Source: Isoetes taiwanensis (taxonomy: Eukaryota; Streptophyta; Lycopodiopsida; Isoetales; Isoetaceae). Taken from it: a stretch of DNA of 64,000 nt. The position numbers and the translations under genes were made by a program. The notes beneath the pieces were generated by a model. That model made no database searches. It was not told the DNA's origin and saw only the letters and a program-made list of their open reading frames with translations. Each line of letters begins with the position of its first letter. The first letter of the stretch is position 1. Location: NCBI GenBank assembly GCA_021234155.1, contig JAJEKV010000059.1, forward strand, positions 5,813,215 to 5,877,214, read 5' to 3'. Positions 1 through 64,000 of the stretch are shown piece by piece.

Positions 1-487
1 TAGCACTGAAGATGCTCTTTAGAATGAATATCAGAAATCGAGACTTAAATTTGAAATAGCATTAATTTTTTACTGAATTTATTTGAGGGCAGTTTGGCCT
101 TGGTTGTCAGACATGTTCAAAACAGAGCAAATGTTTTGGATTTGCATAAAAGGTTACACATTGACTGCCGGTGCCAGACTGTGTTAAACAGGTTGATTTT
201 TATTGTTTTCTGAAAATTTCGTCCTACAAATAATAATGGAATAAAAGAATATTCTGGAGATTATCATAATAATCTTTGGAATATTCTAGAGATTATTGTG
301 ATAATCTTCAGAATATTCTAAAGATGCTGTGAGTTATGGGTTTTAACCCCAACTAAATCTAACGGTTGCCAACGGTCAGATCCTAGTAAACTTTGAGCCC
401 TATGGTTTAAGGGAGGTCAACCTCCGAGAGGGTTTTTTCCATAACCCACTCGAGAGGGTTTTTTCCATAACCCACTTGAGGGGGAGG
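1..487. other. AT-rich flank with phased palindromes and a 26-bp tandem repeat
   Basis: No coding region is visible. The palindrome GAATATTC occurs at 247-254, 279-286 and 311-318, exactly 32 bp apart, and the spacers are themselves inverted repeats of the form AGATTAT-N4-ATAATCT. A 26-bp unit starting CGAGAGGGTTTTTTCC is repeated in tandem at 425-450 and 451-476. The block ends at the TTAA proposed as the left target site of the piggyBac element. Confidence 0.6.
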
Positions 488-510
488 TTAACACTAGAGT
501 TGTTACTGGG
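488..510 (+). repeat. Left TTAA site and terminal inverted repeat of the piggyBac element
   Basis: TTAA at 488-491 is followed by CACTAGAGTTGTTACTGGG. The first 15 bases match the right end at 11198-11212 in inverted orientation with two transitions, after which the ends diverge. Confidence 0.55.
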
Positions 511-1045
511 ACCATCCCAGGTTCATGAACCAGAAGTGGTCCATCATACCCCCTTTCACTAAATCCCATAATTCTCGGCAATTATTTCACAATGTGGAAT
601 TTGGATTCCAAGCCCTTGTTCCCAACTTGATTTGCAACAACATCCTAAAATTCCAGAACAATTGGATTTACCTATGTCAAATGCCAATCATTTGAAAAAG
701 TGCTAAAATGCCCTTTTTTGAACTTCCACAGGGGTCGTTCGGGCATGCTCGTCCCCTTTATAAAATTAACTAGCTAAAAAGTTCGGAGAAAAAAATGGTG
801 GAAACGGGCGGACGGCTAATTGGAGAAGGCGCGAAAGAAAAAGAGGGCATGTACTTTTTATCCAACGCTCCTGAGCTTGCCACGCCAGCATGAATCAACG
901 GTTGAGAATCAATCCCCTTATTGTGCCGTTTATCCGCTAAAATAGCTCTGTTCTTCTTCGACTATCAGAGAAACGACCCGGCTGCATTTGATCTTTTGTT
1001 TCTCCATCGATTCTTCACTATTTAGCTCCGGATTTGTCCCAGTGA
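511..1045. other. 5' leader region of the piggyBac element
   Basis: Non-coding between the left terminus and the transposase frame. It should hold the transposase promoter and 5' UTR, but I see no convincing TATA box or intron signal. Confidence 0.4.
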
Positions 1046-3910
1046 AACGCCAACGCAAAACAAGAAGATGATGATTTTTTTGCCCACTTAGTCGGCCGAG
1101 AAATCCTGGTTCCAGCTGTTGAAATCGGACAAGAGTGGGCAGAGGAAAAATTTGAGCAGTTTGCTGATGAAATCAAGCTCTTTGGCAAGATTCGTTCTTA
1201 TGATTGCAAGAAACAGTTGTTTGAGGTCTTTTTCGAGGTAGATGAAGATATAATGACCCTTAATTGGTGCCAAATCAAGAGGTTTTTGGTTGCAGAAGAA
1301 GAAGGAAGCAACCAAAACACTAAAATACTGACAGTAAACAAGCAAGCACAAGCTCTAGATACTGCAAAAACAAATTCCTTGGACAAGGGGAAGAAGGTCA
1401 TTGCTGATGATGAAGAAAAAGGGGCAGATACTGATTCAGAAGATTCAAACTATGATGTACCCATCGGTTCCTTCATGGGCAATATAGGTAAGAACATGCA
1501 ATGGCCTTCTTCCACTAATAGTTTTAGTCAATTTGAGAAGAGAAGGCAGAGTCTTGATGGTCTTGATCATTTGAATTTTTTGTATGCTGAGGAGAGAAAG
1601 TTTTCTCCTTGTAAAGGAATTCTTCATACTCCTACTAAACCGATACCTGTTGATGCTAGAACCTCTGATGCCATTCTCTCTATTGCACCTATTAAAACAC
1701 TCTTTCCTGATGCCATAAACACTGATGCCATAAACACTGGTGTTGTACATGCTACCACAATTCCCATAGATGTTTCTACTGCTCCAGATCCTTTCCAAGA
1801 TGCTATAGATGTTTCTACTGCTCCAGATCCTTTCCAAGATGCTATGGATGAGGTAGAGAATGATGTTGCCATGGATGAAGTAGAGAATGGTGTAGATGAA
1901 GTAGAGAATCATAATGAGGAAAATGATATTGAAGGATTGAAACCAAATGCTCGTAAGAGAGGCAGGCCCAAGAAGAAAGTTAGGAAACCTATAGTGAAGA
2001 AAGAGGGCACAAGAGGTCGTGGTCGTCCACGTAAGGATTCTTGTGATGATGCTCAGGCTTCTAATCAGCCACCTAGTAGAAAGTCTTCAGATAGGGAGGC
2101 TAGCAATGTAGCATCCACATCAGCAAGTGCAGAAGGATCTCAAGAAGAAGCATGTATTTCTAGTGATGAAGATGAAGACCTTCATGAGATTGATGACCTG
2201 CAGCTTGAGAGAGAGGGCCCGGTGCTGCGAGATAACATAGATGAAGATGAATTGCCTGGAGCAGAACCATCAGCCTCATCATGGACACTTGGTAGTGGTT
2301 CTTTGCCTCCAAATGTCATGCACAAGCTACCTTCTTATGAGCATGAAAGGGGCCCGGCTGTAAGAACTAAGAAGATGTCCCCCTTTCAGCTCCTCACATG
2401 CTTTTTATCTCATTCGATGATGTCTCAAATATGTCAAGAGACAAATAGATATGCTGCAGAGGTAAGAGAAAGATCAAGACAGAAATTTCAGAAAGTTAGA
2501 GGCTGGTCGGACGTTGATGTTAGCACCATGTTCAGGTTTTTTGGCCTCATAATAGCCATGGCATTGAATCCTTATAACCGACTTGAGTCTTATTGGCAAG
2601 TAGGAGAGATAGGGGCTGTAAATTGGCCAGACTTTGGCAGATTTATGTCTTTGACAAGGGCTCAACAAATCAAGAGGTTCTTTCACCTAAGAGACAATAA
2701 CTTGCGCCCACTAGATAAGACTAAAAGAGAGTACAAGATCTATCAGGTTCAAAATATTGAAAAGGTATGGAATAAGAAGTTTGTTGACTTGTATACACCA
2801 GGAAGAGAAGTAACTGTTGATGAGAGAATCATACCATCAAGGAATGCCATGAATCCTTTACGCGTATACAATCCGAAGAAGCCACACAAGTTTGGAATCC
2901 AGCTTTGGATTCTTTGTGATTCAGCCAGTGGTTATTGCTTGCAATTTGAAATATATGACAAGCTCAAACAAGAAGAGGGTCTGGGCTTTCATGCAGTATC
3001 AGCCCTCGTGAGAAAGCTTGCAGGAATAGGGCATCACGTATACTTTGATCGTTACTTTACGAGCATGAAATTATTGCAATGGTTGTCAAAGAAAAAGCAA
3101 GGCGGCACAGGAACAATAAATTCCAACAAGACCAAGATGTTCCCCATTAAGATGCTCAAGTTTGATGGTAAGAAGAAAGAGATTGAAAAGGGGACCCATA
3201 AATTTGCATATGACATGGAATCTGGAGTAGTTGTGAGTGCATGGCAAGATAAGGAGGCAATCCTCTTTGCCTCCAATGTCCATGGAGTTGAAATGTCTCA
3301 TGTCTCACGCTTGTTAGAGAAAGGCAATCGCCAACTTGTGGCTGCCCCTGAGCTTGCAGTAGCCTATAATCAGCATAAGGCCGGTTGTGATGTCCATAAC
3401 AAGATGTGTTTGGCTTCTAACTACAGCTTGGAGACCGAAATGATGTCATGGAAGTGGTGGCATCCATTATTTTGGGGTATGCTTGATTCCGTTTTAACAA
3501 ATTGCTACATCATATTCAAGCATTGGAATCCAGCCGTTACTCACTATGAATTTCTAATAGAACTACAAAGACAATGCATTTCAAATGATCTTGATCTTGC
3601 TGCAGCAAGCTTGGTGAATTCAAATCCTTTGCAAGTAGGTGGGAGGCATGCTACTTACTATAAATCTGATTCAGCCCATAGGACATGTGTAGTTTGTGCA
3701 GCCAATAGGATATTGGAAAAAGAAACCGGTATAGTACATGAGACTTGGCGAGCAAAGAGAACCAAATTCTATTGCCCAATCTGTAAGGTTCACATTTGTC
3801 CTGGAGCATGTGATGCTCTTTATCACTCTGAAATGTGGAGTCCCCTCTTGGAAGATGCAAAGAAGGCTGACAAGGCCATGAAAAAGGCTGAAAAAGAAAG
3901 AAGGGAATGA
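1046..3910 (+). CDS. PiggyBac transposase with AT-hooks (DDE_Tnp_1_7 family)
   Basis: A cut-and-paste transposase of the piggyBac (PGBD) family, acting in the nucleus on its own inverted ends at TTAA. Codon numbers here count from 1217. The N-terminal third is acidic and holds two AT-hook cores (KRGRPKKK near codon 247, GRGRPRK near 268) and a duplicated DVSTAPDPFQDA segment. The catalytic region keeps the three expected aspartates: VDERIIPSR (D535), VYFDRYFTS (D611) and AGCDVHNKM (D725), spaced like the family. A C-terminal cysteine-rich domain (CVVC near 823, CPICKVHIC near 853, then CxxxxYH) matches the zinc-binding end of these proteins. The frame has no stop from 1046 to 3910. The first in-frame ATG is at 1253, yet good coding sense (GREILVPAVEIGQEW) lies upstream. 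A double ATG at 1068-1073 joins this frame if the T run at 1074-1081 is one base short. Function is inferred from the intact residues. Confidence 0.88.
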   Translation, partial: NANAKQEDDDFFAHLVGREILVPAVEIGQEWAEEKFEQFADEIKLFGKIRSYDCKKQLFEVFFEVDEDIMTLNWCQIKRFLVAEEEGSNQNTKILTVNKQAQALDTAKTNSLDKGKKVIADDEEKGADTDSEDSNYDVPIGSFMGNIGKNMQWPSSTNSFSQFEKRRQSLDGLDHLNFLYAEERKFSPCKGILHTPTKPIPVDARTSDAILSIAPIKTLFPDAINTDAINTGVVHATTIPIDVSTAPDPFQDAIDVSTAPDPFQDAMDEVENDVAMDEVENGVDEVENHNEENDIEGLKPNARKRGRPKKKVRKPIVKKEGTRGRGRPRKDSCDDAQASNQPPSRKSSDREASNVASTSASAEGSQEEACISSDEDEDLHEIDDLQLEREGPVLRDNIDEDELPGAEPSASSWTLGSGSLPPNVMHKLPSYEHERGPAVRTKKMSPFQLLTCFLSHSMMSQICQETNRYAAEVRERSRQKFQKVRGWSDVDVSTMFRFFGLIIAMALNPYNRLESYWQVGEIGAVNWPDFGRFMSLTRAQQIKRFFHLRDNNLRPLDKTKREYKIYQVQNIEKVWNKKFVDLYTPGREVTVDERIIPSRNAMNPLRVYNPKKPHKFGIQLWILCDSASGYCLQFEIYDKLKQEEGLGFHAVSALVRKLAGIGHHVYFDRYFTSMKLLQWLSKKKQGGTGTINSNKTKMFPIKMLKFDGKKKEIEKGTHKFAYDMESGVVVSAWQDKEAILFASNVHGVEMSHVSRLLEKGNRQLVAAPELAVAYNQHKAGCDVHNKMCLASNYSLETEMMSWKWWHPLFWGMLDSVLTNCYIIFKHWNPAVTHYEFLIELQRQCISNDLDLAAASLVNSNPLQVGGRHATYYKSDSAHRTCVVCAANRILEKETGIVHETWRAKRTKFYCPICKVHICPGACDALYHSEMWSPLLEDAKKADKAMKKAEKERRE

Positions 3911-4705
3911 AGGTATGTTTCATTTCATGTCTTCTTTCATTTCTGATTTTCTGTCATGATTTAGGGTCTTACACGAGCATATAATGCAGATTTGTTGATG
4001 TAAGAGTAAGGTAATTAAGTGCATGACATCTTATGGGTTTTGCATGCTCCAAACAAAGGTATTCCATGTTTTGTTTTCTGATTTTCTGTTTTAGGGAAAG
4101 CAAGTAACATGTCTGCATTGGTTTTTGCAGGTTACGACCATTTTGTTTATTACTAAGGTTGTAACTTTAACCTGTTTTGCATGTTTTGTATTTTTAACCA
4201 ATGTAACCCTTTAGCAATAGCTCTAATTCCTGATTTTGTGCTGAAAGAGACTATGGTTTTGCTATTATGAATATAAACATGACTGGACCAATGATGGTTG
4301 ATCATACAGTCTTTGTTTTATAAAGTAGTTCCAATCGGTCTTTATTGAATTTTGCAAAGCAATTTGAGCAGGGCATTGAGACTTCAATCCTTTGTGCCAC
4401 ATAATCTTTAGAAGGCATAAATGCAAAAATAAATGGGTGCTAAGACTTAATGACTCTTGTAGAATGCAAGAAAGGTATTTCTGCTCCAATTTGAGCTTCC
4501 AACTTTCGTATGAAAATGATACGAACTCATTGTGCCAATAATTTTTATGCAAGGTGTAGACTTTGAAGGGCCCACACTCAAAATCCAAGATTTGAAATCG
4601 ATAAACATATTAGAGTTCTATTTTTTGAATTGTGATGACCAATAATGGTCTATAGCACAAAGCAACCTATTTTGATTTCTTGAGAGCATGTCTTATGCTC
4701 TTTTT
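3911..4705. other. piggyBac 3' region before the copia insertion
   Basis: AT-rich with no gene. The last ~40 bases (TTGAGAGCATGTCTTATGCTC, 4680-4700) match two later copies near 9823 and 10190, so the copia element inserted into an array of ~370-bp subterminal repeats. Confidence 0.5.
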
Positions 4706-5549
4706 TGTTAGTATCTCAATAAAATTATGAACTGATAGCAATGAGAGATTTGAATTCAACCACTATATTTACTTCACACCATTAGATCAAATTGACGTCA
4801 AAGATCATATAGTATTTAAGACATAATAACTATTCAATTTCAATGCCAATCAAGCTCAATGTTTCTCCTTTCACTTAAGTAGTTTAAAAGACCAATGCAA
4901 TTTCCTTAATATTCACATCTCATGGCCGACCATGTCACTATTCAAATAGTTCAAAAACTATCATGCACTTACCGATACCAGTCTCAAATGAAATCTCCAC
5001 TATATTTTTTGCATTTGATTCTTCTTGTATTTACATTGTTTGGCCCGGCGGTTGGGGCAACCACCGAGCTACTATGATCAGCTTGTAGATCAGTCATTCG
5101 ACCGATCATTTGGTCGAGCATGGACTGGCTTTCTCCTATTGGACCGTTATTGTAATAGGTCAACTTACTTGAAATATAAATGTTCCAATGGTTCCCCTTT
5201 ACAGATTTAAACTTCAATAGATCAATGGTTTAACCATCAACTCGGCATGCACTTTTCTTCTATAAATGAACCTTGATCTTTAATGTGACTGCACCCATAT
5301 TATACAGGCCTCTATGCAAGGTCTTCAACCGTAAATGTAACTACCCCATTATATACAGGTGGTCTTCAACCATTAATGTAATCGCCCCATTATATACAGA
5401 TTCGTGGATCGCACTTGTTTTATCTGAGACCTCTATGCAAGGTCTCTGTGTTATCATAGAGTATTTCATACTATTACCACATGCCTGACTTCACCGTGTG
5501 TCAATTCCAACTCTGTGTTCATAATTTTCATTCCCTATGATAAAAACCA
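4706..5549 (-). repeat. copia 3' LTR
   Basis: Direct repeat of 8569-9403, starting TGTTAGTATCTC and ending near AAAAACCA on the plus strand, so the LTR has TG...CA ends. The plus-strand motif CCCCATTATATACA occurs twice and gives a minus-strand TATATAAT that could serve as a TATA box. Differences from the other LTR fall mostly at CAG/CTG sites. Confidence 0.88.
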
Positions 5550-5886
5550 TATCCCCGTTTGTGTCGCAGGCCAATTTCTTCTAAGAATCTTCTAGTCCAA
5601 ATAACTTTTTTTACGCCAAGGTTGATGCACATAGATACTCACCTCACTATTTGATAGTGCTACGTTTGCTGATTGTTTTTTTTGCTCCTCCGCCTAATGG
5701 GTCCTCCTCCTAGTCTTAAAATATATCCCCGGGTTGATCTCCTCTCGTCACGGATCACCACACCAATCTGCATCACGGAGGGCTTCTAAATTCAAATTGT
5801 TAGTGTCGTATTGGATGCCAACATTTAATGTACCTTTCAAGTACCTAAGTACTCTTTTGGCGCTATCCATTGACCTTTTCCTGGAT
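5550..5886 (-). pseudogene. copia RNase H remnant
   Basis: Minus-strand reading gives a recognisable copia RNase H stretch (RYLKGTLNVGIQYD, then DADWCGDP, equivalent to the family's DADWAGD, then KKQSANVALS, equivalent to KKQxTVALS). At least two stop codons interrupt it, so it is not functional as written. It lies just inside the 3' LTR, as expected. Confidence 0.7.
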
Positions 5887-6698
5887 TGTTATTGTATCTA
5901 GTCAGCACATTAACAACAAATGAAATATCTGGCCTGGTATTATTTGCAATAAACAAAAGACTCCCTGTCAGCTGCCTATATGGTGTTTTACTCATCTCAT
6001 TTTCTTCCTCCATTGTTTTGGGGCACAATTCCTTTGACAGTTTGCATCCTGGAAGTATTGGTGTACTAACCTCATTGCATTCTTCCATATTGAACTTGTT
6101 CAAGACTGCTTTAATGTATCCTCCTTGTGAAAGAGTTATTTTCTGATTTTTCCTATCACGAGTTACTTCAATGCCAAGAAATTTCTTCAACTCTCCTAAG
6201 TCTGACATTTGATATTGGCTCTGTAGTATCTCTTTGCAATGTTTTAAAGTTTTCATATTTGAGCTGGCCATTATACAATCGTCTACATATACGCCAATTA
6301 TGCAGTGTCCATCTTCTCCCTCATATACGTAAACATTTCCATCATTGTTCAGTTTTCTAAATTCCTTTTCCTTCAAGTATCCATCAATGCACTTGTACCC
6401 TTTGTCAGGCGCTTGCTTCGGTCCATATACTTTGTTAAGCTTCCAAACTTTCTCTTTCCCATCTTCATACCAGGTGCTTGAGCCATATAGACTTCTTCTT
6501 CTAAATCAGCATTTAAAATGCGGTGTTTACATCCATATGGTGTAACTCGAGATCCATAGCATTTGCAATTGCTATTATCATTCTAAGACTTGCCATTTTT
6601 ACAAGCGGTGAATAGGTTTCTCCATAGTCTTCACCTTCCTTACAGTGAGAATCCTGTGCCACTAACGGCTTTGTATTTGGTGTGACCCTCTGCATCAA
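5837..6698 (-). pseudogene. copia reverse transcriptase, broken
   Basis: Minus-strand pieces match the copia reverse transcriptase: YSPLVKMASLRMIIAIA and HHMDVNTAF (start of the domain, 6513-6698), then the YVDD active-site motif in IIGVYVDDCIMASSN, LGELKKFLGIEV and PYRQLTGSLLFIANNTRPDI (5837-6376). The join between the two parts is frameshifted. The catalytic YVDD aspartates are intact. It would copy the element RNA into DNA in virus-like particles if gag were supplied elsewhere. Confidence 0.85.
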
Positions 6699-7266
6699 TT
6701 TTAGGTTTGTATATCCACTTGCTTCCTATTACATTTTACCTTTTGGCAAATCTACAATCTCATATGTAGATGTTCTTGAGAAACGATTTCATTTCTTCAT
6801 CCATGGCCATTCGCCATTTATACGCCTCAAAGCTTTGTATTGCATCATCAAAACTTCTTTGGTATTCCGGTTTCTAGTACCATTAATGTCTCCTAGGTTG
6901 TCAATTCTTTTTTTGAATCTGCTTTGCTTTTCCGCTTGCTAAACGCCATAATGCTCATCATGTATTTCCATTCCTTCCTTAAGTCTTTGTATACATCATT
7001 TTACGGATCGACATTATTCAAACCCTGATCCGCTCCATTTCGCCCGGCATTTTCAATGGTCTCATCATTGTCATTTACGTATGACTCCCCGCCTTGACCG
7101 GGGGCATTATTTGCTGATATTTTCCCATTCGGTCATCTATATCTTGTTCGTTGCCCGGTCATTATTTGATGTATCTTCTGCCACATCATTGTTAAGCGAA
7201 TTTTCCTTTGTATTGGTGTTTTACGAATTTACATACGTCTTTGAATCAGCATGAATTTTTTGACCT

Positions 7267-7975
7267 TCAAAACTTTGTTTTGGCTTGTATAGTACATCCT
7301 CGACAAATACAACATCTACGCTTTCGTTGTAACTTGCCTATTTTTGGATTGTACAACCTATACCCTTTTGAATTTGTATCATATCCAACTAGATATGTTA
7401 CAGTTGACTGGTCATCCAATTTGGATCTTAGTTCCTCACGGCACATGTTTATATGATAGACATCCATAAGTTTTGAACCTCTCATAGTCCGGTAGCTTTC
7501 GGACCATAGTGTTCGGGACATTTCCATTTTGTGCTCCACGGAAGGAAGACAATTCTGAATTTCTCTGCGACTTTCCTTTGTTTCTTCCCAAAGGAAGTTT
7601 GGCGGACCGACATATTTAATCATTGCCCTAGTAGCATTCATGATGGTTTTATTCTTCCTCCTCAGACTCGCCCGTTTTCTTTGAGGTGTGTAACTACACG
7701 TAAATTGCCTTTTGATTCCCTTCTCAATGCAAAATCTTTTTTAAATTTTGAGGACATGTACTCACCTCCTCGGTCTGTTCGAACACACTTGACTTTTCTC
7801 CTGTTGAACATTCCACCCTGCTACATAATTCTTGAAAGCCTCAAAGGCTAAATTTTTACTTCTCAGACAATAGATTTGAGTTCTCCTGCTAAAGTCATCA
7901 ATAAATGTTATGAAATATTTTTTTCCAGTGATGCCTGTGACATTCAATGGTCCACATAGATCCTGTGTGGATCAG
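7267..7975 (-). pseudogene. copia integrase, broken
   Basis: Minus-strand fragments include NVTGITGKKYFITFIDDFSR (integrase core with the first catalytic Asp region, 7762-7947) and MNATRAMIKYVGPPNFLWEE followed by KGYRLYNPKIGK (C-terminal part of integrase, 7267-7641). The frame breaks around 7650-7760. Order and spacing fit copia pol. Confidence 0.78.
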
Positions 7976-8247
7976 ATCTAGTATTCCTACGCTCTTCCTT
8001 TGGCTTTACTAAATGGAAGTCTACTTTGCTTGCCCATCATGCGACCTTGACATATCGATGATTTTTTCTTTATTATTTGAGGCTTTAATTAGTCCCCTGT
8101 TTTATCATCATTTCAATGTTATTATAGTTAAAGTGTCCAAGCCCTAAGGTGCCATGTAGATGCATCGAGGCAATGTGGTTAAGTTTATACTTCCCACACA
8201 CTTAGCATTCATGCCATACAAATTTCCTACTCTTTTGCCAAGAAACT

Positions 8248-8566
8248 TTAGTATATTCCTTCATAGATTTTACATTCCATCTGCTCAAAAACCACCTTGA
8301 ATCCCATGTCAACTAATTGACAAACTGAGATAAGGTTTCTAACTAGACTAGGCACACAAAGAACATTTTTCAAATCTATAGCATTTCCTTCCAAATCATA
8401 AAGCTCTAATACTCCTACTTGCTCTATTTTCTGTAGTTGTCCATTTCCAACTTGGATGTGACCTCCCATGCTTCCATTGCATTCTTTAAGTATTTTGGAT
8501 GTGCATGCTATGGATTTCTCAGCTCCACTATCTGCTGGACATTTTGCTGTAACTAGCTCTGATACC
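8248..8566 (-). pseudogene. copia protease and pre-integrase region
   Basis: Minus-strand frame with PADSGAEKSIACTS (aspartic protease active-site region, DSGA for the usual DSGAT/S), VLCVPSLVRNLISVCQLVDMG (the LxVPxLxxNLLSV motif of copia) and the start of the GAG-pre-integrase zone. The open frame continues backwards into the LTR only because no stop intervenes; the true coding start and gag are missing. Confidence 0.8.
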
Positions 8567-8567
8567 A
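8556..8567 (-). promoter_or_regulatory. Primer-binding site (initiator tRNA-Met)
   Basis: Minus strand reads TGGTATCAGAGC, the complement of the 3' end of plant initiator tRNA-Met used by most copia elements to prime reverse transcription. It lies one base inside the 5' LTR. Confidence 0.9.
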
Positions 8568-8568
8568 A

Positions 8569-9403
8569 TGTTAGTATCTCAATAAAATTATGAACTGATA
8601 GCAATGAGAGATTTGAATTCAACCACTATATTTACTTCCACACCATTAGATCAAATTGACGTCAAAGATCATATAGTATTTAAGACATAATAACTATTCA
8701 ATTTCAATGCCAATCAAGCTCAATGTTTCTCCTTTCACTTAAGTAGTTTAAAAAGACCAATGCAATTTCCTTAATATTCACATCTCATGGCCGACCATGT
8801 CACTATTCAAATAGTTCAAAACTATCATGCACTTACCGATACAGGTCTCAAATGAAATCTCCACTATATTTTTGCATTTGATTCTTCTTGTATTTACATT
8901 GTTTGGGGTGGTTGGGGCAACCAGAGCTACTATGATCAGCTTGTAGATCAGTATTCGGCCGATCATTTGGTCGAGCATGGACTGGCTTTCTCCTATTGGA
9001 CCGTTATTGTAATAGGTCAACTTACTTGAAATATAAATGTTCCAATGGTTCCCCTTTACAGATTTAAACTTCAATAGATCAATGGTTTAACCATCAACTC
9101 GGCATGCACTTTTCTTCTATAAATGAACCTTGATTTTTAATGTGACTGCACCCATATTATACAGGCCTCTATGCAAGGTCTTCAACCGTAAATGTAACTA
9201 CCCCATTATATACAGGTGGTCTTCAACCATTAATGTAACTGCCCCATTATATACAGATCTGTGACTGCACTTGTTTTATACAGACCTCTATGCAAGGTCT
9301 ACAGGTTATCATAGAGTATTTCATACTATTACCACATGCCTGACTTCACTGTGTCAATTCCAACTCTGTGTTCATAATTTTCATTCCCCTATGATAAAAA
9401 CCA
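8569..9403 (-). repeat. copia 5' LTR
   Basis: About 835 bp, direct repeat of 4706-5549, with TG...CA ends. Apart from CAG/CTG-linked changes the two LTRs are almost identical, suggesting a fairly recent insertion. Confidence 0.88.
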
Positions 9404-10215
9404 TATCATGCTAATACGTGCAATCTTCCTGTCACCAGCATATTCACCAAATAAACAATCATGAGATGAACTTTATCTCAACATTTTTTTCACATAACAT
9501 TTTTTGCATTGGTATCCTACTCTTGGAAGCCCTCAAAAAATGTTTTTTTAGGGTAAGACATGGGACATATGTGAATCATTGGCTTTTAAGTCTACAAAAT
9601 AGCATGTGCTCCAAAATGACCCACTAATTAGACAAAGGCAAACTCAAATTATGCCTCCATTTTTTTTTTGCCCAATGGAGAACCTTTTTTTGTGAACTAT
9701 GTTTGAATTGGAGATCAAGATTGCTTGGCAAGTGACTACTATCATTTTCCAAGTGGACTGGGTCCTGTGGACCAGTAATGGACTGCAAGCAAGACTGGAC
9801 ACATACCCATATCTTCATTTCTTGAGAGCACGTCTTATGCTCTTTTCATGTGCTTGTTTTTGCATATGAATCCACCCTTGGAAGCCTTCAAAGTGTGTTT
9901 TTTTTTGCATGAGAAGTGGCAAATGCTATGGATCTCTATGGTGAATCATTGGCCTCTAAGTTTATAGAGCATCATGTGCTTCAAAGGATCCTCTAATTAG
10001 GCAATGGAAAATTCAAATTAAGGCTCTCATTTAGTTTTACCCAATAGAGAAGACTTTTTTGCAAACCATGTTTGAAATTAGAAATTGAGATTGCTTGACA
10101 AGTGACTGTGGTTATTTTTCAAGTGGGACTGGGTCCTGTGGACCAGTAATGGATCAACGGTGGACTGCAGGTTACAATCTATCTCGATTTTTTGCGAGCA
10201 CGTGTTATGATATTT
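9404..10215. repeat. ~370-bp tandem repeats, 3' subterminal region
   Basis: Shared blocks recur about 368 bp apart: CTTGGAAGCC(C/T)TCAAA at ~9525 and ~9880, AGTGGACTGGGTCCTGTGGA near 9754 and its near-copy near 10123, and GAGCACGTcTTATG at ~9826 and ~10196. A third partial copy is split by the copia insertion (its left half ends at 4705). No gene is visible. Confidence 0.65.
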
Positions 10216-11197
10216 TCATGTACTTCTTTTTGGATTGGTCTTATATCCTTGTACACTTCGAGTTTATGATTTTTTGGAGGACAACAATAGCTATTTCCTC
10301 TTTCAATGGAACATAATTGCAAGTCACTTCTACTAGACGCCATAAGTCTAAGCCAAGTCATCAAAATCAAGGCTGACAAATATTTTTTCTAGATGAAGCA
10401 ACTTGTTTACTGCTTATATTCCAAATTTCAGGTCAAAATTCGTTTCCATGCAAAAGTTAGAGATTTGATTGGAGAGCGCCTACGGAAACCGGTATTGGTT
10501 CACATCGACATGAAAAGCAGTTTGACCTGTCATGTTCGAATGACTCTATCTCCCTTCTCAGAGTTCGGATTGAGATGCAGTTTTTTGGGTCATACTCCCT
10601 AACTCGTCTAGAAAAATACAAAAATAATGAAAAAAATCATAAAAATGTTTATGTCGAGACAGTTTTACTTTATGTAAACATGAAGCAAAATCGACTTGGC
10701 CTTGGGTTCACCTAAAGCATAACTCTCAAGCATGGGGGAAACATAGATTTTTAGATATTTTCTGTGCAACATGACTCGTGTATAGTTGCTTAAAAATTGA
10801 GTCATTGATTTTATATGAATTTTAAAGTGAACAGTGTAAATACACCATTGCGGTCCTTAACACGGCTGCCCCTCAAGTTTATAGTGATCCAACGGCTCGG
10901 ATCAATCTTGATCGATTGTATTCTTGGAGCTATAACACAACTGCTACTCCCATAACACCTAGGATGTTATGAAATGGACGGATCCGGATCGATTTTGATA
11001 ATGATCGGATGGCCCAAAACTCGGGCGGTGTGTTAAGGGCGACGCGCCACAGCCCTCGGGTGTTACTTCAAAAAAAATTCTCGGGCCATCAAAATGGCTC
11101 GGGCGTGCGCTACGCGCACACCCTCGCCATTTGATGACCCTCAAATTTTTTTTTTTCAGTAACACCCTCGGCCCAGGGCGTTATCTACTCCATCATG
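10216..11197. other. Non-coding 3' part of the piggyBac element
   Basis: No gene is seen. The last 250 bp is more GC-rich, with several TAACACC or GGTGTTA motifs facing each other, and reads like a subterminal region. Confidence 0.4.
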
Positions 11198-11216
11198 TGA
11201 CGACTCTAGTGTTAAC
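11198..11216 (-). repeat. Right terminal inverted repeat and TTAA of the piggyBac element
   Basis: The plus strand reads GTGACGACTCTAGTG then TTAA. Its reverse complement matches the left terminus with two transitions in 15 bases. Confidence 0.55.
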
Positions 11217-11229
11217 CTCCTCTTCAGCG

Positions 11230-11476
11230 ATGAGACGGCCAGGGACAAGGTCGAACATGCAGATTTTGGAACACCAAGGATCCTATCAAAGTTGCTCAAG
11301 CATACAGTCCGGACTGCCAAAAATTGCGGAACAGGGATATCTTTCTTACCGGAAGGTATGCGATTGTTGAATTTCTCGCCTCCAAATGGGCTCTCAAACG
11401 CCAATACAAGCTTCGCAATTGGATGCAACTGCTGCAATGGAAAAGATGATACGAACGGCAAGCAAGCAAGTTGATC
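11230..11476 (+). pseudogene. Short protein-like fragment, unidentified
   Basis: A plus-strand frame reads LLKHTVRTAKNCGTGISFLPEGM, then low-complexity residues to a stop at 11474-11476. The FLPEGM stretch faintly recalls BCD1-type box C/D snoRNP assembly proteins (FLPxGM), but the rest does not support that, so I leave it unnamed. It begins right after the proposed right end of the piggyBac element. Confidence 0.2.
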
Positions 11477-11479
11477 CAT

Positions 11480-12640
11480 TTAAATTCGTTTCAACAAGCA
11501 AATTTTAAGCAGGCAATTTCTGACATAACCATATAATGCAGGTGTAAACGCCAAGGGACAATTGCTTTGCTTGATTTAGAGGTGAACACATCTAACTTTC
11601 TGTTGTTTTCATTCTAGTCACTGCTTGGTAGCTTCAATCTCTGAGGAATAAATGTTGCCATTAGAGGAAGGAATTTGTGCAGTCAGAAGAAGCCCGCCTC
11701 AATAGCATTGCGGCTATCCCTCTACTGGATCATCATGATGCCCTTTCGGTAGGTCTGTTTGTAAACCGTATATTTTATTTGAGACGACACAGGTGCCGTT
11801 ACACTGGATATTGGATATGGCAGGGGATTAGGGAAATTAGAAGCGCCCAGGCCGGCCATGGCGGAACTGGAAACTGAAGGGCAAATCTGTGGAGGATTTG
11901 AGAAGCAGCCTCCGCTGGTTTTATATTATCTGAGTTTTGCCTTCCAGCCTTTGTTTCCAAAGATCGAGTTTTGAATGTCCCAAAATCATTCTGTATTTGC
12001 TGCATTACAGAAGAATCTGCCTTTTGGGGTTAAATTTTCCAGGCTCTGGTGCCCTTAACTCTGCAAAAATAAGCCATTCTGTGGCCCTTAACTCTGCAAA
12101 AATAAGCCATTCCCTGCTATTGCGGCCAGGGATTTGAGGAACCATAACATCCTTTTGCCCTTTCTTGCATGTTATGCCCTGTACGCTGGAGGTAGCCAGT
12201 GGTTTCGACCTTCCTTAAACAATCGATTCTATCTTATCTTTCATGCTTGTTCCGGTACTTTTATCTGCTTATTATTAACTCTGATTTGTCCTCTGTATTT
12301 TTGACAGAGAATCAGGTCGTGGCTATGGCAACTGCAAGCTCTTTAGCATGGATTGGGAACAGTCGCCACAATGTTTGCTGTTTTGTTTAGGTAAATTTCT
12401 CATTTCCTAAGCGCCAGATTAACTGTCATAGTTTGTTCTCTCAAACAGGTTGTCTTATTTTATTGTTTTCTTTGTTCCTGGGGAATATAACGTAAAAGCA
12501 TATAAAATCTCAAAATTTGAATGATTTACATGTTCGAATTTTTGTGGCAGCTATACAACAATTACCTGCTCCGTTGTTCCATTCAATTGTCTTGATCCAA
12601 CCACATGCTCATTTTCTCCATCGTCTGCCCCCTCACCTGC
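11480..12640. other. Non-coding, probable intron or decayed gene sequence
   Basis: T-rich with a 27-bp local duplication (CTTAACTCTGCAAAAATAAG at ~12055 and ~12081). It could be intron sequence of the transporter remnant downstream; no exon is clear. Confidence 0.3.
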
Positions 12641-12659
12641 TCTTGGACAAAGCACATGC

Positions 12660-12985
12660 ACAAATATATTTCAGTCTTTTGCTTCGGTAGGCCAGATTGC
12701 ATTTGCTTTAGCAGGGCATAACGTTGTTTTAGAGATCCAAGTCACAATGCCATCAACTGAACAGAAACCTTCTAAGGTAGCCATGTGGAGGGGTGGCCTT
12801 GTTGCTCATATAATTATTGCATCATGCTACTTGCTGACTGCCACTATATGTGATATTCTTAAGAAGCATGCCAACATGTTGCTCCTCCTCAGCTTTCCAA
12901 CGCCACTTGTTACAATGGCAAATCTAATGCTAGTCTTCCATACAGGAAGCAATTGGATATAACTCATACAGGAAGCAATTGGATT
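12660..12985 (+). pseudogene. Lysine/histidine-type amino-acid transporter exon (LHT-like), broken
   Basis: Plus-strand translation gives FASVGQIAFALAGHNVVLEI then a PSTxxKPSKxxMWRGxxVAxII run and SFPTPLVTMANLMLVFHTGS. These are the hallmarks of plant LHT amino-acid/proton symporters of the AAAP family in the plasma membrane (ALAGHNVVLEIQ, PSTPEKPSKxPMWRG, then two membrane helices). The segment covers roughly 95 residues of a ~440-residue protein. It is followed by a duplicated CATACAGGAAGCAATTGGAT (at ~12940 and ~12966) and stops. The upstream helices are not visible. It is either a pseudogene or one exon of a gene whose others I cannot find. The identity is solid, the functionality is not. 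Confidence 0.7.
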
Positions 12986-12989
12986 ATAT

Positions 12990-14070
12990 ATAAGATGCTA
13001 GCGACTATGTTCATAGACATCATGGGCTAATCCGCTGCAAATTTCTCAGGGCAAGCCTGTCATAGGGCCAACTATGACTTGGTGCAATATTGTTGCCATA
13101 TGGTAATCAGTGCTTGACATGGTGTAGAATTGGCCTATAATGGCATGTTTACCAAGCCCCAGATTGCCATGAACCATAGAAGTAATAAAGAAGTGGACTG
13201 AAGGTCGCACCAGACAACTCGAATGCAATCTGGAAAGATTCTTGCACCTGTGGACTTTACAGAAACGATAAAATGAGAATGCTTTTGAATTCTAACCATT
13301 AAAAGTTGAAAACGAGCATCACGTTTCAATTTTTGTTAAAGACGCAGTTCTTGCCTCTTTTATGTTTTATGGTGTTAATTGCATTATATCTAAGTTTACT
13401 ATTAATGCAGGGTAGAAAAATATTCCAAGTCAACTTATGCAAACGAATCAACTTGACATTGAGCCGTAAAAACATGCCAAATTGCTTTTATGCGAGACAA
13501 GAGCATGTCCATCATGATTATAATCTGGATAGCACGGTATGCATATCTTCTACTCTGCATTATTTTTTCTTATTAACAAGCAAGAGTTTCAATGTTTCAG
13601 AGAACATAAAGGCTTTGGGAATACGTTGAAACATGTAAAAAACATGTAGTCTCTGATTCCATGGTATTCATCTCGATAGGCATAGATCCTTTACACATTA
13701 GTTATTCATACTAGCCATACAATGTCTTGCTTGCTTTTCTTTTCAATTTTTAACTGCCACATCAGAAGTAGAGCTCAAATATTGATGATTTTGCTTTGAA
13801 AATTCTATAGGCGCAAAAGAGCTTTATAGGCCTATGCATCTGCATGTAAGCCGTTTTCAATATCCTAAATCTAGTGTGATTTTCAGTTTCACTAATACAA
13901 GGCTCCTAAGATACTCACTTCCAAAAGACACCTTATTGTATCCAGCATGTAACACAGACATAAAGCTTCTTTGCCCTATTCTCTTCTTCGTATTCCGTCA
14001 GAAAGCGGAGACGATTTTAGGACCTTGGTTCCTATGTCATGACAGGGGTAAAGCTTACAGTAAGCATAAT
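12990..14070. other. Non-coding stretch between transporter remnant and tandem array
   Basis: AT-rich, with only short scattered open frames and no recognisable exon. It may be intron or downstream sequence of the transporter. Confidence 0.3.
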
Positions 14071-14072
14071 TG

Positions 14073-17000
14073 TGAAGATATCATTGCCAATGCTGGCATT
14101 GTTGGGTACATTGCATCAGTCTATTGATTTTCTGTCACATTTTTTTTTGTGAAGATATCATTGCCAATGCTGGCATTGTTGGGTACATTGCATCAGTCTA
14201 TTGATTTTCTGTCACATTTTTTTTTTCATGAAGCCTGCATTCAGTTAAATGCAAAGCCTACGTCAGTTTTTGAAGTTGGCATGTTCATTTGTTGTGTTAT
14301 TTTCAAAGGACTGCTCATCTTTGTAAGAAATATCCCAGGTTCTTAGGGCTTTTGGGGAGAAATATAATTTAACTGATTATGATTTATGAAGTCTCCAAAG
14401 CTTGGTGATGACGCATCTGCAAATTCCTGAAGGCAAAATAGGCAATCATAAAGAAATTGACTTTGATCAAACACATTATTTAGACTACATGCGCCTACTG
14501 ATTGTCCAGCCAGATCTTTATACTAGGATTGAAAGGTCAATCATGTGATGTGCCTTTCCCATTCGTGCCTATTGTGCATCTCAATGGCTTATTCTGTCTT
14601 TCATTTGTTCTTTATGAAGGGCAAGGTCCGTTGAACTAACTAATTCTTTGGCATATCTGTGTTGCATATTAATAAAAGATGTTTTATTTATGGTTTTGTA
14701 AATAGTAGTGAACATATTTGTTCAACTTGCATATCTATTTGCAAAGGGTTCTCAGAGAATTGCATTTGTACAAATAAGGTACTTCTCCACTGTTTAATCA
14801 TTTATGGCAGTACATTAGTTGGAGCTTCTGATATGTTTGACATTGCTGTAAATGCATTAGGTGCGGTTTTCATTTTTCTACTAATCTGTTTGACCATTAT
14901 GTAATGGATGTACTCTAAAGTATAGCATGTGACAAGCTTCGAAGCTTTGGGCTTTAACCAAAATATTCAATGTTTGAGTTTCCTGCCATTTCAAGCAAAG
15001 AGAATCTCATGCAGTGTATTACAGAAAGATATATATACATTTGGCTGTTGTTTTCCATGCAAACTGGCAATTTATGAAGGCACATAGATGAACCTTTTTT
15101 TATATTGGCAATTTATGAAGGCACATAGATGAACTTTTTTTATATTATTACTATACATTTTATGGAAGAAGAAAAGAGAAAGTTCCATTCAAAGCGCAAT
15201 AGACGTCTCCAATCAAGCATTCTTTGCCTATCTATGCCTAATCATGCTTTTACAACTTGTAATAAGCTTTGTTATTCAAAATAAAATAAGACACGTTGAG
15301 CAAAGCCAAGCTTCCTCAAATGAAATACAAAGGGAAAAAGAACACCATATATAGAATTAATCTTCAAATCGAATAAATTACTACAAATGTGAAATTACAT
15401 ACTACAAAAAGCACATTGCCAAATTGTTGTCTAATGACACCATGCTTAGTATCTAACAAGCAAGTTTAACCTTGCCAAAGTCTTGATCGATGCTACACTT
15501 CATATCTAAAACTTTTAACCTTGCGAGTCTTCTCTCTAATAACACTACGCTTAGATATCTAATAAGTTTAACCTTGCTAAAGCCTTTTGGTGTGCCTTTT
15601 TGCTAGTTATTTTTTTTTTTTTTTTTTGGGGGGGGGGGGGGTAGAGATAGATTCATAGGTAGGTGTTGGGAACATAAAGGTAGATTTATAAGGGTTGGCA
15701 TGCATAGGCATTTTCACAAAACCAATTTAGATAAATGGCAATAAAAACATTTAAACCCCATTTAATTTACAAGATTAAGATTATGATGATAGCTTATAAA
15801 GTGTTGCAAGAAGAACATTTTCCTAATAGATGATCCTTATGTTCACACTTTTTTGAATGACTGCAATGGACATCTTTGCAAGTCTAGAAACACATGACTT
15901 GTAAATTGTGATATAGTTGGTTGCTAGTAACATAAGCTCCACAAGAAGGATAATCGCTCCTATTACTAAGATGTATAGCTACACAGATATAACAGAAAGG
16001 GTGTCCACGCCATGGTTAGGATATATATTGGACTAAAAAATCTTTGTTATGGTCAATTTTGGGTAAGATTCGACTCTCCTCTGAACAAATGATACTTTAG
16101 GACAACTTTTCAAGACTTTGTCAAAACAACTTGTAAGTTGCAAGATGTTCTCCTACACAACTAGTACTACTTTAGCATAGCAAAGTGTCTACAATGACAT
16201 GAGCTTTGGCTTGCTATACGATTCTTAAAATTCTTATTGGTGAGATCCTCGAATTCAAAGGGAGGGCATTGTTGGGTACATTGCATCAGTCTATTGATTT
16301 TCTGTCACATTTTTTTTTTCATGAAGCCTGCATTCAGTTAAATGCAAAGCCTACGTCAGTTTTTGAAGTTGGCATGTTCATTTGTTGTGTTATTTTCAAA
16401 GGACTGCTCATCTTTGTAAGAAATATCCCAGGTTCTTAGGGCTTTTGGGGAGAAATATAATTTAACTGATTATGATTTATGAAGTCTCCAAAGCTTGGTG
16501 ATGACGCATCTGCAAATTCCTGAAGGCAAAATAGGCAATCATAAAGAAATTGACTTTGATCAAACACATTATTTAGACTACATGCGCCTACTGATTGTCC
16601 AGCCAGATCTTTATACTAGGATTGAAAGGTCAATCATGTGATGTGCCTTTCCCATTCGTGCCTATTGTGCATCTCAATGGCTTATTCTGTCTTTCATTTG
16701 TTCTTTATGAAGGGCAAGGTCCGTTGAACTAACTAATTCTTTGGCATATCTGTGTTGCATATTAATAAAAGATGTTTTATTTATGGTTTTGTAAATAGTA
16801 GTGAACATATTTGTTCAACTTGCATATCTATTTGCAAAGGGTTCTCAGAGAATTGCATTTGTACAAATAAGGTACTTCTCCACTGTTTAATCATTTATGG
16901 CAGTACATTAGTTGGAGCTTCTGATATGTTTGACATTGCTGTAAATGCATTAGGTGCGGTTTTCATTTTTCTACTAATCTGTTTGACCATTATGTAATGG

Positions 17001-19275
17001 ATGTACTCTAAAGTATAGCATGTGACAAGCTTCGAAGCTTTGGGCTTTAACCAAAATATTCAATGTTTGAGTTTCCTGCCATTTCAAGCAAAGAGAATCT
17101 CATGCAGTGTATTACAGAAAGATATATATACATTTGGCTGTTGTTTTCCATGCAAACTGGCAATTTATGAAGGCACATAGATGAACCTTTTTTTATATTG
17201 GCAATTTATGAAGGCACATAGATGAACTTTTTTTATATTATTACTATACATTTTATGGAAGAAGAAAAGAGAAAGTTCCATTCAAACGCAATAGACGTCT
17301 CCAATCAAGCATTGCTGCCTATCTATGCCTAATCATGCTTTTACAACTTGTAATAAGCTTTGTTATTCAAAATAAAATAAGACACGTTGAGCAAAGCCAA
17401 GCTTCCTCAAATGAAATACAAAGGGAAAAAGAACACCATATATAGAATTAATCTTCAAATCGAATAAATTACTACAAATGTGAAATTACATACTACAAAA
17501 AGCACATTGCCAAATACTGTTGTCTAATGACACCATGCTTAGTATCTAACAAGCAAGTTTAACCTTGCCAAAGTCTTCGGTCTGATGCTACACTTCATAT
17601 CTAAAACTTTTAACCTTGCCAGAGTCTTCTCTCTAATAACACTACGCTTAGATATCTAACAAGTTTAACCTTGCTAAAGCCTTTTGGTGTGCCTTTTGCT
17701 AGTTATTTTTTATTTTTATTTTTTTGGGGGGGGGGTAGAGATAGATTCATAGGTAGGTGTTGGGAACATAAAGGTAGATTTATAAGGGTTGGCATGCATA
17801 GGCATTTTTCACAAAACCAATTTAGATAAATGGCAATAAAAACATTTAAACCCCATTTAATTTACAAGATTAAGATTATGATGATAGCTTATAAAGTGTT
17901 GCAAGAAGAACATTTTCCTAATAGATGATCCTTATGTTCACACTTTTTTGAATGACTGCAATGGACATCTTTGCAAGTCTAGAAACACATGACTTGTAAA
18001 TTGTGATATAGTTGGTTGCTAGTAACATAAGCTCCACAAGAAGGATAATCGCTCCTATTACTAAGATGTATAGCTACACAGATATAACAGAAAGGGTGTC
18101 CACGCCATGGTTAGGATATATATTGGACTAAAAAATCTTTGTTATGGTCAATTTTGGGTAAGATTCGACTCTCCTCTGAACAAATGATACTTTAGGACAA
18201 CTTGCAAGACTTTGTCAAAACAACTTGTAAGTTGCAAGATGTTCTCCTACACAACTAGTACTACTTTAGCATAGCAAAGTGTCTACAATGACATGAGCTT
18301 TGGCTTGCTATACGATTCTTAAAATTCTTATTGGTGAGATCCTCGAATTCAAAGGGAGGGCATTGTTGGGTACATTGCATCAGTCTATTGATTTTTACAT
18401 CACATTTTTTTTTTTTTGTGAAGATATCATTGCCAATCTTTGGCATTGTTGGGTACATTGCATCAGTCTATTGATTTTTACGTCACATTTTTTTTTCATG
18501 AAGCTGCATTCGATTAAATGCAAAGCCTACGTCTTTTTTTGAAGTTGGCATGTTCATTTTGTTGTGTTATTTTCAAAGGACTGCTCATCTTTGTAAGAAA
18601 TATCCTGTGTTCTTAGGGCTTTTGGGGAGAAATATAATTTAAGCGATTATGATTTATGAAGTCTCCAAAGCTTGGTGATGACGATCCGCAAATTCACGAA
18701 GGCAAAATAGGCAATCATAAAGAAATTGACTTTGATCAAACACATTATTTAGACTACATGCGCCTACTGATTGTCCAGCCAGATCTTTATACTAGGATTG
18801 AAAGGTCAATCATGTGATGTGCCTTTCCCATTCGTGCCTATTGTGCATCTCAATGGCTTATTCTGTCTTTCATTTGTTCTTTATGAAGGGCAAGGTCCGT
18901 TGAACTAACTAATTCTTTGGCATATCTGTGTTGCATATTAATAAAAGATGTTTTATTTATGGTTTTGTAAATAGTAGTGAACATATTTGTTCAACTTGCA
19001 TATCTATTTGCAAAGGGTTCTCAGAGAATTGCATTTGTACAAATAAGGTACTTCTCCACTGTTTAATCATTTATGGCAGTACATTAGTTGGAGCTTCCGA
19101 TATGTTTGACATTCTTTGTAAATGCATTAGGTGCGGTTTTCATTTTCTACTAATCTGTTTGACCATTATGTAATGGATGTACTCTAAAGTATAGCATGTG
19201 ACAAGCTTCGAAGCTTTGGGCTTTAACCAAAATATTCAATGTTTGAGTTTCCTGCCATTTCAAGCAAGGAGAATC
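14073..19275 (+). repeat. 2.1-kb tandem array, almost three units
   Basis: Unit 1 is about 14173-16265, unit 2 about 16266-18357, and unit 3 about 18358-19275, truncated at CAAGCAAGGAGAATC. Identical internal landmarks recur at 14659, 16752 and 18928 (spacings of 2093 and 2176). The extra 83 bp in unit 3 is a doubled head (CATTGTTGGGTACATTGCAT...), which is also doubled just before unit 1 (14098 and 14173). Units are near-identical except at CAG/CTG positions. Each complete unit has a poly-T/poly-G run (15609-15641 and about 17707-17735). The recurring small open frame (81 codons at 14659) is not recognisable as a gene. Confidence 0.9.
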
Positions 19276-19609
19276 CCCCCACACACAACCCCCAACCCAC
19301 CAAATAAAAGCTTAGCCAAGCTTAAAAGGTACAAGTGACAAAAGAAAGTCGAGCTAAACATTAGAAGCTTTTACCTCAACTTTTGGTATATTTAGCCAAG
19401 TATATTTCACCATTTTGAATATAAAAGTTTCTTAGATACCGTGCTTGGATTTGATCAAATGTTGGACAGGCCTAAGGGCATGGCATTTGCCAGTTGGCAA
19501 CACTATAGTGGTATCATAGGATTAATATACTGCTTGTAGTGTGAGCATAGGGCCTTGTGTTAGCATATGATTAATATACTGCTGGTAGTGTGTTGTCTTA
19601 ACCTATGCC

Positions 19610-21260
19610 AGTGCACCCATATCCCAGAGTTTGCTAAGGAAGCATGTATCAAGGTTGTCGTAAGTGATTGTGATCATCTTCATATTGGACATGGACGCAC
19701 CTGTGTGCTTAGATATTCCATCGGAAGAACCACGGAGTTTGTTTTTCCTACCAACAGGTTTTAAGGTGTTGTGGATCCAATGCCATAATATAAGCCTGGT
19801 TGGAGAGACGAGCATCACCCGTACCAATCACTTTTAAAAGTAAATGATATAGTTGTTCAATGCGGCCCTCTGAAGAGGTAAGAAGTCTGTCTTTTGCAGC
19901 AGAGTCTGATATGGGACTATGGACTCCACCTGAAGTGCTCGAGCTAAGAATGTCTTCTACACCTGCTCCAGATTATTCCAGGTGGCAAGGGATATCTCCG
20001 GGCCCGAGACTTCAACTCCATATAAGAGAACATGCTTTACCAAAGCCCGAAACAAGTGCGAATGATGGCCCTAGGCATATAGCTCTACTTTGTAACTATG
20101 TACTCCATGGCAAACAATGCTTTCCAGCCTGTTGTTAGCGCAACCGGATGGAAGCATTCTAGTATGTGGTAATTGGAAACTCCATCTAAATACTTGCAAA
20201 TAGGATCCACCTCCACATTTTGGCCCTGATAGGTGAAGGAGAGGCTTCGTGGCTGGTGCGAAGTTGAGACCACTAGTACCTTGGTCTTGTCCATAAACCT
20301 GCATCCTAGTGAACTGGCCGAAGGTATCCAAAGCATCCAAATGGCGCTGCATGCCACCTGTGGGTGTAGGCTAAGATGTCCACATCGCTAGCGAGCTCCC
20401 AGATTATGTGGTGTGGGGATAGAGCTCACGCTCTCTCCCCCCATGTTCAGCAAGCCAAGCTTCCAACTAGTCAATGTACAGGTGCGTGGAGAGTGGGTAG
20501 GCCTAGTGTACTCCAATACTGCTGATGACTAGCTATCCTGATGGTGTCAATCTAGCTGAGCATATCTTATACAATTTGTATATCGCATTTTGCAGATCCA
20601 TAGGGGTCCACAACTTGTCCCGAGGCACAATGTCAAAAGCTTTGGAGAATTCCACAAAGCAACAATATAGGTCTTGTTGATGATACCCGCTATCTTCTAC
20701 TAAGGTTTGTAAAATACTATTATGGTAGAATGACCTACCAGGAATCCCACCTGTGTAAGAGCACGCACCTCTGCCCACATCGTCAAATGCTGCTCAAACA
20801 TGCCGGTCAACAATTTTGCAAAGAATGAACTGACCTGGCCGAGCAGTGGGGATCGCCTGCTTGTATATTGGAATCACTTTGCTAGTAGTTCACTATGGGG
20901 AAAATCCCTCTTGCAATGCCTTATTGAACAATGCCATCAGGATGGGTACTATCAGAGGCCCAACCCATTTGAGCAGCTTTGCCTACATGTCATTTAAATT
21001 TGCTGCTTCGCCATTGGCAAAGTGTTGTAAACCTATGGTGACTGCTGGGCCCACTGCAAGGGTATTGCTATTGGAGCTCCAGGAGGATCATACAATTGCT
21101 GGAAGTATTATACCCATTATTTCATGTGATGTTCCCCTCAGGTCACACATGCTTGTTCAATGCCCTTCGACAGAATATCCTAAAGTGACGGTCCAGCAGA
21201 TGGAACATTTGTCGCTAGTGCTCCGTAATGTACCTAGCTTTCTTTCCCTTTAAGAAAGTA
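19610..21260 (-). pseudogene. Non-LTR (LINE) reverse transcriptase, decayed
   Basis: Minus-strand fragments in order: ALFNKALQEGF, IPIYKQ, then GIPGRSFYHNSILQTLVEDS with CCFVEFSKAFDIVPRDKLW (reverse transcriptase motif FVDxxKAFDxV, around 20590-20700), then QRHLDALDTFGQFTRMQV, DKTKVLVVSTS and LSFTYQGQNVEVDP (the thumb region after the catalytic DD), then GWKALFAMEY. The catalytic FADD box is damaged (LASDVDILA near 20375). Multiple stops and frameshifts make it non-functional. The clade cannot be fixed from these pieces. The 5' end and poly(A) tail are not identified. Confidence 0.8.
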
Positions 21261-23730
21261 TAGTAATACCTGATTGCAGCTGAATGCAAAACGATGTCAG
21301 TGACCTATCATAGCCAACGTTATAGCTCCCTACATTCGTCATCAAACCACTGATTACAGGGGAAGGCCAATGCTCTCAGAGGCTTGTGTGACTATCTTCT
21401 CTCAAAGCATCTGTCAGCAGCCATGATAAGCACATTGGTTAACTGGGCAATCTGTTATTACATCATGGGGAGCTTCAGTATTTCTTCTAGGTTTGGCATG
21501 ACCATCTAGGCATGCATGGTCATGATCCGGCCGCAGCTGAGGCACCCAGGGTGTTGAGGCCACGGGCATGTGAGGAGGCTGCCAATAACCTATAGGAGAA
21601 AAGGTTAGTTGTCAAAATCCACTTCTTCATCTCTATTGTCTATTCTACCACGAAAGTAACCAAATGCAGATCTCGTTTTGGCACTAGTACGTAATCCACG
21701 AGAGGTCTTACATACATGCCGACTAAAGAAACGTTGGAGCAAAATGTCCAATTGTATTGAAATTAAGGTATGTAAGCATGGCCACAATTGTAATATCGTA
21801 ACAACAAAAGAAAAGCATACTGCCTTCAATTAGGAAAACAAAGAAACAAGATGCTTATGCATCAAAAGCTTTCCCTCTTTGCCCGCTGGGAAGTTCAAGT
21901 TACTTATGATGCTTTGATACATTCTGGTGTAAATATGCCAAGGTGTCCAGAATATGTAGGGAGAGGGTTTGAGACCCTATTGAACTATGTGTTTTGGCCC
22001 ATTTGATGCCCTGGTCGTTCGTTAAATGAACGTGTAGTGGTATGAGGAGACTAATCACATCCTTTTGTTGTATATATTTCGCTTGGTCCAACAAGAAGAA
22101 GCGGCATGATAGGGTCTATTGTGACGTTCCACGTATTTATATGCCTTTTTAAGTATAAATATATGACACATCACTATGAATAATTAATAGCACATTAATT
22201 ATCCATAAGCTAAGGTTAGCTATGTTAATTTATCCTATTGTTTAAATTTGGTTTTTCCGGGGTTCCGAAAACTTTTTGGATTTTTCTTCCAAGGTTGATT
22301 TTCTAAGGTCTAGGAGCTTTTGGCTCCCGGAAAACTTTTCAGGTATTCCAAAAATTGGGTTTGTGAATTTTGCATGATTTTGAAATTGTAGGTTTTGGGG
22401 TTGCTTATCCATTCCGGATTCTTCTTTTGGCTTGGCTCCACCTTATCCGATCGAGCCTGGAGCACAGCACGGCATGCATGCCACAATTCAATGTAATACA
22501 AATCGATTTGTCAGAGAGTGTGATGGATTCATAACCCCAACTCTTGCTTTCAGATTTTTGATGCAAATTTGATCTTTTGCAGCAGTTGCTTTCTTCTGCA
22601 GATATCTTGCAGCATGGAGCATGGGTTTAGAGATCCCGCTGCGATTTCGCTGTATATGGGCTTCAAGCTGGCGACAAGATGCGGACAAGGTTTTTTTTTC
22701 CAAAAAGTGATTTTCGTCAGGACTCCTTCTTAGGTTTGCATGGAGGTTTTTCTGTCAGATTTAGGGTTATACTCAAGGGGACTCATTTTCTCACAATGAT
22801 TAAGTGCTATTTACAGTGCTATAATTCTGTCAGCATATCAGATTTGGGGTTATAAACAACGGAATTCATTTTCTCAATGGTAATCATCGGCTTCATCAGA
22901 AGTAGTCCATTGAAAGCTAATGTCATCTTGCAGAAATAATCTGGCTACATACATTTTTAAGCTACATCTATATGGTACTTAGTTATTATTCAATCCAGTA
23001 TTTTGTGTTGTTACACAAGAAAGCCAGGAATGCTTCCATCGTAAAACTTCAAAGAATTACGCCATGATGCAGAGGACACTGAAGTCTTCTTCTCAAATAA
23101 GGCCAACAGATCGTTGTAGCTCCTTTAAACATTTAATTATTTCCATTTGATTTGCTTTCATACTTTGTTCTTCCTTATCAGGGATTCCTAGCTCCCCATC
23201 CACTCTCTATAAAAGGCACGCTACTGATATCAAATCCCTTCTTTGTAGTGTTATGGTGATGTTGTTGCTGCAGAAGAATATCATGTCTATTAACCATAAA
23301 CATTTCTATCTTCTTTCATGAGACTTAAGGCATTAACAAGCTTTACTGAATTCTTATTGCTGGGCGTGAGCTTGGAATGGAGAGTGCTTGACATAATTAG
23401 CTATTTTATTGGAGTGTCATTTGCATCAAGATGTTTCCTCCTATTTTCGAGCACTGCCCTGTTCGAAAAGCAGAGATACTGAGAGGTAATTCTTAGTAGT
23501 CCTGTATTTCTAAGTTTCGTCCCTTTTAATATGTGAATTATTTTGAAGTCATGGAAAGCTTTATCTTTCCTATTCACGTGCCTGGAGATATGGGTAGTTG
23601 TGTTGTACTGATTTTCACAAGCCAGAGCACACAAATATAGGTTACTTTCTTATTTCTAAAAACAGTGATTGAAACTATATTGGATAGTAATGGTACCCAG
23701 CCTTGCTGGGCATAAATTAGGAACCTTTAA
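21261..23730. other. Non-coding intergenic DNA
   Basis: I see no convincing gene. A 250-bp part around 22110-22350 (GTTCCACGTATTTATATGCC, then GGGGTTCCGAAAAC) looks LTR- or promoter-like but has no visible partner copy. Confidence 0.35.
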
Positions 23731-23731
23731 T

Positions 23732-25563
23732 TTCTTTCTTTTTTTATTCTCCCTTTTTTTTTCTAACCCCGTTCTCCCTCCCTTTGCCTTCCCTTTCCCC
23801 TTTCCCTTTTTTTCTTTCTCTTTTTCTTATCAGCTTTTTCCCTTCCTTTTTATCTTTCCCCGCTCTTCCCATTTTTTTCCACTACTCTCTTTCCCTTTCC
23901 TTTTCCCCTTCCTCTTCCTTTTCCTTTTCCTTTTCTCTTTCCGTTTCTCATACATTTTTTTCGTTCTCTTTTGCTTACCTTTTCATGTGCCCTTTTCTTC
24001 CTTTCCCCACCCTCTTCCTCTTGATCCGTGCCTTTTCCCCATCTCTTTTCCCATTTCTCTCTCCTCTTTTCCTCATGCTCTTTTTGCTTTCCCTTCTCCT
24101 TTTCCGCTTCCCTTTTCCTTTCAACTTTCCATTCCCTTTTCATACTTTCCCCACCCTTTTGCTTTGCTGCGATGTTCCCTTTTCCCTTTCCTTTCTCTTT
24201 CCCCTTCCTTTACATTTTTTCCTTTCCGGTTTCCTTTCGTTTTCATATGCCTCTTTTCCATTCCCTTTTTCTCAACCTTTTTATGTACCCTTTTTTCCTT
24301 CTTTCCCCATCTTCTTCCCCATTTTCCCCTTTCCACTTTCTCCTTTCTTGTTTCTTTTTTCTTTTTCCCCTTTCCCTTTCTTTTCTTTTTCCCTTTCTTT
24401 CTTCTATTTCCTCACCCTTTCCCTCTTCCCTTTTTTTCTCGTGCCTTTTCTCCTTCCTCTTTTCCTATTCCTTGCTCCCTACCCTTTGTCTATTCTAATT
24501 CCCCCCCCACCTTTTTTCCTCATTTTTCCATCCTTTCCTCTTCCTTTTTTCTCGATGCTCTTTTTGCTTTCCTTTTTTCTCTTTCTTCACCCTTTCTCTT
24601 TTCCCCTTTTTTTCGCCATTTCATTTTTTTCTCTTTTTCTCGTTCCTTTTCCCAAGTTCTCTTTTTCCCTTTTCCCCTCTCTTTTCCTTTTTACTTTTCT
24701 TTTTCCCATAGACTTTTGCAACCTTTTCTTATTTTCCTTACCTTTTTCTCCTTTTCTCACCTTTACTTCTTACCCTTCTCTGGTGCTCTTTTTCCGTTCC
24801 CTTTCCCCTCGCTTATTCTATTCCTTTTTCTATTTTCTTTTATCTTTCCATTTTCCTTTTCTCCTTCTCTTTCCTTTTTCCTCTTACCTTTCCTTTATTC
24901 CTTTTCCTTTTTCTCTTTTTTCCCTTTTCCCTTTTCCCTTTCATCGTTTTTCCTTTTCCCTTCTCCTCTTCCTTTTCCCTTTTCCCTTTTCCCTTTCATC
25001 GTTTTCCTTTTCCCATCCCCTCTTCCTTTTCCCTTTCATCTTTTTTCCTTTTCCCTTCCCTCTTCCTTTTCCCTTTTCCTTTTCCCTTTCATCGTTTTTC
25101 CTTTTCCTTTTTCCTTTTCCCTTTTCCTTTTCCTTTTCCCTTTTCCCTTTCATCGTTTTTCCTTTTCCTTCCCTTTTCCTTTTCCCCTTTTCCCTTTCAT
25201 CATTTTTTCCTTTTCCCTTCCCTTTTCCGTTTCCCTTTTCCTTTTTCCCTTTCATCGCTTTTTCCTTTTCCTGTCCCCTTTTCCTTTTCCCTTTTCCCTT
25301 TTCCTTTTTCCGTTTTCCATTTTCCCTTTCCGGTTTCCCTTTTCCCTTTCATATTTTTTTTCCTTTTCCCTTCCCCTTTTCCTTTTCCCTTTTCCCTTTC
25401 ATAGTTTTCCCTTTTCCCTTTCATCGTTTTTCCTTTTCCCTTCCCCTTTTCTGTTTCCCTTTTCCCTTTCATCATTTTCCTTTTCCCTTTTCCTTACCCT
25501 TCCCCTTTTCCCTTTTCCCTTTTCCCTTTTTCCTTTTCCTTTTCCTTTTTCCTTTTCCCTTTC
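23732..25563. repeat. 1.8-kb polypyrimidine tract (CCCTTTTC-type low complexity)
   Basis: The plus strand is almost entirely C and T, mostly CCTTTTCC and TTCCCTTTTCC motifs, with rare purines. From about 24935 onwards a longer period of roughly 45-60 bp appears, marked by CTTTCATCGTTTTTCC and variants (near 24939, 24994, 25037, 25088, 25149, 25250, 25418, 25468). Long open frames on both strands (over 600 codons on plus) arise because stop codons need both a T and a purine on the same strand, so they are not genes. Such a mirror-symmetric homopurine/homopyrimidine run can form triplex DNA. Confidence 0.92.
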
Positions 25564-26970
25564 ATATTGAAGCCATAGTCAAGATGAAATTTTAGTTGAA
25601 GACACGCACACATCATCTCCACCATTGGTCAATCAAATCCTCGACCGTCCGATTTAGGGTGCGGTCCATTACACAACATTATAATATAAGATAGTCTGTG
25701 CACTAGGTGGTAATCTGCAGTTTTAGTTGTGCAAGTTTAGCTTTGAGGCAAGGAACATTAAATGTTGATGCTTAGAGATAGTATGTGTAGTATGGCATGG
25801 CCAATGGTACATATACTGCTAACAGGACAAGAGCAAGTACCACCTCATGGAACAACATGAGATGCCACAATTCTTGGTGCAGAATTTATTTATCAGGTGT
25901 ATTAAGACTGCACAATGAGATAAGGCATGCAAAAGCAAGGATCTGCTTGACAAGGAATTTCAAAGAGAGGAATTGAGAAGGGAAAAGAAGCTGACATATA
26001 TATTATTTATTCTTGGTTCTTTCCAATCCAAAATTCCCGAACTATATTTTAACGCTCTTCTAATTTCTGATATATTCCAATGAAATTCATAGAGTCTAGG
26101 TATACCTCTACACACCTCTGAACTCTGGTCATTTCGTGTCTGTCTTGATCACCTTATTTTGTTTTTGTAAGTGATAATGGATCATGGAACTGAGCTCAAG
26201 TGAATGAGCTTTATGTGTGCATCTCCATCAAGGCAGCATATCTTTCCGATGGGATGATTTGAAGGGAATACTTTGTATTTGTGGAGTGTTACATCTCACT
26301 TTTTCCTGTTTTGTTGGAAGTTTTTGCAGTTGCAATCTTTGCGAGTTAGCGATGCCATGCATAAGGTGCATTCCTTGCTGCATCCGATTGGATGAAAATA
26401 TCGAGATGCCATCCAAATACCCGGATGCAACGATGGACATTCATATTCTTGCTGTGGGAAGTCACCAGAGATGGGTCTGAGAGCATGACGCAACGTACAT
26501 GAAAGCATCAACGACCATAATGTTACTTCAGTTTAAGATGAGCAACATGTAAGCAACTATCTGAATGCCTTAAAAATGTCACTTTAACTAGGAGCTGGAC
26601 GCCCTTTGGATGCCAACAAACATGCTAATGTGCATATATAGAGGCATCAATGACCAAGATGTTATTTCAGGGCAAGATGAGCAACATTTAGGCAATTGCA
26701 CTTGGATGCCTTACACCCTCGATGAATTCACGGAAAGAGCACAAACTTCTATGAAAATTTCTTATTGTTGGATTATATTTGATGCCGATTTTAGTGTTCT
26801 TTAGAGAAACTAATGGAGTGAAAGATGTTGCTCTTCATCTTCAGTGAGTTTAAAATGGTTTTCATGCAATCTATGTGCTTCAAGTTTTGCTTACCATTCT
26901 GATTCTTGAAATTATTCAGAGCAGCGAGAGGCCAACCTCCATGCTTGAGAAACAGAGTTTGCTTGCTGAA
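25564..26970. other. Non-coding, with a diverged ~140-bp duplication
   Basis: AGCATCAACGACCATAATGT to TGAATGCCTTA (26501-26572) is echoed by GGCATCAATGACCAAGATGT to TGGATGCCTTA (26642-26711). No gene is recognised, although the short frame at 26217-26480 is cysteine-rich. Confidence 0.4.
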
Positions 26971-27314
26971 GTTATGGCCCTCTTTCTACGCTGTTGTGCA
27001 ATGAAAACAGCAAATGCATTTTGCCATATTTGGGCCATTTACAGTAGGATTCTGAAAATTGTGTGCCTAGCAATATTTTTAGGTCTTTTCTTGATCTTTC
27101 CAACAGATACTCTTGCTGCAAAAATAGGGCTTGCATTTAAAAGTTATGGCCCTCTTTCTACGATGCTGTACAATTAGAACAGCAAATGCATTTTGCCATA
27201 TTTGGGCCATTTACAGTAGGAATCTGAAAATTGTGTGCCTAACAATATTTTTAGGTCTTTCCTTGATCTTTCCAACAGATACTCTTGCTGCAAAAATAGA
27301 GCTTGCATTCGAAA
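26971..27314 (+). repeat. 172-bp tandem duplication
   Basis: Copy 1 is 26971-27142 and copy 2 is 27143-27314, both beginning GTTATGGCCCTCTTTCTACG, with a few substitutions. A frame runs through copy 1 (LRCCAMKTANAFCHIWAIYS), but it resembles no family I know. Confidence 0.85.
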
Positions 27315-29499
27315 GTTATGTTAAAATCCTTACGACCAGCCAACAAGCTTCACAACGATGAAAGGTAAATTCGATTGTCTTGGCATGTCCTTTGAATCTA
27401 CGTAAGCTCCAAACAAGACTTATTATTATGCAGGAATGATGGAATGTACATGCTAAGTTAGGTTAAACCATCCAGGTGCATTAGTCTACCGTGTTGCTCA
27501 TTAGAATCGGACACAACCTATGTTTCGAATCCAGTTTGCAATGAATGAGTCATTTGAGAAATGATGGTATAGATTTTTGATATGCCAGGTCACATGCATT
27601 AGTTTAAGGCGTGTGCTTTATGGCCACAGTTTAAGGCATGTGCTCTATGGCCACGGGGCATGATGCCATCCAGTTCGTCTATAAAGCTTCCAGCCTTGGA
27701 CATCACCATATTCATGATATGCAACTTTATCTTTCTCGAAGAGTTCTGTCAATTAGAAGTTTATCTTTTGGTCTGTAGAATGGTGGTGGATGCAGAAACC
27801 TGTAATCATGATTTGGTCTGGAGCAGATTTATGGTAAGGATTTTGATGGATCTTTTCCTTGGAGCTTCTTGCACCCAGTCTAGATGCATGGAGCAGTTAA
27901 GAGTTGGATGAATGTTTCGGCATTTAGCAGGTATACGGTTCTTGGTATTAGAAATGTTTAAAAGATATTTCATCATTTAAACTTATTTGTTTGTATAGCT
28001 GCTGCTTCTAACTAATGGTTTATGACATACATTAGGTTGACTTGACAAGTAAATGAACATGATTAGATCATCTATAACTATAGCAAAGCTATCATTTTAC
28101 AAGCGCTGAAGGTTTTCTAAGTTTATTGCCACAGTTGTAAATGCATCCAAGATGTCCAGCCTCAGAAGGCACTAAAACAAGTTGAGAAGATTGAGAACAG
28201 TGCTCCAACTGAGGATTTAAATTGCCGTACTATATTTATCGTTCTCTATAATTGTATGGACTTCAATTTTTGGACCATAATATATTCTGTGGACAAAACC
28301 AAAATCAATATTCTGTGGGCATAACCAAAATGCTTATGCTTTCTACAAATCTCTAGCTCTAGAATCTCCTCTTTCTTTTTCTTTCTTAAGACTTGCAATT
28401 TTGTTCCTTATTTATTATTTCATGTCATAGTTTGAGGGCATTCAGAAAATCGAGCACAACAGCAATGCACAGTGTGATTCTTGCTTGCAATCTTTTCAAG
28501 GCTTTCTATAGTTCTTGGTGTTTGATTATTCTTGAGCTGTTGCTACAGTATTTTAGGTACTTTGTTGCATCATTTATCCATTATTATTTCCTTTTGCTCA
28601 TTTCATAATCATTTAGACTTTGAGTTTGGAAGATAATGACTAATCACCCTTAATCATATTCCATAGCCATATTGACCTATTACGCTCCCTTCCTAAATGA
28701 AGTGTGCTCTGTATTATTTTCTAAACTGCTTCTGCTTTCTTACAGGAAATATCCAGTCATATCCATGGGACATGCTCCAACATCTGAGCTTAGCCTAGAA
28801 GTTACTATGGGAAATGAGGCTACGTAGAAAGAATGAGGCTACGTTGAATGATCTTTGTCAATATGTCTATGCTTCTCGACTGGACAAAAATTACATTCGA
28901 TAGATCTGCATGGAAAACATGGTGTCCATGCCACATAAAGGCTTTTATAAAGGAAGCAGTTGGTTCCATCAGGAAATGCTATATTGCCAGTTAGCTTCCA
29001 TCTGCTTATGATCATTATACCTAGGTAGCAGTGACATCACAACTTGAATTCCACTTTTCTCTGTTGTTTGCAGTGCATGCCATTGGCTAATCCATATGCT
29101 TATGTTTGGATTCTCCTTATGTTTCAAAATAACTTGGATCGTGTTGAATCATGTCTAGAACAAGAATGCCACAATGTTGTTAAGGAAAACAAATTTCTAC
29201 ACATCTGTGCCGAATTTGTTAGATGATAACTGGGGCAGGAAAGATGTTGAAAGTTGTTAGATCCAGTAATATTGCTGCTGCATTTTTTTGCAGTATTTGT
29301 TACTGCCAAAACTATGTGGTATGGCTCCACAATCACTCTAATGCCGGTGGCGTAAATGTAAGCTTAAGACAGTATTTTCATGCTACTCTAAGATGTGTTT
29401 CTTAGTAGTTTATTAAAAGATTCGTGCCACAATTGCTTTGCCATAAGAAAATACAGGTCGTGTCTGGGAATTGTTGTTGAGAACTTCCATGTGGAGAGC
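27315..29499. other. Non-coding, AT-rich, no recognisable gene
   Basis: Only short scattered frames. It may include intron sequence of an undetected gene; I could not find convincing exons. Confidence 0.3.
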
Positions 29500-29545
29500 A
29501 TCCGTTCTCTTGAATGATTATAGTTATAGTCTTTGAGCAAGATAA
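29500..29545 (+). repeat. 46-bp direct repeat, left copy
   Basis: Begins ATCCGTTCTCTTGAATGATT and ends GCAAGATAA. An identical copy lies at 31167-31212, about 1.67 kb away. Confidence 0.85.
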
Positions 29546-30930
29546 ACTTCCACGATTTTGGTTTTGTATTTGGAATTCAGTGGTGTGGGGTAAGATTTGA
29601 CTGGTGTATTGTATTGAAAAGCGTATAATTTGAGGCATTTGAGGAGCTTAATGGCGTTTAGATGTTCCTTTAGGAATCAGGGCGAATTTCCCTGGGCATT
29701 TGCAATGTCTGCAAATAGAATGAAGAGGTTGTCTGGAAATAGAATGAAGAGTTTGTCACGTGATGATTTGTCTGGCGAGGTCTCAGACTGGGCAAGTTTG
29801 CTCTTTTTTTTACCTGATTGAAGCATGTGATCCGTTGTTCTGCCCGGCGGTAGGAATATCGGTTAAAAATTTGCATCAGGAGCTTGAGTTATGGTGCCGG
29901 CCGGGATATCCAACGGCTAGGCTTTTCTCGGAAAAGATGCGCTATCTATATTTTAAGGCGAGCGGGAACAGAGGTGAGGCGGGACCACCTTGAGCAAAGC
30001 GTATGAAGCGAGAAAGCGTATGAGTAGGAGGAGAGTAGAAGCGAGTAGGAGGAGCCGGCGGAGAGTAGAGGCTGACAAGTAAGGGGGAGAGTAGGCCTTG
30101 AGAGCGAGGGAGCAGGCGGCAAGTAAGCGGGGAGAGTAGGCAAAGTTTCTTGCAAAGCCAGAAAATTTGAGGCAAAGCAAGAACATCCCCAGGCTCTGCC
30201 CGTCTGCGTATCCGGGATATGCATGGTCTGCGGACCTTCTCTTCAGTGACCATGAGTTCGTCAAGTGGCAAGCTATTTTTTATGGAGACCTTAGGAAATG
30301 GCAAGCCATTTTTCTCTAAAAATGCCGGCGGTGATCCGGCATCGTACCGGGATATGCTCCGGATCCACTACTGGGATTTAACCTCACAAACCTAACCCAT
30401 AATACTTGGAAACAACAAGATTGGTAACATTTACGGAATAATACCAAGGCACCACTCTTTAGAAAGCTCTCGACGAGAGGAATCCAATGGCGTGGGCCCC
30501 ACCTTCATCCGACCCCTCTACTGTAAGTTACGGGCGTTTGAAGTGATTACACAAAGGAAGCTTCCTAGAAAGTCCATTCATAAATGTTGGTGTCACATCA
30601 TTACTTTTTTTATTAAATAAGGGTGCCACCTCACCTCCTTTAATAAAAAATTGCAATTAAATAAAATACTTAATGGCCAAGATTTCACCTCCCCCTTTTG
30701 ATCCAATGGCCGAGATTAGCTGCACCAAAAAGCACTTTTAAGGATCTTCTTTGCACCTTCCTTGCAAAAATCAAGGGCTAGGATTTATCCTACCCTTTTG
30801 ATCCAACGGTTGAGACATGTTGTGCATGCCACATCCAGATCATGACACACTGCCACCTTAAAAATGGACGGCTGAGATCGATATAAATATGTAACACCCC
30901 CTATGTGACCACCCCAATATGGCGATTCCT
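29546..30930. other. Non-coding insert between the 46-bp repeats
   Basis: Contains a GA-rich block with AGCGAGTAGGAGGAG-type repeats (about 29960-30130) and a promoter-like block near 30690-30880 with two copies of a TTTTGATCCAA(T/C)GG motif. No gene is supported. Confidence 0.35.
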
Positions 30931-31165
30931 TTAGATTGGCCTAGGTCCTCAAAGATTCTCCCAAGATTCCCTTAGATTCCTAAATATTCTATGTCAATTC
31001 TCTTAGATTATTTAAGGTCCTATATAGATTCCTTTAGATTCTCCAAGATTCCATCAAGATTCCCCTAAATTGCCAAAGATTTTATGAAGGTTCCCAAAGA
31101 TTCTCCTGAGATTCCTATAGATTCCATTGGATTCTAGAAAAATTCCCTTAGGCTCTCCAAGATTC
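30930..31165. repeat. Degenerate short tandem repeats of a TTAGATTCC / CAAGATTCC motif
   Basis: At least a dozen variants of (T/C)(T/C)(T/A)AGATTC(C/T) recur at 10-30 bp spacing, interrupted by AATATTC and GGTTCC variants. It ends where the right copy of the 46-bp repeat begins. Confidence 0.6.
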
Positions 31166-31166
31166 T

Positions 31167-31212
31167 ATCCGTTCTCTTGAATGATTATAGTTATAGTCTT
31201 TGAGCAAGATAA
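31167..31212 (+). repeat. 46-bp direct repeat, right copy
   Basis: Identical to 29500-29545. The sequences flanking the two copies differ. Confidence 0.85.
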
Positions 31213-32640
31213 CTAGATTTTGTTTGCAAGTTAACCTTCAAGTCTAAATGATTACCTTCTGCTCTTCCCTCTTGACTTTGCTCTAGGCTTGCTAAATCGT
31301 GTGCACAGTTATGTTTATACCTTTGTTTTAGCATTACCAAGGCTTTGGATGCATTAATGTGACCATCAACTTTTCGGTCTTGCAGCTTTAAATCATTACA
31401 AATTTAAGTTCCAAATGTGAACCATGGCAGAGGAATTTGTCAAGCATCCATGATTCCAACATGGACTCTTGAATGGGTTGTGGATATATGAGAGTTCTTG
31501 CTACAATTCTATAGAGTAGCTGAGCTCTATTGATATGGAAGAACTACAATAATAACCCCTTTAGTCCCAAGCTAAAGCCAATATCCCATGATATTTTACA
31601 AATTGATTGTGCATTTCGAAGTCCAAAGGTCAAATAATAGATAATAACAATGCAAAATGAGAGAACAATCTCAAATCAAATAGCAACATGGCAAATATTT
31701 AATTGAGAAATCCTTGAACAAAAAACATAGGTATTAGTAAACCACTACGAAACCTTGACCAACCAAGATCAACAACATCATAGGACCTTCAACTTATACC
31801 AACTAGACACAAATTAAACAAACACTACACCTACTTGACATATTGTCACTAAAGCCTGGCAATGCCAAGCGTCATTACTACTTTATTAGCAAATTGTTTT
31901 ATATATATGTTGAGCCATAGATGATGTATTCATGAGATGGTTAATAACCATTTGTATGCCTTTCTTTCCTATCACTCTTTGTAGAAAAACTAATCAAACA
32001 TAGCTGCAACATAGGCCATACATTACTATAAAAGCCTAGATATGACACTGACATCTACATACCAAACCCAACATATCATAGTCTTACCAAAGCCCGACAA
32101 CACTAGGCAACTATTACTATCTCCCAACTTCAATTTCTCTCTTCCTTCCATCTCAAGTATACCTAGCTATTATAAGTTAGTCTACAACTCTTTGGTCGCC
32201 ACATAGAACCGTACTTATGCCCGGCAACGCCGAGCACCCGTTACTAGTTAATTATTAAGATGGAAACCTAACCCAAAATCCTAATTCGAATTTAGGGCTC
32301 AACCTAATATTAAAAAGGGCTAAAATATCAAATTTGTTAATATTAGCCAACCCAGAGTTGCCACCTGGCCCAAATCGATTGGGCAAGGAAGAGTTGCTAA
32401 CTTGGAACCCAAATGGGGGTTTTGCCCCAATTTGAATTGGGGGGAGGTTGGTGGAGGAGGAGCTGCTGTTCTACCCTGTTCCAGCCAGAAGGATGGAGAA
32501 CCAGAGAGATAGTAGATCTAGCTATGATCCCGGTTAGTACGTAGATAGCTTGGATTCCTAGACATTAGAGGCAGTTTGGGATATAAGTTTGTCCTCCTAA
32601 GAAAATTGCATAATATTTTTTATTTTATTTGTTTTCAATA
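31213..32640. other. Non-coding, with Helitron-like 3' ends
   Basis: AT-rich DNA with three related termini: GCCTGGCAATGCCAAGCG (31855), GCCCGACAACACTAGGC (32093) and the best one at 32219-32247. No gene; probably decayed non-autonomous Helitron copies. Confidence 0.4.
32219..32247 (+). mobile_element. Helitron-like 3' terminus
   Basis: GCCCGGC-AAC-GCCGAGC forms a 7-bp stem with one mismatch, followed by ACCCGTTACTAG and then T. A short GC-rich hairpin just upstream of CTAG, with insertion before T, is the hallmark of Helitron 3' ends. A cleaner copy lies at 57092-57119. The 5' end (TC...) is not identified. Confidence 0.5.
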
Positions 32641-32769
32641 TGGTAGAGTGCAACCACCATTTACCTAACTACGTACCAAACAATTCCAACAACTATTTTC
32701 TCAACTACTACCTCCTTAAAAGGCTCCATCGAAGTTTGGTTTTCCTTAAAATGCTCCATCGAAGAAAAT

Positions 32770-33256
32770 TTGGACTTGGTCTTCCTGAAATGCTCGATGC
32801 CAGGAGTTTTATCTGCCCATCATGCCACGGTGTCCACAGCCACGTCATACAGTGAAGCTCGGAAGCTTTTCCGACCAATTCCGGTCCACATCATCAATCC
32901 CGAATATATGGAGATGGAAACCGAGTTTTTTGTTTTCGCGCCTCGTAACTTTCTTTTCCGGATTTGCAATGAGAAATTTCGAATTTGGAGCTTCCCCTTT
33001 TTACATCTCAAATTTGAATTTGGAGGTAAGTCGTGGAATTTTCTAAATGGTTTGCTTGTGATTAGTGTTGGTCTTTTTTCTCACTACCGGGATGGTGAAA
33101 TCAGGATTCTATTGCACGAGGGTATGCACGGACATGGAATAGGAAACAAGGAGGACTTAAAGGAAAGATGGATGAGGATAAACTTAGATCAATTGGAGCA
33201 AAGCATGCGAGACATATGGGCACATGGAAGCATTTATCCCGGGATCCTATTAGCGG
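32770..33256 (+). CDS. Upstream exon-like frame of the unassigned gene, uncertain
   Basis: An open frame with protein-like composition in its second half (NKEDLKERWMRINLDQLEQSMRDIWAHGS near 33150-33230), ending just before a GCG|GTAAAA that could be a splice donor. A GGAG|GTAAGT at ~33024 is another possible donor. Its proximity and orientation suggest it belongs to the gene at 33260-35654, but the frames do not join cleanly. The domain is not recognised. Confidence 0.35.
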
Positions 33257-33259
33257 TAA

Positions 33260-35654
33260 AATTTCGAATTTAATTCTATCACTAGCTTGGTTAAGTTTGT
33301 TTGTGAGGGAAGGAATGGTCTATTAGGATATTGCAAAAATATGTGGAAATACATAGGCCACCTACGTTCTATAATCCGGGGTAATTTGCAAGCAATTGAT
33401 GCACAAAAACGTGAATTTGAAAGCCTATTGTGAGAGAAGGCTTCATTGCTCTCGCAGGTTGTAACTCTGAAGAGGAACATGATGCAAGCTCAAAATGAAA
33501 ATACTTTAAAGGATTTCATTATTAAACAATCAGAGAGAGAGAAGTTTCAAGCTGAGAATCTTCGCATGAGAGCTGAATCTACAGTTAAATGTCTGGAAGC
33601 TCGCTTAAAAAGATTGAAGAAAACTTCTATGGGCTTTCGGGAAAGGAAAAAGAGTATGAAACCTATTGAGGTTTTAGCTCCAAAAGGGGGAGCGGCAAGA
33701 CGAAGAGTTTATGCTGTTCATCAAGTCTTGAGCAAAGAAGAAAAAAGTGGAGTGGTAAGAAGAAATGTTGGGAACTTCCTTGTGAACATGGTTTCGAGGG
33801 ATGAAATTATTGACTTGTTAAATGCGCCATGCAATGCAGCATTGAAGAGGAATATTTTAGATATGGTTATAAAGGACGTTGCTTCAAACATGGATGCAGA
33901 TGAGGTACAAGCAACTTGCGATTCTATTGGTTTGAGTAGACAGGGTTATAGGAGCCTCTTCAAACCTTTTCAAGCTGCATTGAGGACACTTGGCACCAAG
34001 AAGGTCATTATACCTCGTCCATATGCGATTGAAACTAGCAGAAGAAAGAGGAATGCAAAAGTTGACGAGGTACTTGGTGGCATGCATTCAATCCAATCCG
34101 GAGCTCCATTGCTTGTGAGTAAATCAAAAAATAACAAAAGTGAAACAATGAATGAGAAAAATAATATTTGGTTTGATTTGGAAAGCATCTTAAAACTTAT
34201 GGTTGCCTTTTATAATATGCAATCTTCACAGGTAGATCAGTTGGAAGTTTGTATTAAATTGGATGAGATGGAGCTAACTAGTAAATCAAAATTTGAAAGA
34301 GTCTCCATTGTTCTTATGAACTTTGCTTTGGGATCAAGTTATGAAATGCAGTTGCAGCTGCCCAAATCTAAAAAGAGATCTAGAATGGTTTTCTCCGTGA
34401 CAATCGGAAGATCACACATGGTGGCTTGGCATGTTCCAGGTTCATAAAGAAACATTTGCAATTTTTAAGTGGATATTTGACCAGACTGAACTCCCAAGAA
34501 TTATTAGCTTGTATGAGTCAGGGGAACTATTGCATGTGGATGGTCACGGATCCTTTAAGGTAAGATTTCATTTGGCTTGTGACTTGAAAACTACAAAAGC
34601 TATGTATAATATAGTTAGTTCACCAGCTCATACAACTAGGAATTGCATCTACTGTATGTATAGGATGAAAGAGCAAAGAAAGGGCAAAAGTTCTAGCCTC
34701 TTGTCTTGCAATCAAAATGCAGGCCCTGATAGGCATTTGATGGACAAAGACTTTGAACCTGTCTTGCCAATTCCTTTGCAGAGAGTGCATGTGTGCACTT
34801 TGCATGCAATGGTAAGAATTATAGAAAAAATGATACATAATAGTTGCATGTTTGTTTGGAATATCTTAAAAAGCGAGGAAAGAAGGAATAGCAAGGGTTG
34901 AGGAAGTATTATCAAATCTTTGGACTCCATGGTGGCAATGTAAAACTTGAAAAGGACCTCAAACGTTGGGGGTAAGAGCTCGGTACCATCTAAAGTGTCA
35001 TTAGGTGGTGATAAGGCTAGACATTTTTTAAAGAACGTAGATCCCAAAAGGAAAGGCACATTTGAGTTTGGCAAAAGATTAGTGGAGGCAGAAAGAGATC
35101 GGACTGATGGAGCTAACTCTACTGTAAAAAAATTAGATGCATGGAATGCATTTTCCAATCTTAATATTCTATTGCAGAAACATACATACAGTGACGAAGA
35201 CAAAGAGGAATTTCAGTTACTTGTCTCAAGATTTGCAGAAGCATATATCAAGGCATGGGGCGAGAATGAGGTAACTCATTACATTCACGTTCTATATGCC
35301 CATGGGCCTTGGTTTGCAAAGGAATATGGCAGCCTTGCAGTGTGGAATACACAAGGCATGGAAAAGTCCCACAAACAAGCGAAGATGGCTTTTCAGCGAG
35401 CTACTCAAAGAGGAGGATCTTCCTTAACATCAAAGCCACTAAATCAGCTTGGAATATGGTTTTATAGGAGGTTACTAGCTAGGCATGAAAGGAATATTAG
35501 GAGAAGAGCCAACCCATGCTTGATTAATGCATTTAAAGAGGCTGCTCTAAAGCACAAAAGGGAGTCATGGGAGAAGTCCACAGCGAGGGAAACACAACGC
35601 CAATGGAGGAGCAAAAGAGTTAGAATTGGAAAAAAATATGTTGTGGCAGATTAG
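33260..35654 (+). pseudogene. Unassigned transposase-like gene, frame-broken
   Basis: Three plus-strand blocks form one protein-like ORF set. Block 1 (33260-34430) has a coiled-coil/basic segment (QSEREKFQAENLRMRAESTV), then a region with AVHQVLSKEEKSGVVRRNVG; an in-frame TGA lies at 33431. Block 2 (34401-34901) reads ELLHVDGHGSFKVRFHLACD, SSPAHTTRNCIYCMYRM and RVHVCTLHAMVRIIEKM. Block 3 (34947-35654) reads TDGANSTVKKLDAW, VTHYIHVLYAHGPWFAKEYG and NTQGMEKSHKQAKMAFQRAT. A bridging piece (GLHGGNVKLEKDLKR) sits in a third frame near 34905-34975. A D-rich strand followed by a CxxC-like motif, then a 'YIHxLxxHxPxFxxxYGSLxxxxxQGxEKxH' box, recalls C-terminal regions of transposase-like proteins common in animal and early-plant genomes. 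I cannot name the superfamily or prove DDE catalysis. A 118-bp GT-AG intron is possible at 34114-34231. Confidence 0.6.
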
Positions 35655-36146
35655 ATTTCTCAGTTTACAGATTTGGAGGTGAGAGTTTACATGATTTTTA
35701 TGGCTTTTATTATTTGCTTTTAGTTTACAACAGTAACTTCTTTGGTTATTGTTTGTAGGGAGTCCTTTGAAATTGATGTAGACTGGTTTTATGACTGGAT
35801 GGTTCATTTTCATTACTCATAAGCACCACCATAAGCACCTTGCACTTACATTTCCATATTATTGAGAACTTTGTTTTTTTAAAGTATCTTCTTTGGTTAC
35901 AATTTGTGAACAAATGTACCTTGATTTTTTTTGTGGTTTTGATGTTTTAAATGCTCAAATTTATGAATATGCATCATGCGAGACTATTTATATGAAAAGT
36001 ACCATGGTTTAAAGAGTGATTTAGAACTTAAGCTCTAAAATATTGCCTTGAACTCACGAGGCGTGCGGTATAGATACTCTATAACATGCTTTGAGCTTAA
36101 TATTTGTCATCGATTGACACTAACTTTTCTTGCCTTTAATTCATGT

Positions 36147-37585
36147 AAGGTATATGCCACAGTGGAGAGTCGCTCTTTGGCTATTCTTTGCATCAACGTT
36201 GGATTCCTTGTTGGATCTTCTAGCTGGTGGTGTCACATTGTTCACTCATTGGTCGTCGCGGTGAGACGGATAAATATAAATATCCTATAGGGAAGTCGAG
36301 AGTGCAACCTGGGGATCATTGTTTTTTGCATTTGTGATGGCCACACTTGGTATTTCTTCACGAAGTTATTAGCCCAGGAGTTTTTGTCATGTGTTGTTGG
36401 ATAGAGGATGTCTGCTGAATTAATGATGATGCTTCTCTTGTATATTCAATGCATATGCTAGTGGGTCATTCTTATTCAATGAATATGCTAGTAGATCATT
36501 TACGCTAATTTACGAGGTTTTCGGGTGCTCATCAAGGTGTGGAGTGACTGATTGAAAATGATGACTCAATGAGGTTAACACATATTCAACGATATGGCTT
36601 ATTACAATAATGGGAATTGCCATTGTGGGTGAAGCTTGCACTTTATATTTACTTTAAGACCTTCAAGATCGAGAGATCATCCAAGCTTATGCGCTTTGGG
36701 AAAACATGTGTCGACCGACCCCATTTTTTTGTCCTTAATAGGATCACTATTTTGATGTAGTGACAAACGTGGCAGGTCTGGCGTGACTCTCCTTGCGATA
36801 GGGTTTTACGGTGGATTGATCCTATTGGGGCTATCGGCTTGGCCCTTTATACCATTATTAATTGGTCCGGTAATAATGCGAAAATCTTTGGTACTGGTTT
36901 CTCCATATATGCTTTTCATAACATTAATCTTTGCTTACAATACATATACTATGAAATCTTTGAAATTGTGCATATGCTATGAAATGTTGCACTTGGTAGC
37001 TAAGAAACTAGTAATGCGTGGATATGACACGAAAGTAAATGTTTTGGAATGTTATTAATTGCATCCTTTGAAGCATGTGTTCTGTGGTTTATGGCTCTAT
37101 TACCTTCTTTTAAGTCTCGGTGGTTATGATGTTTTATAGAGTCTTTAGTTGGGAAGTCGGCACCAGGAAGTGATTGAAGTGACTTACATGGCCCTACATC
37201 ATCATCATGTAATAAGGCGCATTGATACCGTTCGAGCATATACATTCGGTTCCTTGTACTTCGTTGAGGTATTTCTAGATTGATTCATTATGAGGTTCAG
37301 TTTCTCTTTGTAATGCATTTTCAAAGGTCTACTAGCACATACCTTTTAAAGTGCGTTCTTCTCACATTGTTTGCCACAATTAATGTGGATGTGTTGCCCT
37401 CATTATTTATTGCATGTGAATATTTTTCTTTTCCTCAGGTGGATATGGAATTACACGAAGACATGCCTTTAAAAGAAGCTCATGATATAGGACAGCTATT
37501 ACAAGACAATATCGAAAAGCTTCGAGGTGGAGACGACCTTTGCACATTTGGACTTGAGTCTCAACACAAGCGAGGAACATCTTAA
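36147..37585 (+). CDS. MTP: Metal tolerance protein (Mn-type cation diffusion facilitator), exons broken as sequenced
   Basis: Exons of a plant MTP8-11-like Mn/proton antiporter occur in order on the plus strand: KVYATVESRSLAI with DSLLDLLAGGVTLFTHWSSR and DKYKYPIGKSRVQP (36147-36300; DSLLD is the DxxxD metal site of Mn-type members), MATLGIS (36340), HFFDVVTN and RWIDPIGAIGLALYTIINWS (36700-36890), SLVGKSAP (37142), HHHHVIRRIDTVRAYTFGS (37199-37255), then DMELHEDMPLKEAHDIGQLL (37442-37501) to a stop at 37583-37585. The last intron is perfect: GAG|GTATTT at 37268/37269 and CTCAG|GTGGAT at 37438/37439. Two of the frameshifts fall at CTTTG where CTG is expected (36184) and at ACCAGG (37163-37168), the same error type seen between repeat copies. 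It may therefore be intact in the plant. It should export Mn into vacuole, Golgi or prevacuolar compartments. N-terminal exons were not found. Confidence 0.72.
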
Positions 37586-38430
37586 GAGTTTTCGGATTAG
37601 TGGTGCAATGGAAAATCGTTCATGGGAGAACCTTTGAAACAATTTTTTTGCATGTGAGACCCCAGTGTAAAGGTATGGTGTAAGATAAATATTGTGGCGG
37701 CCTCGCATCACGAGGTGTGGATATGAATATCTATTATTATCACTTCATTAGAGCTTCTTTGAAACAGGGGTGTGCATTGGGGATCTTTGTTGTGGAAATT
37801 ATAGAATGCCAATGATGCACACCGGATATCTTTGTGGCATTTTTATGATGTGGTTGCAAATTGTTTAACAAATCCATAAATCGCTTTCGAGCGTGAGCGG
37901 TTCTTTGAAATGGCATTTCAATTCAATATAAGATCCATTTTTGCGATCGAATTCAATTCATTGAAAATAAAGATCCAATTTATTATGTGGGTACAGGTGG
38001 ATATGGAATTTATGTAAGAGGAATTTATGTAAGGTGAATTTGGGGCACAGACCTCACATATGCAATGCTCGGTTTAGAAAAAAAGTCTCATTTTTTTACG
38101 CCATATTATTTCAATCGTGCCATGTCTCACGAAATATGCATCCTCGGTCAATGCATCACTTTTTAGGTTTAATGATTTGTGAAGATTTGAATCGCAGATG
38201 GAATAGATGAGATATTCTGGCACATCCTAAAAAGACATAATGGCTCTCATTATTGGTTTTCTTGGACTACTTACCCCGACTATATAGAAAACAGCTATTG
38301 GTAATGAAGAACCTTGTGCGGCAAGATTTATTTCGCAAACATGCGTCTTTACAATCTTGTAAGCTAGTGACATTGATCTCAGGGTTGATATATTGATTAG
38401 CAAACGAATCAATTCCTGAAAATAGGCTTG
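37586..38430. other. Non-coding between MTP and the duplicated segment
   Basis: No gene seen. A short run with GGTGGATATGGAATT at 37995-38011 repeats the start of the last MTP exon (37439), suggesting a small duplication. Confidence 0.4.
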
Positions 38431-38431
38431 G

Positions 38432-39197
38432 TCAAACTGCTATTACTACAAGAACTTGTCTACATGACCTGAAGCCATTGGTGCACAAGCCATAGGAACC
38501 ACAAACTGTGGGCAAGTCGCAATCTTCGAAGCCTCCCTTGCTAGGTGCCCACTTAGTTGCAGTTAATTGGCCCATGGAGTTGAGCCTCACAAAAGTTGCA
38601 TATGAAAAAGTATTTGAACTTTCAAGTCCCATTATCTCGGTTATGCTATCTGCTCCAACTTGACAATGTGTACAATTAAGGAAGTTGTTATGTGCCATGA
38701 TCCAAATCAAAGCGGAGTTGCAGAGAAAGTCTTGTGTCATTGCAACAGAAGACTAGATAATTTCCTGAAGAAGCCGTGTAATTCCATTTTTTATAGATTT
38801 GATCCCCATATAGAGCTACAAGCATACTCTCTTGCATTTGTAGGCTATAACCCCCTTTGAACAACTTCATGCCCTGCTTTAGAACCTGGGTGCAGACCAT
38901 AGTATCTGTGGGATTGTCAAAGCTTTGCCATATCTTATGAGAATTATTGTCCCAAAGGATAAGGTTTCCTCTGTCTGAGATGCTTAACCGTTGTACTTCA
39001 TAACCCTTTGTCTGAGTAGACCATGCTTCAGTTCCATCATCATACAGCACGAGGTTTCCATCTGTACTAATCCTCGAAAATCCCTTGTCACTGATAGCAC
39101 GAGAAGAATTGGCAGTCCACATTAACAATCTCAAGATTATGGGTAAATAGACTCCATTAAATTTCTCTATGCAAGGGCACTTCACTTTTCTTTCCAC
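38432..39197 (-). pseudogene. G-type lectin receptor-like fragment (B-lectin + S-locus domain)
   Basis: The minus strand encodes MWTANSSRAISDKGFSRIST and DGNLVLYDDGTEAWSTQTKG, then RGNLILWDNNSHKIWQSFDN with PTDTMVCTQVLKQG (bulb-lectin domain, 38800-39130; DGNLVLYD and WQSFDNPTDT are diagnostic). It continues in another frame into SSNTFSYATFVRLNSMGQL and DLPTVCGSYGLCTN (S-locus glycoprotein domain, 38470-38640). The kinase domain and signal peptide are absent, and the frame shifts around 38690-38740. Such proteins sit in the plasma membrane or wall and bind mannose-like glycans in defence or self-recognition. This is a truncated, frameshifted piece. A more eroded copy lies at 60280-60960. Confidence 0.8.
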
Positions 39198-40090
39198 AGC
39201 TTAAGCAGGGTTCAAGAACATTTCTTCAACTGTAGAGACTTCCATATTTGTATCAGAATTTTATTTAACAGAATCAACATTTGAGTGTAAACTCACCTTC
39301 ATGAATTTATAAACTCGTTTCAACTGTTGACTAAACTCAGAATTGTATTTAACATCTTCAACACCTAACTGTGAACTCAGCTTCTAAGATGCATCGAAAA
39401 ATTACCTTCCCAAAGCATCCCAAATTGCAGCATGAAGTCAAAACAACGTTGAAGGTAAACAAGTTGTTGAAGATCCACAAAACTCAAAGTGTTTTTAATC
39501 ATTATATGCACCAACTCTCCAGTAAACAAAGAAAATAGCCCATCTGCTCGAATATTGCAGAAAAGATCCCAGATTTTGCTCGAATATTGCAGCCTCAAAA
39601 TGAAATATCAAATACTCTTCAACAAATGGTGCAGCACATGTGGAACAAAGGATGAATTGCCTACATCATTCAACAAACTGTACATAATCAGAAGCTAGAA
39701 CACAAGAGAACAATAACAAATCAATAGGGAGCTCTGCATGAAGGAGATGTCATCTGAAGTCCAATATACATAAGATTGCCTATGTCTGCCATACCTCTAA
39801 GTTGCAAGTCCAAAATAGAAAACATGGCAATCTGAATGCCATCTTCCATCTGCAAAAAGAAGAGGATGCGAATAAGTGTCAAGGTGTCCCAAGGTTGTCT
39901 GTTGGTCTGTATTTGACCTTGCATCTAGAACCTTTCAAGAGTGACTGGACTGCCAGTTGCAGGAGCTGCTTCCATAATATATTCAAGGAATATTTCAAAA
40001 AACATGCATTTCAAACCTCTTTGGGAATTGAACCCAAATTCAACCAAAAAAGTCTTCTGTTTTTTCTTTTTCCATCATTTATATATCTCA
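39198..40090 (-). other. Gene remnant or introns between lectin fragment and unknown gene
   Basis: Short minus-strand frames (for example LQYSSKIWDLFC and GKQ-like pieces) exist, but none is a recognisable domain. It may be intronic or decayed. Confidence 0.3.
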
Positions 40091-40096
40091 ACTACA

Positions 40097-40420
40097 TCAA
40101 TTTAGATGTTGAATCCTCAAAGTATGTGGAAACATACAATCCTTACAAATTAATGAACATTCTCGCCGATATCCCACCTTCTTATCGTCCTTTAAGAAAT
40201 AAAAATCAGAAAATCCATTGAGGGACTCCAGTAACCTTCGGCATTCTAGAAGTGTCCATCCTTCTTCCACATCCAAGATTTTTGTGCTGCCATTCCCAGT
40301 ATCCACACTTAACTGCATAGAATCAGCCCTAATGACATGTTCTTCCACAGGTTTCCAACACCATTCACCATTTTCCCATTGCTTCTTATGTCGTTGAATA
40401 AAGAAATTGCAATAAAGCAT
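40097..40420 (-). CDS. Exon-like ORF of unknown function, duplicated
   Basis: The minus strand reads FFIQRHKKQWENGEWCWKPV, RADSMQLSVDTGNG and ILDVEEGWTLLECRRLLESL. A CAG acceptor immediately precedes the ATG at 40420, so it may be an internal exon. The second copy (61948-62175) keeps WENGEWCWKHVEEHVIRADS but is frameshifted after it. It probably belongs to the same gene as 40704-41342 (same strand, just downstream). No family recognised. Confidence 0.4.
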   Translation of the reverse strand: MLYCNFFIQRHKKQWENGEWCWKPVEEHVIRADSMQLSVDTGNGSTKILDVEEGWTLLECRRLLESLNGFSDFYFLKDDKKVGYRRECSLICKDCMFPHTLRIQHLN

Positions 40421-40703
40421 CTGTTTTGGTACCCTGTATCTGAGAATTTATATCTTGTCAGCATTTGTATAACATGTTGCAAAAATAAAAGAGTTTACTT
40501 ACTTAAAAATGAAGCTGCTGAGGTCTACTTGGCAGCTAGTTAATTCCCTGCCGTTTCATGAATTCACTTTCCCCATTCACCCAAGAATATCTGGTTTAAA
40601 GATGCGCCACTAACATTTCGAAATGTATAGGTCTGCGGTGTAACCTTCAATGTCTGCACTTCTTTAAACATGAAGGCAAATACACTTAAGGGGACGAAAG
40701 CTT

Positions 40704-41342
40704 TCAGCCACCTCGAACACCACCTCTCTCAGTCATTGCCTTTCCTAATGCCCTTGTGAGTAGGCAACGATAAGCAGAAACAATGTGCATGTCACTAATA
40801 CCACTGGACAAAGTAAGTAATGTAGGTGCATCTACAAGGGCCAACTTTCCTATATTGCCACTTGGTATTGTGTAATGATACTTGTGAAACCAGACACCTC
40901 TATCCCTTAGGGAAGACAAAGCAACATTAGGATACAACAAACTGCCAACAACATGATGATGGACCTCCAATACGCTTGTTACGCTTTGAGCTGGAGTTTT
41001 GTCCTTAAACTCAGAAGAACAGATACAGTTGGCATCTAACTTTGGAAAACTTGGACTGTTTGCAATACCTTGAGTCATCATATCTTGGGGTCCATAAGCA
41101 TGTTCAATTACAAGCTCATCTACGCATCTACCACCTTCCCTAAGCACAAATCCTACAACACGTGCCTTCCAATGTGCAGCCAAATCATTAAGCTTTCTCT
41201 TTTTCACAGCGAATTTGCCACGTTGGCTTGGTCTGATTGTCACCCAAGATCCAAGAGATATATGCATATCAGTCCATTTACCACTATCATCTGTTGTATT
41301 TCTCAAAATAACTTGACTAACTTCTGACCGTTTTCCAGCCAT
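40704..41342 (-). CDS. Conserved unknown protein, 212 codons, duplicated
   Basis: An ATG-started minus-strand frame: MAGKRSEVSQVILRNTTDDS, LGSWVTIRPSQRGKFAVKKR, HWKARVVGFVLREGGRCVDE, then SVTSVLEVHHHVVGSLLYPN. No signal peptide or membrane helix; a basic stretch (KKRKLND, residues ~47-53) could act as a nuclear signal. The other copy (62592-63086) differs in its first 140 residues at only a handful of positions (V/I, A/S, K/R, S/N), then frameshifts at 62650-62680. Low divergence could mean recent duplication or constraint. I recognise no domain. Exons at 40097-40420 may continue it. Confidence 0.55.
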   Translation of the reverse strand: MAGKRSEVSQVILRNTTDDSGKWTDMHISLGSWVTIRPSQRGKFAVKKRKLNDLAAHWKARVVGFVLREGGRCVDELVIEHAYGPQDMMTQGIANSPSFPKLDANCICSSEFKDKTPAQSVTSVLEVHHHVVGSLLYPNVALSSLRDRGVWFHKYHYTIPSGNIGKLALVDAPTLLTLSSGISDMHIVSAYRCLLTRALGKAMTERGGVRGG

Positions 41343-42250
41343 AGTTCACTAGCATGAAGATAATCTATTCTCCACAATTCAAAAGTTCTTAAACTGGTCG
41401 AATAACAATCATACCAAGATCTTCTATGGAGCTGCTGTGGTGATCAAAAAGAAAGATACCATGGTCTTGAAGAAATCCTATGCATGGCATGAAAATCATT
41501 AGATCTCATGGATCAGCGGTCACTTGCGGTTTTACTATGTCTTTCTAACTAGAATAGCATATAACCTCGACCTTGCATAAACCCATATCCTACAACAAAG
41601 AATCACGGTTGCAAAGTCTTCTTAATTTCTACCTAACAAAAATGGACTAAATCAAACATGTACTTTCTTCACTTAATCCTCGTTTACCCTATTTATCCTA
41701 CTTCACGAAGAATCATCATAACAAAAATTCAAAGACTTACGAGCTTTGTCCAATAAACTCCATGGCTTTGGACTGTGTCACTATGGTTGGCCGAGATTCC
41801 ATAATATCCCTATAACAAGGCATAAAGAAGACATCAATGGCAAAAGAAGTCTTTATCCCTCCAGAATTGAAGCAAGTTGTTGCACAAAGGCTTAATCATG
41901 ATATTCTCATATTCATGAACTGAGTTATCTGGTATCATAGTCCAAGTTTTTCATGATGTTCCAGAACTATGCATGACCATTTATTTGATTAAATAAAGAT
42001 TTTAAGTGCTACGTTAGACTTAAAGGACTACGAAACAATCAAATACATGATACTACAGAATTGGGGCTCCTGTGCTGAAAAGCAATTGAATAATGTCATA
42101 TAGTACAGAATTACAAGACATGAGAACAGAAGCCAAGGAAGAAGACAAACCAAATAAAGAGAGCTCAAGCCTGTCATCTGCGATGATCTTGCCAATTTTA
42201 ACACCCCCTTAAGAACGTGTCACAACTCCAGTTCTTCTCAAAACTACAGT

Positions 42251-42850
42251 TCAACCAGCCCTTGCTAATTCAACCAGCCCTTGCTCATTCAAAGCTCAAA
42301 TTCGAAATTTGAAGATGGATTAATCTGCAAAGAGTATGTTATAGCATATAAATCTGTAAATAAATGTGAAATAAATTGCAAAACAACTCAACGATTTGAA
42401 GAATTGCGGCATGATTAGCACTTCACGAGACAAAATTCAATACCTAGGGATGGAGCATGGCCACTCTCACCATGGAAAATCATCTCTACCTCTTCCCTCC
42501 GGAAGGCATCCTCGAGTTTCGAGTTCGGAGGGAAAAATCAACGGAATTTAGGGCCTAAACTTTGGGCCCAAAATTGTGGGAGTCATCAATACAACATTTA
42601 TGAAGATGAGTGGTTGAGGTGCCACGTAATACAGGGATTCGACTAACTATGCTTAACTTTCATTGGCTAATCTCAAGTGCTGATGTGGAATTTTAGAATT
42701 TCTTAATAGGATAAAACTAGATTTCAAATTAACTCTAATGTAGTCATAGGACTAATCCTTGTATGCTCAAAAGGTAGCTAGGATTAACCTTTGTATGAAT
42801 AGATGTATGGTTAATCTCTATTTTATGTTCTATTCAAAGCTATGGATGGA
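42251..42850. other. Non-coding downstream of the duplication
   Basis: Starts with a micro-duplication (TTCAACCAGCCCTTGCT twice at 42252-42286). Nothing else recognised. Confidence 0.4.
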
Positions 42851-43848
42851 TGGATGTATAAGGATAGCTTTCTTTCTGTTCCTCCTATATTGTATGGGTC
42901 AAAGGGGGGTAGAGACCTAAAGGCCATCTAGAAGTAGAGATGCTCCTAGGTAGAACCCTTAAAACCCAATAAATGCGGCCTGTGCACAAAGAGCCAACCT
43001 GGCTGTGGATGCTATGATGTGGTTCAGCACCAGATAACGAGTATGATGGTGAATCGAGGGTGGGGTCTTGCCTAGTGCAGCTACAGGACTCTTATAGTGT
43101 GCTAGGCTTATAGCCGGTCACTATATGTGGGCTGGGTATGGGTCTGACACTCTCTGGGCCGGAGGGATGTGCCTATATGGACGCAGGTGGGCTCGAGCAG
43201 GCTGGTGAGCCTTTAGATTTGGGTGGGGAGTAAAGTCGGGTATGGATCTTGGGGTCACCGAGGGGGGCACGTGTTCTCTAACACACCCAGGGATCCGTCA
43301 TGCTCGGGAAGGAGGCGCCTCTCGACCTGCCTCATCATCGAACACAGGGGAGATGTGACCACTGTAGTCATGTAGGGTGATTCCTTGGGATTGCGTCTCC
43401 GAAGGGCTACAAGCGCGTCATAGCATGATTCATCCTATCACGCAAAGTGTGCGGGGGGGCGGATGGAGTGGAATGCCATGTTATACCTAAATGCATTTGT
43501 TATCTTGAGGCCCCCGAGTGGATTTCGACCCCATGGAGTCCGAGCCCAGGTAGAGCCCTTAGTTATGGTGTATTTCCTTTGTTATGTTGGTATTCTGTTG
43601 TTGGTTATATTGATGATGATGGGCCACCCTTCGTTAGGTGCTAACATGTATGTATGATTCCGCTATATAGGATTCTCATAGAAGGCGTGGGACAAATGAC
43701 ACCTCCGTGTCCTTCACCCGGACACTTGGCCATCACAAAGTGGTCCAGGGAGGGACGGAGGGCCTTTAAAAGTGGTGATGGATATGCCATGGGAGGGGAA
43801 TTTCCCATATTTATACGATGGGAGCATCGTATGGATTCAGGGAGCGTC
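42851..43848 (+). repeat. Putative LTR (solo or truncated element)
   Basis: GC-richer DNA ending GGGAGCGTCACA directly before a primer-binding site, which is how a 5' LTR ends. The 5' boundary is unknown and no matching second LTR occurs in the window. Open frames inside are not convincing. Confidence 0.45.
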
Positions 43849-43849
43849 A

Positions 43850-43862
43850 CAGTGGTATCAGA
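43850..43862 (+). promoter_or_regulatory. Primer-binding site of an LTR retrotransposon
   Basis: TGGTATCAGAGCC, complementary to the initiator tRNA-Met 3' end, sits right after the putative LTR on the plus strand. No gag or pol follows before 45 kb, so the internal region is deleted or replaced. Confidence 0.75.
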
Positions 43863-44269
43863 GCCATGATTTTGGTGGACCAGATCATAGCACTGGCCAT
43901 ATCTTAACTCGTTAGTCGATAGGTAGTACGGGACTTTAATCTAGGGTAAACTATTCTAATTCTATATCTAGTATGTATGTTGACCTAATTATGGGAGGAT
44001 TAAGCTAGTTAGGAATTAAGGCGTGAGTCCTTAGAATCAAGTATGTCAAGTTTTTAGAGAAAAAGAGGTCTCTTGTTTCCACGGGCCATAACTTTCTCTA
44101 GGTAACTCGGATTTGCGCCAACACGTCGGGCATGGTCCAATTACCCTTGGGGCATCAATAACCGGCATCAAAATGGCAAAAAAGTGGGCCAAAAACCAAC
44201 TCGGGCGCCGCTCACGTTTGGGCGTCTTAAAATTTAAACAGAAACACGTGTAACGGGACTGGCGCCCAA

Positions 44270-44360
44270 CCGTATAAAGTGCTTCAACCCAGATTTGAAC
44301 CCATGACCTCTCAACTCCAACCTTAGGTGCTTACCACCACACCAAACCCTCTTGGTATTA
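44270..44360 (-). mobile_element. SINE-like tRNA-derived head 1
   Basis: The minus strand reads GGTTTGGTGTGGTGGTAAGC (A-box-like) and then, about 30 bases on, GGTTCAAATCTG (B-box-like). This resembles a tRNA-derived RNA polymerase III promoter of a SINE. It does not fold as a full tRNA by eye, and the tail is not defined. Confidence 0.4.
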
Positions 44361-44434
44361 TATATATGTTACACGTGTTTCTTATACACATGTAGTACCC
44401 TGTTTCTCTGCATAGCAACTTTTAATATTAAAAA

Positions 44435-44500
44435 GATACTATAGGGTCTTGAATCCTTGACCTCCCACCACCCAGCCAAACCCTTTACCAACAAGGTAAG
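44435..44500 (-). mobile_element. SINE-like tRNA-derived head 2
   Basis: The minus strand reads TTACCTTGTTGGTAAAGGG and then GGTCAAGGATTCAAGACCC, an A-box/B-box arrangement like the one at 44270-44360 but diverged. Confidence 0.3.
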
Positions 44501-45054
44501 CCTCTTTTTAATAATATAATAGGCTTTTGTTATACTTAAACAATAATATCTCTGTTTTTCTAGAAAGACTTTGGTCTATTATCACTCTTCCCTAAATCAA
44601 CGTTGTGGCGGCAACAACTCCACCGGATTTGTGCAACCATGGTAGGGTAGGAATACCCTAAGGGTTCTTACCATCAATGCGGAATGTCTCCCGCAACCAT
44701 ATCGATGAACGTTCACACTAAGCGATGGAAGGCAACTCCTCGGAGTAAGATAGAAACTTCCAAGTTGGATTTTAATCCACTATCACCTTGGATATTCTTT
44801 AGGCGATGATAATAATGTCCAGTTATCGACATTCCTAGACCTATAACTTTAAATAATTTTTTTCCCTTTGGTAGATGCCTTGATAATAAAATTTCTTCCC
44901 ACCCTGCCATGACTTAATCTACATTATACTCATGTCCTTAATCTTATATCTTACTTGACTTTATATACTGGGGTTAAGTAAAAATTCATAGAGAACACCA
45001 TAGCTCACGTTATGTTTTTCAGTGTTCAAGTCTTAACTCGTCTTATTTCTTGGA

Positions 45055-45150
45055 GAAAGGATCTCTCTTAGCCCAACCGGCTAGGGGCGCCATCACGGCA
45101 CCCCTCTAGATCATGGGTTTGGATTTCTTTGATCCTTACATTGGAAGTTC
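45055..45150 (+). mobile_element. SINE-like tRNA-derived head 3
   Basis: The plus strand reads CTCTTAGCCCAACCGGCTAG (compare tRNA TAGCTCAGTCGGTTAG) and then ATCATGGGTTTGGATTTC (B-box-like). The 3' end is unclear. Confidence 0.35.
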
Positions 45151-45676
45151 AACCTTAAAAGAAAGGGCATGTATTAGGCCGAGATAGGCCTAACCGAGGA
45201 TGAGCCAAGCGAGAATGTGGGGCGTGTTTAAGCGGTCTTCTTTCCCTTCATCTCCTTCAAGAACAATAGAGAGTCACCTTGAAGCGGTAGCACAAAAATT
45301 ATGGAGTCAGTCTTGAACAATAGAGTTGAACTGGAAACAATATTTCGATTTTTTTATGCAGGGGTGCATTTATATGAGGACACGTGGCATTGCGATAACA
45401 CGGAATGGAAATTGGGTATCCACGATTAAAGTGGCGGCTTCAACCCGGTCACTTGTTCTTTTTCAGCATGTTTTTTTTTTTTACGCACTTGTAATTGCTC
45501 ATTACTTTGTTAAATTCGAGGGCTCGGAAGCTACTACATAGAAATCCCCCTATCAAAGCGTAACGAAATTTCACTAATTCAATCCCAAACTGGACAATCC
45601 GCATAAATCTAGCTCGATACCTCTGTTTTTGCACCTTACGCTCTAATCCGGCATGACTTGGGATTAAGTCCAAAAG

Positions 45677-45680
<4 letters not shown>

Positions 45681-45707
<27 letters not shown>

Positions 45708-47600
45708 GAGGAAAAGGAAGGATTCTATTGATCATAAATTAAAACCATACAAAATGGGGCTCGAGCCCAAATACCAAGTATCGATCTCGGAAAAACCGGA
45801 CCAAAAATTACAACCAAAAACCATTTACAAAAGAGCACCATCAAAGCCAAATTCCATCTGCAAGAGGGAGGATTACATGAAGGAGGGAGTATGAGGCGGA
45901 GAGGCGATAAATTGAGAAGGGAGCGCGGAATTGGCGAATCGGGGAAGGAGTGAGTAGCGAGAGATAGGCATGGCAAAAAAGGGGAACCATCCAGTTGATT
46001 TCGGCCCGGGAAGGGGTAAGTAGCAACAATTCATCAATGGGGACACGTATAATGTCCAATAAGACACCAGCGGCGACTTCACATCTACCTTTGTGGTAGT
46101 AATACATAGACCTTAAGCTGGGAGAACCGCTTCTCTGTCGGGAAAAGGGTTGTTGGCACCAATAAACTTGTGCAAAATATGGCGTTGTATGCTTCTTCGG
46201 AAGAAATTTGAGGTGAAAGGTCGCTCTAACAGCTTGTCTTGGGGTCCGAAAGTGGTGAGTAGGCACATCATCCGTGAGAATTGTCCCCCGAAGACACGCA
46301 CCACGCTTCAAAAATCTGCGATCCACAAAGGAATTCGGGTCAATCGAGGGGAGTTAAAGCGGACAATAAAGAAATTAGACTTAAAGGTTCCCCAAAAAGC
46401 CGGTCGAGAATCAAATTTCTCTCGTTTTATGGCCTTATGGGCCATAGCACATCTAGTCGACTCAAGTTGAAAGTTGAGCTTCATCCCGAACAAGATCACA
46501 CTTCTTATGCCGATTGCCACATTATTTACGTGCTTCGGACAATCCCCAGGGGCAAGTTGAAGGATGGTTGAGTTAACTTTGGAATCACGAGGTTGCAGCC
46601 CGGTTGGCGAGAGGTGGAAATGGTGTCCAAATCTGGAATTTTCAGGTTGGGACTAATTTGGGACAACCAATTCGAATTCCTTGACCTTGAGGCACTTGAA
46701 AATATGGATGCCAGTTTCATCATGGGTACCACAAAAGAGAGCAAAGAGGGCTATGAATATTCTTGAATTGTCTCTTGATCATATTGGTATTTGAGAGAAG
46801 AGCATTATGGAGGACAAGCCAAGCAAAGACTTTAATTTTGGGACGGGGAATAGGACGCCAATTGGAAAAGATAGTTTTCTTGAACTTTTTTTTAGTGAGG
46901 GGCCCTGTATGGAGGCATGCTTTCTCTTTTTCTGAGGAAGGCAAGCATGATAAATCTTGGAGACTTTATAACTCCTCTTAACCTTGAAGAACCAATTCAA
47001 AGGAGAATGACTTTCCCCATTACCATCTTTTCCCAAAAGGGGAGAGTAGATGCTCACTACCTGCTTATAAATAGTTCTATGAGTGGCCCCTCCCCCAACT
47101 TTCTTTTTGATTATCTCCCAAGGGATCCAGTTATCAGTCTCATCTATAAGGTCCCTAACATGAAGAATGTTAGCCTTATGCCATTTCTTATAGCAGGTCG
47201 GGTGACATATAGCCATAGCAGAATAGGATGGGGGAGCTAAGGTGGGAGACCAAAAAATAGAAGTGTCCCTTACTGAGTTGGTCACCTTATCATGGGTGAA
47301 CTTAGTAGCCACTTTCTCCCAAGCTTTGAAGATGTTCCTAAGCAAGAGGGAAGTATTAGCAGCACAGTGAAAGTTATAGAAGGCAGAATCTGGGAGTTGG
47401 TGCATCAATGAAGGACTCCCTAAAGGTTTACTCTTACTAAACCAAAATCTGATAAAGTCCATAGCTGGGGATTGGAAACCAGAGATAGCTTTCCAGACAT
47501 TCTTTGCACCTAGAATCTGGGGCTGGAGGTGAAGAGATTTACATCCCAGGCCCCCATAAAAGCAATGGATTAGGATGAGTTAACGGCCACCAAAACAAAG
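45681..47600 (-). mobile_element. L1-type LINE, 3' part with poly(A) tail
   Basis: The plus strand has a run of about 27 T at 45681-45707, i.e. a minus-strand poly(A) tail. Upstream on the minus strand lies the 3' end of a plant L1 ORF2: GGLGCKSLHLQPQILGAKNV (~47480-47550), MDFIRFWFSKSKPLG, then SPLNWFFKVKRSYKVSKIY and PRPKIKVFAWLVLHNALLSN (the zf-RVT region, about 46780-46850). Frames change several times, so it is dead. The endonuclease and most of the reverse transcriptase are missing (5' truncation), as usual for LINE copies. Confidence 0.82.
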
Positions 47601-47614
47601 CAGCCGCCATAAAA

Positions 47615-47784
47615 CTTCACTATATATGCCTCCCTTCACAACCCAAACAAACGAATTAGGAAAAAGCAGAGTTATGGAGGCGGAAGCTCAAGCCTCGGCT
47701 CAAGCTCAAGATCAAGGCCATGGCGATGGCGTCACTGGATTCTCGATGCAAAAAACGGATGAAAGCCCACAAAGCCTCACATAG
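47615..47784 (+). CDS. Possible promoter and short ORF or first exon
   Basis: CACTATATATGCC (TATA-like, ~47617-47630) precedes an ATG at 47674 by about 50 bases. That frame is MEAEAQASAQAQDQGHGDG and onwards, 36 codons to TAG at 47782-47784. It may be the first exon of a gene continuing into the basic frame at 47954. Not recognised. Confidence 0.3.
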
Positions 47785-47953
47785 TGTCTTCTGATCTCAC
47801 CCCTTCTTCACAATTAAAACAAAGAGAGTAGCCGTAAGCACAATCATCTTGCAATAACAAGATCAAAACAAAAGTCCGCATGCAATTTAAAAAATACCTA
47901 TATAATAACTTACGTAAAAGACAAAGAAATTTACCTCTGAGAATACTCGCCAT

Positions 47954-48240
47954 TTGCATGCAAGAAAAAGTCTAAAAGCAAAACAAACTGCGAGGAATAG
48001 CAAGTTTGAAGCATCAAGAAGAACTCGACTAGCGACCATCAAGAAAACTCTGGCCGAAGCTGCTTTCGGCATCAATGAAAAATCATCGAAGCGCAAACGC
48101 CTTCAAGAAAATCTCCGATGGACGGCCGGCGCCTTCATGCTCGTTGAAGCCATCAAGAAAAACTTGTTAAACTGCCCTGCGCCTCGACGGAAGCCATCGG
48201 CTGGCGACAAAGGAAAGGGGAGAAAAAATCTCCCTGTTTC
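47954..48240 (+). CDS. Small basic protein-like ORF, disrupted by a foldback element
   Basis: Plus-strand frame rich in Lys and Arg (ARKSLKAKQTARNSKFEASR, then KKTLAEAAFGINEKSSKRKR). The frame runs into the inverted repeat at 48243 and ends inside it, so the natural C-terminus is unknown. No family recognised. Confidence 0.35.
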
Positions 48241-48242
48241 TA

Positions 48243-48366
48243 TATTGTGGGAAGGGCACTTGGTCCCCCTTTCCGGGGTGGCCCGGTGACCCCGCTCCGG
48301 CTACCGCCGGGGTGGACGGGACCGGTCCACCGGAAAGGGGTCCCAAGTGCCCTTCCCCATACAATA
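48243..48366. mobile_element. 124-bp foldback / MITE-like inverted repeat
   Basis: The left arm (TATTGTGGGAAGGGCACTTGG onward, ~37 bp) is the near-perfect reverse complement of the right arm (ending CCAAGTGCCCTTCCCCATACAATA). The GC-rich centre (GGTGGCCCGGTGACC, CCGGGGTGGACGGGACC) adds inner stem potential. Size and structure suit a MITE or foldback element; superfamily and target duplication are unclear. Confidence 0.75.
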
Positions 48367-49820
48367 GAGCGTAAACTATATGGGCAAAGCGTAAATGGTC
48401 GCCATAGCCTTAAGCTGACCAGCTCAACCCCCGCTCTTAAAGCCTATTAAGCCCCGAGTTTGCCAAATCTGTTTCTACATAGATCTTCTACGAGCAGGTA
48501 ACCCTTATCCGCCAAGATACTCTTTGTAGCACCATCATCTATATGCCCATATCCTAGCTTTGCATTTGGTTATGGATACTCACATCATTTGCTTGTAACG
48601 AAATGAATTTAGAGCGGCGAACCATTAAACCCATGGGTACGCTTGGGTGGATCCGGTTGGGTGGGATAAAACTACGTCCTCTCTATGCATCATAAGGCAC
48701 CAATGAAGTTGGATGTGGCCGATTCCTCTCTATGCATCATAAGGCACCAATGAAGTTGGATGTGGCCGATTTTTGGAGTTGTTTCACACTTGCCGATTTC
48801 TGGAGCTCATACTGGACCAATTTTTGGAGCTGGATGTGGGAATCAGGCCAGTGGAACTGGATGCAGTATAAGGTCAATCAATAATGTTTCTGCCAACAAA
48901 ATAATTTTGAAGATACGCTGGAAATCAGGCCACTAGAGTTGGAGCCGTAATGTCGATTGGGCTCTATCCGATTTGGATGTGGGAATCAGGTCAATGGATG
49001 TGGGAATCAGGCATGTGTATATATCATGCCAATTCTTCGGTTTGCTTTGCCAAATTGCCAAATTGCTCGATATGCCCAATCTGGCTATCGCCGCTGCACC
49101 ATCCATCAATTGGGTTATTTTCTCCTCCATGATTAGCCCGAAATGGATCCTTCACTCTGTCACCAATTGCCATGCTTTTGTTATAGAATGGCAGTGCCTG
49201 TATTGATGCATTTGATCCATCACAGACATGTTGCAATTCTGCTCTAACTTTCTACCCAAATACAACTAACATACAATATAGCAGCGCAAGCGTTCTAAAA
49301 TTTGTGAATGATTTATCAAACAAAATGTTCTGTTTTTTTGTTTTTCGATTCAACATGAGCAAATGTAGATTGATTGCAGCAACATATCAAGCCGAAGTCA
49401 CATGAGATATTCTAGCGGTGCTTTTGGCGGTGCCGGCAATTGCGACGGGACAGCTGGCTGCCAGCGAATTCACATGCGGACATCAAAAGGGGTTGCAGCA
49501 GCGGGCACAGCGCAGGTTCCACGCTCCCATTGAACAGCAGCAGCATCAACTCGACCTATATCATATACTTTTCTCCTATCAGGTACTTTTCTTCGAATTC
49601 ATGATGCGTTCACATACTAGTATAGACCAGAAAGGTTTTCATAAATCTCTTGTCAATCACTGTAAACTATTTTGTGTATTAATTTTCTGTTTAAATTTCT
49701 GTCATAGTTTCACAAATATGGAAGGCTTTGATGAGGAGCTAAGGAGTGACAACGATATTGAAATCGACAATCTGAACACAGGTTTGGAGGAGCTAATTGA
49801 CATTTTGATGCAAATATGTG
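48367..49820. other. Non-coding upstream of the Harbinger remnant
   Basis: Apart from the 47-bp duplication and GATGTGGGAATCAGG repeats (48833-49015), no gene is supported. The frame at 49418-49843 ends MEGFDEELRSDNDIEIDN, possibly the N-terminus of the transposase below. Confidence 0.35.
48678..48771. repeat. 47-bp tandem duplication
   Basis: CCTCTCTATGCATCATAAGG starts at 48678 and again at 48725; each unit ends GTGGCCGATT. Confidence 0.85.
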
Positions 49821-50650
49821 TTATGTTCATGCTGCTTTGTTGATCAATGAGAAGCTCGAAACGTAGAATATGGTGGATGTACCCAAGATGGATATCTTTT
49901 GGGCAGATTTAAGTAATAATCTTTGGCTCCACTCTGGTATGGTGGTGAGCATAATTTCGGGAACTTTACTGAATGCATCCGGATAATTTTGAGAAGTTGC
50001 TCGGGCTTGTAGTGCCACATATTATACTGGTGATCTATCTATTGTGGTCCGTGAACCTATTGAAAAGTGAAGGCTCTAGCGAGTTGTAATTTTCAAATTG
50101 GCCCATACTTGAGAAGGGTTTCATTTTGTGAAAAATGTATGGGATGGGAACAAAAATCGGTGCATAAGTATACCAAAATTGTTGTCAATATACTAGCGAG
50201 AAACTTAGGCATGATTTCATTAGGGTCAAATTAGGAAATAGACTGAGAACATTATAAATGATTTTGAATCCATATCGGTGTACCCACAGATTCTTTGGTG
50301 CAATTGGCGGCACTCACATTGCGTTCAAAAAGCACCAATAAGGAAATGGGGACCAAAGCAGGACTATTATAGTAGACACCATTTTTTCTCCATTGTCACG
50401 CAAAGTCGTCATGATCCTTCAGCGATATTTTGGGGGACGTCTCTTTGTGATGCTCCCGGTGGTGCACATGACACAAATCATTTTATAAATCCCGATTATT
50501 TGCCAAGTTGTCAAGAAGGCATATTTTACGCGGACCTTCAAAGTGTTGGATGATAGAAGAGTGCAACCCTATTTAATTGCGATTCTGGATATCCCGCATC
50601 GAGTATATGATGGTGATCAAAAGAAAAAGACTTGGTGATCTGCGCAGGAT
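49718..50650 (+). pseudogene. PIF/Harbinger transposase, N-terminal and central part
   Basis: Plus-strand fragments match the Harbinger DDE_Tnp_4 nuclease: FFGAIGGTHIAFKKHQ, then RKWGPKQDYYSRHHFFSIVT and AHDTNHFINPDYLPSCQEG (50285-50553). The GAIDGTHI motif carries Gly in place of the first catalytic Asp, and frameshifts occur on both sides. The helical N-terminal region upstream is too eroded to trace with confidence. The C-terminus appears 2.9 kb downstream at 53500, so the gene is split by an insertion. Confidence 0.72.
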
Positions 50651-51800
50651 GCTATTCGATTCTCAAACAAGCCCTTTATTCCAAGATCCGGACCCGTACA
50701 TAGCGATCCTCGTTTGTGGGGTATGCATGTACAAGTTTTTGTATACTGTATATTAAAGTTTACAAAATACTATAAGGTTTGAGACAATGTACTTAATGGT
50801 GTTAATTTTGTACATGTATTGTAAATATATTTTTGAGCTCTCATGCCCTCGTAACCCAGGTGTGAATATGCACCCAAACCAAAGGGGGTTTAAGGGGATT
50901 TTAATTTAAATGTGTTAAATGCAATGGTTTGTGTTAATAATGTTAATGGTAGTTGTGTGTTGATTGTTATATTAAAAAAATTTTGGGCCCGCCGGGCCCT
51001 AATAAAAGCAAACATAGGCCGTGAATTTGCGGTATGTTTTTAAAAAAAAAAAACCATTTATTATCTTCATCATTATTGATGCCAACTCTCTCTTTTCTTT
51101 TCTAACCTGCCAAAGATTCATATTAAGTCAAAACTCAATATTAAACTCCACCTCTAGTATGCAAAAAATGAAGTTTCATTCACGGCCCGGTAGCTTTGGA
51201 AAATGATTTTAAATGTGAACAGGAAACCTTTGTTGCCTTGTTAGCATTTTCAATAACATTCGGGAAAGTCCGTTACAATGACCACCAGCACGGCCAAATT
51301 CACGGAAGAATAGGCTGCCAGTTATTATTTATTGTACCTCACGCTTAAAAGCCCATTTTAGGATCTATTAGGCCTCTTAGATGATAATACATCATTAGGA
51401 GTGCGACTTTCGACAAGTCGGGCGGTATTTGCCCAACATATGGATGGCCTCTCTTTAAATGTTGGCCTTGCATGAGATGAGCTTGTGAATCCATTGTGGC
51501 GAGGTTGAGTCATACCGGGACCCAATGCTAAGATACTAAAACAAAGTAGCACATGGATATAGACTAAGCATCCATCTTGGACATTATTGCGACCGGTGTG
51601 AAGATTCAAGATTAACATTGAGAATTGAAAAGCAGAGAATGAGGTCCAAAGATGCATCTTTGGTATATGACAACCCGGGTTTGAAAGGAAAAAAGGATAT
51701 TTAGGCAAATCACGGTCACAATGGCCATTAAAAAAGCGAGCAAAGACATCTATGAAGTAAAACTTTACCACAAACAAGGCTTGCATGAAATCCAAGACCA
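50651..51800. other. Insert between the Harbinger halves, non-coding part
   Basis: Includes a small perfect hairpin (GGGCCC-GCC-GGGCCC near 50985) and AAATTCACGG motifs in both orientations (51020 and 51290). Minus-strand frames here may extend the PPR remnant but are not convincing. Confidence 0.3.
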
Positions 51801-53350
51801 TCATGGTCATGCCTTTGCCGCGATCATATTACGAAATCGACCTTGAGAAATCATGTCCTTGATAGCTCATGTGCTTTCTCAATTCTACCCAGCCTTAAAA
51901 ATCCATCTAACAAAGTATTATATGTGAAAATACTTTTCCGGTTTGTAGCCATTCTCACTCATGGTTCTCGGGAGCCGAAGAAAGGCATCCTACCTAACAT
52001 ATTACCAATGAGTCTATCGGATCAAGACATGTCATCGCTACTTATGGCTCATTATCAAAGGCCGGGTATTCTATAGATGGAATATTCTCATCTATCAAAA
52101 GGCCCATCTACGTAGATGAATCTCCTATATCTTGCATTTCACATTAACAAGAGAGCAATGAAGAAGATCTATCTTGAAGATCTAAAACATCTGCTCTCTT
52201 ATAATGCGGAATTAATACGGTGAATCGACTTGCATCTTTAGTCATCTCTATTGCACCCCATGAACACATGAATGGGACGATATTAGCTAAAGATCACGTA
52301 GGAAATGAATCAATCATACATCACATCATGTTTCGGAAACATAGCTATCAAGTTGATCATCTTTGAGGCTACGCATAATTACCCACTGTAATTTAAGTGG
52401 GCATTGTTGCAAGACATGCAAACCTTTACCATAGAATACCTTGTCGGTTATATAGCATAAGCACTTAGCAGCTAAAATGGATATTTTGCCTATAGCGAGA
52501 ATTGGATAAGGTGACTTGAGTCTACTTACCAAGATGACAAGCGTACGCTTTTCCTCTAGCATGCCAAAAATAGATCAAAGAGAGACCCACAGCTAAATAT
52601 CGGTGATACGTAAAGTCTTGAAATGGTTCGATGATGTTCCTCCGTATGATCAAAGTTTTATCTCCTCTCGCCGGTATCATTTGTAGCCTCAGAATCCTCT
52701 TTCAAAAGAAGCTTGACTTCATCTTGATAAACTTAGAATCTATGTGTTGTCGAAGCTTACGCACCCCTCGTCAAAAATCTACTAGATCTCGATTGATTCT
52801 ATTAATTCTGAGAGGCACATCAAATGCGGATGAATGCGCTTTCTACCATTTCGAGGAAGATCCAAGGCCCCATCCGGGTTTAAATAGTGCCTCATCTCGA
52901 CTTAGCGTTCAGGAGAGCCCTCTAATCAAAGTGGTGGCCGGTGAAAATATCGGGCTTGTATCCCCTTTTGCACATCTCTGCCAAAACCTCATGCGCCTTC
53001 TCCATTTTGTTTGCCCTGCAGAGGCCATTGATGAGGCTGTTATATGTTATATGTAATCATCTTTGTTGGCGGATAAATGGAGTGCAGGAAAAAGTGGTCC
53101 CATATTACCCAAAGAACCGATATCAAGCGAATTGTTGTTGGCAAACGAACTCTGCCGGTTCAAGCCAAAAATCCTTTGGACCGTGGTCCTAGCGATGGAA
53201 AAGCATATCACAAAGCGCCCCCTCTTGAACCAAAATCTGAACAAAATTTTCTTGAAGCCGAATGCTGAATCTTGAAGCATGTTCAAACCCTGCAGCATTG
53301 TCTTCTTTCTTCCTAACCCTAAAACATGATCGCACGATGCTTGCATGCAA
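51800..53350 (-). pseudogene. PPR protein remnant (P-type repeats)
   Basis: Minus-strand pieces show pentatricopeptide repeats: ITYNSLINGLCRANKMEKAH followed by EVLAEMCKRGYKPDIFT (52935-53055), and MSENGYKPE, then after a frame change YNTLLDGFLRLGRIEKAHEL (51845-51975). The spacing suggests several repeats in between, but stops and frameshifts obscure them. Part of this region is very poor in CAG/CTG, so some breaks may be sequence errors. PPR proteins bind organellar RNA; the target cannot be inferred. Confidence 0.65.
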
Positions 53351-53517
53351 AACTCTGAAAATGGCAACTAAAATAAAAAGAGGGCTTTTGTTGTGAGCCC
53401 TTGGATGTTGGACCATTGAAAAAAAAAAGCTAAATCAACGACTAAGAAATGGTGCACTCTAGATGTACGCATTAGTACATCTATTCGAATACGCCATGAA
53501 ATCTTAGGAAAACCTTT

Positions 53518-53838
53518 GTGAAAAGCGTACAAAAACACAAAGAAAACCCCCTGTTATTATGCTACATATTGATAGAGAATTGCTTTGCTCTACTGAAGGG
53601 TCGCTGGAACATCTTATGCAATATGCCAATCAAAATGCCTCATGCCCCTAAGGTAGTTATTGCTTGTTGTGTTCTTCACAACATGCTACAAATTGAAAAT
53701 GAGGATGAATACTTTGATACACGTGTGGTTTTGTATGGAGGGTTACCACTTAATCAAGGAGATACGGTGCGAAGAAGAGAGGGAAAACTGCTGAGGGACA
53801 CTGTTTTCAATCATATGCAAGCTCAGAATCTGATTTAA
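53518..53838 (+). pseudogene. PIF/Harbinger transposase, C-terminal part
   Basis: Plus-strand frame with IENCFALLKGRWNILCNMPI and PKVVIACCVLHNMLQIENED, the conserved end of Harbinger DDE transposases (the xENAFGxLKxRWRxL and AxCxLHN motifs, with the last catalytic acidic residue near IEN). It ends with a natural TAA at 53836-53838. With 49718-50650 it forms one gene interrupted by about 2.9 kb. Confidence 0.8.
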
Positions 53839-54230
53839 ACTTGTGAATTTATGTGAACCATGTCGTATTGAATTTATGTGAATCATGTTAGTATTGAATT
53901 TATGTGAACCATGTTCGTATTGAATTTATAATTCTTAGATTGCATGTCTAATTCTAGTTTCATACTTCTTAGATTTATAATTCATAATAGTGCAAGTCTA
54001 GTTTTATATTGTTTAGATTGCATGTGTTATAATAGTGCAAGTCTAGTTTCATAATTCTTAGATTTCATACTTGTATGTTCTTATTAAATTTAGTTGAATC
54101 ATGTGTGCTTTTTTGAATTCATAATAGGTAGTGCAAGTCTCGTTCTTTTGTAGAGAACTCTTAGATTGCATGTGTGACATAAGTTAAATACATATATTGA
54201 AAAACCATAGAAAATCCTATCCTATATCAT
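53839..54230. repeat. AT-rich minisatellite-like 3' region
   Basis: GAATTTATGTGAA(C/T)CATG recurs three times at ~28-bp spacing (53845, 53871, 53899), followed by repeated CTTAGATTGCATGT and GTGCAAGTCTAGTTT blocks up to ~54180. Confidence 0.7.
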
Positions 54231-54283
54231 AATGTTATTGGGTAAGTATGTCGTCAACAAAACCCTAACCCTATTTTCGACCT

Positions 54284-54517
54284 TTAGGGTTCTAACTCTT
54301 GCTCTACCAATTGCTGGATCTTCTTTCGGATCAACAATTTCTTTCGATTTTGACCTAGCAAGCAGAAAAACTGCCCGTGTTCTTCATTTTTTGCCAACCG
54401 CAGCTCATCTTCTTCTCGGGTCTCCGGAATTCTAGGGTATTTTTCCGCATTCAAAATGGCCCTAAACCTTGCAAGATCTGCTTCCTTGATGCCTAAATCA
54501 CTACCAGAGTGCTCCAT
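54284..54517 (-). CDS. Hypothetical 77-codon ORF
   Basis: ATG-started minus-strand frame: MEHSGSDLGIKEADLARFRA and then EKYPRIPETREEDELRLAKN, ending LVEQELEP. Charged and helical, no signal peptide. It could be a first exon. No family recognised. Confidence 0.3.
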   Translation of the reverse strand: MEHSGSDLGIKEADLARFRAILNAEKYPRIPETREEDELRLAKNEEHGQFFCLLGQNRKKLLIRKKIQQLVEQELEP

Positions 54518-56180
54518 CTCTGGCTTCTCCCAGCGTTTTCTGTTTCCCGCTCAAAAATGCAGCGGATTTGTCCCAGTCTTTGTGTTGCGAGAATCGCAAG
54601 TTTGGATTATTTGTTTTGTTCTTGGCGTTCGCCAAAATGCTTCTAAAAGGAAATCAAGCATGCTTATCGCAGACCTTGCTCTTGGTCGATTACCTTTTTC
54701 CTAAATATTGTCTCTCGATTTTAACCACAGGCTTAAGCAAAGCGGTGTTAAATTATTATCTCTGGTGTGCTTACATCCCTTGTTTTTTATGAGGGGTCGA
54801 AATGGGGCCTGAAAAGGAATTTCTAGCAACAAATTCTCTGATCATGATCACGTTCCTCAACTCTATGTTCTTCGGCTTCTCTGCATTTAATGAAGCCTTG
54901 AGTTTGTTACGAACTAATAGAAAGCAAAGATTTCTTTTCTAAAACAGACAATATAGACATAACCCGCATTGTCCCACAAATGCTTGAAGAATGTAATCCA
55001 TTCAGAGCTTCGCTTTACCCATCTCCATTGCAGATATAAGGTAATAGCGTCTTCTAGGGAAATCCTCTGGACCAAATAGCCTACGCAATGGAAGTCCGAA
55101 TCAGGAGAATCATTAAATTATCGAGTTTGTCTTTGTTTTGCAAATGGGCAATCAAATTTTTCTTACATTTGTTGCATTGCGATTCGGCTATGGCTATTCA
55201 AGCAGCAGGGGAGACAATGGGATTAGGGTTATGTCTGGGCCCATCAGCTTATACAGATCCGGAAGAAATCCAAGCAGTTTATGAAATTATGACAGCCACA
55301 AGCAGGGCAGGGCACAATCCCTGCTTCATCCAGATTGCAGGGCACAATCCCTTCATCCTTAGGGATGCTCAAATCGCTTCCTCCTCTTTGTACAGAGTGC
55401 AGACAAGTTTACATAAGGTTAGGATATTGATGGTAATATTCATGCAAGGATCTTCTGCCTTTAATTTTAAACCTAAATCGGGCCCACTTGCTGAAGACAC
55501 TAAGATATGTCGATCAAGTAATAGAATGCTACTTCTACTTCTGTATTTCCAGTTCAAAGTCTTCACCTCTTTTTGCAGATGCAATTGGGTTCCAACTTTG
55601 GTCTGGTGCATATCATGCCAATGAGAAAGCTGGCTGGAAAATAGTAAGACCTGTTAGTCATTTACCTGAAAAGCATTTGGCCAAAAGCATTTGGCCATGG
55701 AAGACATTTTTCTTCATCTTCCAAATCCGTGGAGATATGGCACTGGATTTTGTATTCTAAGTGAGCGTAAGGCAGGAAGCTGGTACTATTGAAGGTACAA
55801 TGAATGATTAAAGACTTTGTGAATCAATGGTGGTCTTATGCTATGCTGCTTCACATTCTCCATTGTTGTCATACTAAGCCTTTGGCCTTAGAATACCTTC
55901 AAATATTCAGATAACAATAAGATTGCAGTTGGTCCTGTATAAAGCATCTGGAGCTGGTTTTCAAAGACAAGTATTTATTTGGGTACTTTACTATGAAATC
56001 AAATTAATTTCTGGAGAATCTGCTGGGATAGTGACTTCCTTCTATGTATGGCCTATCTAATTCCTTTTTTGGGCTAATTTGATATTTCGTTTTATAGTTT
56101 TTAAGCACATCTAATTTCTCATAGTTCAATAGAGGTCTTCAGCATATAACAAAAGCCACTTTGTTACAGTGAGTGCCATA
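54518..56180. other. Mostly non-coding, one protein-like patch
   Basis: The plus-strand frame at 55088-55624 includes GLCLGPSAYTDPEEIQAVYE, which faintly recalls the mature N-terminus of some LRR receptor-like proteins (DPxExxAVYxIM). No leucine-rich repeats follow, so I do not call a gene. A duplicated GCAGGGCACAATCCC lies at 55307 and 55336. Confidence 0.3.
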
Positions 56181-56330
56181 TGATACAACTTCCCAATTTA
56201 TAGTTATAATATTCATGTGGTTACTTTGTACTTCAAATCTGCTCAAGAAAGCTTATGATACAACTTCCCAATTTATAGTTATAATATTCATGTGGTTACT
56301 TTGTACATCAAATCTGCTCAAGAAAGCTTA
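56181..56330. repeat. 75-bp tandem duplication
   Basis: TGATACAACTTCCCAATTTA starts at 56181 and at 56256; the copies are almost identical. Confidence 0.88.
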
Positions 56331-56357
56331 AATCGAGATAAAAGCACATCACATGTA

Positions 56358-56740
56358 GAATAATATTATTTATTATAGAATAATAATACTACATTTCATG
56401 TTATTTGCATTGGTTGTCCAATGGTGGTCAAAGTCCATATGTAATATGTAAGGAGGGATTTGATTAAGCAATAAGTTGTTATTTGCATTGTTTGCCCAAT
56501 GTTGATCACACCAAAGTCCATATGTAAGGAGGGTTTCGATTAAGCAATAAGTTGTTATTTGCATTGATTGCCCAATGGTGATTTCTAACATAGGAAAACA
56601 TCTCGACTTAAAATCTATATCAATATTATTATAGAATAATAATACTACGTTTTATGTTATTTGCATTGATTTCCCAATGGTGATCACACCAAAGTCCATA
56701 TGTAAGGAGGGATTCGATTAAGCAATAAGTAGCCATGTGA
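56358..56740. repeat. ~80-bp tandem repeats plus TAGAATAATAATACTAC blocks
   Basis: The unit GTTATTTGCATTG-N-TTG(C/T)CCAATG ... TATGTAAGGAGGG ... GATTAAGCAATAAGT occurs at ~56400, 56479, 56556 (partial) and 56659. TTATTATAGAATAATAATACTAC, a palindromic AT block, precedes the first and last copies. This may be the body of the Helitron-like element ending at 57119. Confidence 0.75.
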
Positions 56741-57091
56741 CTGGAGATGCATTTCTAACATAGGAACAACATGCTGACTTAAAATATATATCAAAGCTTG
56801 GATATGAGCTAAATTATCTCTTACTCTTCGTAACACAAAATTCTAATGCTCCTCCTTTGCATTGAATAGAACTACAAGCCATACCAAACTCGCACTGTCT
56901 TAGATGTCACGGGATAAAAAGACATGCATTCTATAGGTCTTTGTGGGACGATAAAAATCCATTCAATTCAATTCAAGTCAAGTCAATTCTATGTTCTACA
57001 GAGTGGTGAACCGCAGAATGGTGAGACTGGTGAGTGATGAGCCACATAGTGGTGAGACTGGTGAGTGGTGACCATTTAAAGATTTTCAACT

Positions 57092-57119
57092 TATGCCCAG
57101 CAACGCTGGGCACCGTTAC
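57092..57119 (+). mobile_element. Helitron-like 3' terminus (clean hairpin + CTAG)
   Basis: GCCCAGC-AAC-GCTGGGC is a perfect 7-bp stem with an AAC loop, followed by ACCGTTACTAG and then T. It is nearly the same as 32219-32247, so the two belong to one family. Confidence 0.55.
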
Positions 57120-57198
57120 TAGTTTCATATTGATTCCATAACTTCTAACAAACTACAATCCACACATGACAACTTAATCTTAGAGCAGAACTTATACA

Positions 57199-58350
57199 TC
57201 AAATAAATCGCTCAAGGAGCTTGATCCACCATTGAAGAAGGCATTGTCCATGTTGGAGGATGGGGTACTGCTTGCCATCCCAGAATTGCTGCCCCGACCA
57301 TGCAGTTGAATTTGAATTTCGCATCTTTAATGCGATATAGTTGCAATCTGCGGTTCCTCCTTCCCGTTTGGACGCCTCAAGTTCTAACAATTCTCTTCGT
57401 CTAATAGCTTCCTCCCTTCGAGCCTCGTTGATTCTCTACGTGCCTGCGCAACCGTCTGTCCTCGACCTCGGCCGGCTGCCAAAGTTCCATCAACTTCAAT
57501 TCCTTATGGACATTAGTGACATCTTTCATCGCTTGAGCCAAGATGGTGGCAGCTGCCTTGGTGCCCTCTTCGTGGCGCTCGGCCTTCGTCTTCTTTCCAC
57601 GAAGACTAGACACACTACGCTTCGCGCTCCTTGCCAAGAGGCTTGGTCGACAGGTTCCTTCGTGAGGAGGGAGAGTCTACCTCAATGCACCTTCTTCATC
57701 ATCATCCTCCCTCGCAATCATCTACACCGCGGGGTTGACTTGGATGTTTGTGGTTGTACCCACGACATACTTTCGAGACTTGGGCCCGAGAATTAGCAAT
57801 GGAAGCGGGACGAAAAATTTCTTGGTTTGGCAATACCTTTGCGACCTTAGGATTCATATCGTCCGCTTTGGTGCAATTGCCCACTCGAATCCGGTCTCCG
57901 TTGATCCGGTAGACCAACTACCTTTGACGATTCACCAGGGGACAAACATCAAATTGCTCAAAGAATTCCCACTTGGGTGGTGGAGCGATCTGATTCTTTT
58001 TTCCTTCTCTTTTTTGTATTTCTTCACCGGACATTCCACCTTGTTCTTCACTTGCTTGCCGGTGTATGCGGTGTTAATGGTCTCATTCAAGCAAAGCTAT
58101 TGAAGCATAATCCTTGCTCCCGAAGTTACCCATTTGAAGCTTATTGACTTTGATATCAGAATACTGCTCAACCAGCATTTCGATAGCAGTTTCTGGCCAT
58201 AGAACCCTCTTCGGTGGCATTGGGTTGGCTAGAATCATCTTCGATCTTCACACTCGTCGGAAGCTTGATCATCACCAATGAAATTTGAGTGGAAGGAACA
58301 ATCTCTATTTCAGCCTCCTCATATATATCTTGAGGCGAATTCAAATCCAT
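57199..58350 (-). pseudogene. Helical DNA-binding-like protein (Harbinger ORF1-type?), frame-broken
   Basis: Minus-strand frames in order: MDLNSPQDIYEEAEIEIVPS (start at 58350), then PPKWEFFEQFDVCPLVNRQR, VYRINGDRIRVGNCTKADDM, LRGKKTKAERHEEGTKAAAT and finally EARREEAIRRRELLELEASK. An acidic N-terminus, a middle tryptophan-containing region and an Arg/Glu-rich coiled coil at the C-terminus resemble the Myb/trihelix-like proteins encoded next to Harbinger transposases. It faces the transposase at 49.8-53.8 kb tail to tail. No SANT signature is clear, so the assignment is tentative. Confidence 0.42.
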
Positions 58351-60185
58351 GGTTGAAGAGAAGAAAAATTTATGGAAAGAAAAGAGATAGGAAAGAAAAT
58401 CGAGAATCGTGAGAAAAAAATCAGAAAACTGTAATAATTTGATGGATGGTTTTCGATTCTCGCTCCAATCATTTGTTAAAATGTCGCCCTTGCATGTGAA
58501 TGAAGGAAACGTGTCGCGCGACCACGTGGGCAGTGGAATCCATGCGCGGCGAGCTCAACCCGCATATGCCCACCCCAAAACGGCGTGACGCCAGCTGGCT
58601 GGAGGGGCGCGGCACCGCCACGATCTCGATCAGTATTTGCTCCAAATAGTATCCATGTGACTCGCCTTGAGCCTTACGATTGAAGTATTTTTGGGATAAC
58701 TATTTTTGAAGTATTTTGGGATGCTGGGAAGTAGCACCAAAAAACATGGAACCGTGCCAAAAAGCTGCACGGCAATAAGCGAAAAGAATAGGATGATTCC
58801 CAACCGGATTAAGACAAAGCAATAGGAGGTGCCATCTTACGGCATCACGCATTTCCCATCGCCCGACATCTTCTCGCTTCTGTGATTCCGGCTTCATAAC
58901 TTCTTTGTGGAGTTCTATTCATTTCTTAATTGCAGAAAAAACACATCAGGATGAATGCCTTCAGCATTCTTACTTGCCATAATTAGTAGCTCCAGACGCC
59001 TGATATTGGTTGCACGAGCAAAATCGCCATGGCTGTCGGCGAACAGAAAACGTGTCCTCTTGTGTCTACCGTCCAAGTTTTGTCCTTATCTAATCCATGT
59101 AAGTCCGTTTGCTTGCACCGGAAGAAAACAAAAAAGTCCATACATGTCGACTTCGCGTGAAGCAGAACCCAGAAAAAATAGGATTGAAAAAAAAAGGGGC
59201 AAAAAGGGATGTATGATTTTTGAGAGAGCAAGATATTTATCACTACCTATGTAAAAGCGGTTTATTTTGTTCTTAGAAATTGGATGTCTAATATTTCTGG
59301 GCTAAGAAGAGCCCACAGCTTGACACGTACATTATTTTCGATTTTCTTAAATAAAAAAGAAAATTCTTTCTTGCTTTTCAAGCAATCCCTGGCTCACTGG
59401 CTATTTGCACGTTGGGCATAGCTAGAAGCCCTTCTCAAGCCAGAGTATTCCACTTCCGGCAGATAAACCATGATAGGAAGAATGAAGAAGAATTGATCAA
59501 AGAATTTCGGAAAAAAGGAGGGGCGGGATGAGCATAGTGCGTAAGACATTAACAATCGCGGAGGCATCGGGGGTAATGAAGCAAAGCGGTAGAGGCGCCG
59601 CGAAGGGGCATGCAGTGCGCCCTTACTTAGTGAACAACAAACACAACATCTATTTTTTTCTGTTATTTGGTCTGTCGAAGATTGGGCTAAATGAACCTCC
59701 TCGCCATGGCGGTTGAGAACAGTGACTAAAAATGCCTTTCAACTCCGGTTGAAACATTTGGTTCAGCGCCATCCAATTCATCTCTAAATCCGGCTCCAAA
59801 AAAGGTCCGGTCAATTGCCCAATCAGCGGTGGCTCGATAAGCCACATCCAAAACGATTCCTTTGCACATAAACTCATAAACTGATTCGCAACTTTTTCCG
59901 ATTAATAGCGCAAAAAATTGTGGGTATTGAAGAGCTCTGGTCCTGTCGTTTACTAAGTAACGGGGGGCGAATGTCGATTTCTTGAGCCAACAAAGTTGAG
60001 AATATATAAAAAAAGGATCCGGATAAAGCAACAGTAGATTGTGTGATCATAAGAATTGTGTTCAATAATGAAGCAAAGCTGGTTTTGGTTTGTGATTTTT
60101 TTACACAACGTTAGTCTTTTTTCTATCACGTCTGAACCGGCATTGGGCTTGAGCGGATCCGGCCGAGATGTGTCTGCGCGGCTAC
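58351..60185. other. GC-richer DNA with no assigned gene
   Basis: 58480-58640 is GC-rich and promoter-like. Around 59390-60070 composition is about 48% GC by eye, and a minus-strand frame (TADWAIDRTFFGAGFRDELDG, 59726-60031) reads protein-like. It might be organelle-derived or ex-coding, but I cannot identify it. Confidence 0.3.
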
Positions 60186-60279
60186 AAGCCATAGGAACCA
60201 CAAACCGTGGGCAAGTCATAGGAACCACAAAGCGTGGTGCACAAGCCATAGGAACCATTAAAGCGTGGGCAAGTCGCAA

Positions 60280-60960
60280 TCTTCGAAGCCTCCCTTGCTA
60301 GGTGCCCACTTAGTTGCGATTAATTGGCCCATGGAGTTGAGCCTCACAAAAGTTGCATATGAAAAAGTATTTGAACTTTCAAGTCCCATTATCTCGGTTA
60401 TGCTATCCGCCCAACTTGACAATGTGTACAATTAAGGAAGTTGTTACGTGTCATGATCCAAATCAAAGCGGAGTTCGAGAAAGTCTTGTGTCATTGCAAC
60501 AGAAGACTAGATAATTTTTGAAGAAGCCGTAATTCCATTTTTTATAGATTTGATCCCCATATAGAGCTACAAGCATACTCTCTTGCATTTGTAGGCTATA
60601 ACTCCCTTTGAAACAACTTCATGCCCCCGCTTTTAGAACACGGGTGCGGACCATAGTATCTGTGGGATTGTCAAAGCTTTGCCATATCTTATGAGAATTA
60701 TTGTCCCAAAGGATAAGGTTTCCTCCGTAACGAGATGCTTAACCGTTGTACTTCATAACCCTTTGTCCGAGTAGACCATGCTTCCGGTTCCATCATCATC
60801 TGACCGCGAGGGTTTCCATCCGTACTAATCCTCAAAAATCCCTTCTCGATAGCAATATACGAGAAGAATTGGCGGTCCCATTAACAATCTCAAGATTATG
60901 GGTAAATAGACTCCATTAAATTTCTCTATGCAAGGGCACTTCACTTTTCTTTCCACAAAA
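60280..60960 (-). pseudogene. G-type lectin receptor-like fragment, second copy
   Basis: Same minus-strand bulb-lectin and S-locus sequence as 38432-39197, but broken into pieces by many more frameshifts, nearly all at positions where copy 1 has CAG or CTG. No usable frame remains as sequenced. Confidence 0.75.
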
Positions 60961-61947
60961 GCTTAAGCGGGGTTCAAGAACATTTCTTCAATCAAAGAGA
61001 CTTCCATATTTGTATCGTAATTTTATTTAACGGAATCAACATTTGAGTGTAAACTCACCTTCATGAATTTATAAACTCGTTTCAACTGTTGACTAAACTC
61101 GTAATTGTATTTAACATCTTCAACACCTAATCGTGAACTTCGGCTTCTAAGATGCATCGAAAAATTACCTTCCCAAAGCATCCCAAATTGCAAAGATGAA
61201 GTCAAAACAACGTTGAAGGTAAACAAGTTGTTGAAGATCCACAAAACTCAAAGTGTTTTTAATCATTATATGCACCAACTCTCCAGTAAACAAAGAAAAT
61301 AGCCCATCCGTCGAATATTGCGTAAAAGATCCGGATTTTGCCGAATATTGCAGCCTCAAAATGAAATATCAAATACTCTTCAACAAATGGTGCAAACACA
61401 TGTGGAACAAAGGATGAATTGCCTACATCATTCAACAAACCGCATATAATCGAAGCTAGAACACAAGAGAACAATAACAAATCAATAGGGAGCTCTGCAT
61501 GAAGGAGATGTCATCCAAGTCAATATACATAAGATTGCCTATATCCGCCATACTAAGTTGCAAGTCCAAAATAGAAAACATGGCAATCAATGCCATCTTC
61601 CATCTGCGAAAAAGAAGAGGATGCGAATAAGTGTCAAGGTGTCCCAAGGTTGCCCTGTTGGTGCATGATTTGACCTTGCATCTAGAACCTTTCAAGAGGA
61701 CTGATGCCAGGTTCGCAGAGCTGCTTCCATAATATATTCAAGGAATATTTCAAAAAAACATGCATTTCAAACCTCTTTGGGAATTGAACCCAAATTCAAC
61801 CAAAAAGTCTTGCTTTTTTTCTTTTTCCATCATTTATATATCTCAACTACATCAATTTAGATGTTGAATCCTCAAAGTATGTGGAAACATACAATCCTTA
61901 CAAATTAATGAACATTCTCCCGATATCCCACCTTCTTATCAGATCCT

Positions 61948-62175
61948 TTAAGAAATAAAAAATGTGAAAATCCATTGAGGGACTCCAGAACCTTGAGATT
62001 CTAGAAGTGTCCATCCCTTCCACATCCAAGATTTTTTTGTCTTTGCCATTCCGAGATCCACACTTAATCGCATAGAATCAGCCCTAATGACATGTTCTTC
62101 CACGTGTTTCCAACACCATTCACCATTTTCCCATTGCTTCTTATGTCGTTGAATAAAGAAATTGCAATAAAGCAT
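61948..62175 (-). pseudogene. Second copy of the unknown exon
   Basis: Copy of 40097-40420. WENGEWCWKHVEEHVIRADS is kept, then the frame shifts. Confidence 0.5.
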
Positions 62176-62591
62176 CTGCTTTGGTACTTCAGATCCGAGA
62201 ATTTATATCTTGTCAAGATTTATATAACATGTTGCAAAATAAAAGAGTTTACTTACTTAAAATGAAGGCACAGGTCTACTTGGCAGACTAGTTAAATTGC
62301 CCTCGTTTCATGAATTCACTTTCCCCATTCACCCAAGAATAGGGGTTTAAAGATGCGCCACTAACATTTCTTTAAATGTATAGGTCTGTGATAACCCTTC
62401 AATATGACTTCTTTAAACATGAAGCCGCAAATACACTTAAGGGGACCGAAAGCTACAGCCACCTCGAACACCACCTCTCTCAGTCATTGTCTTTCCTACT
62501 TCCCTTGTGAGTAGGCAACGATAAGCAGAAACAATGTGCATGTCACTAATACCACTGCACAAAGTAAGTAATGTAGGTGCATCTACAAGGG

Positions 62592-63086
62592 CTAACTTTT
62601 CCTATATTGCCACTTGGTATTGTGTAATGATACTTGTGAAACCGCATTACCTCTATCCTTAGGCTTAACATTAGGATACAACAAATTGCCAACAACATGA
62701 TGATGGACCTCCAGTACACTTGTTACGCTTTGAGCTGGAGTTTTGTCCCTAAACTCAGAAGAACAGATACAATTGGCATCTAACTTTGGAAAACTTGGAC
62801 TGTTTGCAATACCTTGAGTCATCATATCTTGGGGTCCATAAGCATGTTCAATTACAAGCTCATCTACGCATCTACCACCTTCCCTAAGCACAAATCCTAC
62901 AACACGTGCCTTCCAATGTGCGGACAAATCATTAAGCTTTCTCTTTTTCACTGCGAATTTGCCACGCTGGCTTGGTCTGATTGTCACCCAAGATCCCAGA
63001 GATATATGCATATCAGTCCATTTACCACTATCATCTGTTGTATTTCTCAAGATAATTTGACTAACTTCAGACCGTTTTCCAGCCAT
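62592..63086 (-). CDS. Second copy of the conserved unknown protein
   Basis: Copy of 40704-41342. It starts MAGKRSEVSQIILRNTTDDS and is intact for about 140 codons with few conservative changes, then diverges by frameshift near 62650-62680 and ends early. Unknown function. Confidence 0.5.
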   Translation of the reverse strand: MAGKRSEVSQIILRNTTDDSGKWTDMHISLGSWVTIRPSQRGKFAVKKRKLNDLSAHWKARVVGFVLREGGRCVDELVIEHAYGPQDMMTQGIANSPSFPKLDANCICSSEFRDKTPAQSVTSVLEVHHHVVGNLLYPNVKPKDRGNAVSQVSLHNTKWQYRKS

Positions 63087-64000
63087 AGTTCACTAGCATG
63101 AAGATAATCTGTTCCCCGCAATTCAAAAGTTCCTAAACTGGTCGAATAACAATCATACCAAGATCTTCTATGGAACTGCTGTGGTGATCAAAAAGAATCA
63201 TACCATGGTCTTGAAGACATCCTATGCATGGCATGAAAATCATTAGATCTCATGGATCCAAGCAGTCACTTGCAGTTTTACTATGTCTTTCTAACTAGAA
63301 TAGCATATAACCTCAGCCTTGCATAAACCCATATCCTACAACAAAGAATCACAGTTGCAAAGTCTTCTTAATTTCTACCTAACAAAAAGATGGACTAAAT
63401 CAAACATGTACTTTCTTCACTTAATCCTACGTTTACCCCTATTTATCCTACTTCCTGAAGAATCATCATAACAAAAATTCAAAGACTTACCAGAGCTTTG
63501 TCCAATAAACTCCATGGCTTTGACTGTGTCACTATGGTTGGCCAGAGATTCCATAATATCCTTAACAACAAGCCATAAAGAAGACATCAATGGCAAAAGA
63601 AGTCTTTATCCCTCCAGAATTGAAGCAAGTTGTTGCACAAAGGCTTAATCATGATATTCTCATATTCATGAACTGAGTTATCTGGTATCATAGTCCAAGT
63701 TTTTCATGATGTTCCAGAACTATGCATGACCATTTATTTGATTAAATAAAGATTTTAAGTGCTACGTTAGACTTAAAGGACTACTTAAACAATCAAATAC
63801 ATGATACTTTTCTAATTGGGGCTCAGGTCGAAAAAGCAATTGAATAATGTCATATAGCATGTAATTACAAGACATGAGAATGTGGCCAAGGAAGAAGACA
63901 AACCAAATAAAGAGAGCTTCAAGCCCGCTATCCGCGATGATCTTGCCAATTTTAACACCCCTTAAGAACGTGTCACAACTCCGGTTTTTCTCAAAACTAC

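Follow-up and report, generated by a model that had tools for sequence, protein, structure and literature searches.

Repeat copies in the window and their differences

The window is a stretch of 64,000 nucleotides from an Isoetes taiwanensis assembly (contig JAJEKV010000059.1) that contains several sequences in two or more copies. The copies fall into families A, B and C, and were compared in four alignments (A, B1, B2 and C):

4706..5553, one LTR of pair C, flanking a copia-like element
8569..9407, the other LTR of pair C
14172..16319, first tandem copy of pair B1, with 4 CAG/CTG sites lost (15224 to 15525)
16265..18414, second tandem copy of pair B1
18359..19275, partial third copy of B, without 11 CAG/CTG sites that 14095-15006 has
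38479..42247, first copy of pair A, with intact CAG/CTG at 68 of 89 differing sites
38688..39197, minus strand, B_lectin ORF, uninterrupted in the first pair A copy
60235..64000, second copy of pair A, with 93% apparent identity to the first

The element between the pair C LTRs carries RVT_2 in a minus-strand ORF (5840-6376).

Across the four comparisons, 93 of 158 difference events touched CAG or CTG, roughly fourfold the number expected when these events were circularly shifted 2000 times; an event was counted if either copy held the motif, a scoring that somewhat favours changed columns, and B1 and B2 partly share sequence. The counts were 70 of 113 events in pair A (shift mean 18.7, maximum 33), 5 of 13 in B1 (mean 1.0, maximum 5, equal to the observed count), 11 of 16 in B2 (mean 2.1, maximum 7) and 7 of 16 in pair C (mean 1.6, maximum 6). 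An earlier reading of the window, made from sequence only, had placed the mismatches almost only at these words. The strong excess bears it out, but ‘almost only’ goes too far, since 65 of the 158 events, including plain substitutions and homopolymer indels, lay elsewhere.

The same reading proposed that the copies be aligned and their mismatches tabulated by trinucleotide, and the resulting distribution was far from even. CAG/CTG was disrupted in 117 of 297 occurrences (39%), compared with 4-18% for other non-CG trinucleotides, the next highest being CCC/GGG (18%). Among the CAN and NAG words only CAG was high; CAA, CAT, CAC, AAG, GAG and TAG, with their complements, were disrupted in 4-11% of cases. 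Trinucleotides containing CG were also high (29-62%), at least partly because the altered words gain CG. When sites were taken from one copy only, CAG/CTG led the 12 motifs in near-to-far ratio in all six comparisons (2.1-10.4x, versus at most 3.1 for the 11 control motifs).

Either member of a pair could carry the variant, as the sequence-only reading had noted. In pair A, CAG/CTG was intact in the first copy only at 68 sites and in the second only at 21; the second copy was mostly in the changed form over 60235-62950 and mostly intact over 63263-63543. In pair C, 8 sites were intact only in the LTR at 8569..9407 and 3 only in that at 4706..5553, and the losses in the third B copy include GCTG to CTTTG at 18439. 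No clear block structure was seen in the window pairs, with 25 runs versus 33.1 expected in pair A (minimum 21), 2 versus 2.6 in B1, 3 versus 2.8 in B2 and 7 versus 5.4 in C. The lectin protein of pair A matched the 60-kb copy in pieces split over two frames, the larger with 57% identity; the frame is therefore kept by the CAG/CTG-rich copy.

The replacement words were only partly reproducible. Pairs A, B and C together gave 111 short events at CAG sites, of which 58 gained CG and 5 were single C-to-T or G-to-A changes, whereas deamination decay of methylated CHG predicts mostly the latter. The earlier remark that plain deamination does not account for the changes therefore stands. All three families share CAGTTA to CGATTA, and A and B share CTTCAGGAA to CTTCGTGAA; CAGCA to CAAAGA recurred in A, B and a further stretch at 51 kb (D51, below), as well as inside a longer change in the 5S rRNA gene. 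Exceptions include a change of CAGTTA to CGCTTA in B and of CTTCAGGAAA to CTTCAAAAA in A, each seen once. For pairs of events from different families that shared CAG and three more bases, the outcome was the same in 7 of 33 (shuffle mean 1.2, maximum 5 in 2000). With CAG and two bases it was the same in 15 of 139 (shuffle mean 5.1, maximum 17), and with CAG alone there was no cross-family excess (47 versus 57 expected). This test used 78 events, after dropping changes longer than 9 bases or without a clean left anchor and merging duplicates; 5S was entered as the commonest outcome per site, with its spacer variants kept out. The word pairs cited in the earlier reading were all found within a few bases of where it had put them, with one form misread: CCAGAG to CCGAG holds for 63541 versus 41790, but 17616 versus 15520 and 63489 versus 41739 are CCAGAG versus CGAG, a loss of two bases.

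5S rRNA genes and further stretches

We examined 69 near-complete copies of the 5S rRNA gene from arrays elsewhere in the assembly, leaving out less complete matches. Ten were identical to the reference copy. In 33, CATCGAACT stood in place of the reference CATCAGAACT (CATCAG cut to CATCG), 30 of them on contig C13 and 3 on C907, and AGTACTGGG was changed in 46 copies, 38 of which end in TCTTGGG or TCTTTGGG. The changes cluster both within a unit and from unit to unit: neighbouring segments switched 100 times versus 226.7 in shuffles (minimum 188), and 11 units had no changed segment at all (0.02 in shuffles). The exact 27-base CAG word had 44 matches in the genome, 18 of them outside the arrays on C13, C907 and C1103, while all 16 matches to the exact 26-base cut word were on C13. 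The true sequence is the unaltered CAG/CTG form, as the reference-identical 5S copies, the outside matches to the CAG word and the lectin frame show.

Within the 5S gene the CAG/CTG excess was modest. Changed bases made up 10.8% of positions within 2 of CAG/CTG and 9.1% of those within 2 of CAG, CTG, CCG or CGG, versus 5.1% elsewhere and 3.3% elsewhere and away from CG. Several other trinucleotides were disrupted as often as CAG/CTG, and a CHG-free GCGCGC stretch was another hot spot. Spacer differences at AAGCAGGGG and CTACAGGTG, common to most units, look like true polymorphism.

Three further stretches of the window were compared with their copies elsewhere in the genome, those at 45 and 51 kb having been chosen as CAG/CTG-poor by composition:

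12200..12700 (G12), 18 CAG/CTG in the window; 10 and 6 in two depleted copies out of six fetched, 14-19 in the other four
45200..45700 (E45), window copy with 6 CAG/CTG versus 17 in its sister at C1066:5880157
51200..51700 (D51), 5 CAG/CTG in the window; 16-23 in nine of ten fetched copies and 7 in one

The predicted loss of CAG/CTG relative to other genomic copies was thus found in both D51 and E45. The offset of E45, 21,736, is close to the 21,753-21,756 found for pair A; E45 is therefore probably part of the pair A duplication and no independent family. At sites lost jointly in two depleted copies, both carried the same word at 1 of 11 in D51 and 2 of 7 in G12.

Copy number had no predictive value for which of the window stretches checked were affected. 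E45 was depleted despite only one other near-full copy among 40 other matches, and G12 was CAG/CTG-rich in the window despite having six further copies, full or near-full, at 91-99%. The earlier statement that the errors stayed uncorrected in repeats therefore needs qualifying, and a restriction to repeats is not borne out. A detector based on composition only (CAG/CTG versus CpG per kb) picked out suggestive tracts of the window, but the anticorrelation was not specific to CAG/CTG, which ranked third among words in the window. In random stretches it came fifth, and in a conditional version, which brought no improvement, it was absent from the extremes listed.

Explanations for the CAG/CTG differences

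The published Isoetes taiwanensis assembly (1658.30 Mb; 204 scaffolds and 909 contigs) was built from native-DNA ONT reads (LSK109, R9.4.1) called with Guppy 3.1 flip-flop and polished with racon and pilon; the one analysed here fits it in size and contig count, with 1110 contigs totalling 1,658,258,908 bases. A methylase exon in the genome scores 117 bits to PDB 4fsx, which we take to be maize chromomethylase; against the DNMT1-named chains that follow the first three matches in the list, its score does not exceed 54 bits. Two loci around methylase matches are presumably MET1-like and DRM-like.

We conclude that the copy differences are very probably consensus base-calling errors at CHG cytosines that, judging from the motif, would be methylated, left unrepaired in patches. 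The systematic long-read miscalling that the sequence-only reading put forward thus gains support from a fitting published assembly method, the mixed 5S copies and the like words in unrelated repeats. Native plant DNA would carry 5-methylcytosine at CHG sites; Guppy 3.1 flip-flop on R9.4.1 would handle this context badly and write wrong words, often bearing CG, perhaps because 5-methylcytosine in the training data came mainly with CG. Agreement between reads of the two strands would be frequent enough to carry the wrong word into the racon consensus, and pilon with short reads may have repaired only parts of the assembly, so that one repeat copy would be corrected and the other left wrong. Patches of single raw reads from gap filling fit less well: within one block the same canonical change occurs at CAG (near 38561) and, on the other strand, at CTG (near 40313), a pattern that a consensus of both strands would produce.

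Errors of this kind are already known, and the copy differences are most likely no real biological feature. In the available text of PMC6591954, about 70% of the consensus errors of then-current ONT base-callers in K. pneumoniae fall in the 5mC motif CCWGG. Such Dcm-motif errors in Enterobacteriaceae arise from unlearned 5mC at C-W-G, as those here would, and reach the consensus, but they involve a five-base bacterial motif, whereas Isoetes would present plant CHG and shows frequent CG-bearing replacements. In Listeria, untrained modifications cause systematic consensus errors, as they would here, at motifs that include the CWG-containing GCAGC and GCTGG, and amplification or computational correction removes most of them; unlike here, these are bacterial genomes, and the computational correction leans on related genomes (PMC10687267, as far as its accessible text goes). 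For plants, the accessible parts of PMC9749173 and PMC7501810 tie lower base-calling accuracy to methylation, with Guppy models not optimised for native plant DNA and species-specific models raising accuracy. They give no CHG-specific error words and no consequence for repeat copies, and they differ on training, which one account attributes to organisms from all kingdoms and another to human, bacterial and PCR data. The accessible portions of PMC10095996, PMC9716091 and PMC10027222 describe no CHG-linked assembly errors.

Nanopore errors might instead arise from the CAG/CTG context itself, with methylation playing no part, and the 5S hot spots that are not CHG would agree with this. However, the affected words (CAG and CTG, with CCG in 5S) all belong to the CHG set, the other CAN and NAG words are far less affected, and default-model errors cluster in methylated CCWGG (PMC6591954, in its available text); we consider this explanation unlikely. 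A real mutational process at methylated CHG, in which small indels and multi-base changes turn CAG/CTG into words bearing CG, would match the site specificity and the non-deamination spectrum. It would have to hit the same 5S sites in around half the copies yet spare their neighbours, and to produce some identical words in unrelated repeats, in an assembly that was apparently built from native ONT reads, which makes it highly improbable.

The least credible account, with almost no probability, is ordinary repeat-subfamily divergence combined with random long-read errors, chance or C-to-T decay accounting for the CAG/CTG excess. The substitutions and homopolymer indels among the 65 other events are of this ordinary kind, and so are the two apparently polymorphic 5S spacer variants, but none of the 2000 circular shifts reached the observed count in A, B2 or C, in B1 the highest shift equalled it, and C-to-T decay is rare among the short events. 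Moreover, the window copy of D51 differs from copy L029 at 75 of 520 columns, but at only 5 of 216 outside CAG/CTG/CG neighbourhoods, under a mask that used motifs in any row and so favours the miscalling reading.

Consequences for the assembly and its use

Base-calling error of this sort would leave the published genome of a key lycophyte with dense false variants in patches, which is relevant to all who use it. A false frameshift is seen in the lectin ORF of pair A, and we would expect inflated LTR divergence, leading to inflated insertion ages, along with too high a CpG content, spurious repeat subfamilies and false 5S rRNA variants. More tentatively, the assembly might double as a low-resolution map of CHG methylation in the sequenced Isoetes tissue, in which the density of CG-creating miscalls marks methylated DNA where polishing failed. 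If so, the published sequence itself would reveal CHG methylation, including that of many 5S copies, with no methylation assay needed. Other native-DNA ONT plant assemblies made with similar models may have the same fault, for which a comparison of CAG/CTG content between repeat copies offers a quick check.

CAG/CTG sites among differences between repeat copies

Four copy pairs were aligned and their differences tabulated by trinucleotide context: pair A (38479..42247 and 60235..64000, the latter termed the 60-kb copy), tandem pair B (B1, 14172..16319 and 16265..18414; B2, involving a partial third copy, 18359..19275) and pair C, the LTRs of a copia-like element (4706..5553 and 8569..9407). 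The word pairs cited by the sequence-only reading were all found in the window, and CAG/CTG stood out, being touched by 93 of 158 difference events (70/113 in A, 5/13 in B1, 11/16 in B2 and 7/16 in C; circular-shift means 18.7, 1.0, 2.1 and 1.6, respectively). Its claim that mismatches sit almost only at these sites was overstated, since 65 events, among them plain substitutions and homopolymer indels, lie elsewhere. Across the four pairs, 117 of 297 CAG/CTG occurrences were disrupted, and swapping the first base of CAG (AAG 7.3%, GAG 9.0%, TAG 4.0%) or the last (CAA 6.5%, CAT 4.8%, CAC 10.9%) abolishes most of this effect. CG-bearing trinucleotides were likewise highly disrupted, partly because altered words gain CG (58 of 111 short events across A, B and C). 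Only 5 of these 111 were single C-to-T or G-to-A changes, in agreement with the earlier view that the forms are not transitions. With sites drawn from one copy only, CAG/CTG ranked highest among 12 motifs in all six comparisons, its rate being 2.1 to 10.4 times that elsewhere.

Two ORFs were noted in pair A. The first, which bears on whether the CAG/CTG form is the true one, matches in two frames in the 60-kb copy; the second had no Pfam match at E 0.001.

38688-39197: B_lectin ORF, open in the CAG/CTG-rich copy
40704-41342 and 62592-63086, minus strand: ORF common to both copies

Replacement words and other genomic copies

Some replacement forms recurred across unrelated repeats, as proposed, but without a fixed outcome. 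CAGTTA became CGATTA in pairs A, B and C, CTTCAGGAA became CTTCGTGAA in A and B, and CAGCA became CAAAGA in A, B and the 51-kb family (in 5S, as part of a longer change). Outcomes were identical in 7/33 cross-family pairs for CAG plus three bases (shuffles: mean 1.2, max 5) and in 15/139 for CAG plus two bases (5.1, max 17), with no cross-family excess for CAG alone (47 vs 57). Two depleted copies shared the same word at just 1/11 and 2/7 jointly lost sites. The replacement word is context-dependent, yet not fixed.

A map of the window revealed tracts low in CAG/CTG and high in CG, from which those at 51200 and 45200 were chosen for prediction. At 51200, the window holds 5 CAG/CTG; nine of ten copies fetched, from 41 other matches listed, hold 16-23, and one holds 7. 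At 45200 (two copies fetched of 40 listed), the window holds 6, a partial 326-base copy 10 and the following sister copy 17.

C1066:5880157-5880644: sister of window 45207 onward, at window coordinate 66943, past the window end

The offset of this sister copy, 21,736 bases, is near that of pair A (21,753 to 21,756), so the 45200 tract probably belongs to the pair A duplication rather than forming an independent case, and that duplication probably extends beyond the window end. The comparison stretch at 12200 is multi-copy yet CAG-rich in the window (18 CAG/CTG; two of six copies fetched, from 30 other matches, are depleted, with 10 and 6); thus, copy number does not simply dictate errors.

Altered 5S rRNA genes

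A search with RF00001 led to four arrays of the I. taiwanensis assembly (loci L005-L010; reference unit on C13, 346 bases), whose 69 near-complete copies bear on which form is the true one.

C13:282836-304975: 5S array, 49 copies
C907:40703529-40709441: 5S array, 12 copies
C1103:277551-278742: 5S array, 5 copies
C1041:12717508-12718240: 5S array, 3 copies

Ten of the 69 are identical to the reference copy. CATCAGAACT became CATCGAACT in 33 (30/49, 3/12, 0/5 and 0/3 in the order listed), GGGCCGG became GGGCGG in 26, and 46 were altered at AGTACTGGG, 38 of these ending in TCTTGGG or TCTTTGGG. Genome-wide, the 27-base CAG word was matched exactly 44 times, of which 18 fall outside the arrays on C13, C907 and C1103, and the exact 26-base cut word 16 times, always on C13; both searches overlook copies with a second change nearby. 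Altered segments were clustered (100 neighbour-segment switches vs 226.7 in shuffles, minimum 188), with 9 units altered in all eight segments, 49 in some and 11 in none. Inside the gene, the per-base rate at CAG/CTG exceeds that of the rest only by a factor of about two, and changes also affect a CG-dense stretch that lacks CHG. The degenerate look of many array genes most likely reflects miscalls; two spacer variants appear genuinely polymorphic.

Possible origin and other features

According to the I. taiwanensis genome paper (PMC8566536), native DNA was sequenced on R9.4.1 flow cells and base-called with Guppy 3.1 flip-flop; miniasm, racon and pilon were followed by Bionano scaffolding and LR_Gapcloser, giving 1658.30 Mb in 204 scaffolds and 909 contigs. 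The assembly used here, probably the same one, has 1,658,258,908 bases in 1110 contigs, a count that differs by three. Methylated CHG cytosines, the site of possible miscalls suggested by the sequence-only reading, would shift the pore signal, and a model untrained on them may return a wrong word, often bearing CG. Within one block, CAG and CTG sites carry the same canonical change, in line with a two-strand consensus. Short-read mapping, and hence polishing, may have been hampered in the affected tracts by dense errors and by repeats alike. A chromomethylase-like exon on C1026 makes CHG methylation plausible in I. taiwanensis.

The kind of artefact is already known: published nanopore errors behaved likewise at the bacterial 5mC motif CCWGG (PMC6591954), and similar ones occur in Listeria in two motifs containing CWG (PMC10687267). 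Titles and abstract openings among the matches listed in the nanopore-error and methylation literature, which leave many journals uncovered, do not describe this error spectrum or assembly problem. The result offers a useful warning, not a biological discovery.

Three of 12 stretches sampled at round coordinates (loci L022, L023 and L026; 24,000 bases) were entirely N and may be gaps or withheld sequence. Two further features lie in the window.

1217-3910, plus strand: 897-codon ORF with a Pfam match to DDE_Tnp_1_7 (203 bits)
23669-25595: long array rich in pyrimidines, with two open frames (ORFs of 633 and 603 codons)

The first is presumably a piggyBac-like transposase, and CAG/CTG is near its expected frequency in the stretch holding it. 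The array ORFs are rich in F, S, P and L, and look like phantoms.
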